From Ficedula albicollis (lineage: Eukaryota > Chordata > Aves > Passeriformes > Muscicapidae), in contig NC_021675.1 of NCBI RefSeq assembly GCF_000247815.1, positions 61,801,962-61,865,961 of the forward strand: a stretch of 64,000 nt of DNA, written 5' to 3'. Positions 1 to 64,000 of this stretch are shown piece after piece. Below the pieces are notes generated by a model that was not told where the DNA came from, did no database searches, and was given only the letters and a program-made list of their open reading frames with translations. Every line of letters starts with the position of its first letter. Position 1 is the stretch's first letter. Made by a program: the position numbers and the translations under genes.

Positions 1-1203
1 AACACAGTGCATCCAGATCCTGAAGTTTCTCCCTATTTCTTTACTACTACATCACTGAGTTCTGAATGAAGCAAAGGTGTGAAATTTCCCATAATTTCAT
101 TTAAACTGCTTCTCTTCCCCCCTCATCCATGGCTACTCTCCTGTGTGGTGCCCAGGAAAGCCTCAACAGAAAATATGCCTGTTCTGCTCACATTGAGCTG
201 GCTCCTGCCATGTCAGCCCAGCTTGTGAGAAGGTCCCAGGCCAGGATCTGCTCTGTGAGGGACCTGTGTGCAGGTAATAATAATCTATATTATCAATCTA
301 TTATAATCTAATAATAATCTAACTAGAGCTGAACACCTACTGCCAAGTACTGAAATCCCAAAGCTGCCCCTTTGGGTCTTGCTTTCCACATCTGTATAAC
401 TGGCCTACTCTGGAGTTCCTTGTGTGGATAGAAAGGGAGCACATGACTCTTGTGAGATGCAGATCACACCCTACATCAAGCTGGTGCTTTTTAGCTTTTA
501 AAATAGAAACCACCAAATTCCCTGTATGATGCAATTGCAGAGATCTTGCATTTCCAGGACATTATATAAACTCATCATGCTGCCTGGGCTATTCTGCATA
601 CATCTGTCATTTATAAGCAGAAACGAAGAAAATCCCTCAGCTTGTTTCTGAAAATCAAACATAAATGTGTGCGCTGCTCAGGGGACAATTGCTTGTCATC
701 TGTTTTTCAAGGGTTCTTTTAACAGAGATTCAGCCAGCCAACACATTGTTCTGCCATGCAGAAGCTGATCTCCAGAAAAAAAAAATAAAATTTATGCATG
801 TAAAAAAATTAGAATAAAGGGTTGTATGTCCCTTCATTACTGTTTCATTTTGCATTCTCTGTAATAGCCCATATCATTATAAATTCATGATGTAGTCCTG
901 TGAATGTCATTGTCATTTAGCATTAGTTAAGTACTGGTTAATAGAACCTCACCATGTTGCTGGGCCACATGTAATGAGCACAGTCACTGAACAGAGACTT
1001 ACTGTGAAAATTTTGCTGCTCCCTCAAAGGCTGTTTAACACTTGAAGTGTTATTAGCACTTTTATCATGTTGGCCAAATTTGACTTGTTACAACCCCTTT
1101 ATCCTAAAATGAATGACAATGGGATTTACTCTCATTTTTTAAGATAATAAGGGTATTTTTTTTTCTTTTTATCTTCTTTAGTATTGCCCAACCACCACCT
1201 TCC

Positions 1204-1205
<2 letters not shown>
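1..1205 (+). repeat. Large tandem duplication, copy 1 (cut by window start)
   Basis: This segment recurs almost unchanged at 1920-3171. The offset is 1919 bases before a 47-base insertion in copy 2 and 1966 after it. I noticed only a few substitutions, for example near 533 and 650. Similarity stops at the C tract at 1206. The copy is noncoding: short ORFs on both strands are simply repeated with it. Because X(1-1205), A(1206-1919), X' and then new sequence follow in order, the simplest reading is a duplicated unit A+X whose first A lies upstream of this window. Confidence 0.95.

Positions 1206-1235
<30 letters not shown>
1206..1235. repeat. C30 homopolymer at duplication junction
   Basis: Thirty consecutive C residues lie exactly where copy 1 of the large duplication ends. 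In copy 2 the matching position (3171/3172) continues into unrelated sequence with no C tract. The run is either a real poly-C/poly-G tract inserted at the junction or a sequencing or assembly artefact such as poly-G read-end calls. Confidence 0.9.
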
Positions 1236-1919
1236 AGGGTGATCACTGACAGCCGTGATGGATGAACTGGGAAAGAAATATTTATAGATATTCATATTGT
1301 TTTTATTTCCATCTCTCCATTCACTGCTAACCTTCCTTCATCCATCCCACATAACATGCCTGTCGTCTTTTATGCATTAATTCCAAATTCAGATTCTTCC
1401 CTCTTCTTTTTTTTTTCCTAGAATTTTATGGTCTTTGAAGATGATGACCACATCTGTTCTTTAGTTATCAAATATGTTTCTTATTTTAATGATTTCCTTT
1501 GTCTTTCTAAGTATCACCTTCAGCAGATCTAAAGTTTGGTCGCACTGATACTTTTCTCATCTCCCATTTACTCTAGCCTGGAGAGAATTTTGCTCCTCTT
1601 GCTCTCAGAGGCTTTCACTTCTCTCTGTCAGTTGTCACACAGCTGCTATTTGGGCAAAGTGTTCTGCCTTTAAGCTTATCTATTTCTGCTACCTTTGTCT
1701 TTTTGATTAGCTGATAAAGCAAATGGAATAAAAGACAGTTCACTCTACTTACTATAACTCCACTGATTGTACTTTGGTTTGGGATTTAATTTCTTTTTTT
1801 AAGCAACTGAGAAGTTGAACATCTTTGGAGGCTGTTTTTGTCTCTAATTAAAAATACTGAATACACAAGAAATTTTGAGTAGTCTCATATCACCTTGGGA
1901 TCTCCCCAGAATAGAGTGA
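1236..1919. other. Noncoding segment between the two large copies
   Basis: This segment is AT- and pyrimidine-rich DNA with no ORF of note and no recognised element. Under the A+X model it is the left part of the second duplicated unit, so a near-identical copy should lie just upstream of the window. Confidence 0.6.
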
Positions 1920-3171
1920 AACACAGTGCATCCAGATCCTGAAGTTTCTCCCTATTTCTTTACTACTACATCACTGAGTTCTGAATGAAGCAAAGGTGTG
2001 AAATTTCCCATAATTTCATTTAAACTGCTTCTCTTCCCCCCTCATCCATGGCTACTCTCCTGTGTGGTGCCCAGGAAAGCCTCAACAGAAAATATGCCTG
2101 TTCTGCTCACATTGAGCTGGCTCCTGCCATGTCAGCCCAGCTTGTGAGAAGGTCCCAGGCCAGGATCTGCTCTGTGAGGGACCTGTATGGAGGTGATAAT
2201 GCCAGGCCAGGATCTGCTCTGTGAGGGACCTGTGTGCAGGTAATAATAATCTATATTATCAATCTATTATAATCTAATAATAATCTAACTAGAGCTGAAC
2301 ACCTACTGCCAAGTACTGAAATCCCAAAGCTGCCCCTTTGGGTCTTGCTTTCCACATCTGTATAACTGGCCTACTCTGGAGTTCCTTGTGTGGATAGAAA
2401 GGGAGCACATGACTCTTGTGAGATGCAGATCACACCCTACATCAAGCTGGTGCTTTTTAGCTTTTAAAATAGAAACCACCAAATTCCCTGTATGATGCAA
2501 TTGTAGAGATCTTGCATTTCCAGGACATTATATAAACTCATCATGCTGCCTGGGCTATTCTGCATACATCTGTCATTTATAAGCAGAAACGAAGAAAATC
2601 CCTCAGCTTGTTTCTGAAACTCAAACATAAATGTGTGCGCTGCTCAGGGGACAATTGCTTGTCATCTGTTTTTCAAGGGTTCTTTTAACAGAGATTCAGC
2701 CAGCCAACACATTGTTCTGCCATGCAGAAGCTGATCTCCAGAAAAAAAAAATAAAATTTATGCATGTAAAAAAATTAGAATAAAGGGTTGTATGTCCCTT
2801 CATTACTGTTTCATTTTGCATTCTCTGTAATAGCCCATATCATTATAAATTCATGATGTAGTCCTGTGAATGTCATTGTCATTTAGCATTAGTTAAGTAC
2901 TGGTTAATAGAACCTCACCATGTTGCTGGGCCACATGTAATGAGCACAGTCACTGAACAGAGACTTACTGTGAAAATTTTGCTGCTCCCTCAAAGGCTGT
3001 TTAACACTTGAAGTGTTATTAGCACTTTTATCATGTTGGCCAAATTTGACTTGTTACAACCCCTTTATCCTAAAATGAATGACAATGGGATTTACTCTCA
3101 TTTTTTAAGATAATAAGGGTATTTTTTTTTCTTTTTATCTTCTTTAGTATTGCCCAACCACCACCTTCCAA
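1920..3171 (+). repeat. Large tandem duplication, copy 2
   Basis: This is the second copy of 1-1205. It carries an internal 47-base tandem duplication (2155-2248) that copy 1 lacks. Apart from that it differs by only a few bases. It ends at 3171, where the sequence diverges from the C tract seen after copy 1. It contains no gene. Confidence 0.95.
2155..2248 (+). repeat. Nested 47-bp tandem duplication
   Basis: Bases 2155-2201 and 2202-2248 are the same 47-bp unit, starting CCAGGCCAGGATCTGCTCTG. The last 20 bases of the units differ at about three places. Only the second unit matches copy 1 (near 236-282) closely, so the first unit was added in copy 2 or lost from copy 1. Confidence 0.9.
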
Positions 3172-4254
3172 GACTTCATCAAACAACAAAGTGTCAACCA
3201 CAAGCCAAAGGGGTAGAGTCCTTCTGGGACTGCCAGAGTGTCAGCTGTGTAATGCCTCAGTTCCACCACCTTGTAGGAGCTCAGCTTGGCTCCTTCTGAC
3301 CACAGTGATCAGTCATTTCCCCATCTTTCTTTTCTCCATCACTGGCACATGTAAGATGTTTTCCAGCAGTTTGTTCCCTGGTCTCCCCCAGCTGTCACTC
3401 TCCCCCGGGCAGAAGTGGGAGACAATCAGGAGTGACTGAGGCTCTCAGACAAGTTCTTAATATTCCAAGGTTTCTGCCCACACACTGATGTTCAGGAACC
3501 TCTGTTTCTCTCCACACAGCAGAAAGACATATTTCTTTCCAAAGAAAGCCAAGATGTTTCATCATCCAGAGGTACAAGCAATTATCAAACCCATGGTTCC
3601 AGTCCAGCATATTACTTGCCAGGAAAACAGCTCACTTGACATTACTTGTAGACAGTTTTCAGCATAACACAGTGAAAAATTCCTAAGAAAACACATTTGG
3701 CATTATTTTAGCCTGTTTCTGCTTAGTTCAGGAAATCCCTCATTCTTTTTGGTCCTGATTCCATTTAATTTCATTTCTATGGCAGTATTTGTTATATGGA
3801 AGTTGTTAGCTAACAGAAAAGTAAAATTAAAAAAAAAAATAGCACATCCATGGCCTTATTGAAACAACACTATTGTCTAAAATTCAAGCTTTTTTCCCTG
3901 ATCATGGCTACTTCCACGGCTTCATTACAATTCAGAGTATGTGTCTTTATGAAAAATTCCCCAGCCCAGCTCAGCAGAAGCCAAGGGGACTGGCTCAATA
4001 TCATGGCTGCTGGGTGGGATTTTGGGGCCAGTGACCTCTGAATAGTCACATTTTTATCACTGCAAACGTTTCCAACTCCCCCAGCTGTGAAAATGCCCTT
4101 TGGAGACCTGCCTAAGGTGGGCCAGGTGCTCCCAATACATATCTTTTTGTCTGCATTTGAAGCCCATGTTTGAACTGCCATACTCTGTTATGCTCTGAGC
4201 CTGTTCTGAGCAGGAATTTTGGTACTTTCTCCACCATTCTGCTAGGCACTCTGT
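3172..4254. other. Single-copy noncoding DNA
   Basis: ORFs up to about 100 codons overlap on both strands (for example 3870-4181 minus), have no recognisable domain and lack splice context. A short A run lies at 3830-3839. I see no element here. Confidence 0.6.
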
Positions 4255-4402
4255 CAGGAATCAGTTTTACTGATGGCTAGAGAAGAAAAGAAATTTGCTC
4301 TACCTTGGCAGCAGTGGGGCACATCTCTCAGGAATCAGTTTTACTGATGGCTAGAGAAGAAGAGAAATTTGCTTTACCTTGGCAGCAGTGGGGCACATCT
4401 CT
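4255..4402 (+). repeat. 74-bp exact-abutting tandem duplication
   Basis: Unit 4255-4328 is repeated at 4329-4402 with no spacer. I see two differences (AAAAG versus AGAAG, and GCTCT versus GCTTT). The unit begins CAGGAATCAGTTTTACTGAT. Confidence 0.95.
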
Positions 4403-5154
4403 TCTGAACCCTTCTGAGCCTCACTAAAACACATCTTTGGTGTTCTGCCTTGATAGTGACCACCAGCACAGCCGGAAACACTGCAAAGGCATCCAGTGAC
4501 AGTCAAGAGAGCACAGAAAAAATTTCCTTGAGAGCTATTTGCTTGGGTTCTGGGGGTACTTTTTGGTACCACAAAAAGGTGTTTCAGAGCTGTTTCTGTC
4601 ACCCCTCCTCCCCACAGAGCTCAGTGGGCTCACAGTGCCAAGGTGGCAGGAGCTGAGTGCAAAAGGGAACATGCAGGAGAAAACTGGACTGTCCTTTACA
4701 AAGTAATGGCCATTTCTTTCTGCTTTCTGATATGAAAATAAATGTTCCCTTTTCTGTGTTTAAAGTTATTGGCCTGCACTGTTCTTGCTTCATCTGGTGT
4801 CTTTCTCTTAAATCTCTGTTGTGCAATATGGATGTTCAAACATATTTGTACACTAGTCTATCACTATATTTTCTTTTCAGGTCCACAGTCCACACCATCT
4901 CAAAGAATATTAGATTTACTAATGATCCTTCTTTTGAAGCAAGGGTTTATCTTGTAGGAAGGAAATACAACTCTTCTGCTCAGTAGTTCTGTTCTTCCTC
5001 CATGACTCTGCTGACTAGCATAAAAATAGTAAAATTTCCAATTTTTACAATCTTCCCCTGTGAAGGTTTCAATTGGAAGATCTAAAACTCACTGTGTTCT
5101 CCTCTGTGCTGCTCACAAAAGACCCATTTTTGTACACATGCATAAAAATTTCCC
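4403..5154. other. Noncoding DNA
   Basis: Overlapping short ORFs lie on both strands around 4450-4990. The longest (4657-4986 plus, 109 codons) has a hydrophobic, cysteine-rich translation typical of chance reading of T-rich DNA. No feature is supported. Confidence 0.6.
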
Positions 5155-5202
5155 TAATCTAATCTAATCTAATCTAATCTAATCTAATCTAATCTAATCT
5201 AA
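5155..5202 (+). repeat. (AATCT)9 pentanucleotide microsatellite
   Basis: Nine perfect AATCT units run from 5156 to 5200. The lack of interruptions suggests the array is young and probably length-polymorphic. Confidence 0.95.
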
Positions 5203-8200
5203 CTGCCACAGAAAAGACATTTCTCCCTGTGGAAAAGGGGATTCTTTTGGTTACTGGAGCCCAGGAGAAGATCAATTGCTTCAGAGCCTTCAGTCTAAGG
5301 AAACATTATTCCTGGTTGCACTCAAAAATATTTAAATAATAATAATTAAAATTTAATAAATAAAATCTTGAATAAGGATATCAATCTTTAATCATTCAAC
5401 TACTAAGCAACATAATAAAAAGTTAATATGATTATAATGTGTTATTAATGAACAATTAATTACTAAAATTGGGAGGTAAAGCTGATGGCTGAGGAAGTGG
5501 TTTAGTGTAAATTATTAAAACAGAGTTTTGATCTTCCATCTATAATGTCCAGTGGGCTTAGAACTGAATATGGACCAAACTGCATTTTCAAAGCTACACA
5601 GATATAAATCCACAGGAGAAAACTGGCTGTATACTTTCTTGTAGTGACGGTTTGATTGTGGACTTTCTGGTAGTTAATGCTAGAGATTTTTAGAGTGCTG
5701 TCTGTTGGTGGAGATGATTGTTAGTTAATTTTATCAGAAGATATATAGTAGCCCTTATGTTATTCCCGCAGTACAACTGTGAAGGGAAACAAAAGTCAAA
5801 ATCCTAGAATAATTTCATTTTGACTTCTCATTATTTACTTTTTCCAGCTCTTCAGTTTGTATTTTTCTTTATTGCAAATAGTTTATACTAGCTCATTCTG
5901 TGAATATACAAATAGAGAACTTCAGACACAGGAGCTGGCAGCTTTCTCACATTCAGCAGTGGAAACATAAAGCCAGAAGGAAAGTCTGTGATAATCCAGT
6001 CTAGTCTTTTCCATAACACAAACTATGGCATCCCATCTACTGAACCATGCACTGAACTCAGGAACTCTTCAACAAACCTATGCTTCATTTTAAAAAAGGC
6101 ATTCAGTTTTGATTAAGAAATCTCTGCTAGTGCAGACTTCACCATGAGCCTGATAAAATTGTGCCAGTGATTATCAAACCCTCACTTCAAAGAGCCTGGT
6201 TTTGTCTCCAATTGAATTTCAGGAATACAAATCCATTGAGATCCTAGTACAAGAGAGGAGAGTCTGAGTCCATTCAAACGGCTTCAGCCTCCTCCTCCTC
6301 CTCCTTCTCACTACATAAGCCTTCACAAATCCATCCACAACATTGCCATCACTTCTGTAGCAAACTTTCCTCTCATTTCCCACTCATTCCACTTCCTGTG
6401 TCTCCTCTTTGCTCAGCCTTGTCATTAAATTTCAAGCAACCTGTAGAGATCTCAAGGGCAACTCTCACAACAAGGATTTGTATGCTAATTTTCTGTCATG
6501 GTTGGTAAATTAAGAAATAAGGAGCTTATTCCAAAAAAACTACATTTTCAACCCTTATAGGGCTTCCCAAATAAAGAAAAAAAATGTCACTTTATAAGCT
6601 ACTTAAGAGGAAAGATGTTTCTCTGCTTTCATAGATTACCTTTTTTCTTTGCACTAAAGCTGGTAAAGAGCTGTTAAAGTTTTTGGTACTTTTTGAAACA
6701 TACCATTCACCTCTTCAGACCTGTTTTTTTATTGTGCCTGCCTAACTGCCTGTTTTACCATTACACTCTGACAGGTTATGGACACGTTATTTATTTTATA
6801 TCAGGATAGTTTAGCACCCTTGAATCCTATGAATCATCCTCCATCACTAAGTGTGTGAATAACACAACAATTTCCTTCACAGGGAAGGCTTCACAGGGAG
6901 TCGAATTCAAATCGCTGAGCTGTGTTCAAGTGCCAGAGCTGTGAGTGTGACAACTATTCATAATAACCACAGTTCTAGATTTCTGAATGTCACAAAATAA
7001 AAGCCTCCTTTCAAAAAATTCCAAGAAACTGAATGTCAATCTCAGTTTTCAATCCTTTCATTGAAACCTTCTCCAGAGCACGTTGCCCTTGTATTTCTTA
7101 TTAAGTTAGCCTTTAAATCATTATAAATTCTGGTTTTATAATTACTAAAATAACAGCTTTGTGTTATTGCTTTCATCTGTCCACTGTGGACATAAACATG
7201 GTGTAATCATAGCCACATTTCTTTTTTTCTCCAGCACTTCATTTTTATTTATGATCAGTCCCATATAAAGGGAGAAATTCATTCTCAGTGTGAAAGCATA
7301 AGGCCCTTGGAAGAGAAAGAGAAGAGAAAGAAAACAGTGCAATGTGTGTCCAATTCAGCCAGAAAAATTATTCCATTATGATCAAGACTTGATAAAAAAA
7401 ACCCAACACTTCACATCTTAAGCAATGGTAATACAACATTATATAAAACTTGTGGGATGTTTCAGCCTAGCTCCAATTTAAAAGCTGTATTAATAGTGCA
7501 GTAAGCCCTTTAAAAGAACAACGGTTTCCACAAACCTCCAAATCCCAGGTAATTAGGGTTTTCAATCATGACAGTGTTCTTATAATAATGGCAGTTTTGG
7601 CAAATAGCAGGTACTCACAGCTCACTGAGGAGCTGTATTCTCACTTGAGACCTGCCATCACCAGCCTAATTGCTTCCCAGTGATACAATAGCATTTTTGT
7701 TCAACTATCATCTTTTGTTATTCTGGAATTGGAACTGAATATTGTGAAATTTAACTTCTCTGCTCTAAGCTACAAAGAGCTTTTCATGGCATGTTTAAAA
7801 ATACTGGCATGTGCTGTTTTCTCTTGTGTTTACAGAGAGAATGAACATTTATTTATCACAAGAATAAGAGTCTGGGCTTCCTTAAGTTGAAACTCTGTGA
7901 GAGTTTAAAAAATACAACACATAAAGGTCACTGGAACCTTTACAGAGTAGATGAGACGACTAATGAAAAAGCCACAGGACCTATTCTTGCTTCAGTTACC
8001 AGCCAAGAACTTTTATATCCACAACTGGTTCCACCAGATCTTCTGTGCTTGCAGGCAGCCTTGTCCATGTCTTAAAGAAATCAGGGCTCTATTACTCAAC
8101 TGGAAATTTCCATTATTACTAGTATTTAGCAATCCCACGTAAGATTGATAATTTCAGGGCAGAAACATGTAGCAAGCCTGAGGATCCCCATCGTGCACAG

Positions 8201-11200
8201 GGCAGATGGGGCAGCAGTAGCCCTGCAAGAGGCCACTGGTAGCCACCCCAAAGTGGAGGCACTGCTGCTCTGTCCTGCATCCTCAGCCTGGTGGCATTTG
8301 TCACAAATTCCAGACATGCAACATTTCGTTTACCTGTCACTGTGTAGCGGCTCCACAATGGCCACCACAGTGATGCAGACACTACATGAAATAAATAAAG
8401 TCAGTGCTCACACTGCTTGGTGCTGGATGGTGCATAAGCACTTCTGTGAAGTCAGGGCAGCTTCTTTATTTTCCCTCACATGTTCTTTTTGTCTCTTTCC
8501 AAAAGCACCTATCTAGGAAGATTTATTCTAGTGTTTTCAGTCCTGAGGAGACTCTTCTAAAGTACCTTTGGCTGAATATACAATAATTTTTGGTTTCTAG
8601 GCTGATTGAATTCCATTACTTTAGCAGAAAAGAAGGAAACTCTTCTACAAGTAAAAACGTCCCAAACTGCCTTTGCATACTGCTATGGAGACAATATTTT
8701 GGTCTGGGGGGAATCTTTAAATCATGAATCCTTCTGAGTTAGGACAACTTCATGTAAGAATTTCTCAGTCTGCCTGAGCAGTGCTTCTCCCAAAGGTCTT
8801 GCTTGTGTTGCAGTAGCCAAGCTTGAGATGTAAAAAGCAAAAATTACTGTGTTCAGGTCTGCACCTTGCTGAAGGGACCATAAGGGCTCCAGGAAATCTG
8901 CAGATGGAAGAAGATTTTCTCAGCAGCAGTTGCAATGTGAATCTCTGGTGGCACAGAGCACACAGGCTGGGTTTGATCCACCTGCTAATTTCACCACTTT
9001 CCCCCTGTATTTCTTCTTATCAGCTAACACAAGCATGCTCCATGTAAAGGAACCTAACATAGGGAATTGCACTGGCTCTGTAGAGCTAAAAGAAAAGACA
9101 CAAAGATTCATTTATAGCAATTGTAAAATTACTTATTTCGTCTTTCTGAAGGGCATAAAGATTATAATTTATCCTAAATTTAGTTCTTTGAGGCCATAAC
9201 CAGCCTCTTCTATTGTCTAAACCGATATCTATTTAGCATATACTAATTCTCAAACGATCTGTGTTGGAAACAGCTTTGCAGACACATCCTGGGCAGTCAA
9301 ATCCAGGATAATAAACCCCCACTGACTGTGTCTGCCCAGTGTTGTGGGGACGCCAGGGTGCTCCTTCCTCACTGGCTGGGTGATGCTCTTCCTCCACCTT
9401 CACCAAGGAAAAAGAGCTCTGTTTCCCAGGGGAGCTGGTACAAAATGCCCTCTGAGGAAGTTTTTCCCATCTCAAGTCCAGCTGAGAAATTCCTGTCCCT
9501 AGGAAGGATGAGAAGCTGATCACAGGAGCTGTTTGAGGGAATTTTCTCTAAGTGGAGTAGCAGTGGAACAAAAGAGACACTCCTGGAGCCAGCTGGGGTC
9601 CAGAACTCCTCTGGGTCCATCCTCATGGGCCCCTGGAGTAGATATGGTCAGATGATGTGGTCAGCCTTCACACCAGCTGCCTATATCAGCCTGCCCAACA
9701 ATGACCCTGTGGAGGTCATGGGCGTTTTTCTAGTAAGAACAGACCTCAGGGAAGCCAAGAGCCCTGTCTGGCAGTCCAGCAGATGTCCATGTGCCAGGAA
9801 TGTGGCAGCACTTAAGGATACGAGCAGCAATCTTCTCCAGAACAAATGGTGAGAACAACTGCATGGAGAACAGGCAAACTGTGTAGGGACAGGTACCATG
9901 GTACCTCCATCAGGTGGCAAAGAGGAAATGGTTCTGGGAAGGGAAACAGAAGCAGTAAGGCATCAGCCATGGCTTTTCTACTCCAGAGTATTTTCTTTTC
10001 ACAGGATTACTCGGGGATCCCCAAGGAAACTTCTGAGCCCACTACAGGACAGGAAAGTCTCCCCACCTAAACTTGGATAAGCATTATTTAACTGATCTAA
10101 TTCACCGTAAAGAATCATCTTTTATTATTCACCAATATCAGAAGAATCAATTATTTGCCAACCATCCCATTAGCAATGATGGGGAGTGAGAAGGCAGTAA
10201 ATTTGAAATGGATTATGCATTGTAAATTCACTAGTGCTGCTCTCCTCTAGCCTGGCCTGATACAAGTTTTTAACCGATATTGCTGGAATGAAACCTGGCC
10301 CCTGTGTTTTATGGAGTTGTTCATAAGTTATACCTTGCTTGGCTCATTTGGATGAAATGGCCTAGGACTCCAGCTCTGTAACAGCATCATACTCTGGATT
10401 TAATTTAACTTCAAAAAGTAAATAGCCTGTTTTGTTTTGACGTCAAAATAGTTCTGATGCTAGAGTGGTTGATATCCGAGGGACTTGGCCATCAAAGCCC
10501 AGTTGCTGTCAGCATGCCCATTATTGAAGCCAAGTTTTTAAACTACTTTCCAGAAATATATGACAAACTATCCTCCTTCACATATGCATAATTTTTAACA
10601 TTCACGTTGCTGGTACAGAGCCAGAGCTGCTGTGTTAGCTGTGCTCATTAGGATCCCAAATGGCTCTGCTAAAACCAATGGGAGCTGTTTTGTTCTGCCT
10701 GTCACAGCAATAGAAAACTGGGATGCAGTGGCTGTGCTGTGCAGTGAGGATACCTTTACCTGGACATATGTCCTAGAGGTTGCTCTGGGGACCAGTTAAA
10801 AACAGGAGTACATGACTGTGGTGCTCTAGCAAGCTGTGCTGTGTTCTGTTAGAGCTTCTCTACACTGAGAATAAATACCTATCTTTCACTCAGAAAACAA
10901 TGTTAGTGCCTTAACTGAAGCCATAAGGGAGGGCAGGTAGGTGTGGAACCACCCTGGCCCTGTGTTGATGACAGTGGCACACTGAACATATCAAGGAAAG
11001 GACTCACAACTCTTGAAGTCCCACTCCAAAGCAAAGTTCATTGTTGCTTAAAAATTGTGATGAAAAGGACAAAACGGATGTAACGTATTTTCTTTTCTTC
11101 TTCATTCTGCCCTCAGTGGCTGACAATCCAATTAAAAAAAATATTTCATCATGGTGTTATTCCCTAATTTCTTCTCCTCTTTGTCTTATGGAACTGTAAG

Positions 11201-12210
11201 CAGGAGAAAGTGAGATTTCTTCTTCCTTCTTAGCCATACTTATCTGAGCTCTCCTTTGTAAAAAAAGAGTTAGAGGCTCCACAGAGAGAATGCCCCAAGA
11301 GTATCTGGGACACCAATGTGCCAGCAGATGGGATGCAGACCCACAGGGTCCTGGACTCTGTTGGACTGGCAGCTGGAGGGGATGAAAAATACCTGGAGGC
11401 ACTTCATCAGTAGCAGATGCCTTTGCTTCAGCAACTGAAGGAAGCCCCAGAGCCCTGTGATCAGCCTCTGCATTGTGCTGTTTGCCTCACCTTTCACCAT
11501 CACTACTGCTGAGCTTACAAAATTTTGGCTTTAATATAGTTCCAGAAATCTGAATTTGCTCTTGGCCAATGGTTCAGAGCATAGCAAAGAGCAAATGTAA
11601 ATATTTTTAATATCTTGATATATCTTTGCTATAAAGAGGAAACAGAGAACGACATGCCAGCTATTTTACTGGGTCATTGCAAAATCCATCTCTCCCCCGT
11701 GCAGCAATCGCTAATGCAACGGGAGCCATACGGGAACATTCAGTTCAAGATCTGCAGCATGATATCATATGCTGGGAGATTTACTTTGTCAGGGAGGAGG
11801 AGACTGGAGAAACCCAATGAGCTGCAAACACAGGCAGGGCAGAGAGAGGGAAACTGAGCTGAATATCAACAAAACCTTTCTTTTCAAGCACCTTTACCTC
11901 CTGGAGCATAAAGGTAGATGAGAGAAAGGAGATGTGTGAATTGTCCCAAAGAGCCCATTTAAGTGGTTTTTGTCTTATCATCAGAGGAATAAGGAAGCAG
12001 TGGGACTCAGGTCAGGATCAAGAGTGTATTTTAAGTGCTTTTTCCCCCTCAGGAATCATTCTGGGAAAGGCAGATGAGAGAGAGGAGAAAAACTAGACTG
12101 AGCTTTGACATGGCATTTGTAAGTGCTCCTTTTTCCTTTTGCTTTTAAATTTCATATTTAACTTGTTTCATATGGAGAGAGAAGAGACTGAGGCTGTGGA
12201 AATCACAGAA
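5203..12210. other. Long noncoding stretch with GC-richer patches
   Basis: This is about 7 kb without a supportable gene. It is very AT-rich at 5330-5520. A short CCT run lies at 6288-6305, a purine stretch at 7311-7332, and a perfect 14-bp palindrome at 9892-9905. GC-richer patches at about 8145-8500 and 9290-10000 carry overlapping ORFs of up to 123 codons on both strands, without recognisable domains. No CR1 fragment or tandem duplication was seen, which contrasts with the right half of the window. Confidence 0.55.
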
Positions 12211-12359
12211 AACCACTCATAGAGAGCTCTCTGACATTTCTGCCTTTTTCCTTGTCACTGAAAGAGATACAAAGAATTGGTGTGATTCAACCACTCATAG
12301 AGAGCTCTCTGACATTTCTTTTTCCTTTTCACTGAAAGAGATACAAAGAATTGGTGTGA
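12211..12359 (+). repeat. ~73-bp tandem duplication
   Basis: Copies at 12211-12285 and 12289-12359 are separated by three bases. Both run from AACCACTCATAGAGAGCTCT to AAAGAATTGGTGTGA and differ by a small indel in the T-rich middle. Confidence 0.93.
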
Positions 12360-14738
12360 GACTGAAAGAAAAAGCCCAGACTCGTGAAAGCACTGTATGT
12401 GTAGTCCCTGGGCAGATTCCAGGCCAAATCCTGACATCATTACCAATATTAATTGTATTTTTCCACACCAGCTACACCCAGGAATTTAAACAGGGATGTA
12501 CTGTGTCCCTAAAAATAACAAAATCAAGCTACCTGGCAAGTTCACAATAATTATATGTGTCTGTAGACCCTCTCCACATTGGTCAGCTTGGTAAAGTGAT
12601 AGAAATGCCACGTATTGAAAGGCATTTCGTTGAGAGGAGAGACATTGGAGAAGTTAAATTTGAAGACTCTAGACAATATTTAGACTTGTATTTATGTTGT
12701 CTAGACTGAAACTTGGGTAGGTTAAAGTAGTTTTTAAAAGCCTCAGGAAAAAAAATATTAATTTCAGAGAAAAAAAAATAAATTACTTTTTAAATAAGAT
12801 GGCATTTTATCCTCAAGGAGGTGTGTCACAAATCTCTCACTCCTCTAATAAAATCCAACTTTCATTTGCAATCTTTCTGCAGAGCTCCCCAAGCTACTGC
12901 ACAGAATAAGAGACATACAAAAGACAAAAGGAAAATTCCTCATGAACTTTTTATTCTGAGGCATGCTTTCAAACAAGGATGTCATATTCATTGGTGCCAA
13001 GGGTGATATAAGGTTCATAATGATCACCACCACAAATTATTCCTTAAATCAAAATGTGCTCTCATTTTCACCTGAGTAGCTGCTTTCTCCTTCAGTTCCA
13101 ATAAACCCTCTTTCCCCAACAACAGCAAATAGACTAATGAAAATGTGATTTTTCCTTAGGTAATTTTTCTTATTAATGTCTTTAGACCACCATGGCTAAT
13201 ATGTCATCATGATATGAACTCTAATAGATACACCACCAAAATAATGTGATCATGTCTGATTTTGTGACCATTAAATAGATAATTGGACAAGAATTACTCT
13301 GTCTACTTGAAGCTGCTGAACCAGGTCTTAAAGTTAGTTTGAGTGAACTTGAAATTTCTTCTCACTGTAATTTGATTCAGTCTTTGTTCTTTGCATGTCC
13401 AATGTTTTCAATACTCATAAAATTTACTTTCTTTTCCAGTGTGAGCAAAAAGTTTAATTGTTTTCTAAAGCTTTAACTTTTTTCAAGGGGAAACCTTTAA
13501 AAGCAAAAAAACCTGAAAGGCAGGAGCATAGTCCATGCCTGTACAAGGTGAGCAGGTAGAGCATGAAGGGTGCACCATCTACCCAAAGTACTCCAAGCAT
13601 ATTAAAGGTAAACAAAATTCAAAATAAATCACCACATTGTTTTTTTGGATGAGCCCAAAACTATGATTTTTCAGCAGGATTCTTTAATGTGTTTGAGCTG
13701 TCCTTTAATTGATGAGGTCTGGGAAGCAAAGTGGTGTCCTACCCACCTGTCTCAAAGTGACCAAAATCATCCTATACATTACATCCTTACTTACCTGCCC
13801 ATGCAGCGCTGCTGAAGTTCCTCAGAGGTGAGTTCCAGTCTGGAAAATATTGATACAGGCATTCTCTCTAGCAAGAGAATTCTACTTGGTTAAGTCAAAG
13901 CACTCCCTGAAGCTGCATTAACCTCAGCAGAGGTTTATTCAAAGGGGCAGCAAGGAGGAGAAATTTCATTTTTCACTATCATTAGAATGAAACAGTTCTG
14001 GCTTTCATCATCAGGATGAAACATATGAATGATACTGCATCCCAACGCCTTTCCTGCATAACTGAGAAGGAGTGAACAACCTGAATGTTTATTTTTTCTA
14101 TCAAAATAAAGCATTTCAATGGAGAGTAAAAGAATTATTTTGTTTACACCAAAAATGTTGACATTTTCAAGATCTGTTTGTAATCCACAAGGAGACAAAT
14201 GTCAAAATTGCCCAATGTCCTGTGAAATGGAACTTCTGCCCCCTCTGTCCTTTGCTTGAAGCAATGAGATATTATGTGTGAGAGGATGAATTAGTGTTCA
14301 TGTCCGTTCAGTCCTAGCTATCTACATTCAAGAAAAGTTTCACTTACTTCCAGTCATGATGACAACCCATGATTAGTTCCAGCTGCAGTGTTGACATCTG
14401 TCTACTGCAAACTGAGGAGACTGTCAGTTCACCCATTAGCAGCAATTCAGCTGGGTTTGAGTTCAGCATGGCAGCTTTAAACCAAAACAAGTGTTTCAAA
14501 ACCAGTTACAAAAGCTCATACACTCTATTCTCAAGATGCCATTGCAGTGAAGGACTGTCCTTGATATTTTGGAATGAACTTGGTCTTCAGATCTTTCCTG
14601 AAATGAGGCAAAGTTTCTTGCCTCTATTTCTTTTCAAATGGAAAATGTCTGCTCTGAAATCTCTTTGGCTTCCAATATTTTTACCCTACTATTAGCTCTT
14701 ACAGAATTTGAAAGTAGAAAGGAATACAAACTACTTAC
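12360..14738. other. Noncoding DNA
   Basis: No gene, RNA or mobile element was recognised. Short A runs lie near 12749-12777. A 21-base block at about 13831-13851 sits between an AG and a GTGAGT but is too short to call as an exon. Confidence 0.5.
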
Positions 14739-14829
14739 CTTGGATTCACTTGGACTTTTCTTGACTTTCGCACCTTTTAAAAATAACTTTGGACTTAGGA
14801 TATTTTTGGCAAGGCTTCTGAGGACCTGT
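14739..14829 (-). other. Candidate internal exon, gene not recognised
   Basis: Read on the minus strand, a pyrimidine-rich run ending TTTTCTGGCAG (CAG at 14830-14832) is followed by 91 bases. These end in AAG at 14739 and are followed by GTAAGT (14738-14733), a consensus donor. In one frame the block is open throughout and encodes 30 residues after one leading base: a mixed hydrophobic start, then a lysine-rich end (KGAKVKKSPSESK). It ends on a whole codon. A second frame is also open but meets a TGA near the donor. I do not recognise the protein. The block could be a coding exon of a gene spanning the window, a lncRNA exon, or chance. Confidence 0.22.
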
Positions 14830-17800
14830 CTGCCAGAAAAGAAAACAAAATTACTGATCTGGTGAGAAGCAGATGGATTATAAAAGGTACCTGGCAAGGA
14901 ATAGATGTGAAAATGAAGAGCAGAGAGTGAATCTCTGGTTGCAGTCTTTCAGGAAAGTGTTCCATTGACCGTGAGGATTACCAGAAAAAGGGTCCTCCAT
15001 TTCTTACATGCAGTAAATATTAATGTTTTCAGGAAATCAGGGATGACTTTTGCCCGAGGAAGTGGTTTCATACTACTGCACAGTGAAGTTTCTGCCCTCT
15101 CCTGGTTGGAGAAAATTATTTCCCAGTTCTTCCATGCCTCCTGGTTCTTGTGGCATCTCCAAGGCTGAACTCACACCACTGTCACACTCCCTGAACCCTC
15201 CCATCACCTTCATGCTGGCTAGCCCCTGGATCAGGGTGGGAGTAAATCTGCTACACAGCACTCACAGCAGGGAAGGGAACCCAAATGCCACCAACAGAGT
15301 GGATGGACACATAGGGACCAAGCCACACAGAGCTCCAAGTGTGAGCTCATGCTCTCATGTCACCTGTGGGAGCACTATAGGCACAGACCACAATGGACAG
15401 AACCTCTGTTTTCTTTCCTATGTGCACTCATCTTTGGAAAATTGCTGAGATAATAGCCCAATGAGCAACTTCTTTTCACAGAAATAAGCCCAGCACTATA
15501 TACCTGACTGATGATTTAAGGAAAGCTCAGTGACCTACCAAAATGGTAAGGCAGCTTTCACTTTGAAGAGCTGTTTCTGCCTATCCCAATTGAAATTCAT
15601 CATTCTCTTGGATTTTTCTAGAAGTCATTTATTGTTCAATAAGTTTAATAGTATACTTAGCTAAAAATCTGTAAAAGCTTTCAAGAATGCCTCTCTCCCT
15701 TATTTTCTAGCCAATGCCCTGCTTTGTCTCTGTCAACACGCCATGCTTGTTCTTGTGAGAACTTGCATTTTCCATGGTGCTCAGTTTGTGTGTTCACAGG
15801 TGTGCCACACCCATGCAACTGCTGCCATGCACTGTTTACATATGTTTGGTTCCCAGGAGTGGCTTTCGTGGGGATGCTGTCATCAGCAGAGGTTTTGCTG
15901 CAGATTTCAAAGCTGATACTTTTTATAGCCATGCAGCATACAAAATCCTCTGGTCCTGCGCTCAGACCTAGGGCTCCTGGAGGGTCAGGACCAAGGCTAA
16001 GTCTTAAATGGAGACATTGTGATGGGTGGACACAAGACATTTTAAGACACCTTTCTGAATTGGAGCTGTCTTAGCTCTGTTGCAAAGTAACCTGAATGTA
16101 ATTTTAATATTCTATTTTTGACAGTTAGGACCCTGATTCTGGTCTTACATGCACTGGTTTTATACCAGTGTGGTTTCATTTGCATCAATGGTCTTAGTCA
16201 CTGTACATAGGCACACTTCACTGAAACATGGCACAGAGTGGCAGGAATAATTGAAAAGTTTCTTAGGCATTGAATACCGGTGCCAACAGACACACTTTCC
16301 CTTTGCAAGGTGACCGTGGCTATTTTACAGCAAGTCAGAGCCAAGGCAAGGAAAAGCAGCACTGAGCAGAGGGAAGATGATGAAACATTAACGACAGAAG
16401 CATGTAGTTGGTACAAGGCATGAAGAGAGCTGCTTTGCTGTACAGGAGGGTCAGGAGAGCAGTGACATGGACACCTGGGGCATCAAGGATAAACCAATCC
16501 TCAGTGCTGGGCTGAGCCTCTGGGACCAGAGGACCATATCTGAGGGATTTGTCCTCCATGAACAGAGAGAGTTCTGGGAAATTACTTCACCACAGAGGGA
16601 TTTGTGCCATTCTGTCTTTCCCCCAGTTTTGCCTAACACAGGTAAATACAGTGCCATTGTACTGGCTAGAGGCTATGAGGGTACAGGAGAGGAAAAGTCA
16701 TACCTGCCTCCTACCAGCCCCACTGTAACACAATCAGTGTCCTCAAAGGCAGACTGAAAACCAGGGATCATCTTTTACTTCAGACTTACTTTAGCCATTT
16801 TAAGCCCCTGTCAACCTTTTAGAACAGGGATGGTTTTTTTCCTTTTTTTTTTTTTAACAAAGTGTAGAAATTCATGACTTGGATGTGAGATGCAGTGAAA
16901 CGATGAGTTATTCTAGCTTGATGGGTGTCACCAGAGCATCATGCACTGTGCTAATTTCTCAGCTTGTGAATAGACATATTTAGACTGACAGTTGAAAGTG
17001 GGCTGCAGATTCCACTTAAAACATGTTTTTCGTGCTGAGTAATAAGGGCTAAACACAAACCAATTCTGGCAGTTAAACTACGCACTTAAACCTTTCATAG
17101 TGTTGTCAAACACTATAATCCTTCAAAAATCTGAGTTTGAATAGCCTCAATATTTTATTTAATGAATTTTAAATCCTGTAATTACCATAATTAAGACACT
17201 CCTTTTGGATCATGTCAGTGTGCTGCTCAAAGAGAGAGAAAGCTGTAGGCAATTTTCACTAAAGATTTTCCTGAATGCAAATGATACATACGGCTCATTT
17301 TGAATTCTTTATGATATCATTTGGGGGAGCATTTTCTTAAATTGGTGTGGAAAGTCTGTAACACCATCCAAGGAAAAACTTAGATGGAAGGAGCCTTATT
17401 ATCTCCAAAACTGGCTCTTCCTGTGCTGGCTGTGCACCGAAGATGGATGTTTTGTTCAGCTGAGGAAGTCATGATGTAGTGGATAGGCTGCCCCGGTCTA
17501 GGCAACACCTCCATCCCACAAGAACCTCCATCCACATGCTCATTTCCTTTACCCTCATTTCCTTGGGCCTTGGATTCCAGGCCCATGCTACTGGATAAGG
17601 GCGCCTGGGGCGGTGGGATAGGTGGGAGGGGATTCTCCTGCCACCCCAAACAGAATCCCTTTCCCCTCCATTCCTAAGATCCCATTTTCTGCCTGCTGGT
17701 GAGAGTCCCTAATAGTTCTTAGCGTTTCTCCTGGGCTGAGCAGATGGCTGACCTGATCCCACCCCACAGAGCTGCTCTCCCTGGTGCCATCTGAGAGCAG

Positions 17801-18753
17801 CACCAGGCTCTGGCACTCCCTGGAATCCTGAATGTTTCTGTGGTATCCCTCTGGGTGACCACATCTTTTCTGCTGTGCAAGGAAGCAACTTCACTCCAAG
17901 TGGACACCATACCACACTTTCACGATGAGGGCAATGACCACCAATTGTGGAGAGCTTCAAGCTCATAGGAGCAAGTGTGACCACATCAACAGGTAGAAAA
18001 ATAGGGTTACTTGTGGCTCAGTGGCTATGGGCACCTAGTATTTAGCAGTTTAAAAGGTTTTACAGCAAACAAATCAATATCTCTGAGAGAAAATCCGACT
18101 TCACGCCCAAACCTGCAATTCCCAGCCTCATCAAAGGCATCTCCAAGGAAAGCACATGCAGCATGATGTACTAATACATTTGTACTAATAGCTGTAACTT
18201 GATATACCCCCAATGTAAATTAACACCATTCAAAGTACAATAGTCATTGGCTGATTTAATATAAATGGCTACAAGCTATGAAGCAGGAGTTTATACAGGA
18301 AGAAAAGGAATTTTTCTTTTCTAGGCATAATAGGAAATAAGGGATGTTTATATTTCGTGAGGAAGGTTACAATCAAAGTTAGTAGGGTATGAGAAAAAGT
18401 TCTTTAGCACTGTGTGATATTGAAACTTTAAACTGGTATTCCTTCACCTGTATTCTGCAGGTGAGATGAGTTGTCATTGCAACCAGCTCACAGTTTCCTA
18501 ATTAAGCAAAAATTATTTAACACGTTTTTCCTACAGTGAAGATTTGTAGTGAAGCTGGATGAGTAAGTGGCCAAATCTCATGAGCTTTCAGTGCCCATCT
18601 AAGTCTTAAAGTACAGTTAAAGCTTTATGCCCTAAAGATATATTCTCAGCCCCTAACTGTTGAATTGCACTTTTTTATTTTGACTTAAAATTGTAAACAA
18701 CATAGAAATGAAAAATGCTAAGTGAGTATGTCTGTAGATAAATAGCCTTTTCA
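14830..18753. other. Noncoding DNA
   Basis: Overlapping ORFs on both strands at 15050-16074 (up to 132 codons) and 17380-17984 lie in GC-richer patches. They show no conserved domain or preferred strand. A T run lies at 16841-16855. No other element is supported. Confidence 0.55.
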
Positions 18754-18985
18754 AAGAATCCTAGAATTTTTTGGGTTGGAAAGGACCTTAAAGATAATCT
18801 AGTTCCAACCCCCATGCCATGGGCAGGGACACCTTCCACTAGATCAGGTTGCTCAAAGTCTCATCCAAAATGACCTTGAAGACTTCCAGGCTTGCATTAT
18901 CCACAGCTTCTTCTCTGGACAGCCTGTTCCAACGTCTCATGAGCCTTTTAACCCAGTTTCTGTTACCAGTTTGCCTCCTTTCTAA
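18754..18985 (-). mobile_element. CR1 LINE 3'-end fragment
   Basis: On the plus strand the fragment begins with AGAATCCTAGAAT followed by GGGTTGGAAAGGACCTTAAA, AGTTCCAACCCCC, GCCATGGGCAGGGACACCTT and CCACTAGATCAGGTTGCTCA. This is the reverse complement of the avian CR1 3' end. Similarity fades after the region matching the usual CTGTTCCA block near 18925. The fragment is 5'-truncated, as most CR1 copies are, and diverged. No reverse transcriptase coding sequence remains. Confidence 0.93.
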
Positions 18986-21900
18986 GTGAAACCAAATTTA
19001 ATCAAAGAAAAAGACAATCAAGGATATCAAGGGTGAAAAACTGTAGTCTTACTGATTTAGGTGAAGTTAAACTGAGTCGTAACTAAATATGCCTCTGTCA
19101 TGAAAAGAATGAAAGATGTTTCATTTATCCCAAAGAAGGATTTTAAAAACCATTTCATTCACTTTTATTTTCATCCAGAAAATTTATTTTTTGTCTGTGG
19201 TTAAAATCCTTTACTTCAGGGTATGCTTCCTACAATATATCCTATTTCTCAGGTGCTGGAGGCAAACCCTGGGGAGTATTATTCCTTACTTAGTGTGTGC
19301 CAGACCATATTTGACACAGTCCATTACACTGACACAAGATTTATCCTTCTGATAAAAGAAGCAAAATCTTCAGCTGGGCAAACAGACTTTGATAGCTCTT
19401 CAGAATGAAAAATATCTGGTTTTTAAAACTCCTCTAGTATTCACAAGCCCAGAGGATGTGTTTGTGGTGCCTGTGCTAGCATTAAGGTCTCATTTAAAAG
19501 CCCAAAGAAAGGCAAATGATTGTATTAGCTGTATCTCCAGGCCAGTTACAGAGGTACTGATTACTTGCCATATCTTCCACAGACAGCAGGAACTTCCCCC
19601 TGCAAAGCAGATGCTCTAATTTAAGAGGGGTCTGTCTCTCTGCTTAAGAGATTACTCTGTTGAAAGGAAGTCTCTGCTAGAGAAAATATTTCTTCTTAAA
19701 GCAGTATTACCCAAAAGAATCCAGATGCAAAGCCTGAAGTGCCCAACTATAAATGAAATAGCATAAATATCAATAACATTATCAATGTTAGATAATAGAA
19801 GAGTTGAAAAGTTGATGTTAAGAATAAATATTGAAAGAGGATATTTCACAAGTGTTCCAAAGTGGTTTCAATTTCATTTAAAATGAAAAATAATATTTTT
19901 CTAAATTCCCTTCTAAACCTATTACCTTTTTTAATTTAAGTGACATCTATGGTCACATTCAAGGTAAAACAGCACCATTGCACTAGGACTGAGAGCAGAG
20001 GTCAAAGCCAATAAAAGGACATATTTTGGACATGCGTGACCAATAAACCACTTGATTCACTGCAATTGTTTGCATGTAGTTACCAAATTTGCAATTAGTT
20101 ACCCAGTTATTTGCATTTGGTTAAAGAACAGAGCATTTTCAGACAGATCTCCACTTGAATACCCAGAGCTGTGGATTCCATCTTCTTGCTACAGTCATTG
20201 CTTTCCATTATCAGTTTACAACATGGTTTGTTTTCCTTTAGTGTTAAAAATAATTCCTTAGTTTTCTCTACTTCTGATCTTGTTACCAAATAAGAAAGTC
20301 TCTTAGCAAACAACAATATCAATTCGTGTCACTTCTTGGAAATTGCAGAGAGATCACTCCTAAATTTTAATTTTGACAATATTTTGTAAGCTTTCCATTG
20401 TAACAATCTTTTCAGCTCTAAAATAATTTTTATGTTCATTTTTTAAAAAAGTAATTATACCCAAATTTTTCAGTATCTTCTTTGAAGTGAAGATCATGGA
20501 GCAAGATGTGGTATTTCACTAGGACTAGTCATACTGAAATCACACAGCTCAAGACTTTGGGATCTTACCTCTTGATTCAGACTAACTTTTCTCTCTAATT
20601 TCAATAGTTGTGCCTTTCTAGGACATAGTCTCCTGTTTTGTCTTTTCCATTCCAGTTCTGTTCACTTCATTTGAAGATTTTTTGTATGAAATGTTTTGCT
20701 GAATAGTGCAGGGCAAATTACCAGGCAATATTTCTCTGCCCTAATTAATTTATTTTCCATTTTTTCAAGCCTTTCACGACCCACAGAAAATTTCAACAAT
20801 CATTCTATATCTATATTTATATGTTAGACCAAGTCAAAATTTCTTCTAGTTTCAAAGACTTGGTCTTCTTGTATCTGATTTTAATTGACTTTTTTTACCT
20901 GTTATTTCACAAAACATTTAGTTCATAATTCAGAATTTCCGTAGAGTATTGGTCTTGAATTAGATGAGCAAATACCCTTAAGAATTATACACATTTTAAC
21001 AGACGTTGATCTCACATATATAAATGTGGCAAAATGGTGCATCACTCAACACCTATTTGCTCAGAAGTGTAGACTAAGTTTGAAAATCTTCTTTCCTTTA
21101 TTCCTTAATTGATCACATTTTACATCAGCATTTTCACTGTTTTCCCTGAGACTAATGTTGAATGCTACTAAATGTTACTAAATACCCATCAGTGATCAAG
21201 ATTTCCCACATAATTTGTTTTGGGGCAGGGGAAAAGCCTTGATGCAAGATGTCACTGCCTTTTGAAAAGCTGGAGTAACTGGGTTTGACTTGTAAAGACA
21301 CAGAAGAGAGACATGGAGAGGAAATCTCCTGTGAGGTTTGCATATGAAAATTACTTGCTTTGGTTCTAATTCTCTGTTTATTCCATTTTAACATACCTAG
21401 CATCTTGATTATCAGCTTTACACACTGTTTGGCTTATCTAAAGGCTCAATGCAATCACACAAAATAGCTTATTCTGTGTAGTCCATAGTAACATTGTGCA
21501 GCTAAACCTTAGCTAATTCAGCTTTGTGAGGGAAAATCCCAATTAGAACACAGTAGTTATGAGTATTCACTGTTGGTTTGGATGCTCTGGATTTATCTTC
21601 TCAAAATGTCTCATATCCCTTTGAGGTACACACCACTGTGGGCAGAACTGCACGGGACCTTATGGCATGGACAGTTCACCACTGTCTGTTTAGAGGCTTG
21701 CTTCACCTCCTTCTGGTATAGGAAACCCCCTTTAGGACCCCAAAATATGTTCAAATATGTTCAAATTGCGAAATCATACCTGTTGTACGCCTTTTATCCC
21801 AACATTTCCAAATTATCAGGGTTTTTTTTAATAATGAAAAAAAAAAATAATTTGAGCAATTCTTCCAACATCTGGTACTTAAGGCAGCCTTGTGGCAACT

Positions 21901-24138
21901 CATAGATAAGGTGAACATAAAAACATCTGACCATTTCCAGAGGATGCTAATGCCTTTCTATTGCTCTTGCTCATAGGGGCTTCCAGGCTATACATGATCA
22001 CTATTTAATTCCCCTGCAATGAGACCTGATGGAGTATTTGTGCAGAGTAAGGCAGTAGGTGACTGTTCATGACTCCATCTCCCTCCTCACTGACCTCCCT
22101 TGCTCCCTGCTGCTATTCACTGTATTTTTTCATCATTTTCTCCTTTCTGTCTCTGTAGTTCTTCCTGCCAGACCAATTCAGCACCCATCAACTCTCCCCA
22201 GGGCTGTCCTGGCCAGCAAATGTTTGTTTTGTTCTGAGGATTTTCTCTGTTGTGTCTAATACCTGGCAGAAAGGAGAAGCTGTGCTTTTTAAAAGTAGAA
22301 TTGAAGCACTGTCCAAACACAGCTCCCAGGCACAACCCAAACCATAAGCAAATCAATAGGACTTCTCATTTGTTCACATGATTACAATTAAATATATCCC
22401 TTAATGATCCCCTGGATGGGTGCCAAAAGACAGCAGTAAACTGAGTTGGGATCCCAGAAATTACATTCCTTTTACTGAGGCAAAATCACCCTTTGTATTT
22501 GCAGATGACACACTCTCTAGTGCAGGCAAAGACACGTAATCAAGCCACGTACAATGGGGAGTCTTTTATTTACATTTCTGTGAGTATGGTCCTTCACAAT
22601 GCAATTAAAAAATAAATGAAAGAGAGAAATCCAAAAGAAGCAATGGCTTGGCACCTTTGCTGCAAAATATTCCTTACTGCTGAACATGGTGGCTGAGCTC
22701 TCAGGTTACATCACATCAAAGGCTCTCTAAAGAAACAGCTCAGCTGCATGAAGATCTTAACAATTAGAACAGAAAAGGAGAGACAACAGATTCTGGGGGG
22801 AAAAAAAGGGAGACAAATTGAGTTCTGATGAAAAGTCAAACTAAGAATTAATAAGTAAGGATGTGATACAGTCCTAAGAAACAGCAATTCTGATTTCTTC
22901 TTTGCTGCAGTACAGAAGCACCTTCCAAGAGCATATTAGATGGTGAACCAAGGCTTTTATGAGTGCTTCAGCTGCCTCCTCATTCTGTCCTCGAGCGAAA
23001 AACAGGCACACTCTAATGTTCAGTTTGGTAAACTTCAGGGAAATTCTGCCTCATATTTCCAGCAGAAAGAAAGGAATGACCAGTCTGGAATGGAATGATG
23101 CCTGGTCATCCTACACAGTGACAAAACTCTGCCTGGGTGCTGCAGGTCTCAGTCTTGTGCTCCTCCATGGTCATTTCCAGCCCAGGCTGCCTTCGTGGGG
23201 GTGGCACAGCAGGATGGCAGCTCACAGGGATTTCCAGCCTTAGCCAGACTTATAAAATACCTTTCCAGCTGGGACTTCTCTGCTTTAAGTAGAAAAGGGA
23301 CACATTATGGGGTAGAACTAAGTGGTTCTGTACTTGTATTAGAGAAAATCCGATAAAGAAGGTGGCCTGGGGACAGACCTGAAAGTGATGCAGTAAGTAA
23401 TAGCCTTTGATGTCAAGGGCAATGTCAGCTTGGGTCAGTCAAGAGAAGAAGCTCTATAGAGGAGAAGCCATAATCTTCATCCAAAATTTTTCCTATTATA
23501 TAATCTAAGATTTTATGTCAATTATTTATTTTCCAGGATTAGAGTCTAGACAAAGAACACTGCATTCTACCTTTAAAAGTCTCAGAAATTGTTTCAGTTC
23601 TCTTACTCCCTCCACAGCTGAGATGTTTTCCTTAGGGATATCCCTCCAAAATGCCTACAAGTTTTATGTCATAGGCAGCATGTTAATGCACTCATCCTCT
23701 CACTAAATTCACTGCTTTTCCTCTACTGGGAGATGATTTGCATTTGTCTTCTCAAAAACGTTTTTCATATTTTGATTATGAGCCAGCCTTCCAATATGTG
23801 TGACACTAACATTTCCCTCCTGAAACACGATTTTTCTGATTTTTGATTTCATGTTCCTTTACTACAACTTGCTATCTTTGTCATTTTAAAGTTTCTCCCT
23901 TCTCATTAGCCTTTTCTCTGTTCCCCACATATCTCTGGTTGCCTTATCAAAATATTGACAAAATGCTTTCGAAGAACCTGGCAGATGTTCAATGCATCCT
24001 GACACATAATTCTCCTGGCAGGTATCTACACAGTTTAAATCCTTTCTTCCTACCTTCTTCCTATTTGGGATGAATCAGAGATATTTTCTAAAGAGCCCCA
24101 TCCTCCTGAACTTTTTTTAGTATCTTATTATGAATCCT
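18986..24138. other. AT-rich noncoding DNA
   Basis: This is about 5 kb with no gene. Minor structure includes a 10-bp direct repeat at 21743-21762, and a T8 run near 21822 with an A10 run near 21839 that could pair. ORFs are short and unremarkable. Confidence 0.55.
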
Positions 24139-24355
24139 AATAAAGAGAGGTCACACCTACTTATCCTCTCTCTTTATCTCTGCCTCTACAACTGGCCCCA
24201 AGTGAATATGTGCATATATGTTGACAGAAAGTAATGTACCAGGCAACAATAAAGAGAGGTCACACCTACTTATCCTCTCTCTTTATCTCTGCCTCTACAA
24301 CTGGCCCCAAGTGAATATGTGCATATATGTTGACAGAAAACAATGTACCAGGCAA
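24139..24355 (+). repeat. 109-bp tandem duplication
   Basis: Copies at 24139-24247 and 24248-24355 abut directly. Each begins AATAAAGAGAGGTCACACCT and ends ACCAGGCAA. The only clear difference is AAAGTAATG versus AAAACAATG near the end. Confidence 0.95.
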
Positions 24356-27300
24356 TATATTTTATCCAATTTCCATGCTGAACATCTCAAGGCAAGGTAA
24401 ATCCCTTTACACGATCATTCCACAGATATAAATTATTTTAGCACATCTGTTGTTCTGACACTGCAGGACTTCATGTTTGAATCCCTTGATTTTTTTAATG
24501 TCTTTTGTGCCCTTAATCTCATTTTTCAGAAATTGTGAAATAATATGGAGGGAGACATTGTTAAAGAAAGAATCTAATTTGAGCTTTTTTTCATATGTCA
24601 TTGGGTAGAAATTATTTATATTCTAAAATTTTATTTTATATTTTACTTTCATATTAAGTGGTCGTTGTGGAGAAAAGCAGAGAGTACATTGATGTGGTTA
24701 CACACACATCTAAGAGTGTGGGCTGTGCTTTCTGCCTGTCTGCAGCAGCACTGGAATGCCTCTATCCTTCTCTGGGGCTAGCAAGTAAATCCATGTATTC
24801 CAGTATGTTCCACGTGGGATAGCTGACAGCAGTGTCTGACCAGGGGCACTCGAGAGCTGGAGACTCTCACTCACTGCTTTTCCTGCTCTCTCCCACAGAT
24901 GCCAAATGATGGGCCAGACCCTCAGCTGGGCTCAGCACATGAGCCTCAGGTTCAGCATTTTAAAGGATGACAGAAACACTTTAAGTCAGATGAGCCCTCT
25001 AAACAAAACCTTTTCTTTTCCTTTTTTATTTTTTTAAATTGCTTACAGCAGCCTATGTCACACACACAAATACTTTATATGATTGAGTCCTCTGTGGCCC
25101 AAAGATGAATAGACTCATATTTGAAAAAAAACAGGAAGAATGTTTTTTAACCCCATGTCCTATTGCTGTAGATAATTTACATGCAACTTGCTATCTTTTG
25201 CAGGATAGTAACACTAAACTCTTTAAAGAAAGGTGTATTTTGGAACCAGTACTGAATCACAAACAGATCAAAAGTTGAGGTCAGGACTACAGGTGATCAT
25301 AGCAATCAGTTTCAGAGCTGGAGATTAATACAAAATCACCAAAAAAAGGATCCACAATGGAAAAATTTTCTTCTGACCAGAGTATCAAGGGCACAGTTTG
25401 AGACACCTCTTGTCAGTTATCCTAAAGAATGAGGAAAGCTCTTCTATTTAGCAAGCAGAAAAGCGTGTCTGAAGAGCAGCAAGCTGGCAGGGCAGAACAG
25501 AGAATATGCCCAGACAGAACTGAGAGGAACCTGGTTAGCTTGTCCCAGAGTCAGAGTGGTCCCTGATTAATTATTTAGGTTAAGTAAGCTGAAGGAAAAT
25601 TCTTTAGATATGTCTGGTTTGAATTTGTAGTGGAGAAACTCGGAGCTCTTAGGCACAGCTGGTATCCCTGTACGGTGAATCACCAGAAGGGCTGGAGAAA
25701 ATATGTTTCTTTCTGTGTACAGGCTGATGATGTTAAAGTAAAAATTAACAAGGGTGCTTACATGGATAGAAGTAGAGTTCAGATTTTGGTGAAGCTCGGT
25801 GTTTTTAAATTGTCTAGCTCAAAAGGCTCTTTTTTTCCACCTGGAATTCTAAAAACATAAAAATACAATACAAACGCTATTGTGGTTAGTCTACCATCAT
25901 TATAATAGTAAAGAAGGAGCTTCAGATATATGCAAAAGCACTTGAATTTTCCTGTTCCATTCCTTCTTACCCTGCCCAAATAAACCTGATGACTGTATTT
26001 TAACCTTAAAAGGCACATGTACAATATAAAATCCTTCCTAAAAAAAACCATTTAAATTCCAAACCAACACATAACTGAATAATTCCAGCAATAGAGTCAA
26101 GCATGTGCTTCATTGATAGATCAGGTTTCTAATGAAGAACAGTTGTTTATGTTATCTTATCATAAAATGCCATTTTCTGCTGGTAATAAATAAATATCCC
26201 CTGACAAGCTTCCAAACTGCACTTGGATAGCAGTTATTTCACAAATGCACCCAACTCATACTTAAGCAAATTTACAGAGACACATTCATGTTTTCACTTG
26301 ACAGCAAATAATATTTACATACCATGTCAAGATAACTTTCTACAAATATTCTTGTTTACTAGTCAAACCTGCAGGTAAAAACTTTGTTCAAGTGGTTGGT
26401 CTGGCAACATAATTTGGCACTCTATATCTATTAACTTGTGTTTCTGCTTTTGCACAAACAAGATTTGCCACAGATCACTGGTTCAAACAAGGAGCCTAAA
26501 TGAAGTATCTCAAATTAAGTTTGAATTGATTTACATCGTAAACCAATGAACCAGCAAATTTTCTTGTGTGCATTTCCGTGTGCAGAACTAAAATACTTAC
26601 AGCAGATACTGTCATACTGGCAATTAGGGGCATTGCATGAGGAAGACCAATTTCCTCATTTGTTTTCACTTCTCGTTTTGGAGGAGGAAGAAGCACCTGA
26701 CATCCCCCCCTCTTTATTTTCTGCTAAACTCATCCAGGCTAAAAGCATTCAATCTTACAAAATATCCACATGAAATAGCTACTTAAGGAATATAAAATCT
26801 ATATCAAGGAAGGGACATTAATTTATTAACATCTAGTTTCAGTATAATAAATGCATAACTATGGTGTTTTTAAGGAAAGGCATGCTTCTGCTCGCTTTTT
26901 TAATGGAGTAATCAGTCCATTTTCAGTTCTGTCACCGAAGGGAGTAAATTTAGCAGACAAAAACATATAGTGGAAAATAGAACTATGTAAACTGAAAATG
27001 CTGATGTGATGCTTTGAAGCCTTCTGTGTTATTTTGAGAGTATCTGTGCATGCCACAGTCCAAATATCCCACTAGCATGTCATAGAAATATTTGAACTCT
27101 CTGCTTAATAAAGAAAAGCAGAGACAGGCTGTTGTTGAGGGTTTGTGCTTAGGAGAGCATGTCCTTGTATGTAAGCACGTGTGTGTTTTCATGTGTGTTT
27201 CTTTCTTCTGTGGAGATTATGAGCTGTGCAGGAATAGAGTGCTTAATTGAAAAGATAACAAATGATGAAGCAGCTGTTAAGTATGGCACAAAAATTGCTC

Positions 27301-28404
27301 CAAGCAGTTAAGGCTGATCATCATGATGGAAATAGCTTTTTGACAAGCTTAGCATTCCTGTGACAATAATTAAGAATCAGGTTTCCACCAAAAGGCTTTA
27401 TAGCCAGAAGGGGTTGTAAATCAATGGGCAACATTTTTATCTTGGAATGAAAATTAATTATTCAGTGTAGAACATGCTTTCTCACACTTAACTGCCTGTA
27501 ATACCTCCTTTATTCTCCATCTTAATTCAATTAATATACCATTGTTGAAGGGGTGTTTGTCAGTAGTGATTCACTTTTGTTAAATATTACCATAAGGAAA
27601 TATGACAAAATTGAATGGTTCTTAAATTAAGCCATAGTTCAGATTTTTTTGGCAGAGGGCTGTTAGCTGTTAAGTACTCTTTGACAAGGGTGTGGATATG
27701 ACCATTTTGTATTGCACCCTTTGAGCTTGCATAAGCACATAAAGGGATTGAATAATACATGACAAAGAAGTGTAGGATGTTCTGAAGTGCTCTACATGGC
27801 CTTAACTTCTTTTTCCCTTTCAAGCTAGTCAGAAAACATATTGAATTTAATTGGAGCAGTTTCAGAACACCAAAGACTCTTGAAAATCTTATTCTTATTG
27901 AGAAGAAATAAAAAGTGTTCTTGCCTTTTTGACTATTATATGGAAATGAAGGCATCTATCAAAGCTGTCATGACATTTACAGGAAAATGATGAGACTTTG
28001 GGGAATAATTCAGACTGTTTTGACAGCTCTACAATCTGAAAATGGGCCTGGAAATGTCCTCTTGGCAAGAAACATTAGACAACATAAGCCTCCACAAGGG
28101 TAGCTTTTGTCTAACTATTGCCATTGGTGTTTTCCTCTTCAGCAGTAACAGAGATGATAGAGAAAAAAAAACAAGTACTGGAATTAGTGTTTCGCTTCAT
28201 TCAGGACTCCAAAATTTTTCCATTATTCCCCATTTCTTCTGTGGCCCTGAGAAGTGCTTCCTGATTTTTTTTTTTTTGCTAAATCTTTCTTTAAATAACA
28301 TAGACTGGTTTCTAGTAAAATGCCAGAAGTGTGAAAATAAAAGTTCCTTGCTTAAAGGAGTCCCATAATGTTGTATCACTGAGTGTAGGTTCATTATGGT
28401 ACAC
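24356..28404. other. AT-rich noncoding DNA
   Basis: No gene is supported. ORFs up to 122 codons (27587-27955 minus) have no recognisable domain. A short C run lies at 26705-26712. The stretch about 27240-27480 has long mixed-sequence AT-rich text with TAATTA-type motifs and could be a conserved noncoding element, which cannot be tested here. Confidence 0.5.
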
Positions 28405-28503
28405 ACCTTCTGAAGCAAATATGATCTCCTAGCAGAAGAGAAGAATTTATAAGAGGGCAAAAGACCTTCTGAAGCAAATATGATCTCCTAGCAGATGAAT
28501 TTA
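28405..28503 (+). repeat. Short direct duplication (~32-46 bp)
   Basis: A 32-base unit ending CTCCTAGCAGA occurs at 28405-28436 and at 28464-28495 (offset 59) with no difference. GAATTTAT also follows both copies after different short inserts, so the duplicated unit may originally have been longer. Confidence 0.88.
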
Positions 28504-30415
28504 TTAGAAGTCAAGAAGTGCAATTCCTTCAATTCTTTTTTGTTATCTCATGGGTGTTTCTGCTGCAGCCAAGAACTAAAAGAAGCACTGGTGAGTCACA
28601 GAAGAACACCCTCTCTACATGTTAGAGAATTAATTGCCTTATGAAACCTCTCAATCTTATAGCAGCTTGAGCTAATGCTGACTCCCCTCACACATGAAGT
28701 CATGGAGGACAAGCAGAGCCCTGGATTGCTGTTCTTGCCCCAAAAATGCTCCTGCCTTGCTGCCTCCTGAAATGTCTCTTTCATGAGAAGGTTGTTCAGT
28801 GACCCAGCACAGGAGGGAGAGGCCCCCATCCCTTCTCCTTTCTGGATGTTCGTTGTTAAGCCTAGCACCAACACCAGCCTCCGAGTTATTCCTGTTTCAA
28901 CCAGGAGACTGCAACTGATCCATGCTTTTAAAAGATGAGTACATGGTACTCCATGGCAAACTGGAGTATTGTGAAAGGAGAGTAATGCTACCATGCCATG
29001 TTCAGAAAGTGTTCCAGGTGAAATAAACTCCAAAATTGTTTGGGTTTCTATACTTGAACTAGGAAGTAGATTTAACCACCTAAGGAAACCTAATTTGCTT
29101 CTCCTGCCTTTGATCTGACACTTTATTGGCACATTAATATATGTCTTTTACATGCAGAGCTATCACTTGACCTTCAAGATATCACAAGTAATCAAAGACA
29201 AACCTATCCACAACTCCCATTTCATATATGAACACCTTCAGGGGTAGGGGTCACAGTGGCGTTGGGAGAGGTTTCTGTGCTAGATTTTGTTTTTATTTTT
29301 TTAAGAAACCTATGGTACAATGGAAATAGTAATGCCAGCTATCAACCTGAGAATGTGTCTTTCTGTACTGCCTAAATTTTGAATTCAAAAATCCTTTTGT
29401 CCTTTCCTATCCTGTTTTCCACCTCACTGACCACCAACATTTCTTCTACATTGACTATTCTAAACAATTAGCTGAGAAGCATTCTTTGCAAATACCTCAC
29501 CAGCCCAACACCTTCACTCAATTAGGATATTGCTTCCTCTTCAATCAACATGACTTGTTTCTGTAGGACTACCCAAAAGGAAGATGCCTGCCAAGAAAAC
29601 TGAGACTGCTGGGAGCTGGCCCTGAGATAATCCTCCTTTGTTCATCAGCTGCTTCACCCATTTTGAGGAGACAGCTGGGAAGGAAGCAAGGAGAGCACAT
29701 GTGTAGATCAACACAGCTTTTAAAACATGGAAATGTCAGGATTTGACTTTATGTTTAAGTTGATAAAAATCTTTAGCTCCTTTGCCACTTTGTGAGCCTG
29801 TTAGTACAGCAGATTAATGGCCTCTGCACTGACTCATGGTTTTATTCTGTGTCAGGCCAGAAAATGAAAGAGAAGTAAACCACCCAGAAAAGATCAGATA
29901 ATTTCTGGTAGACAAAAAAAGCCACAAACAAACATGTGAAACTCAAAGAAAATGCATCTATTGTTAGTCCAGGCTATTAGTGCCTGCTGCCATTCGGTCC
30001 AGTTGGAGGGAGCAGAAGACTTGCATGAATCACATATTAGGACAATATGTTTAATACAGAGCCAGAGCAGAATGTTTCTGGAATTTTTAAATGGATACAA
30101 TAATGTTGCATCACAAATCTGTCCTTGAGTTTTTCTTTCAAGGGAACTGCCCTGGAGTTAGTTGCAAAAAAGTCAGTGGTCTGGAAATTATGTAATTTAA
30201 ACATGTTTACCTCAGTGTGTGCCAGTATTTGCAGCTGTCGAAGTGAGCAGAGCCTTGTCCTACTGAGGCTAATTCCCCTAAATTAAAAACTGCTTCTGTT
30301 CCGTGCACCCCCACACATGTGTAGCCTTTGCTGACCAAACGTGGGAATTTAGAACATTTTATAAATACTCGCAAATGAAGAGAGGCAAAGATGTTCTGTG
30401 GGAGAGTTGTTTACC
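28504..30415. other. Noncoding DNA with one long chance-like ORF
   Basis: The longest ORF of the window lies here (28596-29132 minus, 178 codons). Its translation has no signal peptide, transmembrane segment or motif I recognise. No poly-A tail or splice context supports it as a processed gene. No repeats were seen in 29133-30415. Confidence 0.45.
28596..29132 (-). other. 178-codon ORF, function unknown, doubtful gene
   Basis: This ATG-to-stop frame is the longest in the window. The predicted product is mixed in composition, with scattered cysteines, and matches no family I know. It could be a chance ORF in a locally GC-richer segment or an old degenerate insertion. There are no neighbouring exons, and no promoter or terminator features are visible. 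Confidence 0.1.
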
Positions 30416-30763
30416 AAAAATAAATGTTTTTATTTGACTTTATTTTCAGGAATGCAATCCAATTTTGAACAGGGAAAAGTGGAAGGATTTAATTGTCTTT
30501 CAGAATTATAATACATCAAAAAATAATAAGTTACTCAAAATATATGTTTCAAAATAATTTAAACTAAACCTGTGGGCTGTAAAACTAAAAAAATAAATGT
30601 TTTTATTTGACTTTATTTTCAGGAATGCAATCCAATTTTGAACAGGGAAAAGTGGAAGGATTTAATTGTCTTTCAGAATTATAATACATCAAAAAATAAT
30701 AAGTTACTCAAAATATATGTTTCAAAATAATTTAAACTAAACTTGTGGGCTGTAAAACTAAAA
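30416..30763 (+). repeat. 173-bp tandem duplication
   Basis: Copies at 30416-30588 and 30589-30763 abut directly inside an A run, and I found one substitution (AAACC versus AAACT). Each begins AAAAATAAATG and ends GTAAAACTAAAA. The next duplicated block, a triplication, starts at the last base of this one. Confidence 0.96.
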
Positions 30764-30947
30764 TGCAACATTTAAGTATCTTCATTCATTCTCTTGATAT
30801 TTATAAAGACCTCACAGCTATTGAATGCAACATTTAAGTATCTTCATTCATTCTCATGATATTTATAAAGACCTTACAGCTATTAATGCAACATTTAAGT
30901 ATCTTCATTCATTCTCTTGATATTTATAAAGACCTCACAGCTATTGA
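30763..30947 (+). repeat. 61-62-bp unit present three times
   Basis: Units start at 30763, 30825 and 30886, each with ATGCAACATTTAAGTATCTT and ending CAGCTATT. The middle copy differs from the outer two at CTCATGAT and CCTTACAG. Outer copies 1 and 3 appear identical. Confidence 0.96.
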
Positions 30948-31260
30948 AATTTTGTTAATTTGGCTGGTCTAATAGCTGAAAAGGTTAAAAGAAGATCACA
31001 TCAGTAATTCCAGATTTTCAACAGTTTTCAGTGAATCAGGAGATAAGTTGGTAGAGTTATAATATAAGTTCCTATACTTTAGACTGATTCTGTAACAATG
31101 TGTAAAATAGACTAATCTTGATCCAAATTGTACAGAAAGTCAAAGTAATCCTGCCTGGTTTTTCATAATTATTGATACCAAAGAATTTTTTTTTGTATGC
31201 TATATTCATGCAATATATGAAATTACAGACACCATGTACTAACTATAGAAGCTGATTGTG
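30948..31260. other. AT-rich noncoding DNA
   Basis: About 300 bases between the triplication and the AT minisatellite hold no gene or recognisable element. Confidence 0.6.
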
Positions 31261-31355
31261 ATATTTATATAAATATTTATAAAAATATTTATAAAAATAT
31301 TTATATAAATATTTATATAAATATTTATATAAATATATTTAATATTTATATAAAA
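31261..31355 (+). repeat. 12-bp AT minisatellite
   Basis: Six 12-base units run from 31261 to 31332. Four are ATATTTATATAA and two (31273 and 31285) are ATATTTATAAAA. Degenerate units continue to about 31355. Only A and T occur, so the array could unwind easily or form small hairpins. Confidence 0.93.
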
Positions 31356-32257
31356 CCACTTGTGTCAGCTGTTCCTGTTCTCAATTTACAATGAAAATTC
31401 ACCAGCAGAGATGAACCACCATTAGTGTTTAGTGTAACAGCAAGCACAAGGGTGCTAATGCACAGAAAAATTATAAACTACTGTGTGCACAAGCACTAAA
31501 TGCAGCCAAATAATATATTGGTGGTGTGAAACAGGGCAATGGAAAGTTTACCTGGGCAGTGCTCGCAGCAGCGTTTTGTATTGCACTGACTCAACTCCTT
31601 GCTGATTTTATTTCTGCAAGGTCCTGCAGAGAGGGTCTCATGATCTGGGCCTCTTTAAAATGAGAATAACTCCAGATGTCTAAGACTAGAAAATAAAATT
31701 ATATGCTTGCAGTATAAATTTATGAAGTGGCCACATTCATCTGAAAAAATGATAAAGAAGAGATGGAATAAAGATTTTTCACTCCTGCTGATGACACAGA
31801 AATCCATAAATGTGGCTTTTCCATGTGACAAAGTGGTATGCAATATTCACTGTGGTTTCACACAGTTGGGTCAATAAACTTCCATTAAGTATGGACAAGC
31901 TGTCAAAGTGACCTGCTGCCCTCAGTTCTGCAGTATGACTTGGCCTTAGCTGTCCATATTAATATGAATTTTAACCCTTTGGTTTGACATTTTAATTCTT
32001 CATCCATTAGTCTCACATTTCTGTATTATCAGTTAGTACTATTGATTTTAAAGAATACATACAGTCAATTTGCACACATGTATTTGCAAAGGTCAGCAGA
32101 GGACACAAATGTGATTTCTGCAAGAGGTCCAGACATTGCTTCCTGATGAAATTTATTATCTCTCCTGGCAGAGATTATTTTTTGCAAGTGGAAGAAGTAC
32201 TTATCATAACTGAAGGATCACTAGATGTCCTTGCAGTCTGAATTTTTAAGGGTTCAT
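31356..32257. other. Noncoding DNA
   Basis: No gene or repeat was recognised. ORFs are at most about 60 codons. Confidence 0.6.
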
Positions 32258-32423
32258 TTGTGGGGTTTTTTTACAAGATATTACTAAATAGAGGCACTGC
32301 AAGTCCAGAAATATTTTTCTTCAGGCTGAGTTTCTCCTGAGGTCATTGCCACACATCTCAGCTGCCTGTGCTTTGTGGGAACACAGAACACTCTTAATTG
32401 GCACACAGAAATTAGTGGAAGCA
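32258..32423 (+). repeat. 166-bp dispersed duplicate, left copy
   Basis: This segment is repeated with no difference that I can see at 33924-34089, 1666 bases away, in the same orientation. It includes TGTGGGGTTTTTTTACAAGA and ends GTGGAAGCA. Flanks of the two copies are unrelated. It resembles no transposon I know. Confidence 0.96.
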
Positions 32424-33923
32424 AAGCAGGAATCTGTGTTTCAGCCCTCACAGACCTGCACATATTTTATGTTTAAAGCACAGAGATAAAACAAAAAAAA
32501 AAATTGAAGCTTTTGCATGACTAAGATAAACCCTGCCCACCCTTTTTTTCTTTTTCTTCCTTTTTTAGTCAGATGGAAACCAGGCAGCAGAGGTGGATTT
32601 TACCTTTGACTGAAATACCAATGCTGTAATTGCCCTGTTCCCAGGAGGGAGAATTCAAAGCCAGGTTCTCTGGACGTTAAGAAACCTTCACCTCCATTTG
32701 CTCATTTTTTTACCTTTTAGGTAGAACATGCTGGTTTTTATTGTTCCTGGTATATAACCTTTCTGTCCAAGATCTTTCAAATGGGGAGAGAAGAAATTTA
32801 TCCAAATATTTAGTATCTCAGCTTCTAGAGACCTCAGCCACTCAGAGGGATTAAATGGTGTTATAGTTTTTGTGGTGTTACCTAGGTGAGATTTGCTACT
32901 TGGAGATTCCAGATCTCCTTAAGGAGTGCCTACTACTGGTTTCTTCCTCCTACTTTTTTTTTCAATGCTCATTTCCCCTCATCTTAGAGTTGCTGTTGTA
33001 CTGTCCCAGGACACAGTTTCTCAATCACTTGTTATTTACAGATGGGAAGGACTTTGGGGATCAGCTACCCAAGGACAAGTGTCTTTTCACACCTCCTAGT
33101 CCTCTAATCCACCTGAGCATCTTCTATCCATGGCCCAGTTTCATCTGCAGGTTGATGGGAAATTGTTTCTTTAAATTTCCTGCAGTTCCATCTCTATTCC
33201 CTTTAAAAGCATCAGGAAGCTGTCACTAGTGCAAGATCAGACTTCTCTGGATCTGTTGATATTCCAGACACTGCCATATCCAGTGTTCTGCTCTTTATGA
33301 CACTGCCAAAGTCAGTAGTGGCACTTGGTGGCACAATGCCACAATATCATGAATTTCTGAAGTTCCCCAGGAACAAAACAGAGTCTCTCAAATGTGCCTT
33401 TTCTCCATTCACACATAATCCACACCAGATTTCGGAAGCAAACCAGATAGAGCTGTTCTCCTGCCCTGTGCCTACTTGGAGATCTAACAGTTTGTACTTA
33501 GAAGGAAAAAGTAAAAAATTTAATTTCTCCACATTTCAAAACATAAGAGTAGCACAGCACTATTCCAAATAATGCTTGAATTTCATTTCTAATCTAGAAT
33601 CTCCAAAGTTTCTGTGTCCCTGTTTGAGCTTCCACCACAAATATATCCTTGGTTGTGTTTGGATCTTTACTGTGTGAACTTATCTCTCACCCATCACCTC
33701 TTGCAGGAAAATAGCTACTATATTTTCTCTGTATCAGAACTAGAATTTTTGCTTAAATGGAAAATGAATATGCATTGTACTTCAGAAAATATGAGGGCAA
33801 AATTATTCATTTCAGGATGAGCAAGAAACTCAGTGAAGCTAAATCAATTTATACACAGTAGCAACTCATATCAAAACTCCAAAGTAAAAAACAGCCCAGC
33901 CTGCTTTTCCTTGAGCTGCCCTC
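32424..33923. other. Noncoding DNA between the dispersed copies
   Basis: ORFs at 32870-33229 plus (119 codons) and 33297-33572 plus (91 codons) are unrecognised and T-rich. A short A run lies near 32493 and pyrimidine runs near 32544-32565. No gene is supported. Confidence 0.55.
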
Positions 33924-34089
33924 TTGTGGGGTTTTTTTACAAGATATTACTAAATAGAGGCACTGCAAGTCCAGAAATATTTTTCTTCAGGCTGAGTTTC
34001 TCCTGAGGTCATTGCCACACATCTCAGCTGCCTGTGCTTTGTGGGAACACAGAACACTCTTAATTGGCACACAGAAATTAGTGGAAGCA
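33924..34089 (+). repeat. 166-bp dispersed duplicate, right copy
   Basis: This is an identical copy of 32258-32423. The sequence before it (GAGCTGCCCTC) and after it (TGGGTTATTACA) differs from the left copy's flanks. It has no poly-A tail, inverted termini or clear target-site duplication, so it does not look like a transposition. Confidence 0.96.
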
Positions 34090-34922
34090 TGGGTTATTAC
34101 ATGCTAAAGGTTGCACCAGAAGAAACAGAATAAATGCATAGCTTCGTTCTGGGGCTGGTCTTAAAAACATTTTTTCATGTGCCTACGTCTCCACATGAGC
34201 GTCACACCCTCTGAGGTGTCTTGAGTTGTTGGTGTGCTTAAGTTAAGCTCATACAGATGTGTTTGCAAGAAGGAGCAGATTTCAAGAACAAATCCCCTTT
34301 TCTGCATCAGGAGGAAGGCGACTGATAGCCCTCCAGTGTGCTTCAGATTTCATACTCTGATTGTAAGGAGAGCTCCATAACACTCCCCACTACAACACAA
34401 CAACAACACAATCATTTAGTTCAGCAATCTGAGAGGGACAACGGCTATTCCAGCATTCCCAAGGGGGGCTCAAATGACTTATTGATCAATTGATTAATTA
34501 ATGTCAGTGGTCGGAGGAGAGAGCAGCTCTACTAAAAAAAATAGCTGTCAGAAGAGCCCATAAGTGCATGAGCTATTAGGAATGAAAAAAGGAATCTGAC
34601 AGAAAAATAGGGCAGTGATTGCTTTACATTAAATGTGAGAGAATGCGCGAGATGTGTTTCCAAAACTTGTCAGATACAATAATGAGAAATAGAAACTTCA
34701 TTTTGGAATAAAGATGGTCATGCTCATATTTTCATAGACCACATATGAAAGTTTGGAATTGATTATCTGTTCATAAAATAGCTGCTTTGAGTTATTTCTA
34801 CGAAAAGTTAGCAACTGATCTTCTAATCATTCTTAAGAATTGGGGTTTTTTCTAATGAATAAGGCTGAATGCTTTTTCTAATTAACTTTTCAGTTGTTAT
34901 TTTTGGCACAGGTAAGGGTAAA
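34090..34922. other. Noncoding DNA
   Basis: No gene is supported. An A/C-rich run lies at about 34392-34411. The stretch 34440-34700 is rich in ATTGATTAATTAAT-like motifs and might be a regulatory or conserved element, which is inference only. Confidence 0.5.
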
Positions 34923-35152
34923 TCTACTCTGTGTGCTTTTCCCTGTTTCACTATTGGTAAAACTTTCTCCTAAAGTATCATTGAAACAAAGTTGTAATGT
35001 GGAATGTGCATTCTTGAAATACTCGCTGCTATTTATTTCTACTCTGTGTGCTTTTCCCTGTTTCACTATTGGTAAAACTTTCTCCTAAAGTATCATTGAA
35101 ACAAAGTTGTAATGTGGAATGTGCATACTTGAAATACCCACTGCTATTTATT
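34923..35152 (+). repeat. 115-bp tandem duplication
   Basis: Copies at 34923-35037 and 35038-35152 abut directly. They differ at about three bases (GCATTCTT/GCATACTT and ACTCGC/ACCCAC). The shared unit contains CTACTCTGTGTGCTTTTCCC. Confidence 0.95.
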
Positions 35153-36684
35153 ATTAGTTTTCATTTCCAGATAAGGGGCATCATTATGGTGTTTAAGATT
35201 CATTTGACAGGAGGCATTCATATGTCCTGGAAAGGTTGTCTTTATATCATTATTGTGCTAAGGGTATAACTGAGGGACTGGGGGGCAGATGTTTATCTGT
35301 ATGAAAAATCCTAACTCACCTGGGCAGCTTAACTACAGAAAACTGAGATATAAAATTAAATGAATCTATCATGGCCATTATTTGAAGCAGAGTGTTTATC
35401 TGTGTAATGATTGCTCACCTGAATTAAAGAGATTTTTCTTATGGAAAATAATGATTAATCTTCTTTTAATCCCATGCTTTGGGTTTCATTTGGAGGCCCA
35501 GACATGAAGATGCCTTTTATTCTCTCCATAAATAGGAATACGTGTTCTTAGTAGGTCTGGTGGACACACAGAGTGTGGTGAGAGGTGTGACTGACTTGCA
35601 GCACAGTGGGGGGACCATAGCTGATTAAATGATTTATTCAGTCACACAGGAAAGCTGTGGATCAGGCCTTGAACCAATCCTGCCCTGCTGCCTGTCACCT
35701 CATGCTACAAAATCATCCACCACTGCCACATCAGCTATGCTGGTAAAGCATCTATTCCACCTGTAGAAAAGGTGCAACCATTAAGACATTTGAACCAGAA
35801 CCACAGCAAAATCAAGACATCTGATAATTTCCTAGACAACTTGCAAGTTGCAGTTAATTAAAATCCTAATTACAGTCAAGACAAGTATTTTTTTTCATTA
35901 TGCAGATTGAATTAAGTATGATGAGTTGGTTTTGTATTTATTTATCTAATTAAATATGTTCATTCTTCATCTGACTTCTCTAGTTAAGAGCACATGTACA
36001 CAGAAAATTATAAAAGAATTTGGGGGCAACTTTTGTTTAAATACTTTGATATCTCAGAAATCTAGGCAGAATATCCTACATGCCAATTAAGCAACCTGAT
36101 GCTTTGTTGCACTTACATAATATTAAAAGTTTTTCTCTATGTTGTACAGTAGTTCATGCATTTCAATAGAATTCTAATAATTCTAATACTAATTTAATAA
36201 AAATACATAACACAAAGGGAGTAAATATATTGCAAATACCTTTTAAAGTTATTATTGTTTAAAAATGCACAAGAATAAAATTAATTTACCAATTTTTTTT
36301 TCTATATTAATCAAGAAAGAGTAAGATAAACATTTTGCTTACTGCCCAGCATTAAAATGGTCTTCACATATCACTTCAGAACTTGATTTTTGTGTTACTG
36401 TTATTAGTAATGAGGTCACTTAAGAATCTGGGCATGTGTGTCTGTGAGAGCTGTGCTCAAAAATCTACTCCTTATCTACAAGGCAAAAAACAAACATTGA
36501 AAATAAAACATGCCTAATGCCATTTTCTTTAAAATACATTTAAATAATGCCATATTATCTATGGTAACAACTTTATGAGATGAAAAACCATATTCTAGGT
36601 CCTCCAGTGAGGTAGATAAGCACAGCACCAGGGAAACACCCAGCTCACACAAATGAGTATCCACATCTAAGCAGAAGTTAATAT
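35153..36684. other. AT-rich noncoding DNA
   Basis: No gene or mobile element was seen. The region around 36120-36310 is strongly AT-rich with small ATTCTAATA repeats. Confidence 0.6.
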
Positions 36685-36789
36685 TTCTGGGATTTCAAAA
36701 GTCAAACTGCTCATTTGAACAGCAGAGCTGGTCAGACTTCTGGGATTTCAAAAGTCAAACTGCTCATTTTAGCAGCAGAGCTGGTCAGA
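36685..36789 (+). repeat. 53-bp tandem duplication
   Basis: Copies at 36685-36737 and 36738-36789 abut. Both carry TTCTGGGATTTCAAAAGTCA and GCAGAGCTGGTCAGA. The middle differs at TTTGAACA versus TTTTAGCA. Confidence 0.93.
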
Positions 36790-39145
36790 GAGTTCATCTC
36801 TTTACAAGTGTTAAAGCATTGTCTGAAGTAGGACATCTTCTAGGACATTTACTGAAGAGTTTCCATGCAGTATCTGAACTTTAAAGATTATGCATTAGTA
36901 GTGAAGGTCTGCTCCATTTACCCTACTTCATCCTTCAAACAGCTAACCTGCCCCATGTGTTCCAGGATCCACAGCTAGGATTGTCCAGGAGACACATGCA
37001 GCTTCATAAATAAATTCTAGAATAGGAAGATAATGAAAATAAAGCATTAAGAACTGCTTCATGTTTTCAAATGAAGGTTGAGTTATTTGTACCCTTTGGA
37101 GAAAGGATGGTCTCTATACGTAATTTTCCTCAGCTCACTTTCAGAGTTTAGTCACTGGGAAATCAATAGCAGTTTTCTCACATGCTCTGCTTGCTTGTGA
37201 GATCTCACATGAACTTTGAAATTTGTACAACACCATGTTTTGCCAACATTTTTACAAATTCCTGGCTACAGTCCAAACATAACAAATGAATATATTGATC
37301 TGGAAAAAAAAAATCTGAGCAAGCCAACACACTCTTTTTTTTATTTTATTTGTTCTTTTTAAAGTAAATTCTGGATATGATTTATTATTTAAATTTAGCT
37401 ATTTCTAAGCAAATCTATCTATCATCCAGTGAACTCTCAGTCCTTTGTAAAGTCTTGTCAGGAGCTTTAGCATATAAAGTGGTTTTAAAACTTTTCAATT
37501 CTGAAAAATATTCCTGTAGTTAATGTGTTTCTCTTTATGTGAACACTGGTCAAGGATTCTTGGTATTTTTATATAAAGAATATCTCTAAAAATATCATCA
37601 ATTTTATCCATAGCCATTGATAAGTGCATTAAAGGAAGGATTTGGAAATACCATATATTATTAATGTCACCTATTCCAAGATTGCTTTTATTTCTTTATG
37701 TCTTGAACAGGTTTCAAAGCAAATATTTCTCATGTCAGATGTCATAAGAAACCTGAAAATTTTGAGGAAAAAAAGGTAACCAAAGCAGTTCAGATATCTA
37801 TAAGAAGGAAACTAAGATGTCTGTAAGAAGGAGACAAAGGGAAAAGAGCTATCAGCAAAATGAGCATTTGTCCTTCTTCAAAATACTTGAATGACCTCTT
37901 CTTTGAAGAGATCTAACACCTGTTTTGGAGCATGATGATTAGAATTGGAAGCTAAATGTATATGTGCTGAAATTATCTTTTTCCAAATACCAGAATTTAA
38001 CCCTTTTGTCAAATGACAATATTTAAAATAATTAGAATTAAAGTAAATTTTAGACTAAAATAATACTCTAATGGAAGCATCTCACATGCTCTTAGTGTAA
38101 AAGGAATACTAAAAAAAGCACCCTGCACCATGAATTTCATCCCTGCTGCTAAAGGAAATTACACAGTACAGATAATAGATGCAAGAAGTTGTTCACTGAA
38201 ATGAATCAGCCTTGGCTGCAGCTCGTCTCCTGGAGAGCAGCCCTGCAGCACACCCCTCCAGGCCTTAGAAACCCTCTCCTATTCCAGCCAGAACTTGCTC
38301 ACAGTCATTTTTTACCCATTTCTTCTGGTGCCAAGGCTGTTCTGCAGTTGCTCTGCCCCTCTGTGTCTGTCTCTGCTCAGAACGAGCACATCCCCTGTCA
38401 GACTGTGCTCCACTTGAGGAACAAGCCTGGGGTCTCTCCCACCAGCAGTGGCCCCTCTGTGAATGTGATGAGGAGGAAAAGAAGGAAGGGCTAACTGCAC
38501 AGCAAGACAGATGAAGCATTTAGACAAAACCTTGCAATAATATTGTAAAATGTCTTTGTTTCTGCTAGAAACACCTTCCCTAGATCACATTTGTCTTTTC
38601 CTTAGCCCATCCCATTGCCTGTTGGTAGGTCACTCTCTATTCAGCTAATGAACAAAAATCTTCCTCCATGTCTGCCATTTTCAGCTGGTAGGTGCCTGTC
38701 TGATAGAGAAATCAATTTCATAAACACTTAAGGCTACATAATTTGTGCTATTATATTTAATCTTATTTTTATTTCTACAGTTCTTATTCAATTCATTCTG
38801 TTCTCCTTTGGTTTTGCTAAGAACTCCAAAAATTTTCATTTACTTAATTAAACAAGTTTAACTAAACAAACTAAACTAAATGACTGCTTGAAGACCATTC
38901 TTTAAGAAAAACTACGGCCAAAATAGGGCTTTCTGTAAACAGTTGTTTTAACAAGTTTGGGAGTTTTTTCTCTCTCTTTTTTTTTTCTTTAGGGTCAGTT
39001 TGCCTCCAATTTGCATCATTTTGTGCATAACCATTATGTTATTTTAAGTAGATAGATCTAATCTTGTCTAAAAATTAACTTGCCTCTCAACTTACCCAAC
39101 TAATCTTCTTGCAAACTCAAGTTGCATGTCAATCACCTTCCATTT
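36790..39145. other. Noncoding DNA
   Basis: No gene is supported. A GC-richer patch at 38200-38500 has overlapping ORFs on both strands (101 codons or fewer). Weak imperfect repetition of TAAGAAGGA appears at 37795-37835, and CTAAA units occur at about 38858-38881. Confidence 0.55.
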
Positions 39146-39286
39146 GGCTTCTCACTTCTTCACTTCTTCAAAATGCCTTCCAAAATCACACAAAATTTGC
39201 CTTTTTTAAGCTTTTCGGCTTCTCACTTCTTCACTTCTTCAAAATGCCGTCCAAAATCACACAAAATTTGCATTTTTTAAGCTTTT
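39146..39286 (+). repeat. 71-bp tandem duplication
   Basis: Copies at 39146-39216 and 39217-39286 abut. Each begins GGCTTCTCACTTCTTCACTT and ends AAGCTTTT. I count two differences (CCTTCC/CCGTCC and GCCTTT/GCATTT). Confidence 0.95.
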
Positions 39287-40338
39287 ATTTTGTGCATTCC
39301 AGTTATCCCATTGGTAGATTCATTTAGTGTGCCTATTATTGGATCTGTTATTTGATATTCCAGTCCCCTCTATATTCTGGAATACAAATTGTTTTTACCG
39401 ATGTGTATTTACTGAGATCGTTTTCATAGCTGAAATAAAATAATCTCCACATCTATTCATCCATTCTAGTTATCCATCAACTTTTCACTCCTGCCTGGCA
39501 TTGTCTCTGTTAAATTCTGAGAAATAATATTTGTGTAATTTTCGGAACAACGTTGGCAGAAATGTTACTGATAAGCACATGAAAATTTGGACAACAATCA
39601 GTTCAATTCTGAACGAAGTTAATCTGACTAATGGTTGTACATTAAAGCCATGTAAAAATGTTTCTTTCTCAGAGCTTTCCTAAAGACACTAGAGAATTTT
39701 AACTAAGAAGCATATTCGGAGTTTTATTTGAGTCCAAAAGTCAAAAAAGTAACTTAAAAAAAAAAATTAAAAATAAAAGAAAGGAGAAATAACATTGGAT
39801 TGGCCTGGATTTCATCGGTTTTGATTTTGGCATTAAGTTATTAACCACATCCAAAACCACCAAGGTTTGAGAGCATTGTTCAGTACAGACTCGTGGAGTA
39901 TGTGTTCCCTAGAATGTGTAACTTCCATCACTTTCAGCCAAGATCCTCTTGGTTTTTGCTTGCTCACTTCTGGCCTTGAACCAAAATGCTTCAGCCACAG
40001 TCCCGTTGGTTCTCCAGGTAGTTGTGATTGCTCCCTTCACTGCAGGCTCACTGCTGGCCTCACCAGAAACTCTTAAATTACTCTTAATTTTGAGGTATCA
40101 AGTCATTCTATGACAAGATACCACTTCAAGCAGAGCTGGAAAGTGTAGGTGCCAACAGGAACTAAAAAATCCCTATCCACTACTCAGAACCACAGCTAAA
40201 GGACTTGGAGCTGGATGTGCAGGGTAACCAGCAGTCCCAAATGGATATAGGAAATGTTGGTGAGAAATTTGAGGCTCTCTCCTACACCTCAGTGTCTTCC
40301 TGTACCCAGGGATGAAAACTGCAGGAATCATCCTAACT
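39287..40338. other. Noncoding DNA
   Basis: No gene or mobile element was recognised. A short A-rich run lies at 39757-39780. Confidence 0.6.
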
Positions 40339-40384
40339 AAAATATATATATATTTTATATATATATGTGCCAATATATATACAA
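40339..40384 (+). repeat. AT dinucleotide-rich tract
   Basis: Alternating AT runs at 40341-40365 and 40372-40382 are split by ATTTTA and by GTGCCA. The tract is partly self-complementary. Confidence 0.85.
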
Positions 40385-40551
40385 TACACTGGCACTGAGA
40401 GTATGTATCCAAGGAGTGGAATGGACCATTTTAACAACTCACTAACCAAAATGTGCGTTTTGGAGCCCAAAATCCCGGGGCATGCCTAGATTTACTAGCT
40501 TTTGCTAAATACATCTAAGGCACAGGACCACTACCTTATAATTCATAAGTT

Positions 40552-40581
40552 TACTGCTAGTGGGTACTAGCAGTACCCACT
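40552..40581 (+). repeat. Overlapping inverted repeats (quasi-palindrome)
   Basis: Two hairpins share the same bases. TACTGCTAG (40552-40560) pairs with CTAGCAGTA (40567-40575), with a 6-base loop. AGTGGGTACT (40559-40568) pairs with AGTACCCACT (40572-40581), with a 3-base loop. Only one can form at a time. Confidence 0.9.
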
Positions 40582-41141
40582 GGTCATGTTGGGCCTCTGT
40601 GTGCACCAGAGGGAAGAAATTTCTACTTCCCCAGTCTTTATTTCCACAAAGGTGTGAAGGCTTGGAGGGCAGGAGCAAACCCTCAGCCTCCCAAGCTGAT
40701 TTAGTTTGGGTCACTTTATATATTCTGGCACATAGATTGCTGCAAACTGTTAGCAGGCCATGTGCAGTCCAGCCACAACCTCTTTTCCCTGATGTCACTA
40801 ATCAGAAAAACTCCCAGTTATTACTTGTGTCAGCAATAGCAACATAAGACAGAGAAATCTTCAATAATACATAGCAATCATTCATAATTTAAATTAGGCT
40901 ATCTACAAAATAGTACTGGTAAGTCCTGTATACAGCTGAACTGTCAAAGAAAGAGACTATAGTAATTCATTACAAATCTGCCAGGAGTCCCTGGATAAGT
41001 AACCAGCATGAACATCCACTAAATTATCCAAAAAGCATGGTTGGCTGTAACCCATCCTTTTGTTTGAGGGGAGAGTTGCTAGTGCTCTAGAACAGCCTTC
41101 ACACCTTAGGAAAGCTGTAAAGTTTCTCACACTTCAGCCAG
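40582..41141. other. Noncoding DNA
   Basis: A 95-codon plus ORF (40560-40847) and a 97-codon minus ORF (40505-40798) overlap each other. Neither is recognised. Nothing else was seen. Confidence 0.6.
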
Positions 41142-41176
41142 ATATGTGTATATATATATATATATATATGTATATA
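41142..41176 (+). repeat. (TA)n microsatellite
   Basis: The alternating TA tract, with two TG interruptions, lies five bases before the next tandem duplication starts. Confidence 0.95.
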
Positions 41177-41181
41177 AAAGC

Positions 41182-41405
41182 AGAATTTGGCTTACTAAGA
41201 CTGCCATAAAGGCTCAGCTTGTAAGAACAACACATTTAAATCATCAGAGAGCTAAGATGAGTGCTAGAAGCACTTTGGGTTTATATTTATGCTAGAATTT
41301 GGCTTACTAAGACTGCCATAAAGGCTCAGCTTGTAAGAACAACACATTTAAATCATCAGAGAGCTAAGATGAGTGCTAGAAGCACTTTGGTTTTATATTT
41401 ATGCT
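41182..41405 (+). repeat. 112-bp tandem duplication
   Basis: Copies at 41182-41293 and 41294-41405 abut. They begin AGAATTTGGCTTACTAAGAC and end TATATTTATGCT. One difference was seen (GGGTTT versus GGTTTT). The (TA)n tract just upstream is not duplicated. Confidence 0.96.
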
Positions 41406-43815
41406 TGAAGAACACGAGTATCTTCAGTGTGCAAAGCGAGGCACAAGTGACAAGAGACCATCATGAAAGATCATGGGAAGAAATGGCCCCACAGCATATC
41501 AGTCACCTAATCAGTGCCAGCTTTTCTCTCCTATGAACCACTGGAAGAAAACTTCAAAATTAAGTTTGATATGGAGGAGAGTAACTGGGCAAATTTCCTG
41601 AAGGACCCTTGAATCCCAAAGTAGTTCAATTTCACGTGATTGCCCTCAGAGTTGCAAGACACTTTCAGGAAATTAGAAGCATATACCACAGGAGAAAGGA
41701 AACTGGGAATGGGGAAAGACTTTGAGGGTGAGGACATGTCTTAAAAATTGTCAGCTCAGATTAAAGGGCTTGGAGACTATAATATGGAAATTCTGAAGAA
41801 CTAAGTGTCCATCAAGGAAGTATACAACAGATGGCTATAGCAAGACATTTAGAAAGGTGGAGCACCTCTACTGAGGAAAGGAATAAGCAGGTTCTTTCTA
41901 GAATTTACTTGCCACTTACTTCCCACTTACTCAGACCCTGCAGAGAATTCTTTTGGTAAACACATTCTTTAAGTATTAGTTTCTGATTAAAATCTCACAC
42001 AAATTTTTCAGAAGAAAAGGAGTTATTTCTAATACTGAAAGTATTTGAAGCATCTGAAGTTTTTTGTAAAGGTGCAATAACAGCAGTCTGCAAGCAGCAC
42101 ATCATCATTTGTGACTAATCAGCAAATCCAGATGGCACATAAATTGACAAGAAATGTCATCAATGCAAATTAACATTTTCAAGCCATAAAAAAAGAACAC
42201 CAGCTTCATGTTACAACTGAAAGAATGGCTCCATTTTGGAAAGTCATTCACTATCATGGTATAGACAATGACCCCTGTCAAAAGATTTAACAAAGTTCAC
42301 AGGTCAATGCAGTGGGAGGATCTCTGCTGTCCTGACTCTTAGTAATAGACTAATCATGCAGAAAAAGTTTTAAGTGTTAATAATTTAGTGAATGAAATTC
42401 ATGCCTTTTGACCCTGAATGAAGAGACAAGCGAGATTCATCTTGTCTTCAATTAAGTTTATTTTTAAGCACCTTATCTGAGCCAAGACTCAGAGGATCCC
42501 AATATTTTTATGCCTTTTTTCAAGCTGCAAATTAAATCTGTAGATACTGAGTGTTGGGAAAACTTTTTCACACAAGAGCCGTGAAATCCTGATTCTGCTG
42601 AAGTCAGTGGGAGTGCTGCCATTTCTTCAGCAGGGCCTGGACTTCAGCCATGCTGTTCAAAGTCTCTGAGCGCTGTCTTGGCTACGCTACCCACATGCTG
42701 TTCCCAATGGGTTCACTGGCAGGAAAAAAATCAACGCTGTGTAAATGCTGAATATTGCAGCTGAAGGAGAGGCAGTATCACAGTCTGAAGAATATGCCTG
42801 AGTTCAGTTTTGAAATTTCTAAGATGCAGAAGCCATTTCATTGTTGAAGCGATAAGTGGCACGCAATCCATCGGCACTGAAACCAAGCTCATGCTAAGAT
42901 GCTGCATGGGGGTTTCATGGCACTCTAAATGTAAAGAGTCCTGGTGGGACTGCATAGCAGAAAACTACAAGGTTCATTCACACTGTGGACTACACAGATC
43001 AGAATCAGATGCAAAAATTTGCACCCTGTAAATCTGTGAAAAAGATAAGATGAACCCAGAGAATTACTATCTCAAATTTCAGAAAAGGCTCTACAGATAA
43101 AATTGTCTACACATTCTTTCGTTTTTTTTGTGTAGTGAGATGAAGCCATCATCTATATGTACGCAAAGCCAAGATTTCAGATTCCAGACTGCTTTGCTGT
43201 GTGGTCAGAGCTGTGAGGAGCAGCAGTGAAATATCTTAGTCAGGGCCATAGCAAGGGGGCAAGTGAAGAAGTGGATAACATCCTCATCTTGCTGCCTTTA
43301 AACTTTCAAGCAAAAGGACAAAACAATGGGCACCAGAATATCTAAGACTTTCCCTGTAGCTTGGATAAACTTCTGCCAGCAATAGTTGCATTTGTGACTG
43401 AGCTTGTCTGGCTTTCAGGGGTGTATTTACCCTATTGGTATTTTGATGCTAAATGCTTTACTCTACCACAGCTGTATCCACAGAAAGGGAGCATTGCCTG
43501 CCCAAGATTTTATGTTCCTGTACAGCAGGGCATTCTTAGGGTAGTCAGTGTCTTACTTGCTCATTTTAAACACCTCCCCAAATTCAATGGAACTGTATAT
43601 CTATGCAAAATTAAATACTTATGTCAAATGTTTGCTGAACAGAGCCTAAAGGTAGAAGAAAATCTTGTACTTGAAATAGCTGTAGCATAAATTGTTTATA
43701 TTTTGCCTTTGGCTAGATTAGTGCGTCTCTATTATCATTACTTTTTCATTTTAATGTTATACCACTGAAGACTTAGACTAGCACCCATAATAATTATGCT
43801 TGAAGACTTGGGGTA
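41406..43815. other. Noncoding DNA
   Basis: No gene is supported. The 109-codon ORF at 43361-43690 plus reads as a hydrophobic chance translation without a recognised domain. No repeats were seen. Confidence 0.55.
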
Positions 43816-43911
43816 ACATACCTATCAATTATATCACTTCACTCCTCTGTGTTTCTGGGTATACATACCTATCAATTATATCACTTCACTCCTCCTCTGT
43901 GTTTCTGGGTA
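43816..43911 (+). repeat. 47-bp tandem duplication
   Basis: Copies at 43816-43862 and 43863-43911 abut. The second has one extra CTC in the CTCCT run. Each starts ACATACCTATCAATTATATC and ends TTCTGGGTA. Confidence 0.94.
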
Positions 43912-45060
43912 CGGCTCATGTTGGCCCTGCTGGGAGTCACAGCCCTGCAGCTTCCACTGACCTTCCAGCCATCCCACACAGAGCACCAGCAGTCAGCCTG
44001 TCCTGCCCACATCACCTGCTGTGTCTCCAGGCACAGGGAGCCTCCTGCCTCCAGACGTGGAGGATGGTGAGGCCTAGCTCATGCTATTCCTTGCCCAAGA
44101 CCAGCAAGCATCCCTGGGCCACAGCCAGCCACATGTTAGCTGTTAGCTCAGGCTGCTTATAAATAACTTGTTAATAGCTGTACAGTTTTTCCTGGGCTAG
44201 GCATCCTGCTTTGATAAGAGCATGTTTTTGTTTGGGGAGGGTTCCTCAAGTACATGTTGGGATCTACTGGCTGAGCCAAACTAAATCAAGCCTGAGCCAT
44301 ATGCATGTGTGTGTGTGTGTGTGTGTGTGTGTGAGCAACAGGCAGCTGCAGCTGAAAGCTCCAGTCTGGCACAACAAGCTCAGATCATCTTCCCCTCGAA
44401 GTCTCCCTCCTCTTTTTATACTGTCCTCTTTACTTCTTGCACAGAAAAAAAAAAATGTGTTCCTGACTTGATTTCCTACAGGGAGATTAATTGAAAATAT
44501 CTGTTGGTTCCCCATGAAGAATATGTAACATGAAGAAAACTCTGAATGTGACATTAAAGACCAAAAGGACCAGAATATCAAAAGTTTTTTGATGCCTCAG
44601 TTTTTAAGAGTACTAGCACAAACACATCCAGTATTGCCCCATAAAAAATGAGGAGTTGTACTTTAGGAGCATCCAAACTCTCAGACAGCCATGGCACATG
44701 TGGGGCAGGTATAGAGCAGCCTGCAGCAGTGTCCTGAGTGCCCCTGGGGGAGCACAGATGGGGTCCACATCTCCCACCCCTTCCCCAGGTGAGGCCTTCA
44801 GCACAATGGGGTTTTAAGCATCAACCCTTCTTGTGGGGCAGTCACACTGTGGGGCTGACCTGGGTGAGAGTACACATCAAATCAAAGGTGTCCACAGGAT
44901 CATTTCCAAAACCTTTTCTGTGTCCTCTCTGAGGACACAGATGCATTAGACCATATCAGACCTGCATCAAACATGCATTAGACCCTACAAACTTACAGAG
45001 ATGTTACTCCTCCTTCACTGAAGTTTCCCAGTGGGCTGCTTTGGGAGGGCAGAATTTGGA
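43912..45060. other. Noncoding DNA with GC-richer patches
   Basis: Patches at 43912-44160 and 44690-44940 are GC-richer. They hold overlapping ORFs on both strands and no recognised exon. A (TG)n tract lies inside this stretch. Confidence 0.55.
44306..44333 (+). repeat. (TG)14 microsatellite
   Basis: Fourteen uninterrupted TG units are present. Such tracts are common in vertebrate DNA, can adopt Z-DNA and vary in length. Confidence 0.95.
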
Positions 45061-45220
45061 TACAGGACCCTCTCTCCTGCTTTGAGAGGACATAATTTAA
45101 ACACAGCTATTCTTTGGACACCCAAATAACCAGTGCTATGTACAGGACCCTCTCTCCTGCTTTGAGAGGACAGAATTTAAACACAGCCATTCTTTGGACA
45201 CCCAAATAACCAGTGCTATG
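45061..45220 (+). repeat. 80-bp tandem duplication
   Basis: Copies at 45061-45140 and 45141-45220 abut exactly. They begin TACAGGACCCTCTCTCCTGC and end CCAGTGCTATG. Two differences were seen (ACATAATT/ACAGAATT and AGCTATT/AGCCATT). Confidence 0.96.
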
Positions 45221-48200
45221 AGCTGCTGGTAGAAGCCATTGCCAGAAGATCTCCTCTTGATGGTGCCTGCTACACAACCAGGAGTAATCACTGCTGTGGA
45301 AATACAGCACTGTGTGTGCTATGGAGCAGTGAGAGCTCCCAGCTCATCAGGATTAAGATTGTTAAGTGTCAATGCCTGCCTCCTAACCCCTGTGGGAAGC
45401 AGCCTGCCTAGCCCACAGTCCCGTGGGCTGACCTGCCCCGTGTCCCAGGCTGCTCTGCTTTGCACCAGCACCACTGCCCTGGCAGCAATGGGCAGACAGG
45501 CTGTCACTTCCAGGGCAGAACCCACAGTGAGAGTAGATGGGCTCGCCTGGGTGCTGATGCCACTCAGAAATGAGTCACCAGCCACCAGCTGCAGCACTGG
45601 GGAGAACAGGAACAGCACCCCCTACACCCTCTTTGCTGAGAATAACCTTTCTCTCACTGGCACAGTGTCCTCTTTCTTTGGCTCCTAGAAAATAGCTCCT
45701 CAGCCATATTTTAGAACCAAACTCAGGCCTTGAGGCCCCTCCTTCAGCTTTGTCATTAGGCTGTGACAAGCACTCATTAAGAAGTATCCTGCCTTTTTTG
45801 TGTGTGTTTCTGTCCTGGCACTTGTAAGATGACAGCATGTGACAGAGCGGATGGGCGTTAGCCTTTTCAGCCTGACAGCCACGTGTGCACATTGCTGCTT
45901 GAGCCACAGGGCATCTTCTGAGGGAAACCATCCTCCCAGAGTGTGATAGACAGAAACTTGAAACATCTGCAAAGGCTGTAAAAATCTGTGCTAGCAGAGT
46001 GATGAAGCGCAGTGCCTGTGAGACAGTGATCTATAGGGGCTGCCCTCTGCACGCTGCTCTGCCACAGCGGCTTGGGGTTCAGCTGTCCCTCCCCACACTC
46101 ACTTGTTCCTTTTCATTAGTATGACTGAGACAAACTGGAAACTACAAGTGGAAGTTTATCCTGTCCTTTGCTGTAACCCGGGCAAATCCAAAATGCCAAC
46201 TGATTTCAAGGGAGATTTTCCTTTTAGGGTCTGGGCTTGCATATATTATATCTATTATTATTATTTTTTAAAAATTGGTCACAGCTGTGGATGCTTAATA
46301 GATGTCTGCCATGTAGATTTCTACTGCCCTTCCATATTTTTAGCACTTTAAAATATGTTTGCCATCTGTTCCTGCCACAGTATTAAAAACAATCACAGTG
46401 ACTCTTTATGCAGAGGCCTTAGGATGGAAGTTGAATGGAGCCCACTAGATCACAAGTGACATGATGCCAAGTACAGTGAATATAATGAGTGTCTGGCCAG
46501 ATTTTTAAAGAGCACTGTTTGTAACCCCCTTCCCTCCAGTGCTAAGGGTCATTTATATACATGTGTCAGCACAAAAATGTGCCTCTAAGAACCAGACTCA
46601 GAATCCAAATGGTTGAAGCAACTGGTGAAAAGGCCTGAAGTTCAATGGCATGTTTTATCCTATTACACACATCTCAATTTCTAACCAGTCAATAGGAGAA
46701 ACGATGGAAAACAGATCAGAAACAGAGGACTTGTATTATGGCAATGTAGGAATGAGTTTGTATCCGGAGAGAAATGTCTCCTTCCCCCCAGCTCCACAGA
46801 GGATAACAGCTGATAACTCGTTAGGTCTTTGCCAAAAGCACTGCACTGAGCTAATATTGATGAAGTGGCTTTTTGTCTCCACCAAGCTAAATACCACACT
46901 CTGGGCCAAAACATTTCTTATTGTTCAAAGACAAGGTTCTCAATTTCCTTTGATTTTTGATATACAGGCAATCATCTGCTTCCATTTTTTAATTGCCCTC
47001 ATTTCTCATTTTGTTGGAAAACTGGCTCTCAGCCAGATCCTTAAAAATCCCTCAATGATTGCAAACAAATAATAGTGAAGTGAAAGCAGATGACCTCTTT
47101 CCATGTCCCAAAAAGTACTAGACGGCAGATGAACGCTATTTTCTGTGGCGGTTTCTTTTGTTTTTCTAATGTTTGGCACAATTAACAGCATGGAACCAAC
47201 TTGTTTAATTCAGAGGGTACCTACAGTCTGCACCCCCATTTTCTTCCCAGAGTTACTGTCATTTCCACCCATTTCATCTGCCCATATTTTTACATGTGCC
47301 ACTCCCTCTCGTAGCCTGGATGATCAAGCAAGCAATCATGATGTTCAGTTCTGGGCACACCACAAAGAATTTCTCCCTAATTTGACATTAATGTCAATGT
47401 GGAGTGATTGTAATCATAGCACTGAAGTTTTGTTATGGGAACTAGACAACGATGAATATAAGACTCAGAATCAAGGAATGTAAAGACAAAAACCCATTTT
47501 TTTTTGTGTTCCAAGAGGCAATAAAATTCTAAAAGTTCAAGGTCTCTGCTGTTTTGTCCTTCACACTGTCCACGAATGTTTTACACAAGCATACAGGAAC
47601 TCTGGGAAACAGAGACTTGCTATTTTTCTGGCACTTTTAATGTCTGCTCACACACACCTCACATTGCAGAAAAACAAAAATACCACATCTTACATTAGCA
47701 ATATAGCTACCATGATAAATGAGGCACTGGAGACACCATTCTATCTCTGTTGAGACCATTGTAAACAGGGCCATTAGGTTTTGCCATCAAGGACCAGAAG
47801 ACTTGGCCAAGGCCAAGACCCTCAGCTGGTAATGACAGAATTATGGAATTGCATAGAATAGCTCTAGATTTTAGTATAACTACACAATTTATGGCACTTT
47901 TCTTTTCCTCTAATTCTTTCAGGTGCCTTTTTTAGACCACATATATTATAGCCACAAAATAGACAATATATCTACTTCGGCCATTATTTTTTCTACATTT
48001 TTTTTTACATTTTATTACACTGTGGAAACATTCCCAAGGCCAGTTCCCTGTGCTTTAAGCCTTTCAAATGCACATCCCATGTCTGGAGATGTCTTGAACT
48101 TGGGTCCACATTTCAAACATCTCTTCTGGACATTTCAACTACTGTGACACTACACTGGAAGGCCTCTGGAAAGTTGATGAGAAATTCTTGATCTCTGTTA

Positions 48201-48478
48201 TCCCTTTCAATATGAGGTTTGAGGAATGCAAAAGTACTGAGCAAATCTGCTGCTTAAAGCTGTGGACCAAGGCATGCATTCTTCCTCCAAAATTCCCTGG
48301 CACAGACACATTTCTTCACTCCTGACCACAAATTGTGCTTTGTTCTATCACAGGGTCCTAACTACCTAGAAGTGCATACAAATTGTTCCACAGGAAGTTT
48401 TCCCATGTAATGCCTGTATTTTTAACATTTTGCAAGTTGTTCACAAGACACTTCCTAATTTGCACCTTAATATTTCCA

Positions 48479-48480
<2 letters not shown>
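45221..48480. other. Noncoding DNA
   Basis: The GC-richer block 45320-45650 gives the longest plus ORF nearby (45239-45688, 149 codons) and an opposing minus ORF. Neither is recognised. The rest is AT-rich, with an (ATT)n-like run at 46252-46263. Confidence 0.55.
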
Positions 48481-48509
<29 letters not shown>

Positions 48510-48527
48510 TTTGTAATGTTTCCCCCC

Positions 48528-48558
<31 letters not shown>

Positions 48559-48589
48559 AAAAAAAAAAGAAAAAAGGTTTGTAATGTTT
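48481..48589 (+). repeat. A/C homopolymer locus with duplicated 14-mer
   Basis: The order is A27 (48481-48507), GGTTTGTAATGTTT (48508-48521), C27 (48522-48548), A20-G-A6 (48549-48575), then GGTTTGTAATGTTT again (48576-48589). The A-run plus 14-mer unit is therefore present twice, with a pure C tract at the junction. Translations through this locus are homopolymer artefacts. Confidence 0.95.
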
Positions 48590-48808
48590 TCTTTCATGTT
48601 TTCCAGCAGTCACAAGGTCCTTTCACAGACAGCCTGGTGTTGTGGAAGTTGTCAGGTGAGCACAGACACTTTGTGTTGTCACACTTGCAGCACTGAGGGA
48701 GGATTCATTTAATTCTCTTGCTCATGACACTGCCCAGATCTTGCTTCTCATGGATGAGCCAACCAGTGCACCCTTCTTAGGATAAAACTGAGCAATTCTG
48801 CTGCAATG
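48590..48808. other. Short noncoding gap before the CR1
   Basis: No feature was recognised in these 219 bases. Confidence 0.6.
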
Positions 48809-48945
48809 TCACAGAATCATAGGGGTTGGAAAGGGTCATCAAGTCCATCCTTTGACTGATCACCCCTTAGTCAACTAGACCATAGCACTAAGTGCCACAT
48901 CCAGTCATTTCTTGAACACTTCCAGGGATGCTGATTCTAAGCCAA
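48809..48945 (-). mobile_element. Diverged CR1 LINE 3'-end fragment
   Basis: On the plus strand the block has CACAGAATCATAGG, GGTTGGAAAGGGTCATCAAG, AAGTGCCACATCCAGTCATT and AACACTTCCAGGGATGCTGA in that order. This is the reverse complement of an avian CR1 3' region from a different subfamily than the 18754 copy. Homology becomes unconvincing after about 48945. No coding sequence is retained. Confidence 0.85.
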
Positions 48946-50099
48946 AGACTTATGTTCAGCAAAGCAGCAATAGTTATGGGATGGCTTAGAGCATTCTTCT
49001 TTGCAAATAACTTTCTTAACATGTTCAATGCCTCTTTCACTGAATGAACCTGCCCTAAAACTGGGGCAGACATTTGTTTTTAATGCTTTTTAGAGTAGTC
49101 TATTCCTGGTGTTCAACAGAGGGGAAGTGTGAGCAATCCAAGTGATGAGCAATCATATCACTATTTCAGTACTGCCCTACATATGGGAACTGTGGTTGTG
49201 AAGGATTTTATTAGGGAAATGTGGACTCATTTATTCGGGAAAAGACAGGGAATTAAAGGGAAGACATTTACATTTCTGCAATGACTTCCTTTTTATTGAA
49301 ATCAATTATATCAAAATAGTTGCTTGATTATCATTAGACATTCCTTGATAAATTTTGTCTGTTTGCAGGGAATAGTCTCTTCCAAATCTTTCCTATGCAT
49401 TTTTATTCTTTACAGAATGATGCAGCACACCTATGGAAACAATCAATCTTTCATTGGCATTTGAAGATCTATTTCCTGGGTTTGTCATTATTATATTAAA
49501 GGTTATTAAAACACATACTAGTAGCAATGACTAATTTCTGCAAAGTTGCTCTTCTATCATCCAAAACCCTTTAAAGAACAGCAATGAAAACAACTCTGCT
49601 CTTATCCAGATACAGCTTTTACCCAAACAGCTCATCCAGCTGAGTGCTGCCTGCACTACATTTCATTTTACAGGCCAGGTGTCTGATAATTAATAAATCA
49701 AATCTTCACTGAATCTTTCAGTTGATTTTTCATCTTTTTCTGAAAATTAAGCTGTTTAAGTCTGAAGTTCATTCAAGCCATTAAAAGAGAGATCTAGCCA
49801 TTTCTGCTCAGTTCTCCAGCAGGTTTTTAATCAGCCATGAATGGCAGTGAGGAGCCAGGGATAGGAGCAGGCTCTCTGCACAACATCCTTGGTTCATTTT
49901 TGGATGGGGTCTTCTACAGATGCTCCAGGAGGGACTCCCCAGAGTCACATTAGAGGCAGCAGATTTACAGGTTACCCTCTCACATCTGCCAAACACACAA
50001 GAGAGAGCAGGCACCTTCCATTTCTGCTCTCACCCCAGAGAGAGAGCACTGCAGCTTCCAAGGTGCATGCAGGTACACCAGCACTACAAGAGGATATGG
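48946..50099. other. Noncoding DNA
   Basis: No gene was recognised. Overlapping ORFs at 49808-50104 lie on both strands. The first 120 bases could be a highly diverged CR1 continuation. Confidence 0.5.
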
Positions 50100-50361
50100 C
50101 TTAAAATTAAAAGAGGAGAGGTTTATACTAGATGTCAGAGAGAAATTCTCTCTTCAGAGCATGGTGAGACACTCAAACACATTTCCCAGAAAAGTTGTGG
50201 GTTCTCCACCCCTGAAGGTGTTCAAGGCCAGGTTGGATGGGACCTTGAGCAAACTGCTCTAGAGGATGGCATCCTGTCCATGGCAGGGAGGTTGGGACTG
50301 GACAATCCTTAGTGTCCCTTCTAACCCAAGCTTTTCTATGGCTCTGTGATATGATTCTATG
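50100..50361 (+). mobile_element. CR1 LINE 3'-end fragment
   Basis: The block follows CR1 order: AGAGGAGAGGTTTATACTAG, GGTGTTCAAGGCCAGGTTGG, TGGCAGGGAGGTTGGGACTG, TCCCTTCTAACCCAAGC, then CTCTGTGATATGATTCTATG. The terminal ATTCTATGA-type repeat is the known CR1 3' end. It is truncated at the 5' side and carries many substitutions. The duplicated 63-bp unit starts about 50 bases downstream. Confidence 0.93.
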
Positions 50362-50409
50362 AATAAAAAGCTACTACTCCAAAATGTTTTCCTTTCACAG
50401 GTTTGGAAG

Positions 50410-50534
50410 GACAGAGCTATTAATATCCTGAAGGACTTTGAGGACATCCATTTGTTCCTGTTCCTACTGGGAGACAGAGCTATTAATATCCTGAAGGACT
50501 TTGAAGACATCCATTTGTTCCTGTTCCTATTGGG
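50410..50534 (+). repeat. 63-bp tandem duplication
   Basis: Copies at 50410-50472 and 50473-50534 abut. Each begins GACAGAGCTATTAATATCCT. Two differences were seen (TTGAGGAC/TTGAAGAC and CTACTGG/CTATTGG). Confidence 0.95.
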
Positions 50535-52285
50535 GGTTGTTTGTTTTCCCCTGGTTTTGTACAGTAGATCTCACAGTAGCACTTTCCAAGTCTTTGCTGG
50601 CTCAGAAAATCACCCCCAGTGTAAGTGATAGAAATCCTGTCTATGATTACATGGATGCTGCCATTCCAAGCTTTCATGACAGATTTATCGGGATATTTTG
50701 TAAGTTTAGGCAGATATTAATGGATCAAAAGTGTTTTCTCTTGGTGTGAGTGTTGGCCTGCTTTTCAGAAGATAAATGCATCTATCTGCAGGTCTAAACC
50801 TGATTTTATGCTTAAATGCTTTGCTGAGCCACAATCTGATTAACCCTTGCAGAAGTTTCTGCTAAATGGTAGCAGGCAGAAACAATAATGTTAATTAATA
50901 TCTTTTCAATTATATTACCTTTTTTTTCCCTTTTGAACTATTTCTAACAAAACCAGTAGGTTTCATCTTCTTAGGCTTAACCAGGAAAACACTTTACATT
51001 TTCACCTGGTACCTTGAAGTGCAAAGTCTATGTTTGCTGAAAATACCCCATGCTTCAGTAATCTTTTCCTTTACCACTGACATGTATTTCCATGGCCAGA
51101 ACTCATCTAATTACTTGTCAGTTATGCTGGCTCTGAGCACCTACTCATACCAAGATACAACTAGACAGGTCTGTGACCATACTGCCAGCTCTGAAGCAGG
51201 AGCTGAACACAAGCAGAGCAAAAATACAGAGCTAAACTGATAGGGATCTCCTCCATAACAACACTCTCCAGTGGTGCAAAATGTACAGCTACTGCCAAAA
51301 ATAGAAACCAAGCACAAAGAGATACATATGGAGACATAAACAAAATCACAGATTTAAACACATTTCATCACTGTGGACGTTGGGAAACTAACTACTATAA
51401 CAGATGAAATTATGAAAAGATAATAACTGCAAAGTATAATATGCAACAGTATTTAAATAATTTTAAAGGGAGATAGTTCAGTGTCTTTGAAAGCTTCTGT
51501 GTAAGGAGGAGGGTGGGAAAGAAAGCACCTGGAATTGCAGATGGGAAGTCTGACGCTCAACTTTAAAACTGAATAGTGTCTGGTGTCTGTAAGAGCTACA
51601 AATGAAGGCAATCAATACTATGTACAAAATACCACTGTAATGCTCTCTAGTCTTAGATATTGCTAAATGAATACAGATGGCATGAAGCACTTTGATCAGA
51701 TGGAATATAACATAGATTTTTGTCCCTAACAAAGCCCAACTCAAAACAAGACACAAAATGGAATGGGCCAGAAGGTCGTGTTAACCTTGTGGTTTTATAG
51801 CAAAGTGCAGTGGGAGACAAAAGTGGCCCAATGTTTAGAAGTTTTGCACGTGGGTAGAGCCAGAAAGTCTGGCTGCTGTCTGTTATCCTCGCATTAGCAG
51901 GCAAGGGAAGAAGCGTTAATGGGGGTTTAAGGCAAAGATTGGTAACCTAATATTAGTGAACCAATAAGTCTGTCACTTTTGTGTTCATTAGTTTGATCAA
52001 GCTGTCAAAACTTTAGGAGACTGAATGATGGAAATAGATCTAGCTACTCCCATTTAATAGCCAGCACTATTTCTATCAGTGTTCAGTCTGCTTCAGCAGT
52101 GTGGGACCATAGCAGTGTCAGATGCTGCAGCATCTCACACACAGGCCATGACAAGTTGTTGAATGCTTTGGAAACAGCAGAAAAAGACTGATCAGTAAGT
52201 TATATATCATGTAGAGGAAATGCTGAGAACTCAGATTCATCTTCTGAAAAAAACAGTAAGTTTAATAGAAGCATTTCTCTTCAAT
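50535..52285. other. Noncoding DNA
   Basis: No gene or mobile element was recognised. ORFs are 92 codons or fewer. Confidence 0.6.
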
Positions 52286-52496
52286 GCAAACTGTAGCTGT
52301 CAGAAATATCACTTTACAAGCACCACTCTGCTCTTTCCCAGCAGCCTTTTGAGATAAATCAGAGACACAATCTCAGGTCTTTGGCTTACAGAAGCAAAAC
52401 TGTAGCTGTCAGAAATATCACTTTACAAACACCACTGGATGCTCTTTCCCAGCAGCCTTTTGACATAAATCAGAGACACAATCTCAGCTCTTTGGC
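52286..52496 (+). repeat. ~102-bp tandem duplication, more diverged
   Basis: Copies at 52286-52386 and 52394-52496 are separated by seven bases. They share CTGTAGCTGTCAGAAATATC and CCCAGCAGCCTTTTGA. I count several differences (an extra A, CAAG/CAAA, CTCT/GGAT, GAGAT/GACAT, AGGTC/AGCTC), so this pair looks older than the others. Confidence 0.93.
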
Positions 52497-55400
52497 TGAA
52501 GGATCCATTTTTCCATTTTTGCATTTGAGCTTATGGCACATCCCATTTTTGTACAGGCAGACAGTGAAGTGCCTGGCAAAGCCATCTGTCAGCTCATAGC
52601 CACAAGGCTGAGACCCTGGAGACTCCTCAGTTCCTAGTGTTCATTTCCAAATCAGGATATCTACAAATAGACCTGATTCTTCCAAATGAGAGGCCAGACT
52701 CCACCAGAGTATATCTGTACCACCACCTATGGCCTTGATGCTCAGGACTTCAATGTGTCTGAGACTACCCTTAAATGTCATTGAGTAAGGGATTTCTCTG
52801 TAAATACCATCATCTCTCTCTTATAAAAATCAACCCCTTGCCTTTCATAACTTCATGACTTTTGAAAATACTTTTCCCCTATTTTGTGTGGAAACCTACA
52901 GATGAGAGGAAGCATTGCTGCTTCCACACTGTCATTATCTTCACTATAACAAACAATCTTTATTGCCTCAAGCTAAATGTAACATTTCAGAGTTAAAGAG
53001 CCCAAATCAATATTTTCATTATCCACACTATAAATTATCCATTAATGGAAGCTCATTAGGGAAGGCACCATCTTTGTCTCCCTTCACCTCCGAGCCTTGT
53101 TCTGGGCTCACAGCTGGCATTGCAGGCTGTGCAGCTTTATGGAAAGAGTTTCCCCTGGAAATTACAGGGAAGCCTGCTGGTTCAGGGCTTCAGGAAGAGA
53201 GAAGGTAAGAAAATAAGGCACAGCCAGAGCTCTTTTCCTCTTTCCTTTGGGAAGAGCAGGAAGATAAGAAATTGGTAATGAATGAATATACTCACCTGTT
53301 TTGCAAGCTTTGGGCAGGGATGAGGGTGATGGGAAGCACTCTCTTTGAAAGGTGAGAGTGCACCAGGACCACATTCTCCCCCTGGTTCAGACAAGATGTA
53401 CTTAACTCAGTTGCCTCCAAGAAGCAGAATATGAAGCTGGAAATCCACAGAGTGGTCACCACAGCTAGATTAAAATACCAGAGGATATTTAATTCTGCTG
53501 ATTTCACTGAATCCTTTCTCAGATCTCCGAGGTGCCCACTAATTCCACCAGAAAAGTAAATAACAGCCAAAGTTGGCAGATTTGAGTATCAGATGACTTT
53601 TTGTGCACATTGAGCTAATCAAGGTAAAAGGGCAAGCAGCTTGCCTTAATCAGCTATTTTCCTAATATGAAGTACCCAAATATTTCATCCACATGAAAAA
53701 TGCATCTGAATTTTTAATTTTTTTAAAGTTTACATTAAATTTTATTGGATTTAAACTATTTTATTTAGAAAATAAGGATAAGTCCTGTATAAAAGGATGG
53801 TAGCTCAAACCACAGTATAGAAGGGAGCCACTGCTTCCTGAAACCCTCTCTGCTGGTAGCCACTGGCAGGGTAGTTTTAGGGTTTAAACTCTTCATAACA
53901 TTCAAGAAATCTGGAAACTGCTAATATCATGCAACCATATAACTGGGTGGTTTACATTGCCTTCTCTTGTGCTTGAACACATCCAGCTTGACCATATACC
54001 AGCTAAATAGAAAAAAAAAACACGTGTAAAAGGAAAAAGCAGCAGATAACACAGAGCTGGGGAAGTGATGGGAAACTTCACTTGAGTAAATTATGTTGCC
54101 TGGTTAAGACACAGTGAGAAAATATGGGAGCAAGTTTGCATTCTTTGCCATCCATGTGCTGACCAGACCACTCAAAAATGTACAAGTTCATTTCATGTTC
54201 TGTAAAAATGTTCCTAGCAGGCAGTTCTGTTTCTTCTGGGGCTTTTTCCAAGTTATTCTCCACGAATGCCTTTGAACATATTCCTGCTGAAGGAGAAACC
54301 AGAGAAAGTAGCTGCAATAAGTGAGAAAGATTTCTTTAATCCCAGAAGATCCCAAATGATAGGTTTCTAGGACTGTTGAAGGAAGCAGAGCAGCAATGGG
54401 CATTCCCCTGGAGCAGTCGTGGCCCTTTCAGCGCTGGTGCATGCTCCAGGGACAGGGTCCCTTCCAGAAAGACACAAATCCAAAGGACCCACAGAAGCAC
54501 ATCAAAGATATTTATAATTGTCCAACATTTGAGTGCAAGGCAGACACCCAGCATGTTTGTTTCAGCTGCTCTTCTTAAAGCAGAGGGTGTGAGAGTTGTT
54601 CCCACCACCACATCCCCTTGGAGAGCTGCCCCAAGGACAGGCAGAACTGCAGCTACACAAGTACTTACATTCTTTTCTCCTTTATGCCAAAAATAATTGC
54701 TGGAGGATCTACTTCTTTATTTTTTTCTTACAACATTGACAAAGAGTTTTGCTTTCTTAAACTGATGCATCATCCGAGGTGACTGAACCTTTTAAAGAGC
54801 CTCCTAATTCTCATCAAACCCTTCAGCCCAGACTCGATGCCAAGTGACCCGAGTGTACCTATAAGTAGATTTCCTAACTCTGACAGGACAAATCCATAAT
54901 TCATTTCATTTATATTGTCAAAGTGCTTACAGCTATGCCTTTTGTGCCAAGTAAAGGAATAAGCCCAGGTGCAACAGATTTTAATTTGTGTGAGGAAAAT
55001 ACAGCTGAGTCATCTTCTGAGTTTCTGAGACAAAGATTTATTGGTTTATGTCAGTGATGCACCAAATTTTTCGTCTCAATTATTTTGAGTGAAACATTTC
55101 TCAGGGGAAAACAAAGTGCTACTTTATTTAAATTTTCTTTCTGTAGATATCCAGACTGAATGGAAAAATACTTTTCTTGTCCTTATTCAACCCAAACTTC
55201 ATTTTACTTGGATCAAAACTAAAAAGGAGTTACATATCTCTCTCCTCATATTCATAATGAAGAAAATTCACTTTTTTGTGGGGAAAATACAAGGAACAAG
55301 AGTTTCAAACTGTCTAATGTTTTCACCTGGAAAGCACCATGTGATTGAAGAGATTCTATTTTTATCTTCTCCATTCAACACTGTGACCTCACTTTCTAAC

Positions 55401-56061
55401 CTCCAGGCTGCCCACATGTGCTCCTGCCTTTTCTTCTCCCATGCAGCTCCATAACTGCACCCAAGTCCTGGATGTGTTTGTGTGGGTGGCCATGGAGACA
55501 CAGCTGAGCTCTGGGGTGAGCTGTTATCTCATCCTACACTCAGGGACAAACAGTCTGCTGCTGTTTGTGCTCCAAGCAACCAAAATATGCAACATTTGCT
55601 CTATCTTAGCTGTTCAAAGCTGCATTTTTGGTTCATCTCTCTAATCTGTTTGCCATCATGGCCTCCAATTTAAATTTGGATTAAAGGCAATTTGAGGCAA
55701 ACATATTTACTTTTTGATGCATTTGTGCAATTGTAGTCCAGCTATAATGCATATGAGGAGTAATTCACGCCAGGCATTCAGACTGAAGTCAGGATGGGCA
55801 GAGGTCCAAGTTCTTTAGAAAGCTTGTCCTCAGTGTCTGAGAGGTACATCAGAGGACTGCCATGGGGAGCCTCTTCACCTGTGGACAGGCAGGTGAGGAC
55901 CTGAGCAATTCATCCTCTTTCCCCACAGCAGGCAGAGATCAGCAGCAAACACAGATTTTGCCTCCAGCCTCCCACCCCCAGAGCTCTCTGACATCTGCCA
56001 AGTCGTACCTTTCTTCCCAGTGGCAGAGAAAATCTTCAGAGTATTCTGTGTTTGTATTTAG
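52497..56061. other. Noncoding DNA
   Basis: About 3.5 kb without a supportable gene. ORFs up to 121 codons (55089-55454 plus) have no recognised domain. No repeats were seen. Confidence 0.55.
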
Positions 56062-56151
56062 CACAGATAAAAAAATCAACTGAAAGGAAAACCCTTTACA
56101 TCCAAACACAGATAAAAAAATCAACTGAAAGGAAAACCCCTTGCATCCAAA
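56062..56151 (+). repeat. 45-bp tandem duplication
   Basis: Copies at 56062-56106 and 56107-56151 abut. Each includes CACAGATAAAAAAATCAACT. They differ at CCCTTTACA versus CCCCTTGCA. Confidence 0.94.
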
Positions 56152-57572
56152 ATTGCTGTTTGTTCTGCTGTCTATACCTTCTACACCTCTACTACAGACC
56201 TGACAATGAGTTGAGTGTGGGCACTGTGGGAATCTGAGGCAGTGAAGCTGTAAATACCCCTAGGACAGTTTGAGTAAGTTGAGCTAAGAGTGCGCAGCAC
56301 CTTGGCAGGGGTCTTAGCATGCTGCAAAATTTAACATTCTCATTTTTAATTTCCACCTTCAGATATTTCAAATTATTCTCACCAGCATCCATGCTTCATA
56401 CCACAGCTTTGCATTTATTTGCAGAATGTTTCATATTCTGGATAAGAGTGTGTTGATCTGTTAGCTTCCTTTTTGCTTAATTTTATATTTCTTTTCCTTT
56501 GTGATGACATTTCATCATTTTTTCTACTGCTGTTTCCTTTGGTTCTGAGCAAGCCTTAAATCCAGAGTATGATCACAAGATTTTTGTCTAGTTATCATCT
56601 CTCCAGCAGCAATGTTTCCCCTGCAGCTGACCATCCAAGGTGAGCCTTCATTGCTGTGCTGTGGCTCCAGTCACTGCACTGATTCACTCGTACTGTAGGA
56701 AATTCATATGTGTTTGTATCCAGATATTTCAGAATTGATCTATGTCCTCATGTTTCATAAGCAGAGACACTCTGGAAAAAAAACAAATGCTGAGACTCAC
56801 CACGAGGGCTCACAGGAGCCACATTCCCTGTTTGCATTCATAAATCTTCTCTGGCATACACAGCCATGGGCTCAATAATATATTATTTACCTGAGCAATT
56901 ACCACTGATCAACAACTCCCATGAAGAATTCTTGTGTGGAGAGTTCTTGTGTGGAGAATTCTTGTGTGTATGTGGGCTGAATACAATGCATGAACTGACA
57001 ACCTCCAAATGCTGTTTATTTACATGGGAATAGCTCGTTTCTCACAATGAATATTGGGGCAATCATGGTCTCTTTCTAGTCATTCCTCTTCTAGAAAAGA
57101 GATGGCAAACTCTCATGAGTTGCTCTCTGTACAACTGGAAGCATATAAAGAACACATTGTGGTAAATTTACATTACAACTCCATCTCATAATTCAAACCT
57201 GCACAAACAGTCAGATGGGAAAAAAATTCTATCATGCACTGCTAAATAATATAAACTTGGTATTAATGACAACAAAAGGGAATGTTATAAGAGGAAAGAC
57301 AACAATGGCAGCCACAATTTGCATCAACCCACAAGCCCTGTCTATTTTATCCCTTCCTTAGAATAACAGAATAAGGAATATATGTTTCACTCACTGCTGC
57401 TATTGCCATTACAGTCAGCATTACAGATGGAAGGTCTGTCATTGAGAGAAGCTGATGAAGGTTGTAAAGCATCAGTTTTGGCTGGCAAAAACTAGAAGAA
57501 ACTAGAACTAAGGAAAGCTGCTAGGCAGGTAAGGAAATCAGAGTACAAAACATAGACTGTAACTTTTGAGTA
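56152..57572. other. Noncoding DNA
   Basis: No gene was recognised. A 15-bp repeat at 56926-56968 is listed separately. Confidence 0.6.
56926..56968 (+). repeat. 15-bp unit, three copies
   Basis: GAATTCTTGTGTGGA occurs at 56926, as a one-base variant (GAGTTC) at 56941, and again at 56956, the last unit lacking its final two bases. The copies abut directly. Confidence 0.93.
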
Positions 57573-57676
57573 ATGGATAAATTATTTCATGGTTTGAGGA
57601 GGTTGTTTTTGTTTTGGGGGGGGTTATGGATAAATTATTTCATGGTTTGAGGAGGTTGTTTCTGTTTTGAGGGGTT
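57573..57676 (+). repeat. 53-bp tandem duplication with G8 at junction
   Basis: Copies at 57573-57623 and 57626-57676 share ATGGATAAATTATTTCATGG. Copy 1 ends in GTTTT plus eight G (57616-57623). The matching place in copy 2 is GTTTTGAGGGG. This is a third junction with a G/C homopolymer, though a short one. Confidence 0.92.
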
Positions 57677-57688
57677 TTATATGGTGGT

Positions 57689-57710
57689 GTTTGTTTGTTT
57701 GTTTGTTTGT
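57689..57710 (+). repeat. (TTTG)n microsatellite
   Basis: About five GTTT units follow the duplication after 12 bases. Confidence 0.9.
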
Positions 57711-58553
57711 TCCATGTTTCCTTGTGCTCTTATCTGCTCTCTGACATGAAGTTACAACAGCATCAGCCTGTCATGGAGTACTTGGCCCTCACAGCCTCTC
57801 AGCTTTCTGATGAATAATAAATCACAGAAAAAGGGAGATAAGACCAGATGGGAATCCAAATTAAGAGTCTATTCCTGCAGTCATGAAAAGCAACAAGTTA
57901 CCTGCAAGTGAGAGTTGTAAGGATGAGGGTGGGCTGGGAATTAAGACAAAACTTATTTAGTGGGCTTGTTTCAGCTCTCAGTTTTTGTAGAAATTTGCTT
58001 TGTTTCCCATCCCTTTACACATTAAGGAAAGCATATTATTTGTCTCACTTATTCAGATCAACAGTAATGGACAGTAAAATCTGGTTTAGAATGCCACCAA
58101 GCTATCACTTCATTGATATCCTCACAGATGACAAATTAGCCAAACAAAACACACTTTGTTTGGCAGGTTGAGTTTTGAATCAATTTTCCAGTTGAAACAC
58201 TTGCATGGAAGCAACTACTGGCCTGTCTCAGAGCTCACAGTCCAGTTCACACAGAGGGAGGATGAGCTCAAGGCAGGACTAACAAGGCTGCACTGAATAG
58301 TCTGAGAGCAAAATCAGGGAATCTTGCAAACTGCACTCTGCTCCCAGCACAGGAATACAACAGAACTTTTTTCTAGAAAGCTTGATTGAGAGCATCCAAT
58401 GGCTTTAAGACTTAAGAATGAGTAGAGCAATGCAAACCCAAAGACTTACTAGATAAATGTGTGAAGCAGATCAGATAGAAAGAAAAAGAAGGGGAAATAA
58501 ACATTTAAGTCATAGAAAGACCTCTAGGGAGTCTGCACAACCTCTGCAGCATC
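57711..58553. other. Noncoding DNA
   Basis: No gene or element was recognised. The best ORF (57908-58171 plus, 87 codons) is unremarkable. Confidence 0.6.
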
Positions 58554-58681
58554 ATGGATTTTCCAGACTGCATGCAAACCGAGATCTTTCGGGATTTGTC
58601 TAACTAACTACCACCAAAATGGATTTTCCAGACTGCATGCAAACCGAGATTTTTGGGGATTTGTCTAACTAACTACCACCA
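58554..58681 (+). repeat. 65-bp tandem duplication
   Basis: Copies at 58554-58618 and 58619-58681 abut. They begin ATGGATTTTCCAGACTGCAT and end CTAACTACCACCAA. Two differences were seen (GATCTTTCGGG/GATTTTTGGGG). One falls in a CpG, a common vertebrate mutation site. Confidence 0.95.
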
Positions 58682-61600
58682 AGTTATCACCATTAAAATA
58701 AGGCCAGAAATTATTCCAGGACTGATTATGCTGTGCAGAGAAGTATGGCATAATGGCACAAAAGGATCTCGTTGCCAGACAAAAATAAAAACTATCTGAA
58801 TGGAAGCTTTTTAGGATTTGATCCCAACATTGTGGTTCAATATGGAAAGGGAAAAATATGCTTACAGTGTCTCTGATATCTTTTATGAGACAACAGAGCT
58901 TTAACTCCTGAATGGACAACAGTGATGTGGCATCATGTTTCTTATTCAGCTTTAACATAAGACACATGCAAGTTATTTTTGTTTGTATTGGGCTGGCAGA
59001 TGCATCCTTTTGGAAAAACGTGCAATGGGAAACTTGCTAGACAGTGACGCAACACAACGTGCAGTGCCAAAGCAAACTTTGTGTCTGTTTCTTTTCACAA
59101 TGACGTTAAATGAATTGGAAGCAAATCCACTGGAGTGTCTGGAATAGTGCTCATCTAGAAACCAAGCTCGAGTCAGACTCCCACATTGTTTCTTTGCATG
59201 AGCCAAGAAGCCAAGAGGTCCTTGTTCTGCAGGTCTCCTTTTCCCCTGCTCCATCAGGGGGTTTGGGCAGCCCTGTGCCACCAAGAACGGTCAAGGCTTT
59301 ACTTCCAACGAAATTTCATCCCCTCTCCTGCCTTTAAACACCCTGAATTTCATAGGAAGGAGATGACAGGATTCATTACTGTCTTAGAATGATTTTGCTC
59401 AAAGCCATGTACAGTAAAACAGTATAGAACACAGTATGCAATTTTTCCAAGCTGTATGCAAGAAACCCAAATAAGTAAAGCACCTTTAGACTCTTTGATT
59501 TGTCGCAAACTTCCTCTCCCTTTAGCTATTCCCATGCAGCAACTACTAATACCATCCTCTAGCTGAAAGATGGGAACCTCACACTATAAATCACCCTAAA
59601 AAAGAGTCTCCATCAGTAAACTTCCCACCATCCAGGTCTTGGTTTGCTTCCCTTCAAAAACAAGGAGGCTGTGCAGTCCTGTGCTTCCAACACAGGAAAT
59701 TTCCCTACAGAGGTCCCCTTGTCAGCAAAGGCCTTTATATGTTCTTAAAAAGCACACAACAGCCTTTTCCCCTCTCTAAATGTCATGACAAGTGTTTTTA
59801 TTCTATGTCTGCTACAAATGAAACTCAGTTTCTGGACAGGTACTTTATGTAGGTGTATAACCAAACTGAGGGGCTTTGCCTTTCTAGCAGGCATTTAGCC
59901 ATTATGGTTGGTGCTCCTTTTGGAAAGCATGCTTACAGATCCCTATGGAACTTTATCTTGTGCAGTTTGGGCTTTTTTTGCCATTGCCAGTCAGAACACT
60001 GATCCAGAGCCAAAGGAACATGGTAGAAGCTGAGCTTTTCCATAGGGTAATGGTTGGATTTACTCATGCACTCAACGAATCTCTTGGATTAATTTCCTTC
60101 AGGATTAATTTCATTTATAAAATACATAAAAATATTGTAGACTTTCCCAAGGTGATTTCAGGCTTTAAATCTAAACCCACTTATTCATATATCTAACTTG
60201 TTACACATGACCAGTTCTCTATTGATTTCTCTTTATATTGAGTTCAGTGGAGCTACTCACATGTGTCAGGGTAAGCAAAAGTGTAAGTGTTTGTAGGACA
60301 GTGATTTAATTGCTCTGATCTCATTTTTTTTTTAGCTGCTCTTCATGAAGAATTGACTGTTAGAGGCAAACACCAAAGGGGACAGTAGAGTTTCAGTCTT
60401 TGGCATTTTCAATTTAAGTTTGCAAACATCTCCTAGAAATATTCATCACCATTCCAAGGAAACTTTAACGAGAGTTAACTGGGTGAAATTTAACAGCCTG
60501 AAACAGACAGAAAATCAGAATAAAATTTTCTTTCTCATCTTAAATGTAGTGGAATCCTCTGGAAAATTTTTCAACACTAAATATTTGACTCTCTCATCCT
60601 TTACAATCTGTCTAATATTTTTATGTTTTTATACTTATATGTGTACACATATGCAGTATATAGTAAAACATATGATGTGATCACATATATTTCTATGTGT
60701 TTAATTTCTCTGTATTTAATTTCTATCGATGTATACAACATATTTCTATGTTGCATACCTGCTACATGTATTATATTGCACATACTATAGAATAATTTGG
60801 CAAATACTTATGCCTTTGCTTTTATTTCCTGTTTCAAAGCAACTACATATTTGTTGTCCCACAATATTGATTATCCTGCACAAAGCTATAACTTGTTCTC
60901 ATTCCTTTTTAGAATTTAAGACCACTGTTGGCTTTCCCTGCCCAATCAGTAGCTGGAACATTAAGAGAAAAGACTGAGCACTGAACCTATTTCTCAGTGT
61001 ACACCAGCCTACCCTCGTGCTGACCATGTTCAAGAAACTGCAGTAGGAATTTTCTTTTTCCTGCTGAGGAGAGGATGAAGGACGAAAGAATGACCAATTA
61101 TAAACTCTGTTGTCTTTAGATGAAAGAACCTTTTTGTGGTGTTCTTCAATCTCTTGTTTGGGCTGTCAACAGCAATTTGATAAAGAATGTTCCTATGTCT
61201 GACCTGTTTTTTCAAGATAGTAACCTATATTGTGTATCATCTAAAGCCAGGGGATAAGCATCCATTATACTCTGTACTGCTGTTCCTGCAAGCTGAGCAC
61301 AGCCTTTAAAACCCAGATAAGTTGATTGATAGTTGTGTTGAGAAAGCTGCTACTAACGATATTTTAGTTAAAGGGGGAAAAATTAAAGTTTCTTTAATCT
61401 GATTCTCCCCCACCCCCAACACCACACTTCAGAGGCCAAAGCTCATGATAACTGTTTTGTGGTGAATGGTCAATTGTTACAAAATTCTAATTGGTTCTGG
61501 GTCAGTCCCTTTGAAATGGCTGCTGTGCTCTAGTAATTTTTTCAATTAATTCTTAACAACTGACAAAACTTTGGATCTTGTCAAAAATCGTTCAGATTTT

Positions 61601-62090
61601 TATAGTAGGCAAGAACATGGAACAAGATTAGCCTGGATTAAGAAAGATTCCTACATACATTATCACCAAGGTTATAATTATAGTTTAGCTCTCCTTTTTC
61701 TTTGCTCTCAAAATAATGATTAACTAGCTCAGCAGGGTTTTCTTCCCTGTAAGTACTTACTGAATACTTTTATAAGGTTAGATTAGAAGAATATGTGGAT
61801 TCCTCGGTTGATTTATGAATAATTTGGGCAAATGCTATGTTCAGCTAGGAATCTTACTACATATATTTTCACAGAACTAGATTTTTTGGACATGTCCTGC
61901 ACAGAACAGAACCTTTGTTAGTCAATCTTAGGTCCTCACTAAGTCAAGATGTGACCAAGGACCAGTTCTCCAGCACTATTACTTAGAGAAGCCTCAAGAT
62001 TGTTTTCCCATTGAGTTCAGATTTCAAACAGGTAGAGCATGTTGAAGGGCAAAGTCAGACTACATCTTCTTTCACCAGAAAGTCTTCAGA
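58682..62090. other. Noncoding DNA
   Basis: No gene is supported. ORFs up to 103 codons (58973-59284 minus) are unrecognised. At 60640-60790 there is an AT-rich zone with repeated ATTTCTATG, TATTTAATTTC and ACATAT words. Confidence 0.55.
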
Positions 62091-62323
62091 CAGACAATGA
62101 AACTACCTTTAAGGTCTCTTCTCTACAGAAAAAAAAAATCTGAATATAGTGGCTGATTACATCAATCAAATGAAACTACCTTTAAGGTCTCTTCTCTACA
62201 GGAAAAAAAAATCTGAATATAGTGGCTGATTATATCAATCATACAGACAATGAAACTACCTTTAAGGTCTCTTCTCTACAGAAAAAAAAAATCTGAATAT
62301 AGTGGCTGATTACATCAATCAAT
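62091..62323 (+). repeat. 73-80-bp unit present three times
   Basis: Units lie at about 62091-62169, 62170-62241 and 62243-62323. All contain TGAAACTACCTTTAAGGTCT, an A9-A10 run and ATATAGTGGCTGATTA. The middle copy differs (CAGGAAA for CAGAAAA, TATATC for TACATC) and lacks the leading CAGACA that units 1 and 3 share. Outer units are nearly identical. Confidence 0.95.
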
Positions 62324-64000
62324 AGCCTGTAAAACAAGCACATAAGTATGAACAACTGTGTGAATTTTACTGGTCTCTCATTCAGCAGAAATCTTAAAAA
62401 TACTCAGCCAGGCGTGTCAGATAACAAGAGATGTTAAATCAAGAGTTCATTAGTAAATCAGATTAGATTATAGACGCTAAATTATCTATAACTAATGTCA
62501 CAAATGTTTGAATCACTTAAGCTTAATTATTTACATAGGATCTAGTTCATAGCTCTGTCATTTGTTCATGAAGCCTGAAGAAATGAAGTTTGAATCCTCT
62601 GCAGCTCCAGACTGTGGTGTGAATCCTTCTGTCATAACTCAGGAACAGACACATTGCTTAACTAAAGTTAAACCACAGCTTTACATCCTTGCACCTGATC
62701 GTCAGTGGCCATCCACTACACATCACACATTTTCAGCCAGTTTGACCTGCTCTATATTTTCTATAAAAAAATCTGTTTTGATGGTTTAGTGAACTTATTT
62801 TGACCACATTAATTTAAAACCAGAATACCCCTATTGGTAACATCTAACACATGTAAATAAAACACATTTTAATCTAACAGGAGAGAAATGTCACTGGAAG
62901 TTATGCAAACTGGTAATTTTCACTGAACCTTTCTCCAAATGTTGTAAGAATGTGCTGTTCCCTTCCCTCCTTTTGAGTTCTCTTTCCATTCATACAGAGC
63001 CAATTAAAACTGTGAATTACTGACTTTTTTTTCAGGACTCATTTATTTGGTTCCTGGCATAACAACTACTTCACTATTGGTAGTTAATTTTCATGCCATT
63101 GGTACTCATTTTGCTTTACAGGCAAGTGGGGTCCCAAATCTGAAAGATTTTTCTCAGAATTACTCCAACAGGAGTTTTTTCCATCTGGAGTTCTTGCAGA
63201 ATTGAGCCCTTAACTATTAAAGGGATATGGTTTCCAATGACAACGTGTTGTCCTCTCAGGATCTACAGTTTGAATTTTGATGACACTAAATCTGATATTT
63301 ATAGATTTTAAAATATTTTGAAACAGGTTTCAGTCTCCTCCCCAGGAGAGTGAAAACTTCAGTTTCTGCAGTCTGAGGTCTCTAGAGTTTACATTATTTC
63401 AACTGTTCATTAGAAATGTGAGTGTGTGTTACTTCTTCAGAAGAGTTGCTTAAGTCATGGAGAAAGGGCATGATTTCTCACTCTCTTCAGGGAGCAATAA
63501 CCAAATATGGTGAAACATGAACACTTAGCAGAATTGCAGTCACACTTAAGACCTTTATTTCATGCTCCATAGGGTGGTCATGAAGGTTTTTCAAAGTGCA
63601 AAAATCTGGGTTGTGCAGAGCTATTTCTTGCTGGTTGTGTCAGACTCCATTTCTTACACTTGTATATGTAATGTTGAACTCCTCCTCAATTTTTTTCTTG
63701 TGAGCTAATCCATGGAGTACCTCCAAAGCATATTTAAAATCAACATTGATTTCACCACACTGCCATTGGAAATACTGCTTGAACAGTCCTCATGCATGTA
63801 TTTGTGCAGCAAAATGTGGCTCTGGGGTCTGGATTTTGTAGGTATCTAGATAGCTTGAGAACACAAAGCATGACTTTGGGTTGGGTCAGCCTCTAACATG
63901 ACAAGGAGACAGCCTTAAATCCCAGAACCAAACACAGTTTTGAATGGTGAAATTAGAGAAAAATTCTCAGAAGGATCTGAATTTTGCACCTTTTTAATCC
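62324..64000. other. Noncoding DNA to window end
   Basis: No gene, mobile element or tandem duplication was recognised. A 75-codon ORF at 62562-62789 plus is unremarkable. Confidence 0.55.

What the first reader, a model, noticed from the sequence alone, without database searches (positions are those of the whole stretch)
1..62323. Exceptional density of short, recent two-copy tandem duplications
Twenty-one separate loci carry a unit of about 32 bp to 2 kb repeated head to tail, mostly with no spacer and about 0-4% mismatch, plus one exact 166-bp dispersed pair. Sequences, unit lengths and contexts are unrelated, so this is not one satellite family or transposon. Most lie between 28 and 62 kb. 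Either a local mutational process (template switching or slippage at replication, end-joining with duplication) has acted repeatedly and recently, or the assembly has left many unmerged overlaps. This is the strongest pattern in the window.
Basis: partly seen in the sequence, partly recalled or inferred. Interest (0 to 1): 0.8.

Follow-up and report, generated by a model that had tools for sequence, protein, structure and literature searches.

The report
False tandem duplications from genome assembly
The many short head-to-tail duplications in this stretch, probably of a bird genome, look like an assembly error in which two overlapping or allelic pieces were laid side by side, and not like a biological feature.

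Summary
It is very probably not biology. The signature is algorithmic: in 41 of 75 pairs (264 kb contiguous plus 60 kb elsewhere in the same genome) the copies share exactly 32 identical bases before the first difference, against 14 of 655 simulated mutated duplications. A count without that detector gives 38 of 113 exact runs exactly 32 long, with at most 7 of any other length. Runs of 16-1321 C look like gap fillers; 7 of 16 have matching sequence abutting both sides. Where a 1.9-kb overlap was assembled twice, one copy lacks a 47-bp tandem duplication that the other carries; two triplets read allele A, B, A. Density is 0.297 per kb in the window, 0.290 upstream, 0.174 downstream, 0.168 in six samples elsewhere (window against rest p = 0.25). 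These are most likely unmerged contig overlaps, mostly between two alleles: known false duplications. No reads could be examined.

The parts
1..1205 (+). left copy of a 1.94-kb unmerged overlap (it begins 684 bp upstream of the window)
   Evidence: the 684 bases before the window plus 1-1205 align to 1236-3171 with 5 mismatches in 1889 aligned bases and one 47-base gap; ends exactly at the C-run
1206..1235 (+). C30 run, read as gap filler between the two overlapping contigs
1236..3171 (+). right copy of the 1.94-kb overlap
2155..2247 (+). 47-bp two-copy pair, absent from the other assembled copy of the same locus; first 32 bases identical
4245..4402 (+). 74-bp two-copy pair
12211..12359 (+). 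74-78-bp two-copy pair; first 31 bases identical
24139..24355 (+). 109-bp two-copy pair
28405..28495 (+). exact 32-bp copy, 27-bp spacer, second copy
30416..30763 (+). 173-bp two-copy pair
30762..30948 (+). three copies of 61-62 bp in the order allele A, allele B, allele A; B and the third copy both begin 32 bp before the first difference
34923..35152 (+). 115-bp two-copy pair
36685..36789 (+). 53-bp two-copy pair; first 32 bases identical
39146..39286 (+). 71-bp two-copy pair; first 32 bases identical
41182..41409 (+). 112-bp two-copy pair
43811..43911 (+). 47-50-bp two-copy pair; 32 identical leading bases counted from 43816
45061..45220 (+). 80-bp two-copy pair: 32 identical, variant, 14 identical, variant, 32 identical
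48481..48589 (+). 41-bp copy, C27 gap filler (48522-48548), 41-bp copy with one mismatch; the copies are mostly poly-A
50410..50534 (+). 63-bp two-copy pair; first 32 bases identical
52288..52497 (+). 109-111-bp two-copy pair; first 32 bases identical
56062..56151 (+). 45-bp two-copy pair; first 33 bases identical
57573..57674 (+). 53-bp two-copy pair; first 36 bases identical
58554..58682 (+). 65-bp two-copy pair; first 32 bases identical
62086..62322 (+). three copies (spacing 73 and 80 bp) in the order allele A, allele B, allele A; first 33 bases of the unit at 62096 identical
32258..32423 (+). first copy of the exact 166-bp dispersed pair (not explained)
33924..34089 (+). second copy of the exact 166-bp dispersed pair; flanks unrelated

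Best explanation
The pairs are false duplications made by a word-based (probably short-read) assembly of a diploid animal. Neighbouring contigs that overlap, but differ at heterozygous sites within the overlap, were not merged. They were placed end to end in the scaffold with a gap of zero, one or a few bases, or with a run of C as gap filler. The right-hand contig starts 32 bases before the first differing site because the assembly graph branches there (a word of about 32-33 bases), so both branches begin with the same word. In the three-copy arrays a small contig from the other allele is sandwiched between two contigs of the first allele. Shown: the fixed 32-base lead, C-runs with matching ends, the A-B-A order, one assembled copy lacking a duplication that the other has, the same pattern in the flanks and in one sample of another contig. 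Inferred: that C-runs are gap fillers, that the differences are alleles of one individual, the exact assembler step and its word size.
For: 41 of 75 pairs have exactly 32 identical leading bases, against 14 of 655 simulated duplications (units 40-140 bp, 3% mutation) run through the same detector; in the window alone 10 of 19, and 13 of 19 within 31-33. Without that detector, 38 of 113 exact runs of 18 bp or more at offsets 30-300 are exactly 32 long and no other length has more than 7. Of 16 C-runs in 264 kb, 6 have matching ends within 5 bp on both sides, against 27 of 1391 random positions; a seventh, C30 at 1206, has a 1.94-kb match abutting both sides, seen only with a longer search than the control used. 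The left copy of that overlap lacks the 47-bp tandem duplication of the right copy. Two triplets read A-B-A. Copies abut with 0 or 1 extra base in 58 of 75 pairs; the differences are 75 transitions and 48 transversions, far from the 1:2 of random error (p 5e-10). The 32-base lead is also in the flanks (16 of 29 and 11 of 17 pairs) and in one C16 sample (4 of 4).
Against: 34 of 75 pairs do not have the exact 32-base lead (5 have 33; 11 have leads of 89-272), so a second assembly step or some true duplications are needed for those. Of six 10-kb samples from elsewhere only one (L024 on C16) shows the signature; the other five hold 6 pairs without it, and two of them hold no pair. Three of the six C-runs with short matching ends involve poly-A, where a match is cheap; 9 of 16 C-runs and both N-runs show no abutting match by these tests. 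Pair density is somewhat higher in the window and upstream than in the rest (p = 0.03, split chosen after the fact). No reads were available, so depth and spanning reads were not examined.
Confidence: 0.96

Rival explanations
1. A real mutational process (template switching, slippage, or end-joining with duplication) made many recent tandem duplications here, whose copies have since diverged by a few percent.
For: The copies are head to tail and unrelated in sequence between loci; their differences are transition-rich as expected of natural substitutions; the density is somewhat uneven along the genome.
Against: Random divergence does not put the first difference at base 33 in more than half of the pairs. 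It does not put C-runs between copies, and it does not by itself explain why a second assembled copy of the same locus lacks one duplication, unless that one is heterozygous.
Confidence: 0.02
2. The copies are one and the same sequence duplicated through sequencing or gap-filling errors at contig ends (homotype false duplication), not two alleles.
For: In 9 pairs whose first mismatch is at base 81 or later the mismatches lie near the end of the left copy, although selecting on a late first mismatch partly forces this. Several C-runs lie next to homopolymers or GC-rich sequence, which are hard to read.
Against: 75 transitions against 48 transversions is not what random error gives; the A-B-A triplets recover the same A variants twice.
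Confidence: 0.2
3. A minisatellite or satellite family.
For: Tandem arrangement.
Against: Unit sequences and lengths are unrelated between loci and the arrays have two copies, three at most. A satellite-like 65-bp array elsewhere in the genome (L022:488-1300) looks different, with many copies.
Confidence: 0.01

Closest known systems
False heterotype duplication as defined by the Vertebrate Genomes Project (PMC9516828; passages seen)
   Same: Both alleles of a heterozygous stretch placed in one haploid assembly; gaps, or incorrect gap filling, between the copies; [quoted passage not shown]
   Different: Here the units are short (42-122 bp in the pairs with mismatch at base 33) and the copies abut directly in 58 of 75 pairs; read depth and read k-mers could not be examined.
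Duplicated overlapping and contained contigs (DOC, DCC) of Kelley and Salzberg 2010 (PMC2864568; passages seen)
   Same: Two haplotype contigs that should be merged sit at adjacent places in the scaffold; the two-copy pairs resemble the overlapping type, the A-B-A triplets the contained type.
   Different: The assemblies studied there (chicken, chimpanzee, cow, dog) were of long Sanger reads (recalled); the 32-base lead here points to a word-based assembly.
False tandem duplicates in the chicken genome (Zhang and Backstrom 2014; not read, seen only as cited in PMC5217101)
   Same: Nearly identical artificial tandem duplications in a bird reference assembly.
   Different: The chicken copies are described in that citing passage as 99.9% identical; here the copies differ by about 2%.

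Membership tests
False heterotype duplication | Gap between the duplicated pair on the same scaffold | tested here: inconclusive
   A C-run lies between the copies at 2 of 21 loci in the window; 7 of 16 C-runs in 264 kb have matching ends; in 58 of 75 pairs the copies abut with 0-1 base. That C-runs are gaps is inferred.
False heterotype duplication | Half (haploid) read depth over each copy | not testable with these tools
   No reads available
False heterotype duplication | Discordant or spanning linked read pairs | not testable with these tools
   No reads available
False heterotype duplication | Heterozygous single-copy k-mers in each copy | not testable with these tools
   Needs read k-mers; the differences are transition-rich (75:48), which fits alleles but also old true copies
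Unmerged overlapping or contained contigs (DOC/DCC) | Adjacent contig ends share an unmerged near-identical overlap, or a small contig matches inside its neighbour | tested here: met
   By sequence only, contig limits inferred: overlaps abutting C-runs; fixed 32-base lead; A-B-A triplets
Unmerged overlapping or contained contigs (DOC/DCC) | Mate pairs fit better when the duplicate is superimposed on its partner | not testable with these tools
   No reads available
True recent tandem duplication | Differences between copies fall at random along the unit | tested here: not met
   First difference at base 33 in 41 of 75 pairs, against 14 of 655 in simulation
Minisatellite or satellite family | Shared unit or many copies per array | tested here: not met
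   Units unrelated; two copies, at most three

The most novel reading that the evidence does not exclude
A minority of the pairs, those with long exact leads (89-272 bases, 11 of 75) or the exact 166-bp dispersed pair, are true, very recent or heterozygous duplications of the sampled animal.
Probability: 0.07. Interest if true: 0.2.

Novelty: not a real feature. Interest (0 to 1): 0.08.

Why it matters
It is a warning rather than a discovery: anyone counting tandem duplications, indels or minisatellites in this assembly would largely be measuring the assembler. The fixed 32-base lead and the C-run gap fillers give a cheap sequence-only test for such errors. If many differences are true alleles, each false pair also hides a heterozygous site.

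Tried and rejected
A hotspot confined to the window was rejected by comparing with 200 kb of flanks and 60 kb elsewhere; a mild unevenness remains. Two-colour Illumina dark-base reads as the source of poly-C were my first idea; it was dropped when the flanks showed C-runs of up to 1321 bases, which fits a gap filler, and a G-run of 493 turned up on C1, as expected if a scaffold was reverse-complemented. One G-run is thin evidence for that last point. Single spacer bases between copies were checked for always being C: 7 of 18 rows have C, so they are not all filler. A skew of differences toward the end of the left copy was seen in 9 of 9 pairs whose first mismatch is late but is partly forced by the selection. 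Rfam and ARAGORN (bacterial settings) gave no hit in the window, and ten window ORFs out of the 72 of at least 90 aa gave no Pfam match above its cut-off, with two below it. CR1-type tail motifs, recalled, gave no match. Whether the 166-bp pair has further copies genome-wide could not be learnt; it has only two in the 324 kb held. Genome-wide counts of C- and G-runs could not be obtained.
Full report
What is there. A uniform detector (exact 12-base seeds, offset 25-300, adjacent copies) finds 19 pairs or triplets in the window. The 1-3171 pair and the pair around 48522-48548, which it does not report, make 21. The 166-bp exact pair at 32258 and 33924 is also real in the letters; its flanks are unrelated.

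Where it lies. The window is G000:C9:61801962-61865961 in a genome of 1.118 Gb and 21,385 contigs; C9 has 70.4 Mb. Genome size, chromosome-size contigs and a homeodomain gene in the downstream flank (Pfam PF00046, E 1.8e-21) fit a vertebrate, and the small genome fits a bird. From memory, the totals resemble the collared flycatcher assembly FicAlb1.5; that was not tested, and the papers found under that name were seen as a listing only.

Not confined to the window. With the same detector the window has 19 pairs (0.297 per kb), the 100 kb upstream 29 (0.290), the 97.5 kb downstream 17 (0.174), and six 10-kb samples from C1, C9 and C16 10 pairs (0.168); window against the rest p = 0.25. Of 83 raw rows, 8 were dropped before these counts: 7 from a 65-bp satellite-like array on C1 and one with a repeated start. 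The six samples vary: 2, 3, 4, 0, 1 and 0 pairs. Window plus upstream is denser than the rest (48 in 164 kb against 27 in 157 kb, p = 0.03, a split made after seeing the data), and within the window 16 of 21 loci begin between 28 and 62.3 kb (one-sided p = 0.03). Uneven heterozygosity would do this, but that is inference.

The 32-base signature. When the copies of each pair are compared from their common left edge, the exact match ends after exactly 32 bases in 41 of 75 pairs and after 33 in 5. Implanting random duplications (40-140 bp, 3% mutation) into the same DNA and running the same detector gives 14 of 655 at 32. A count that does not use the detector, all maximal exact runs of at least 18 bases at offsets 30-300 in 264 kb with low-complexity runs left out, gives 113 runs of which 38 are 32 long; no other length has more than 7, and offsets 301-571 give one run in all. 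I know of no mutational process that counts to 32 in unrelated sequences; a word-based assembler does. A gapped realignment finds the first mismatch at base 33 in 35 pairs (fewer than 41 because some first differences are indels); in 34 of these 35 the match after the last mismatch is also 32 bases or shorter, as expected if a longer shared word would have been merged. By place, the lead of 32 is found in 16 of 29 upstream pairs, 10 of 19 in the window, 11 of 17 downstream and 4 of 10 elsewhere, the four all in one sample on C16.

The gap fillers. The 264-kb region holds 16 runs of 12 or more C, from 16 to 1321 bases long, and no G-run; on C1 one sample has a C-run of 32 and another a G-run of 493. 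I read these as gap fillers, which flip to G where a scaffold is reversed. In 6 of 16 the sequences left and right of the run match within 5 bp of the run, against 27 of 1391 random positions (Fisher p 7e-7); three of these six involve poly-A. The C30 at 1206-1235 fails that test, which looks only 400 bases each way, but is a seventh by a longer one: the 684 bases before the window with 1-1205, and 1236-3171, both abutting the run, match over 1889 bases with 5 mismatches and one 47-base gap. The other nine C-runs, and the two N-runs in the region, show no abutting match by these tests.

Two further internal controls. The 47-base gap just mentioned is one unit of the tandem duplication at 2155-2247: of two assembled copies of the same locus one has it and the other does not, and its lead is 32 bases. 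In the triplets at 30762 and 62096 the first and third copies carry the same variants and the middle one the others; at 30762 the middle and the third copy both start 32 bases before the first variant, as two branches leaving one node of an assembly graph would.

How it works. Most likely a word-based assembly of a diploid animal split at heterozygous sites. The contig from one branch starts with the shared word of 32 bases. The scaffolder placed the overlapping contigs next to each other, and the gap step joined them directly (0 or 1 extra base in 58 of 75 pairs) or left a filler of C. The differences, 75 transitions and 48 transversions in 5,632 aligned bases (2.2%), look like natural variants. 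The class with leads of 89-272 bases (11 of 75) is probably made at another step and is the least certain part.

Against this reading. No reads could be examined. Nearly half of the pairs lack the exact 32. Of the six samples from elsewhere only one shows the signature. The 166-bp pair is not explained.

Known or new. Such errors are described: allelic contigs placed side by side (PMC2864568, passages), heterotype false duplications in zebra finch, hummingbird and platypus assemblies with gaps between copies (PMC9516828, passages), and false tandem duplicates in chicken (Zhang and Backstrom 2014, seen only as cited in PMC5217101). I saw no text on a fixed lead length, but searched only with the terms and saw those results as listings.

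Noticed in passing
L013:3344-3803 (window coordinates 77344-77803): A 460-base C-run lies in the same long open frame as a homeodomain (L013:1833-2258, minus strand; Pfam), so a naive translation reads about 150 glycines there.
   Followed up: partly
L013:7880-9310: About 1.4 kb of a five-base repeat that translates as KGKER repeats; it may be a real microsatellite.
   Followed up: no
L022:488-1300: A satellite-like 65-bp array on contig C1, unlike the two-copy pairs.
   Followed up: no
L025:2787-3279: A run of 493 G on contig C1, probably the same gap filler in a reversed scaffold.
   Followed up: partly
L012:1-2500: 2,500 N begin at the base after the window's end; a scaffold gap or a withheld stretch, which cannot be told apart here.
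   Followed up: no
32258-32423 and 33924-34089: Exact 166-bp copies 1,666 bp apart with unrelated flanks; only two copies in the 324 kb held. Cause unknown, possibly a misplaced gap fill.
   Followed up: partly
31261-31354: AT-rich 12-bp array (about 8 copies) that is also self-complementary.
   Followed up: no
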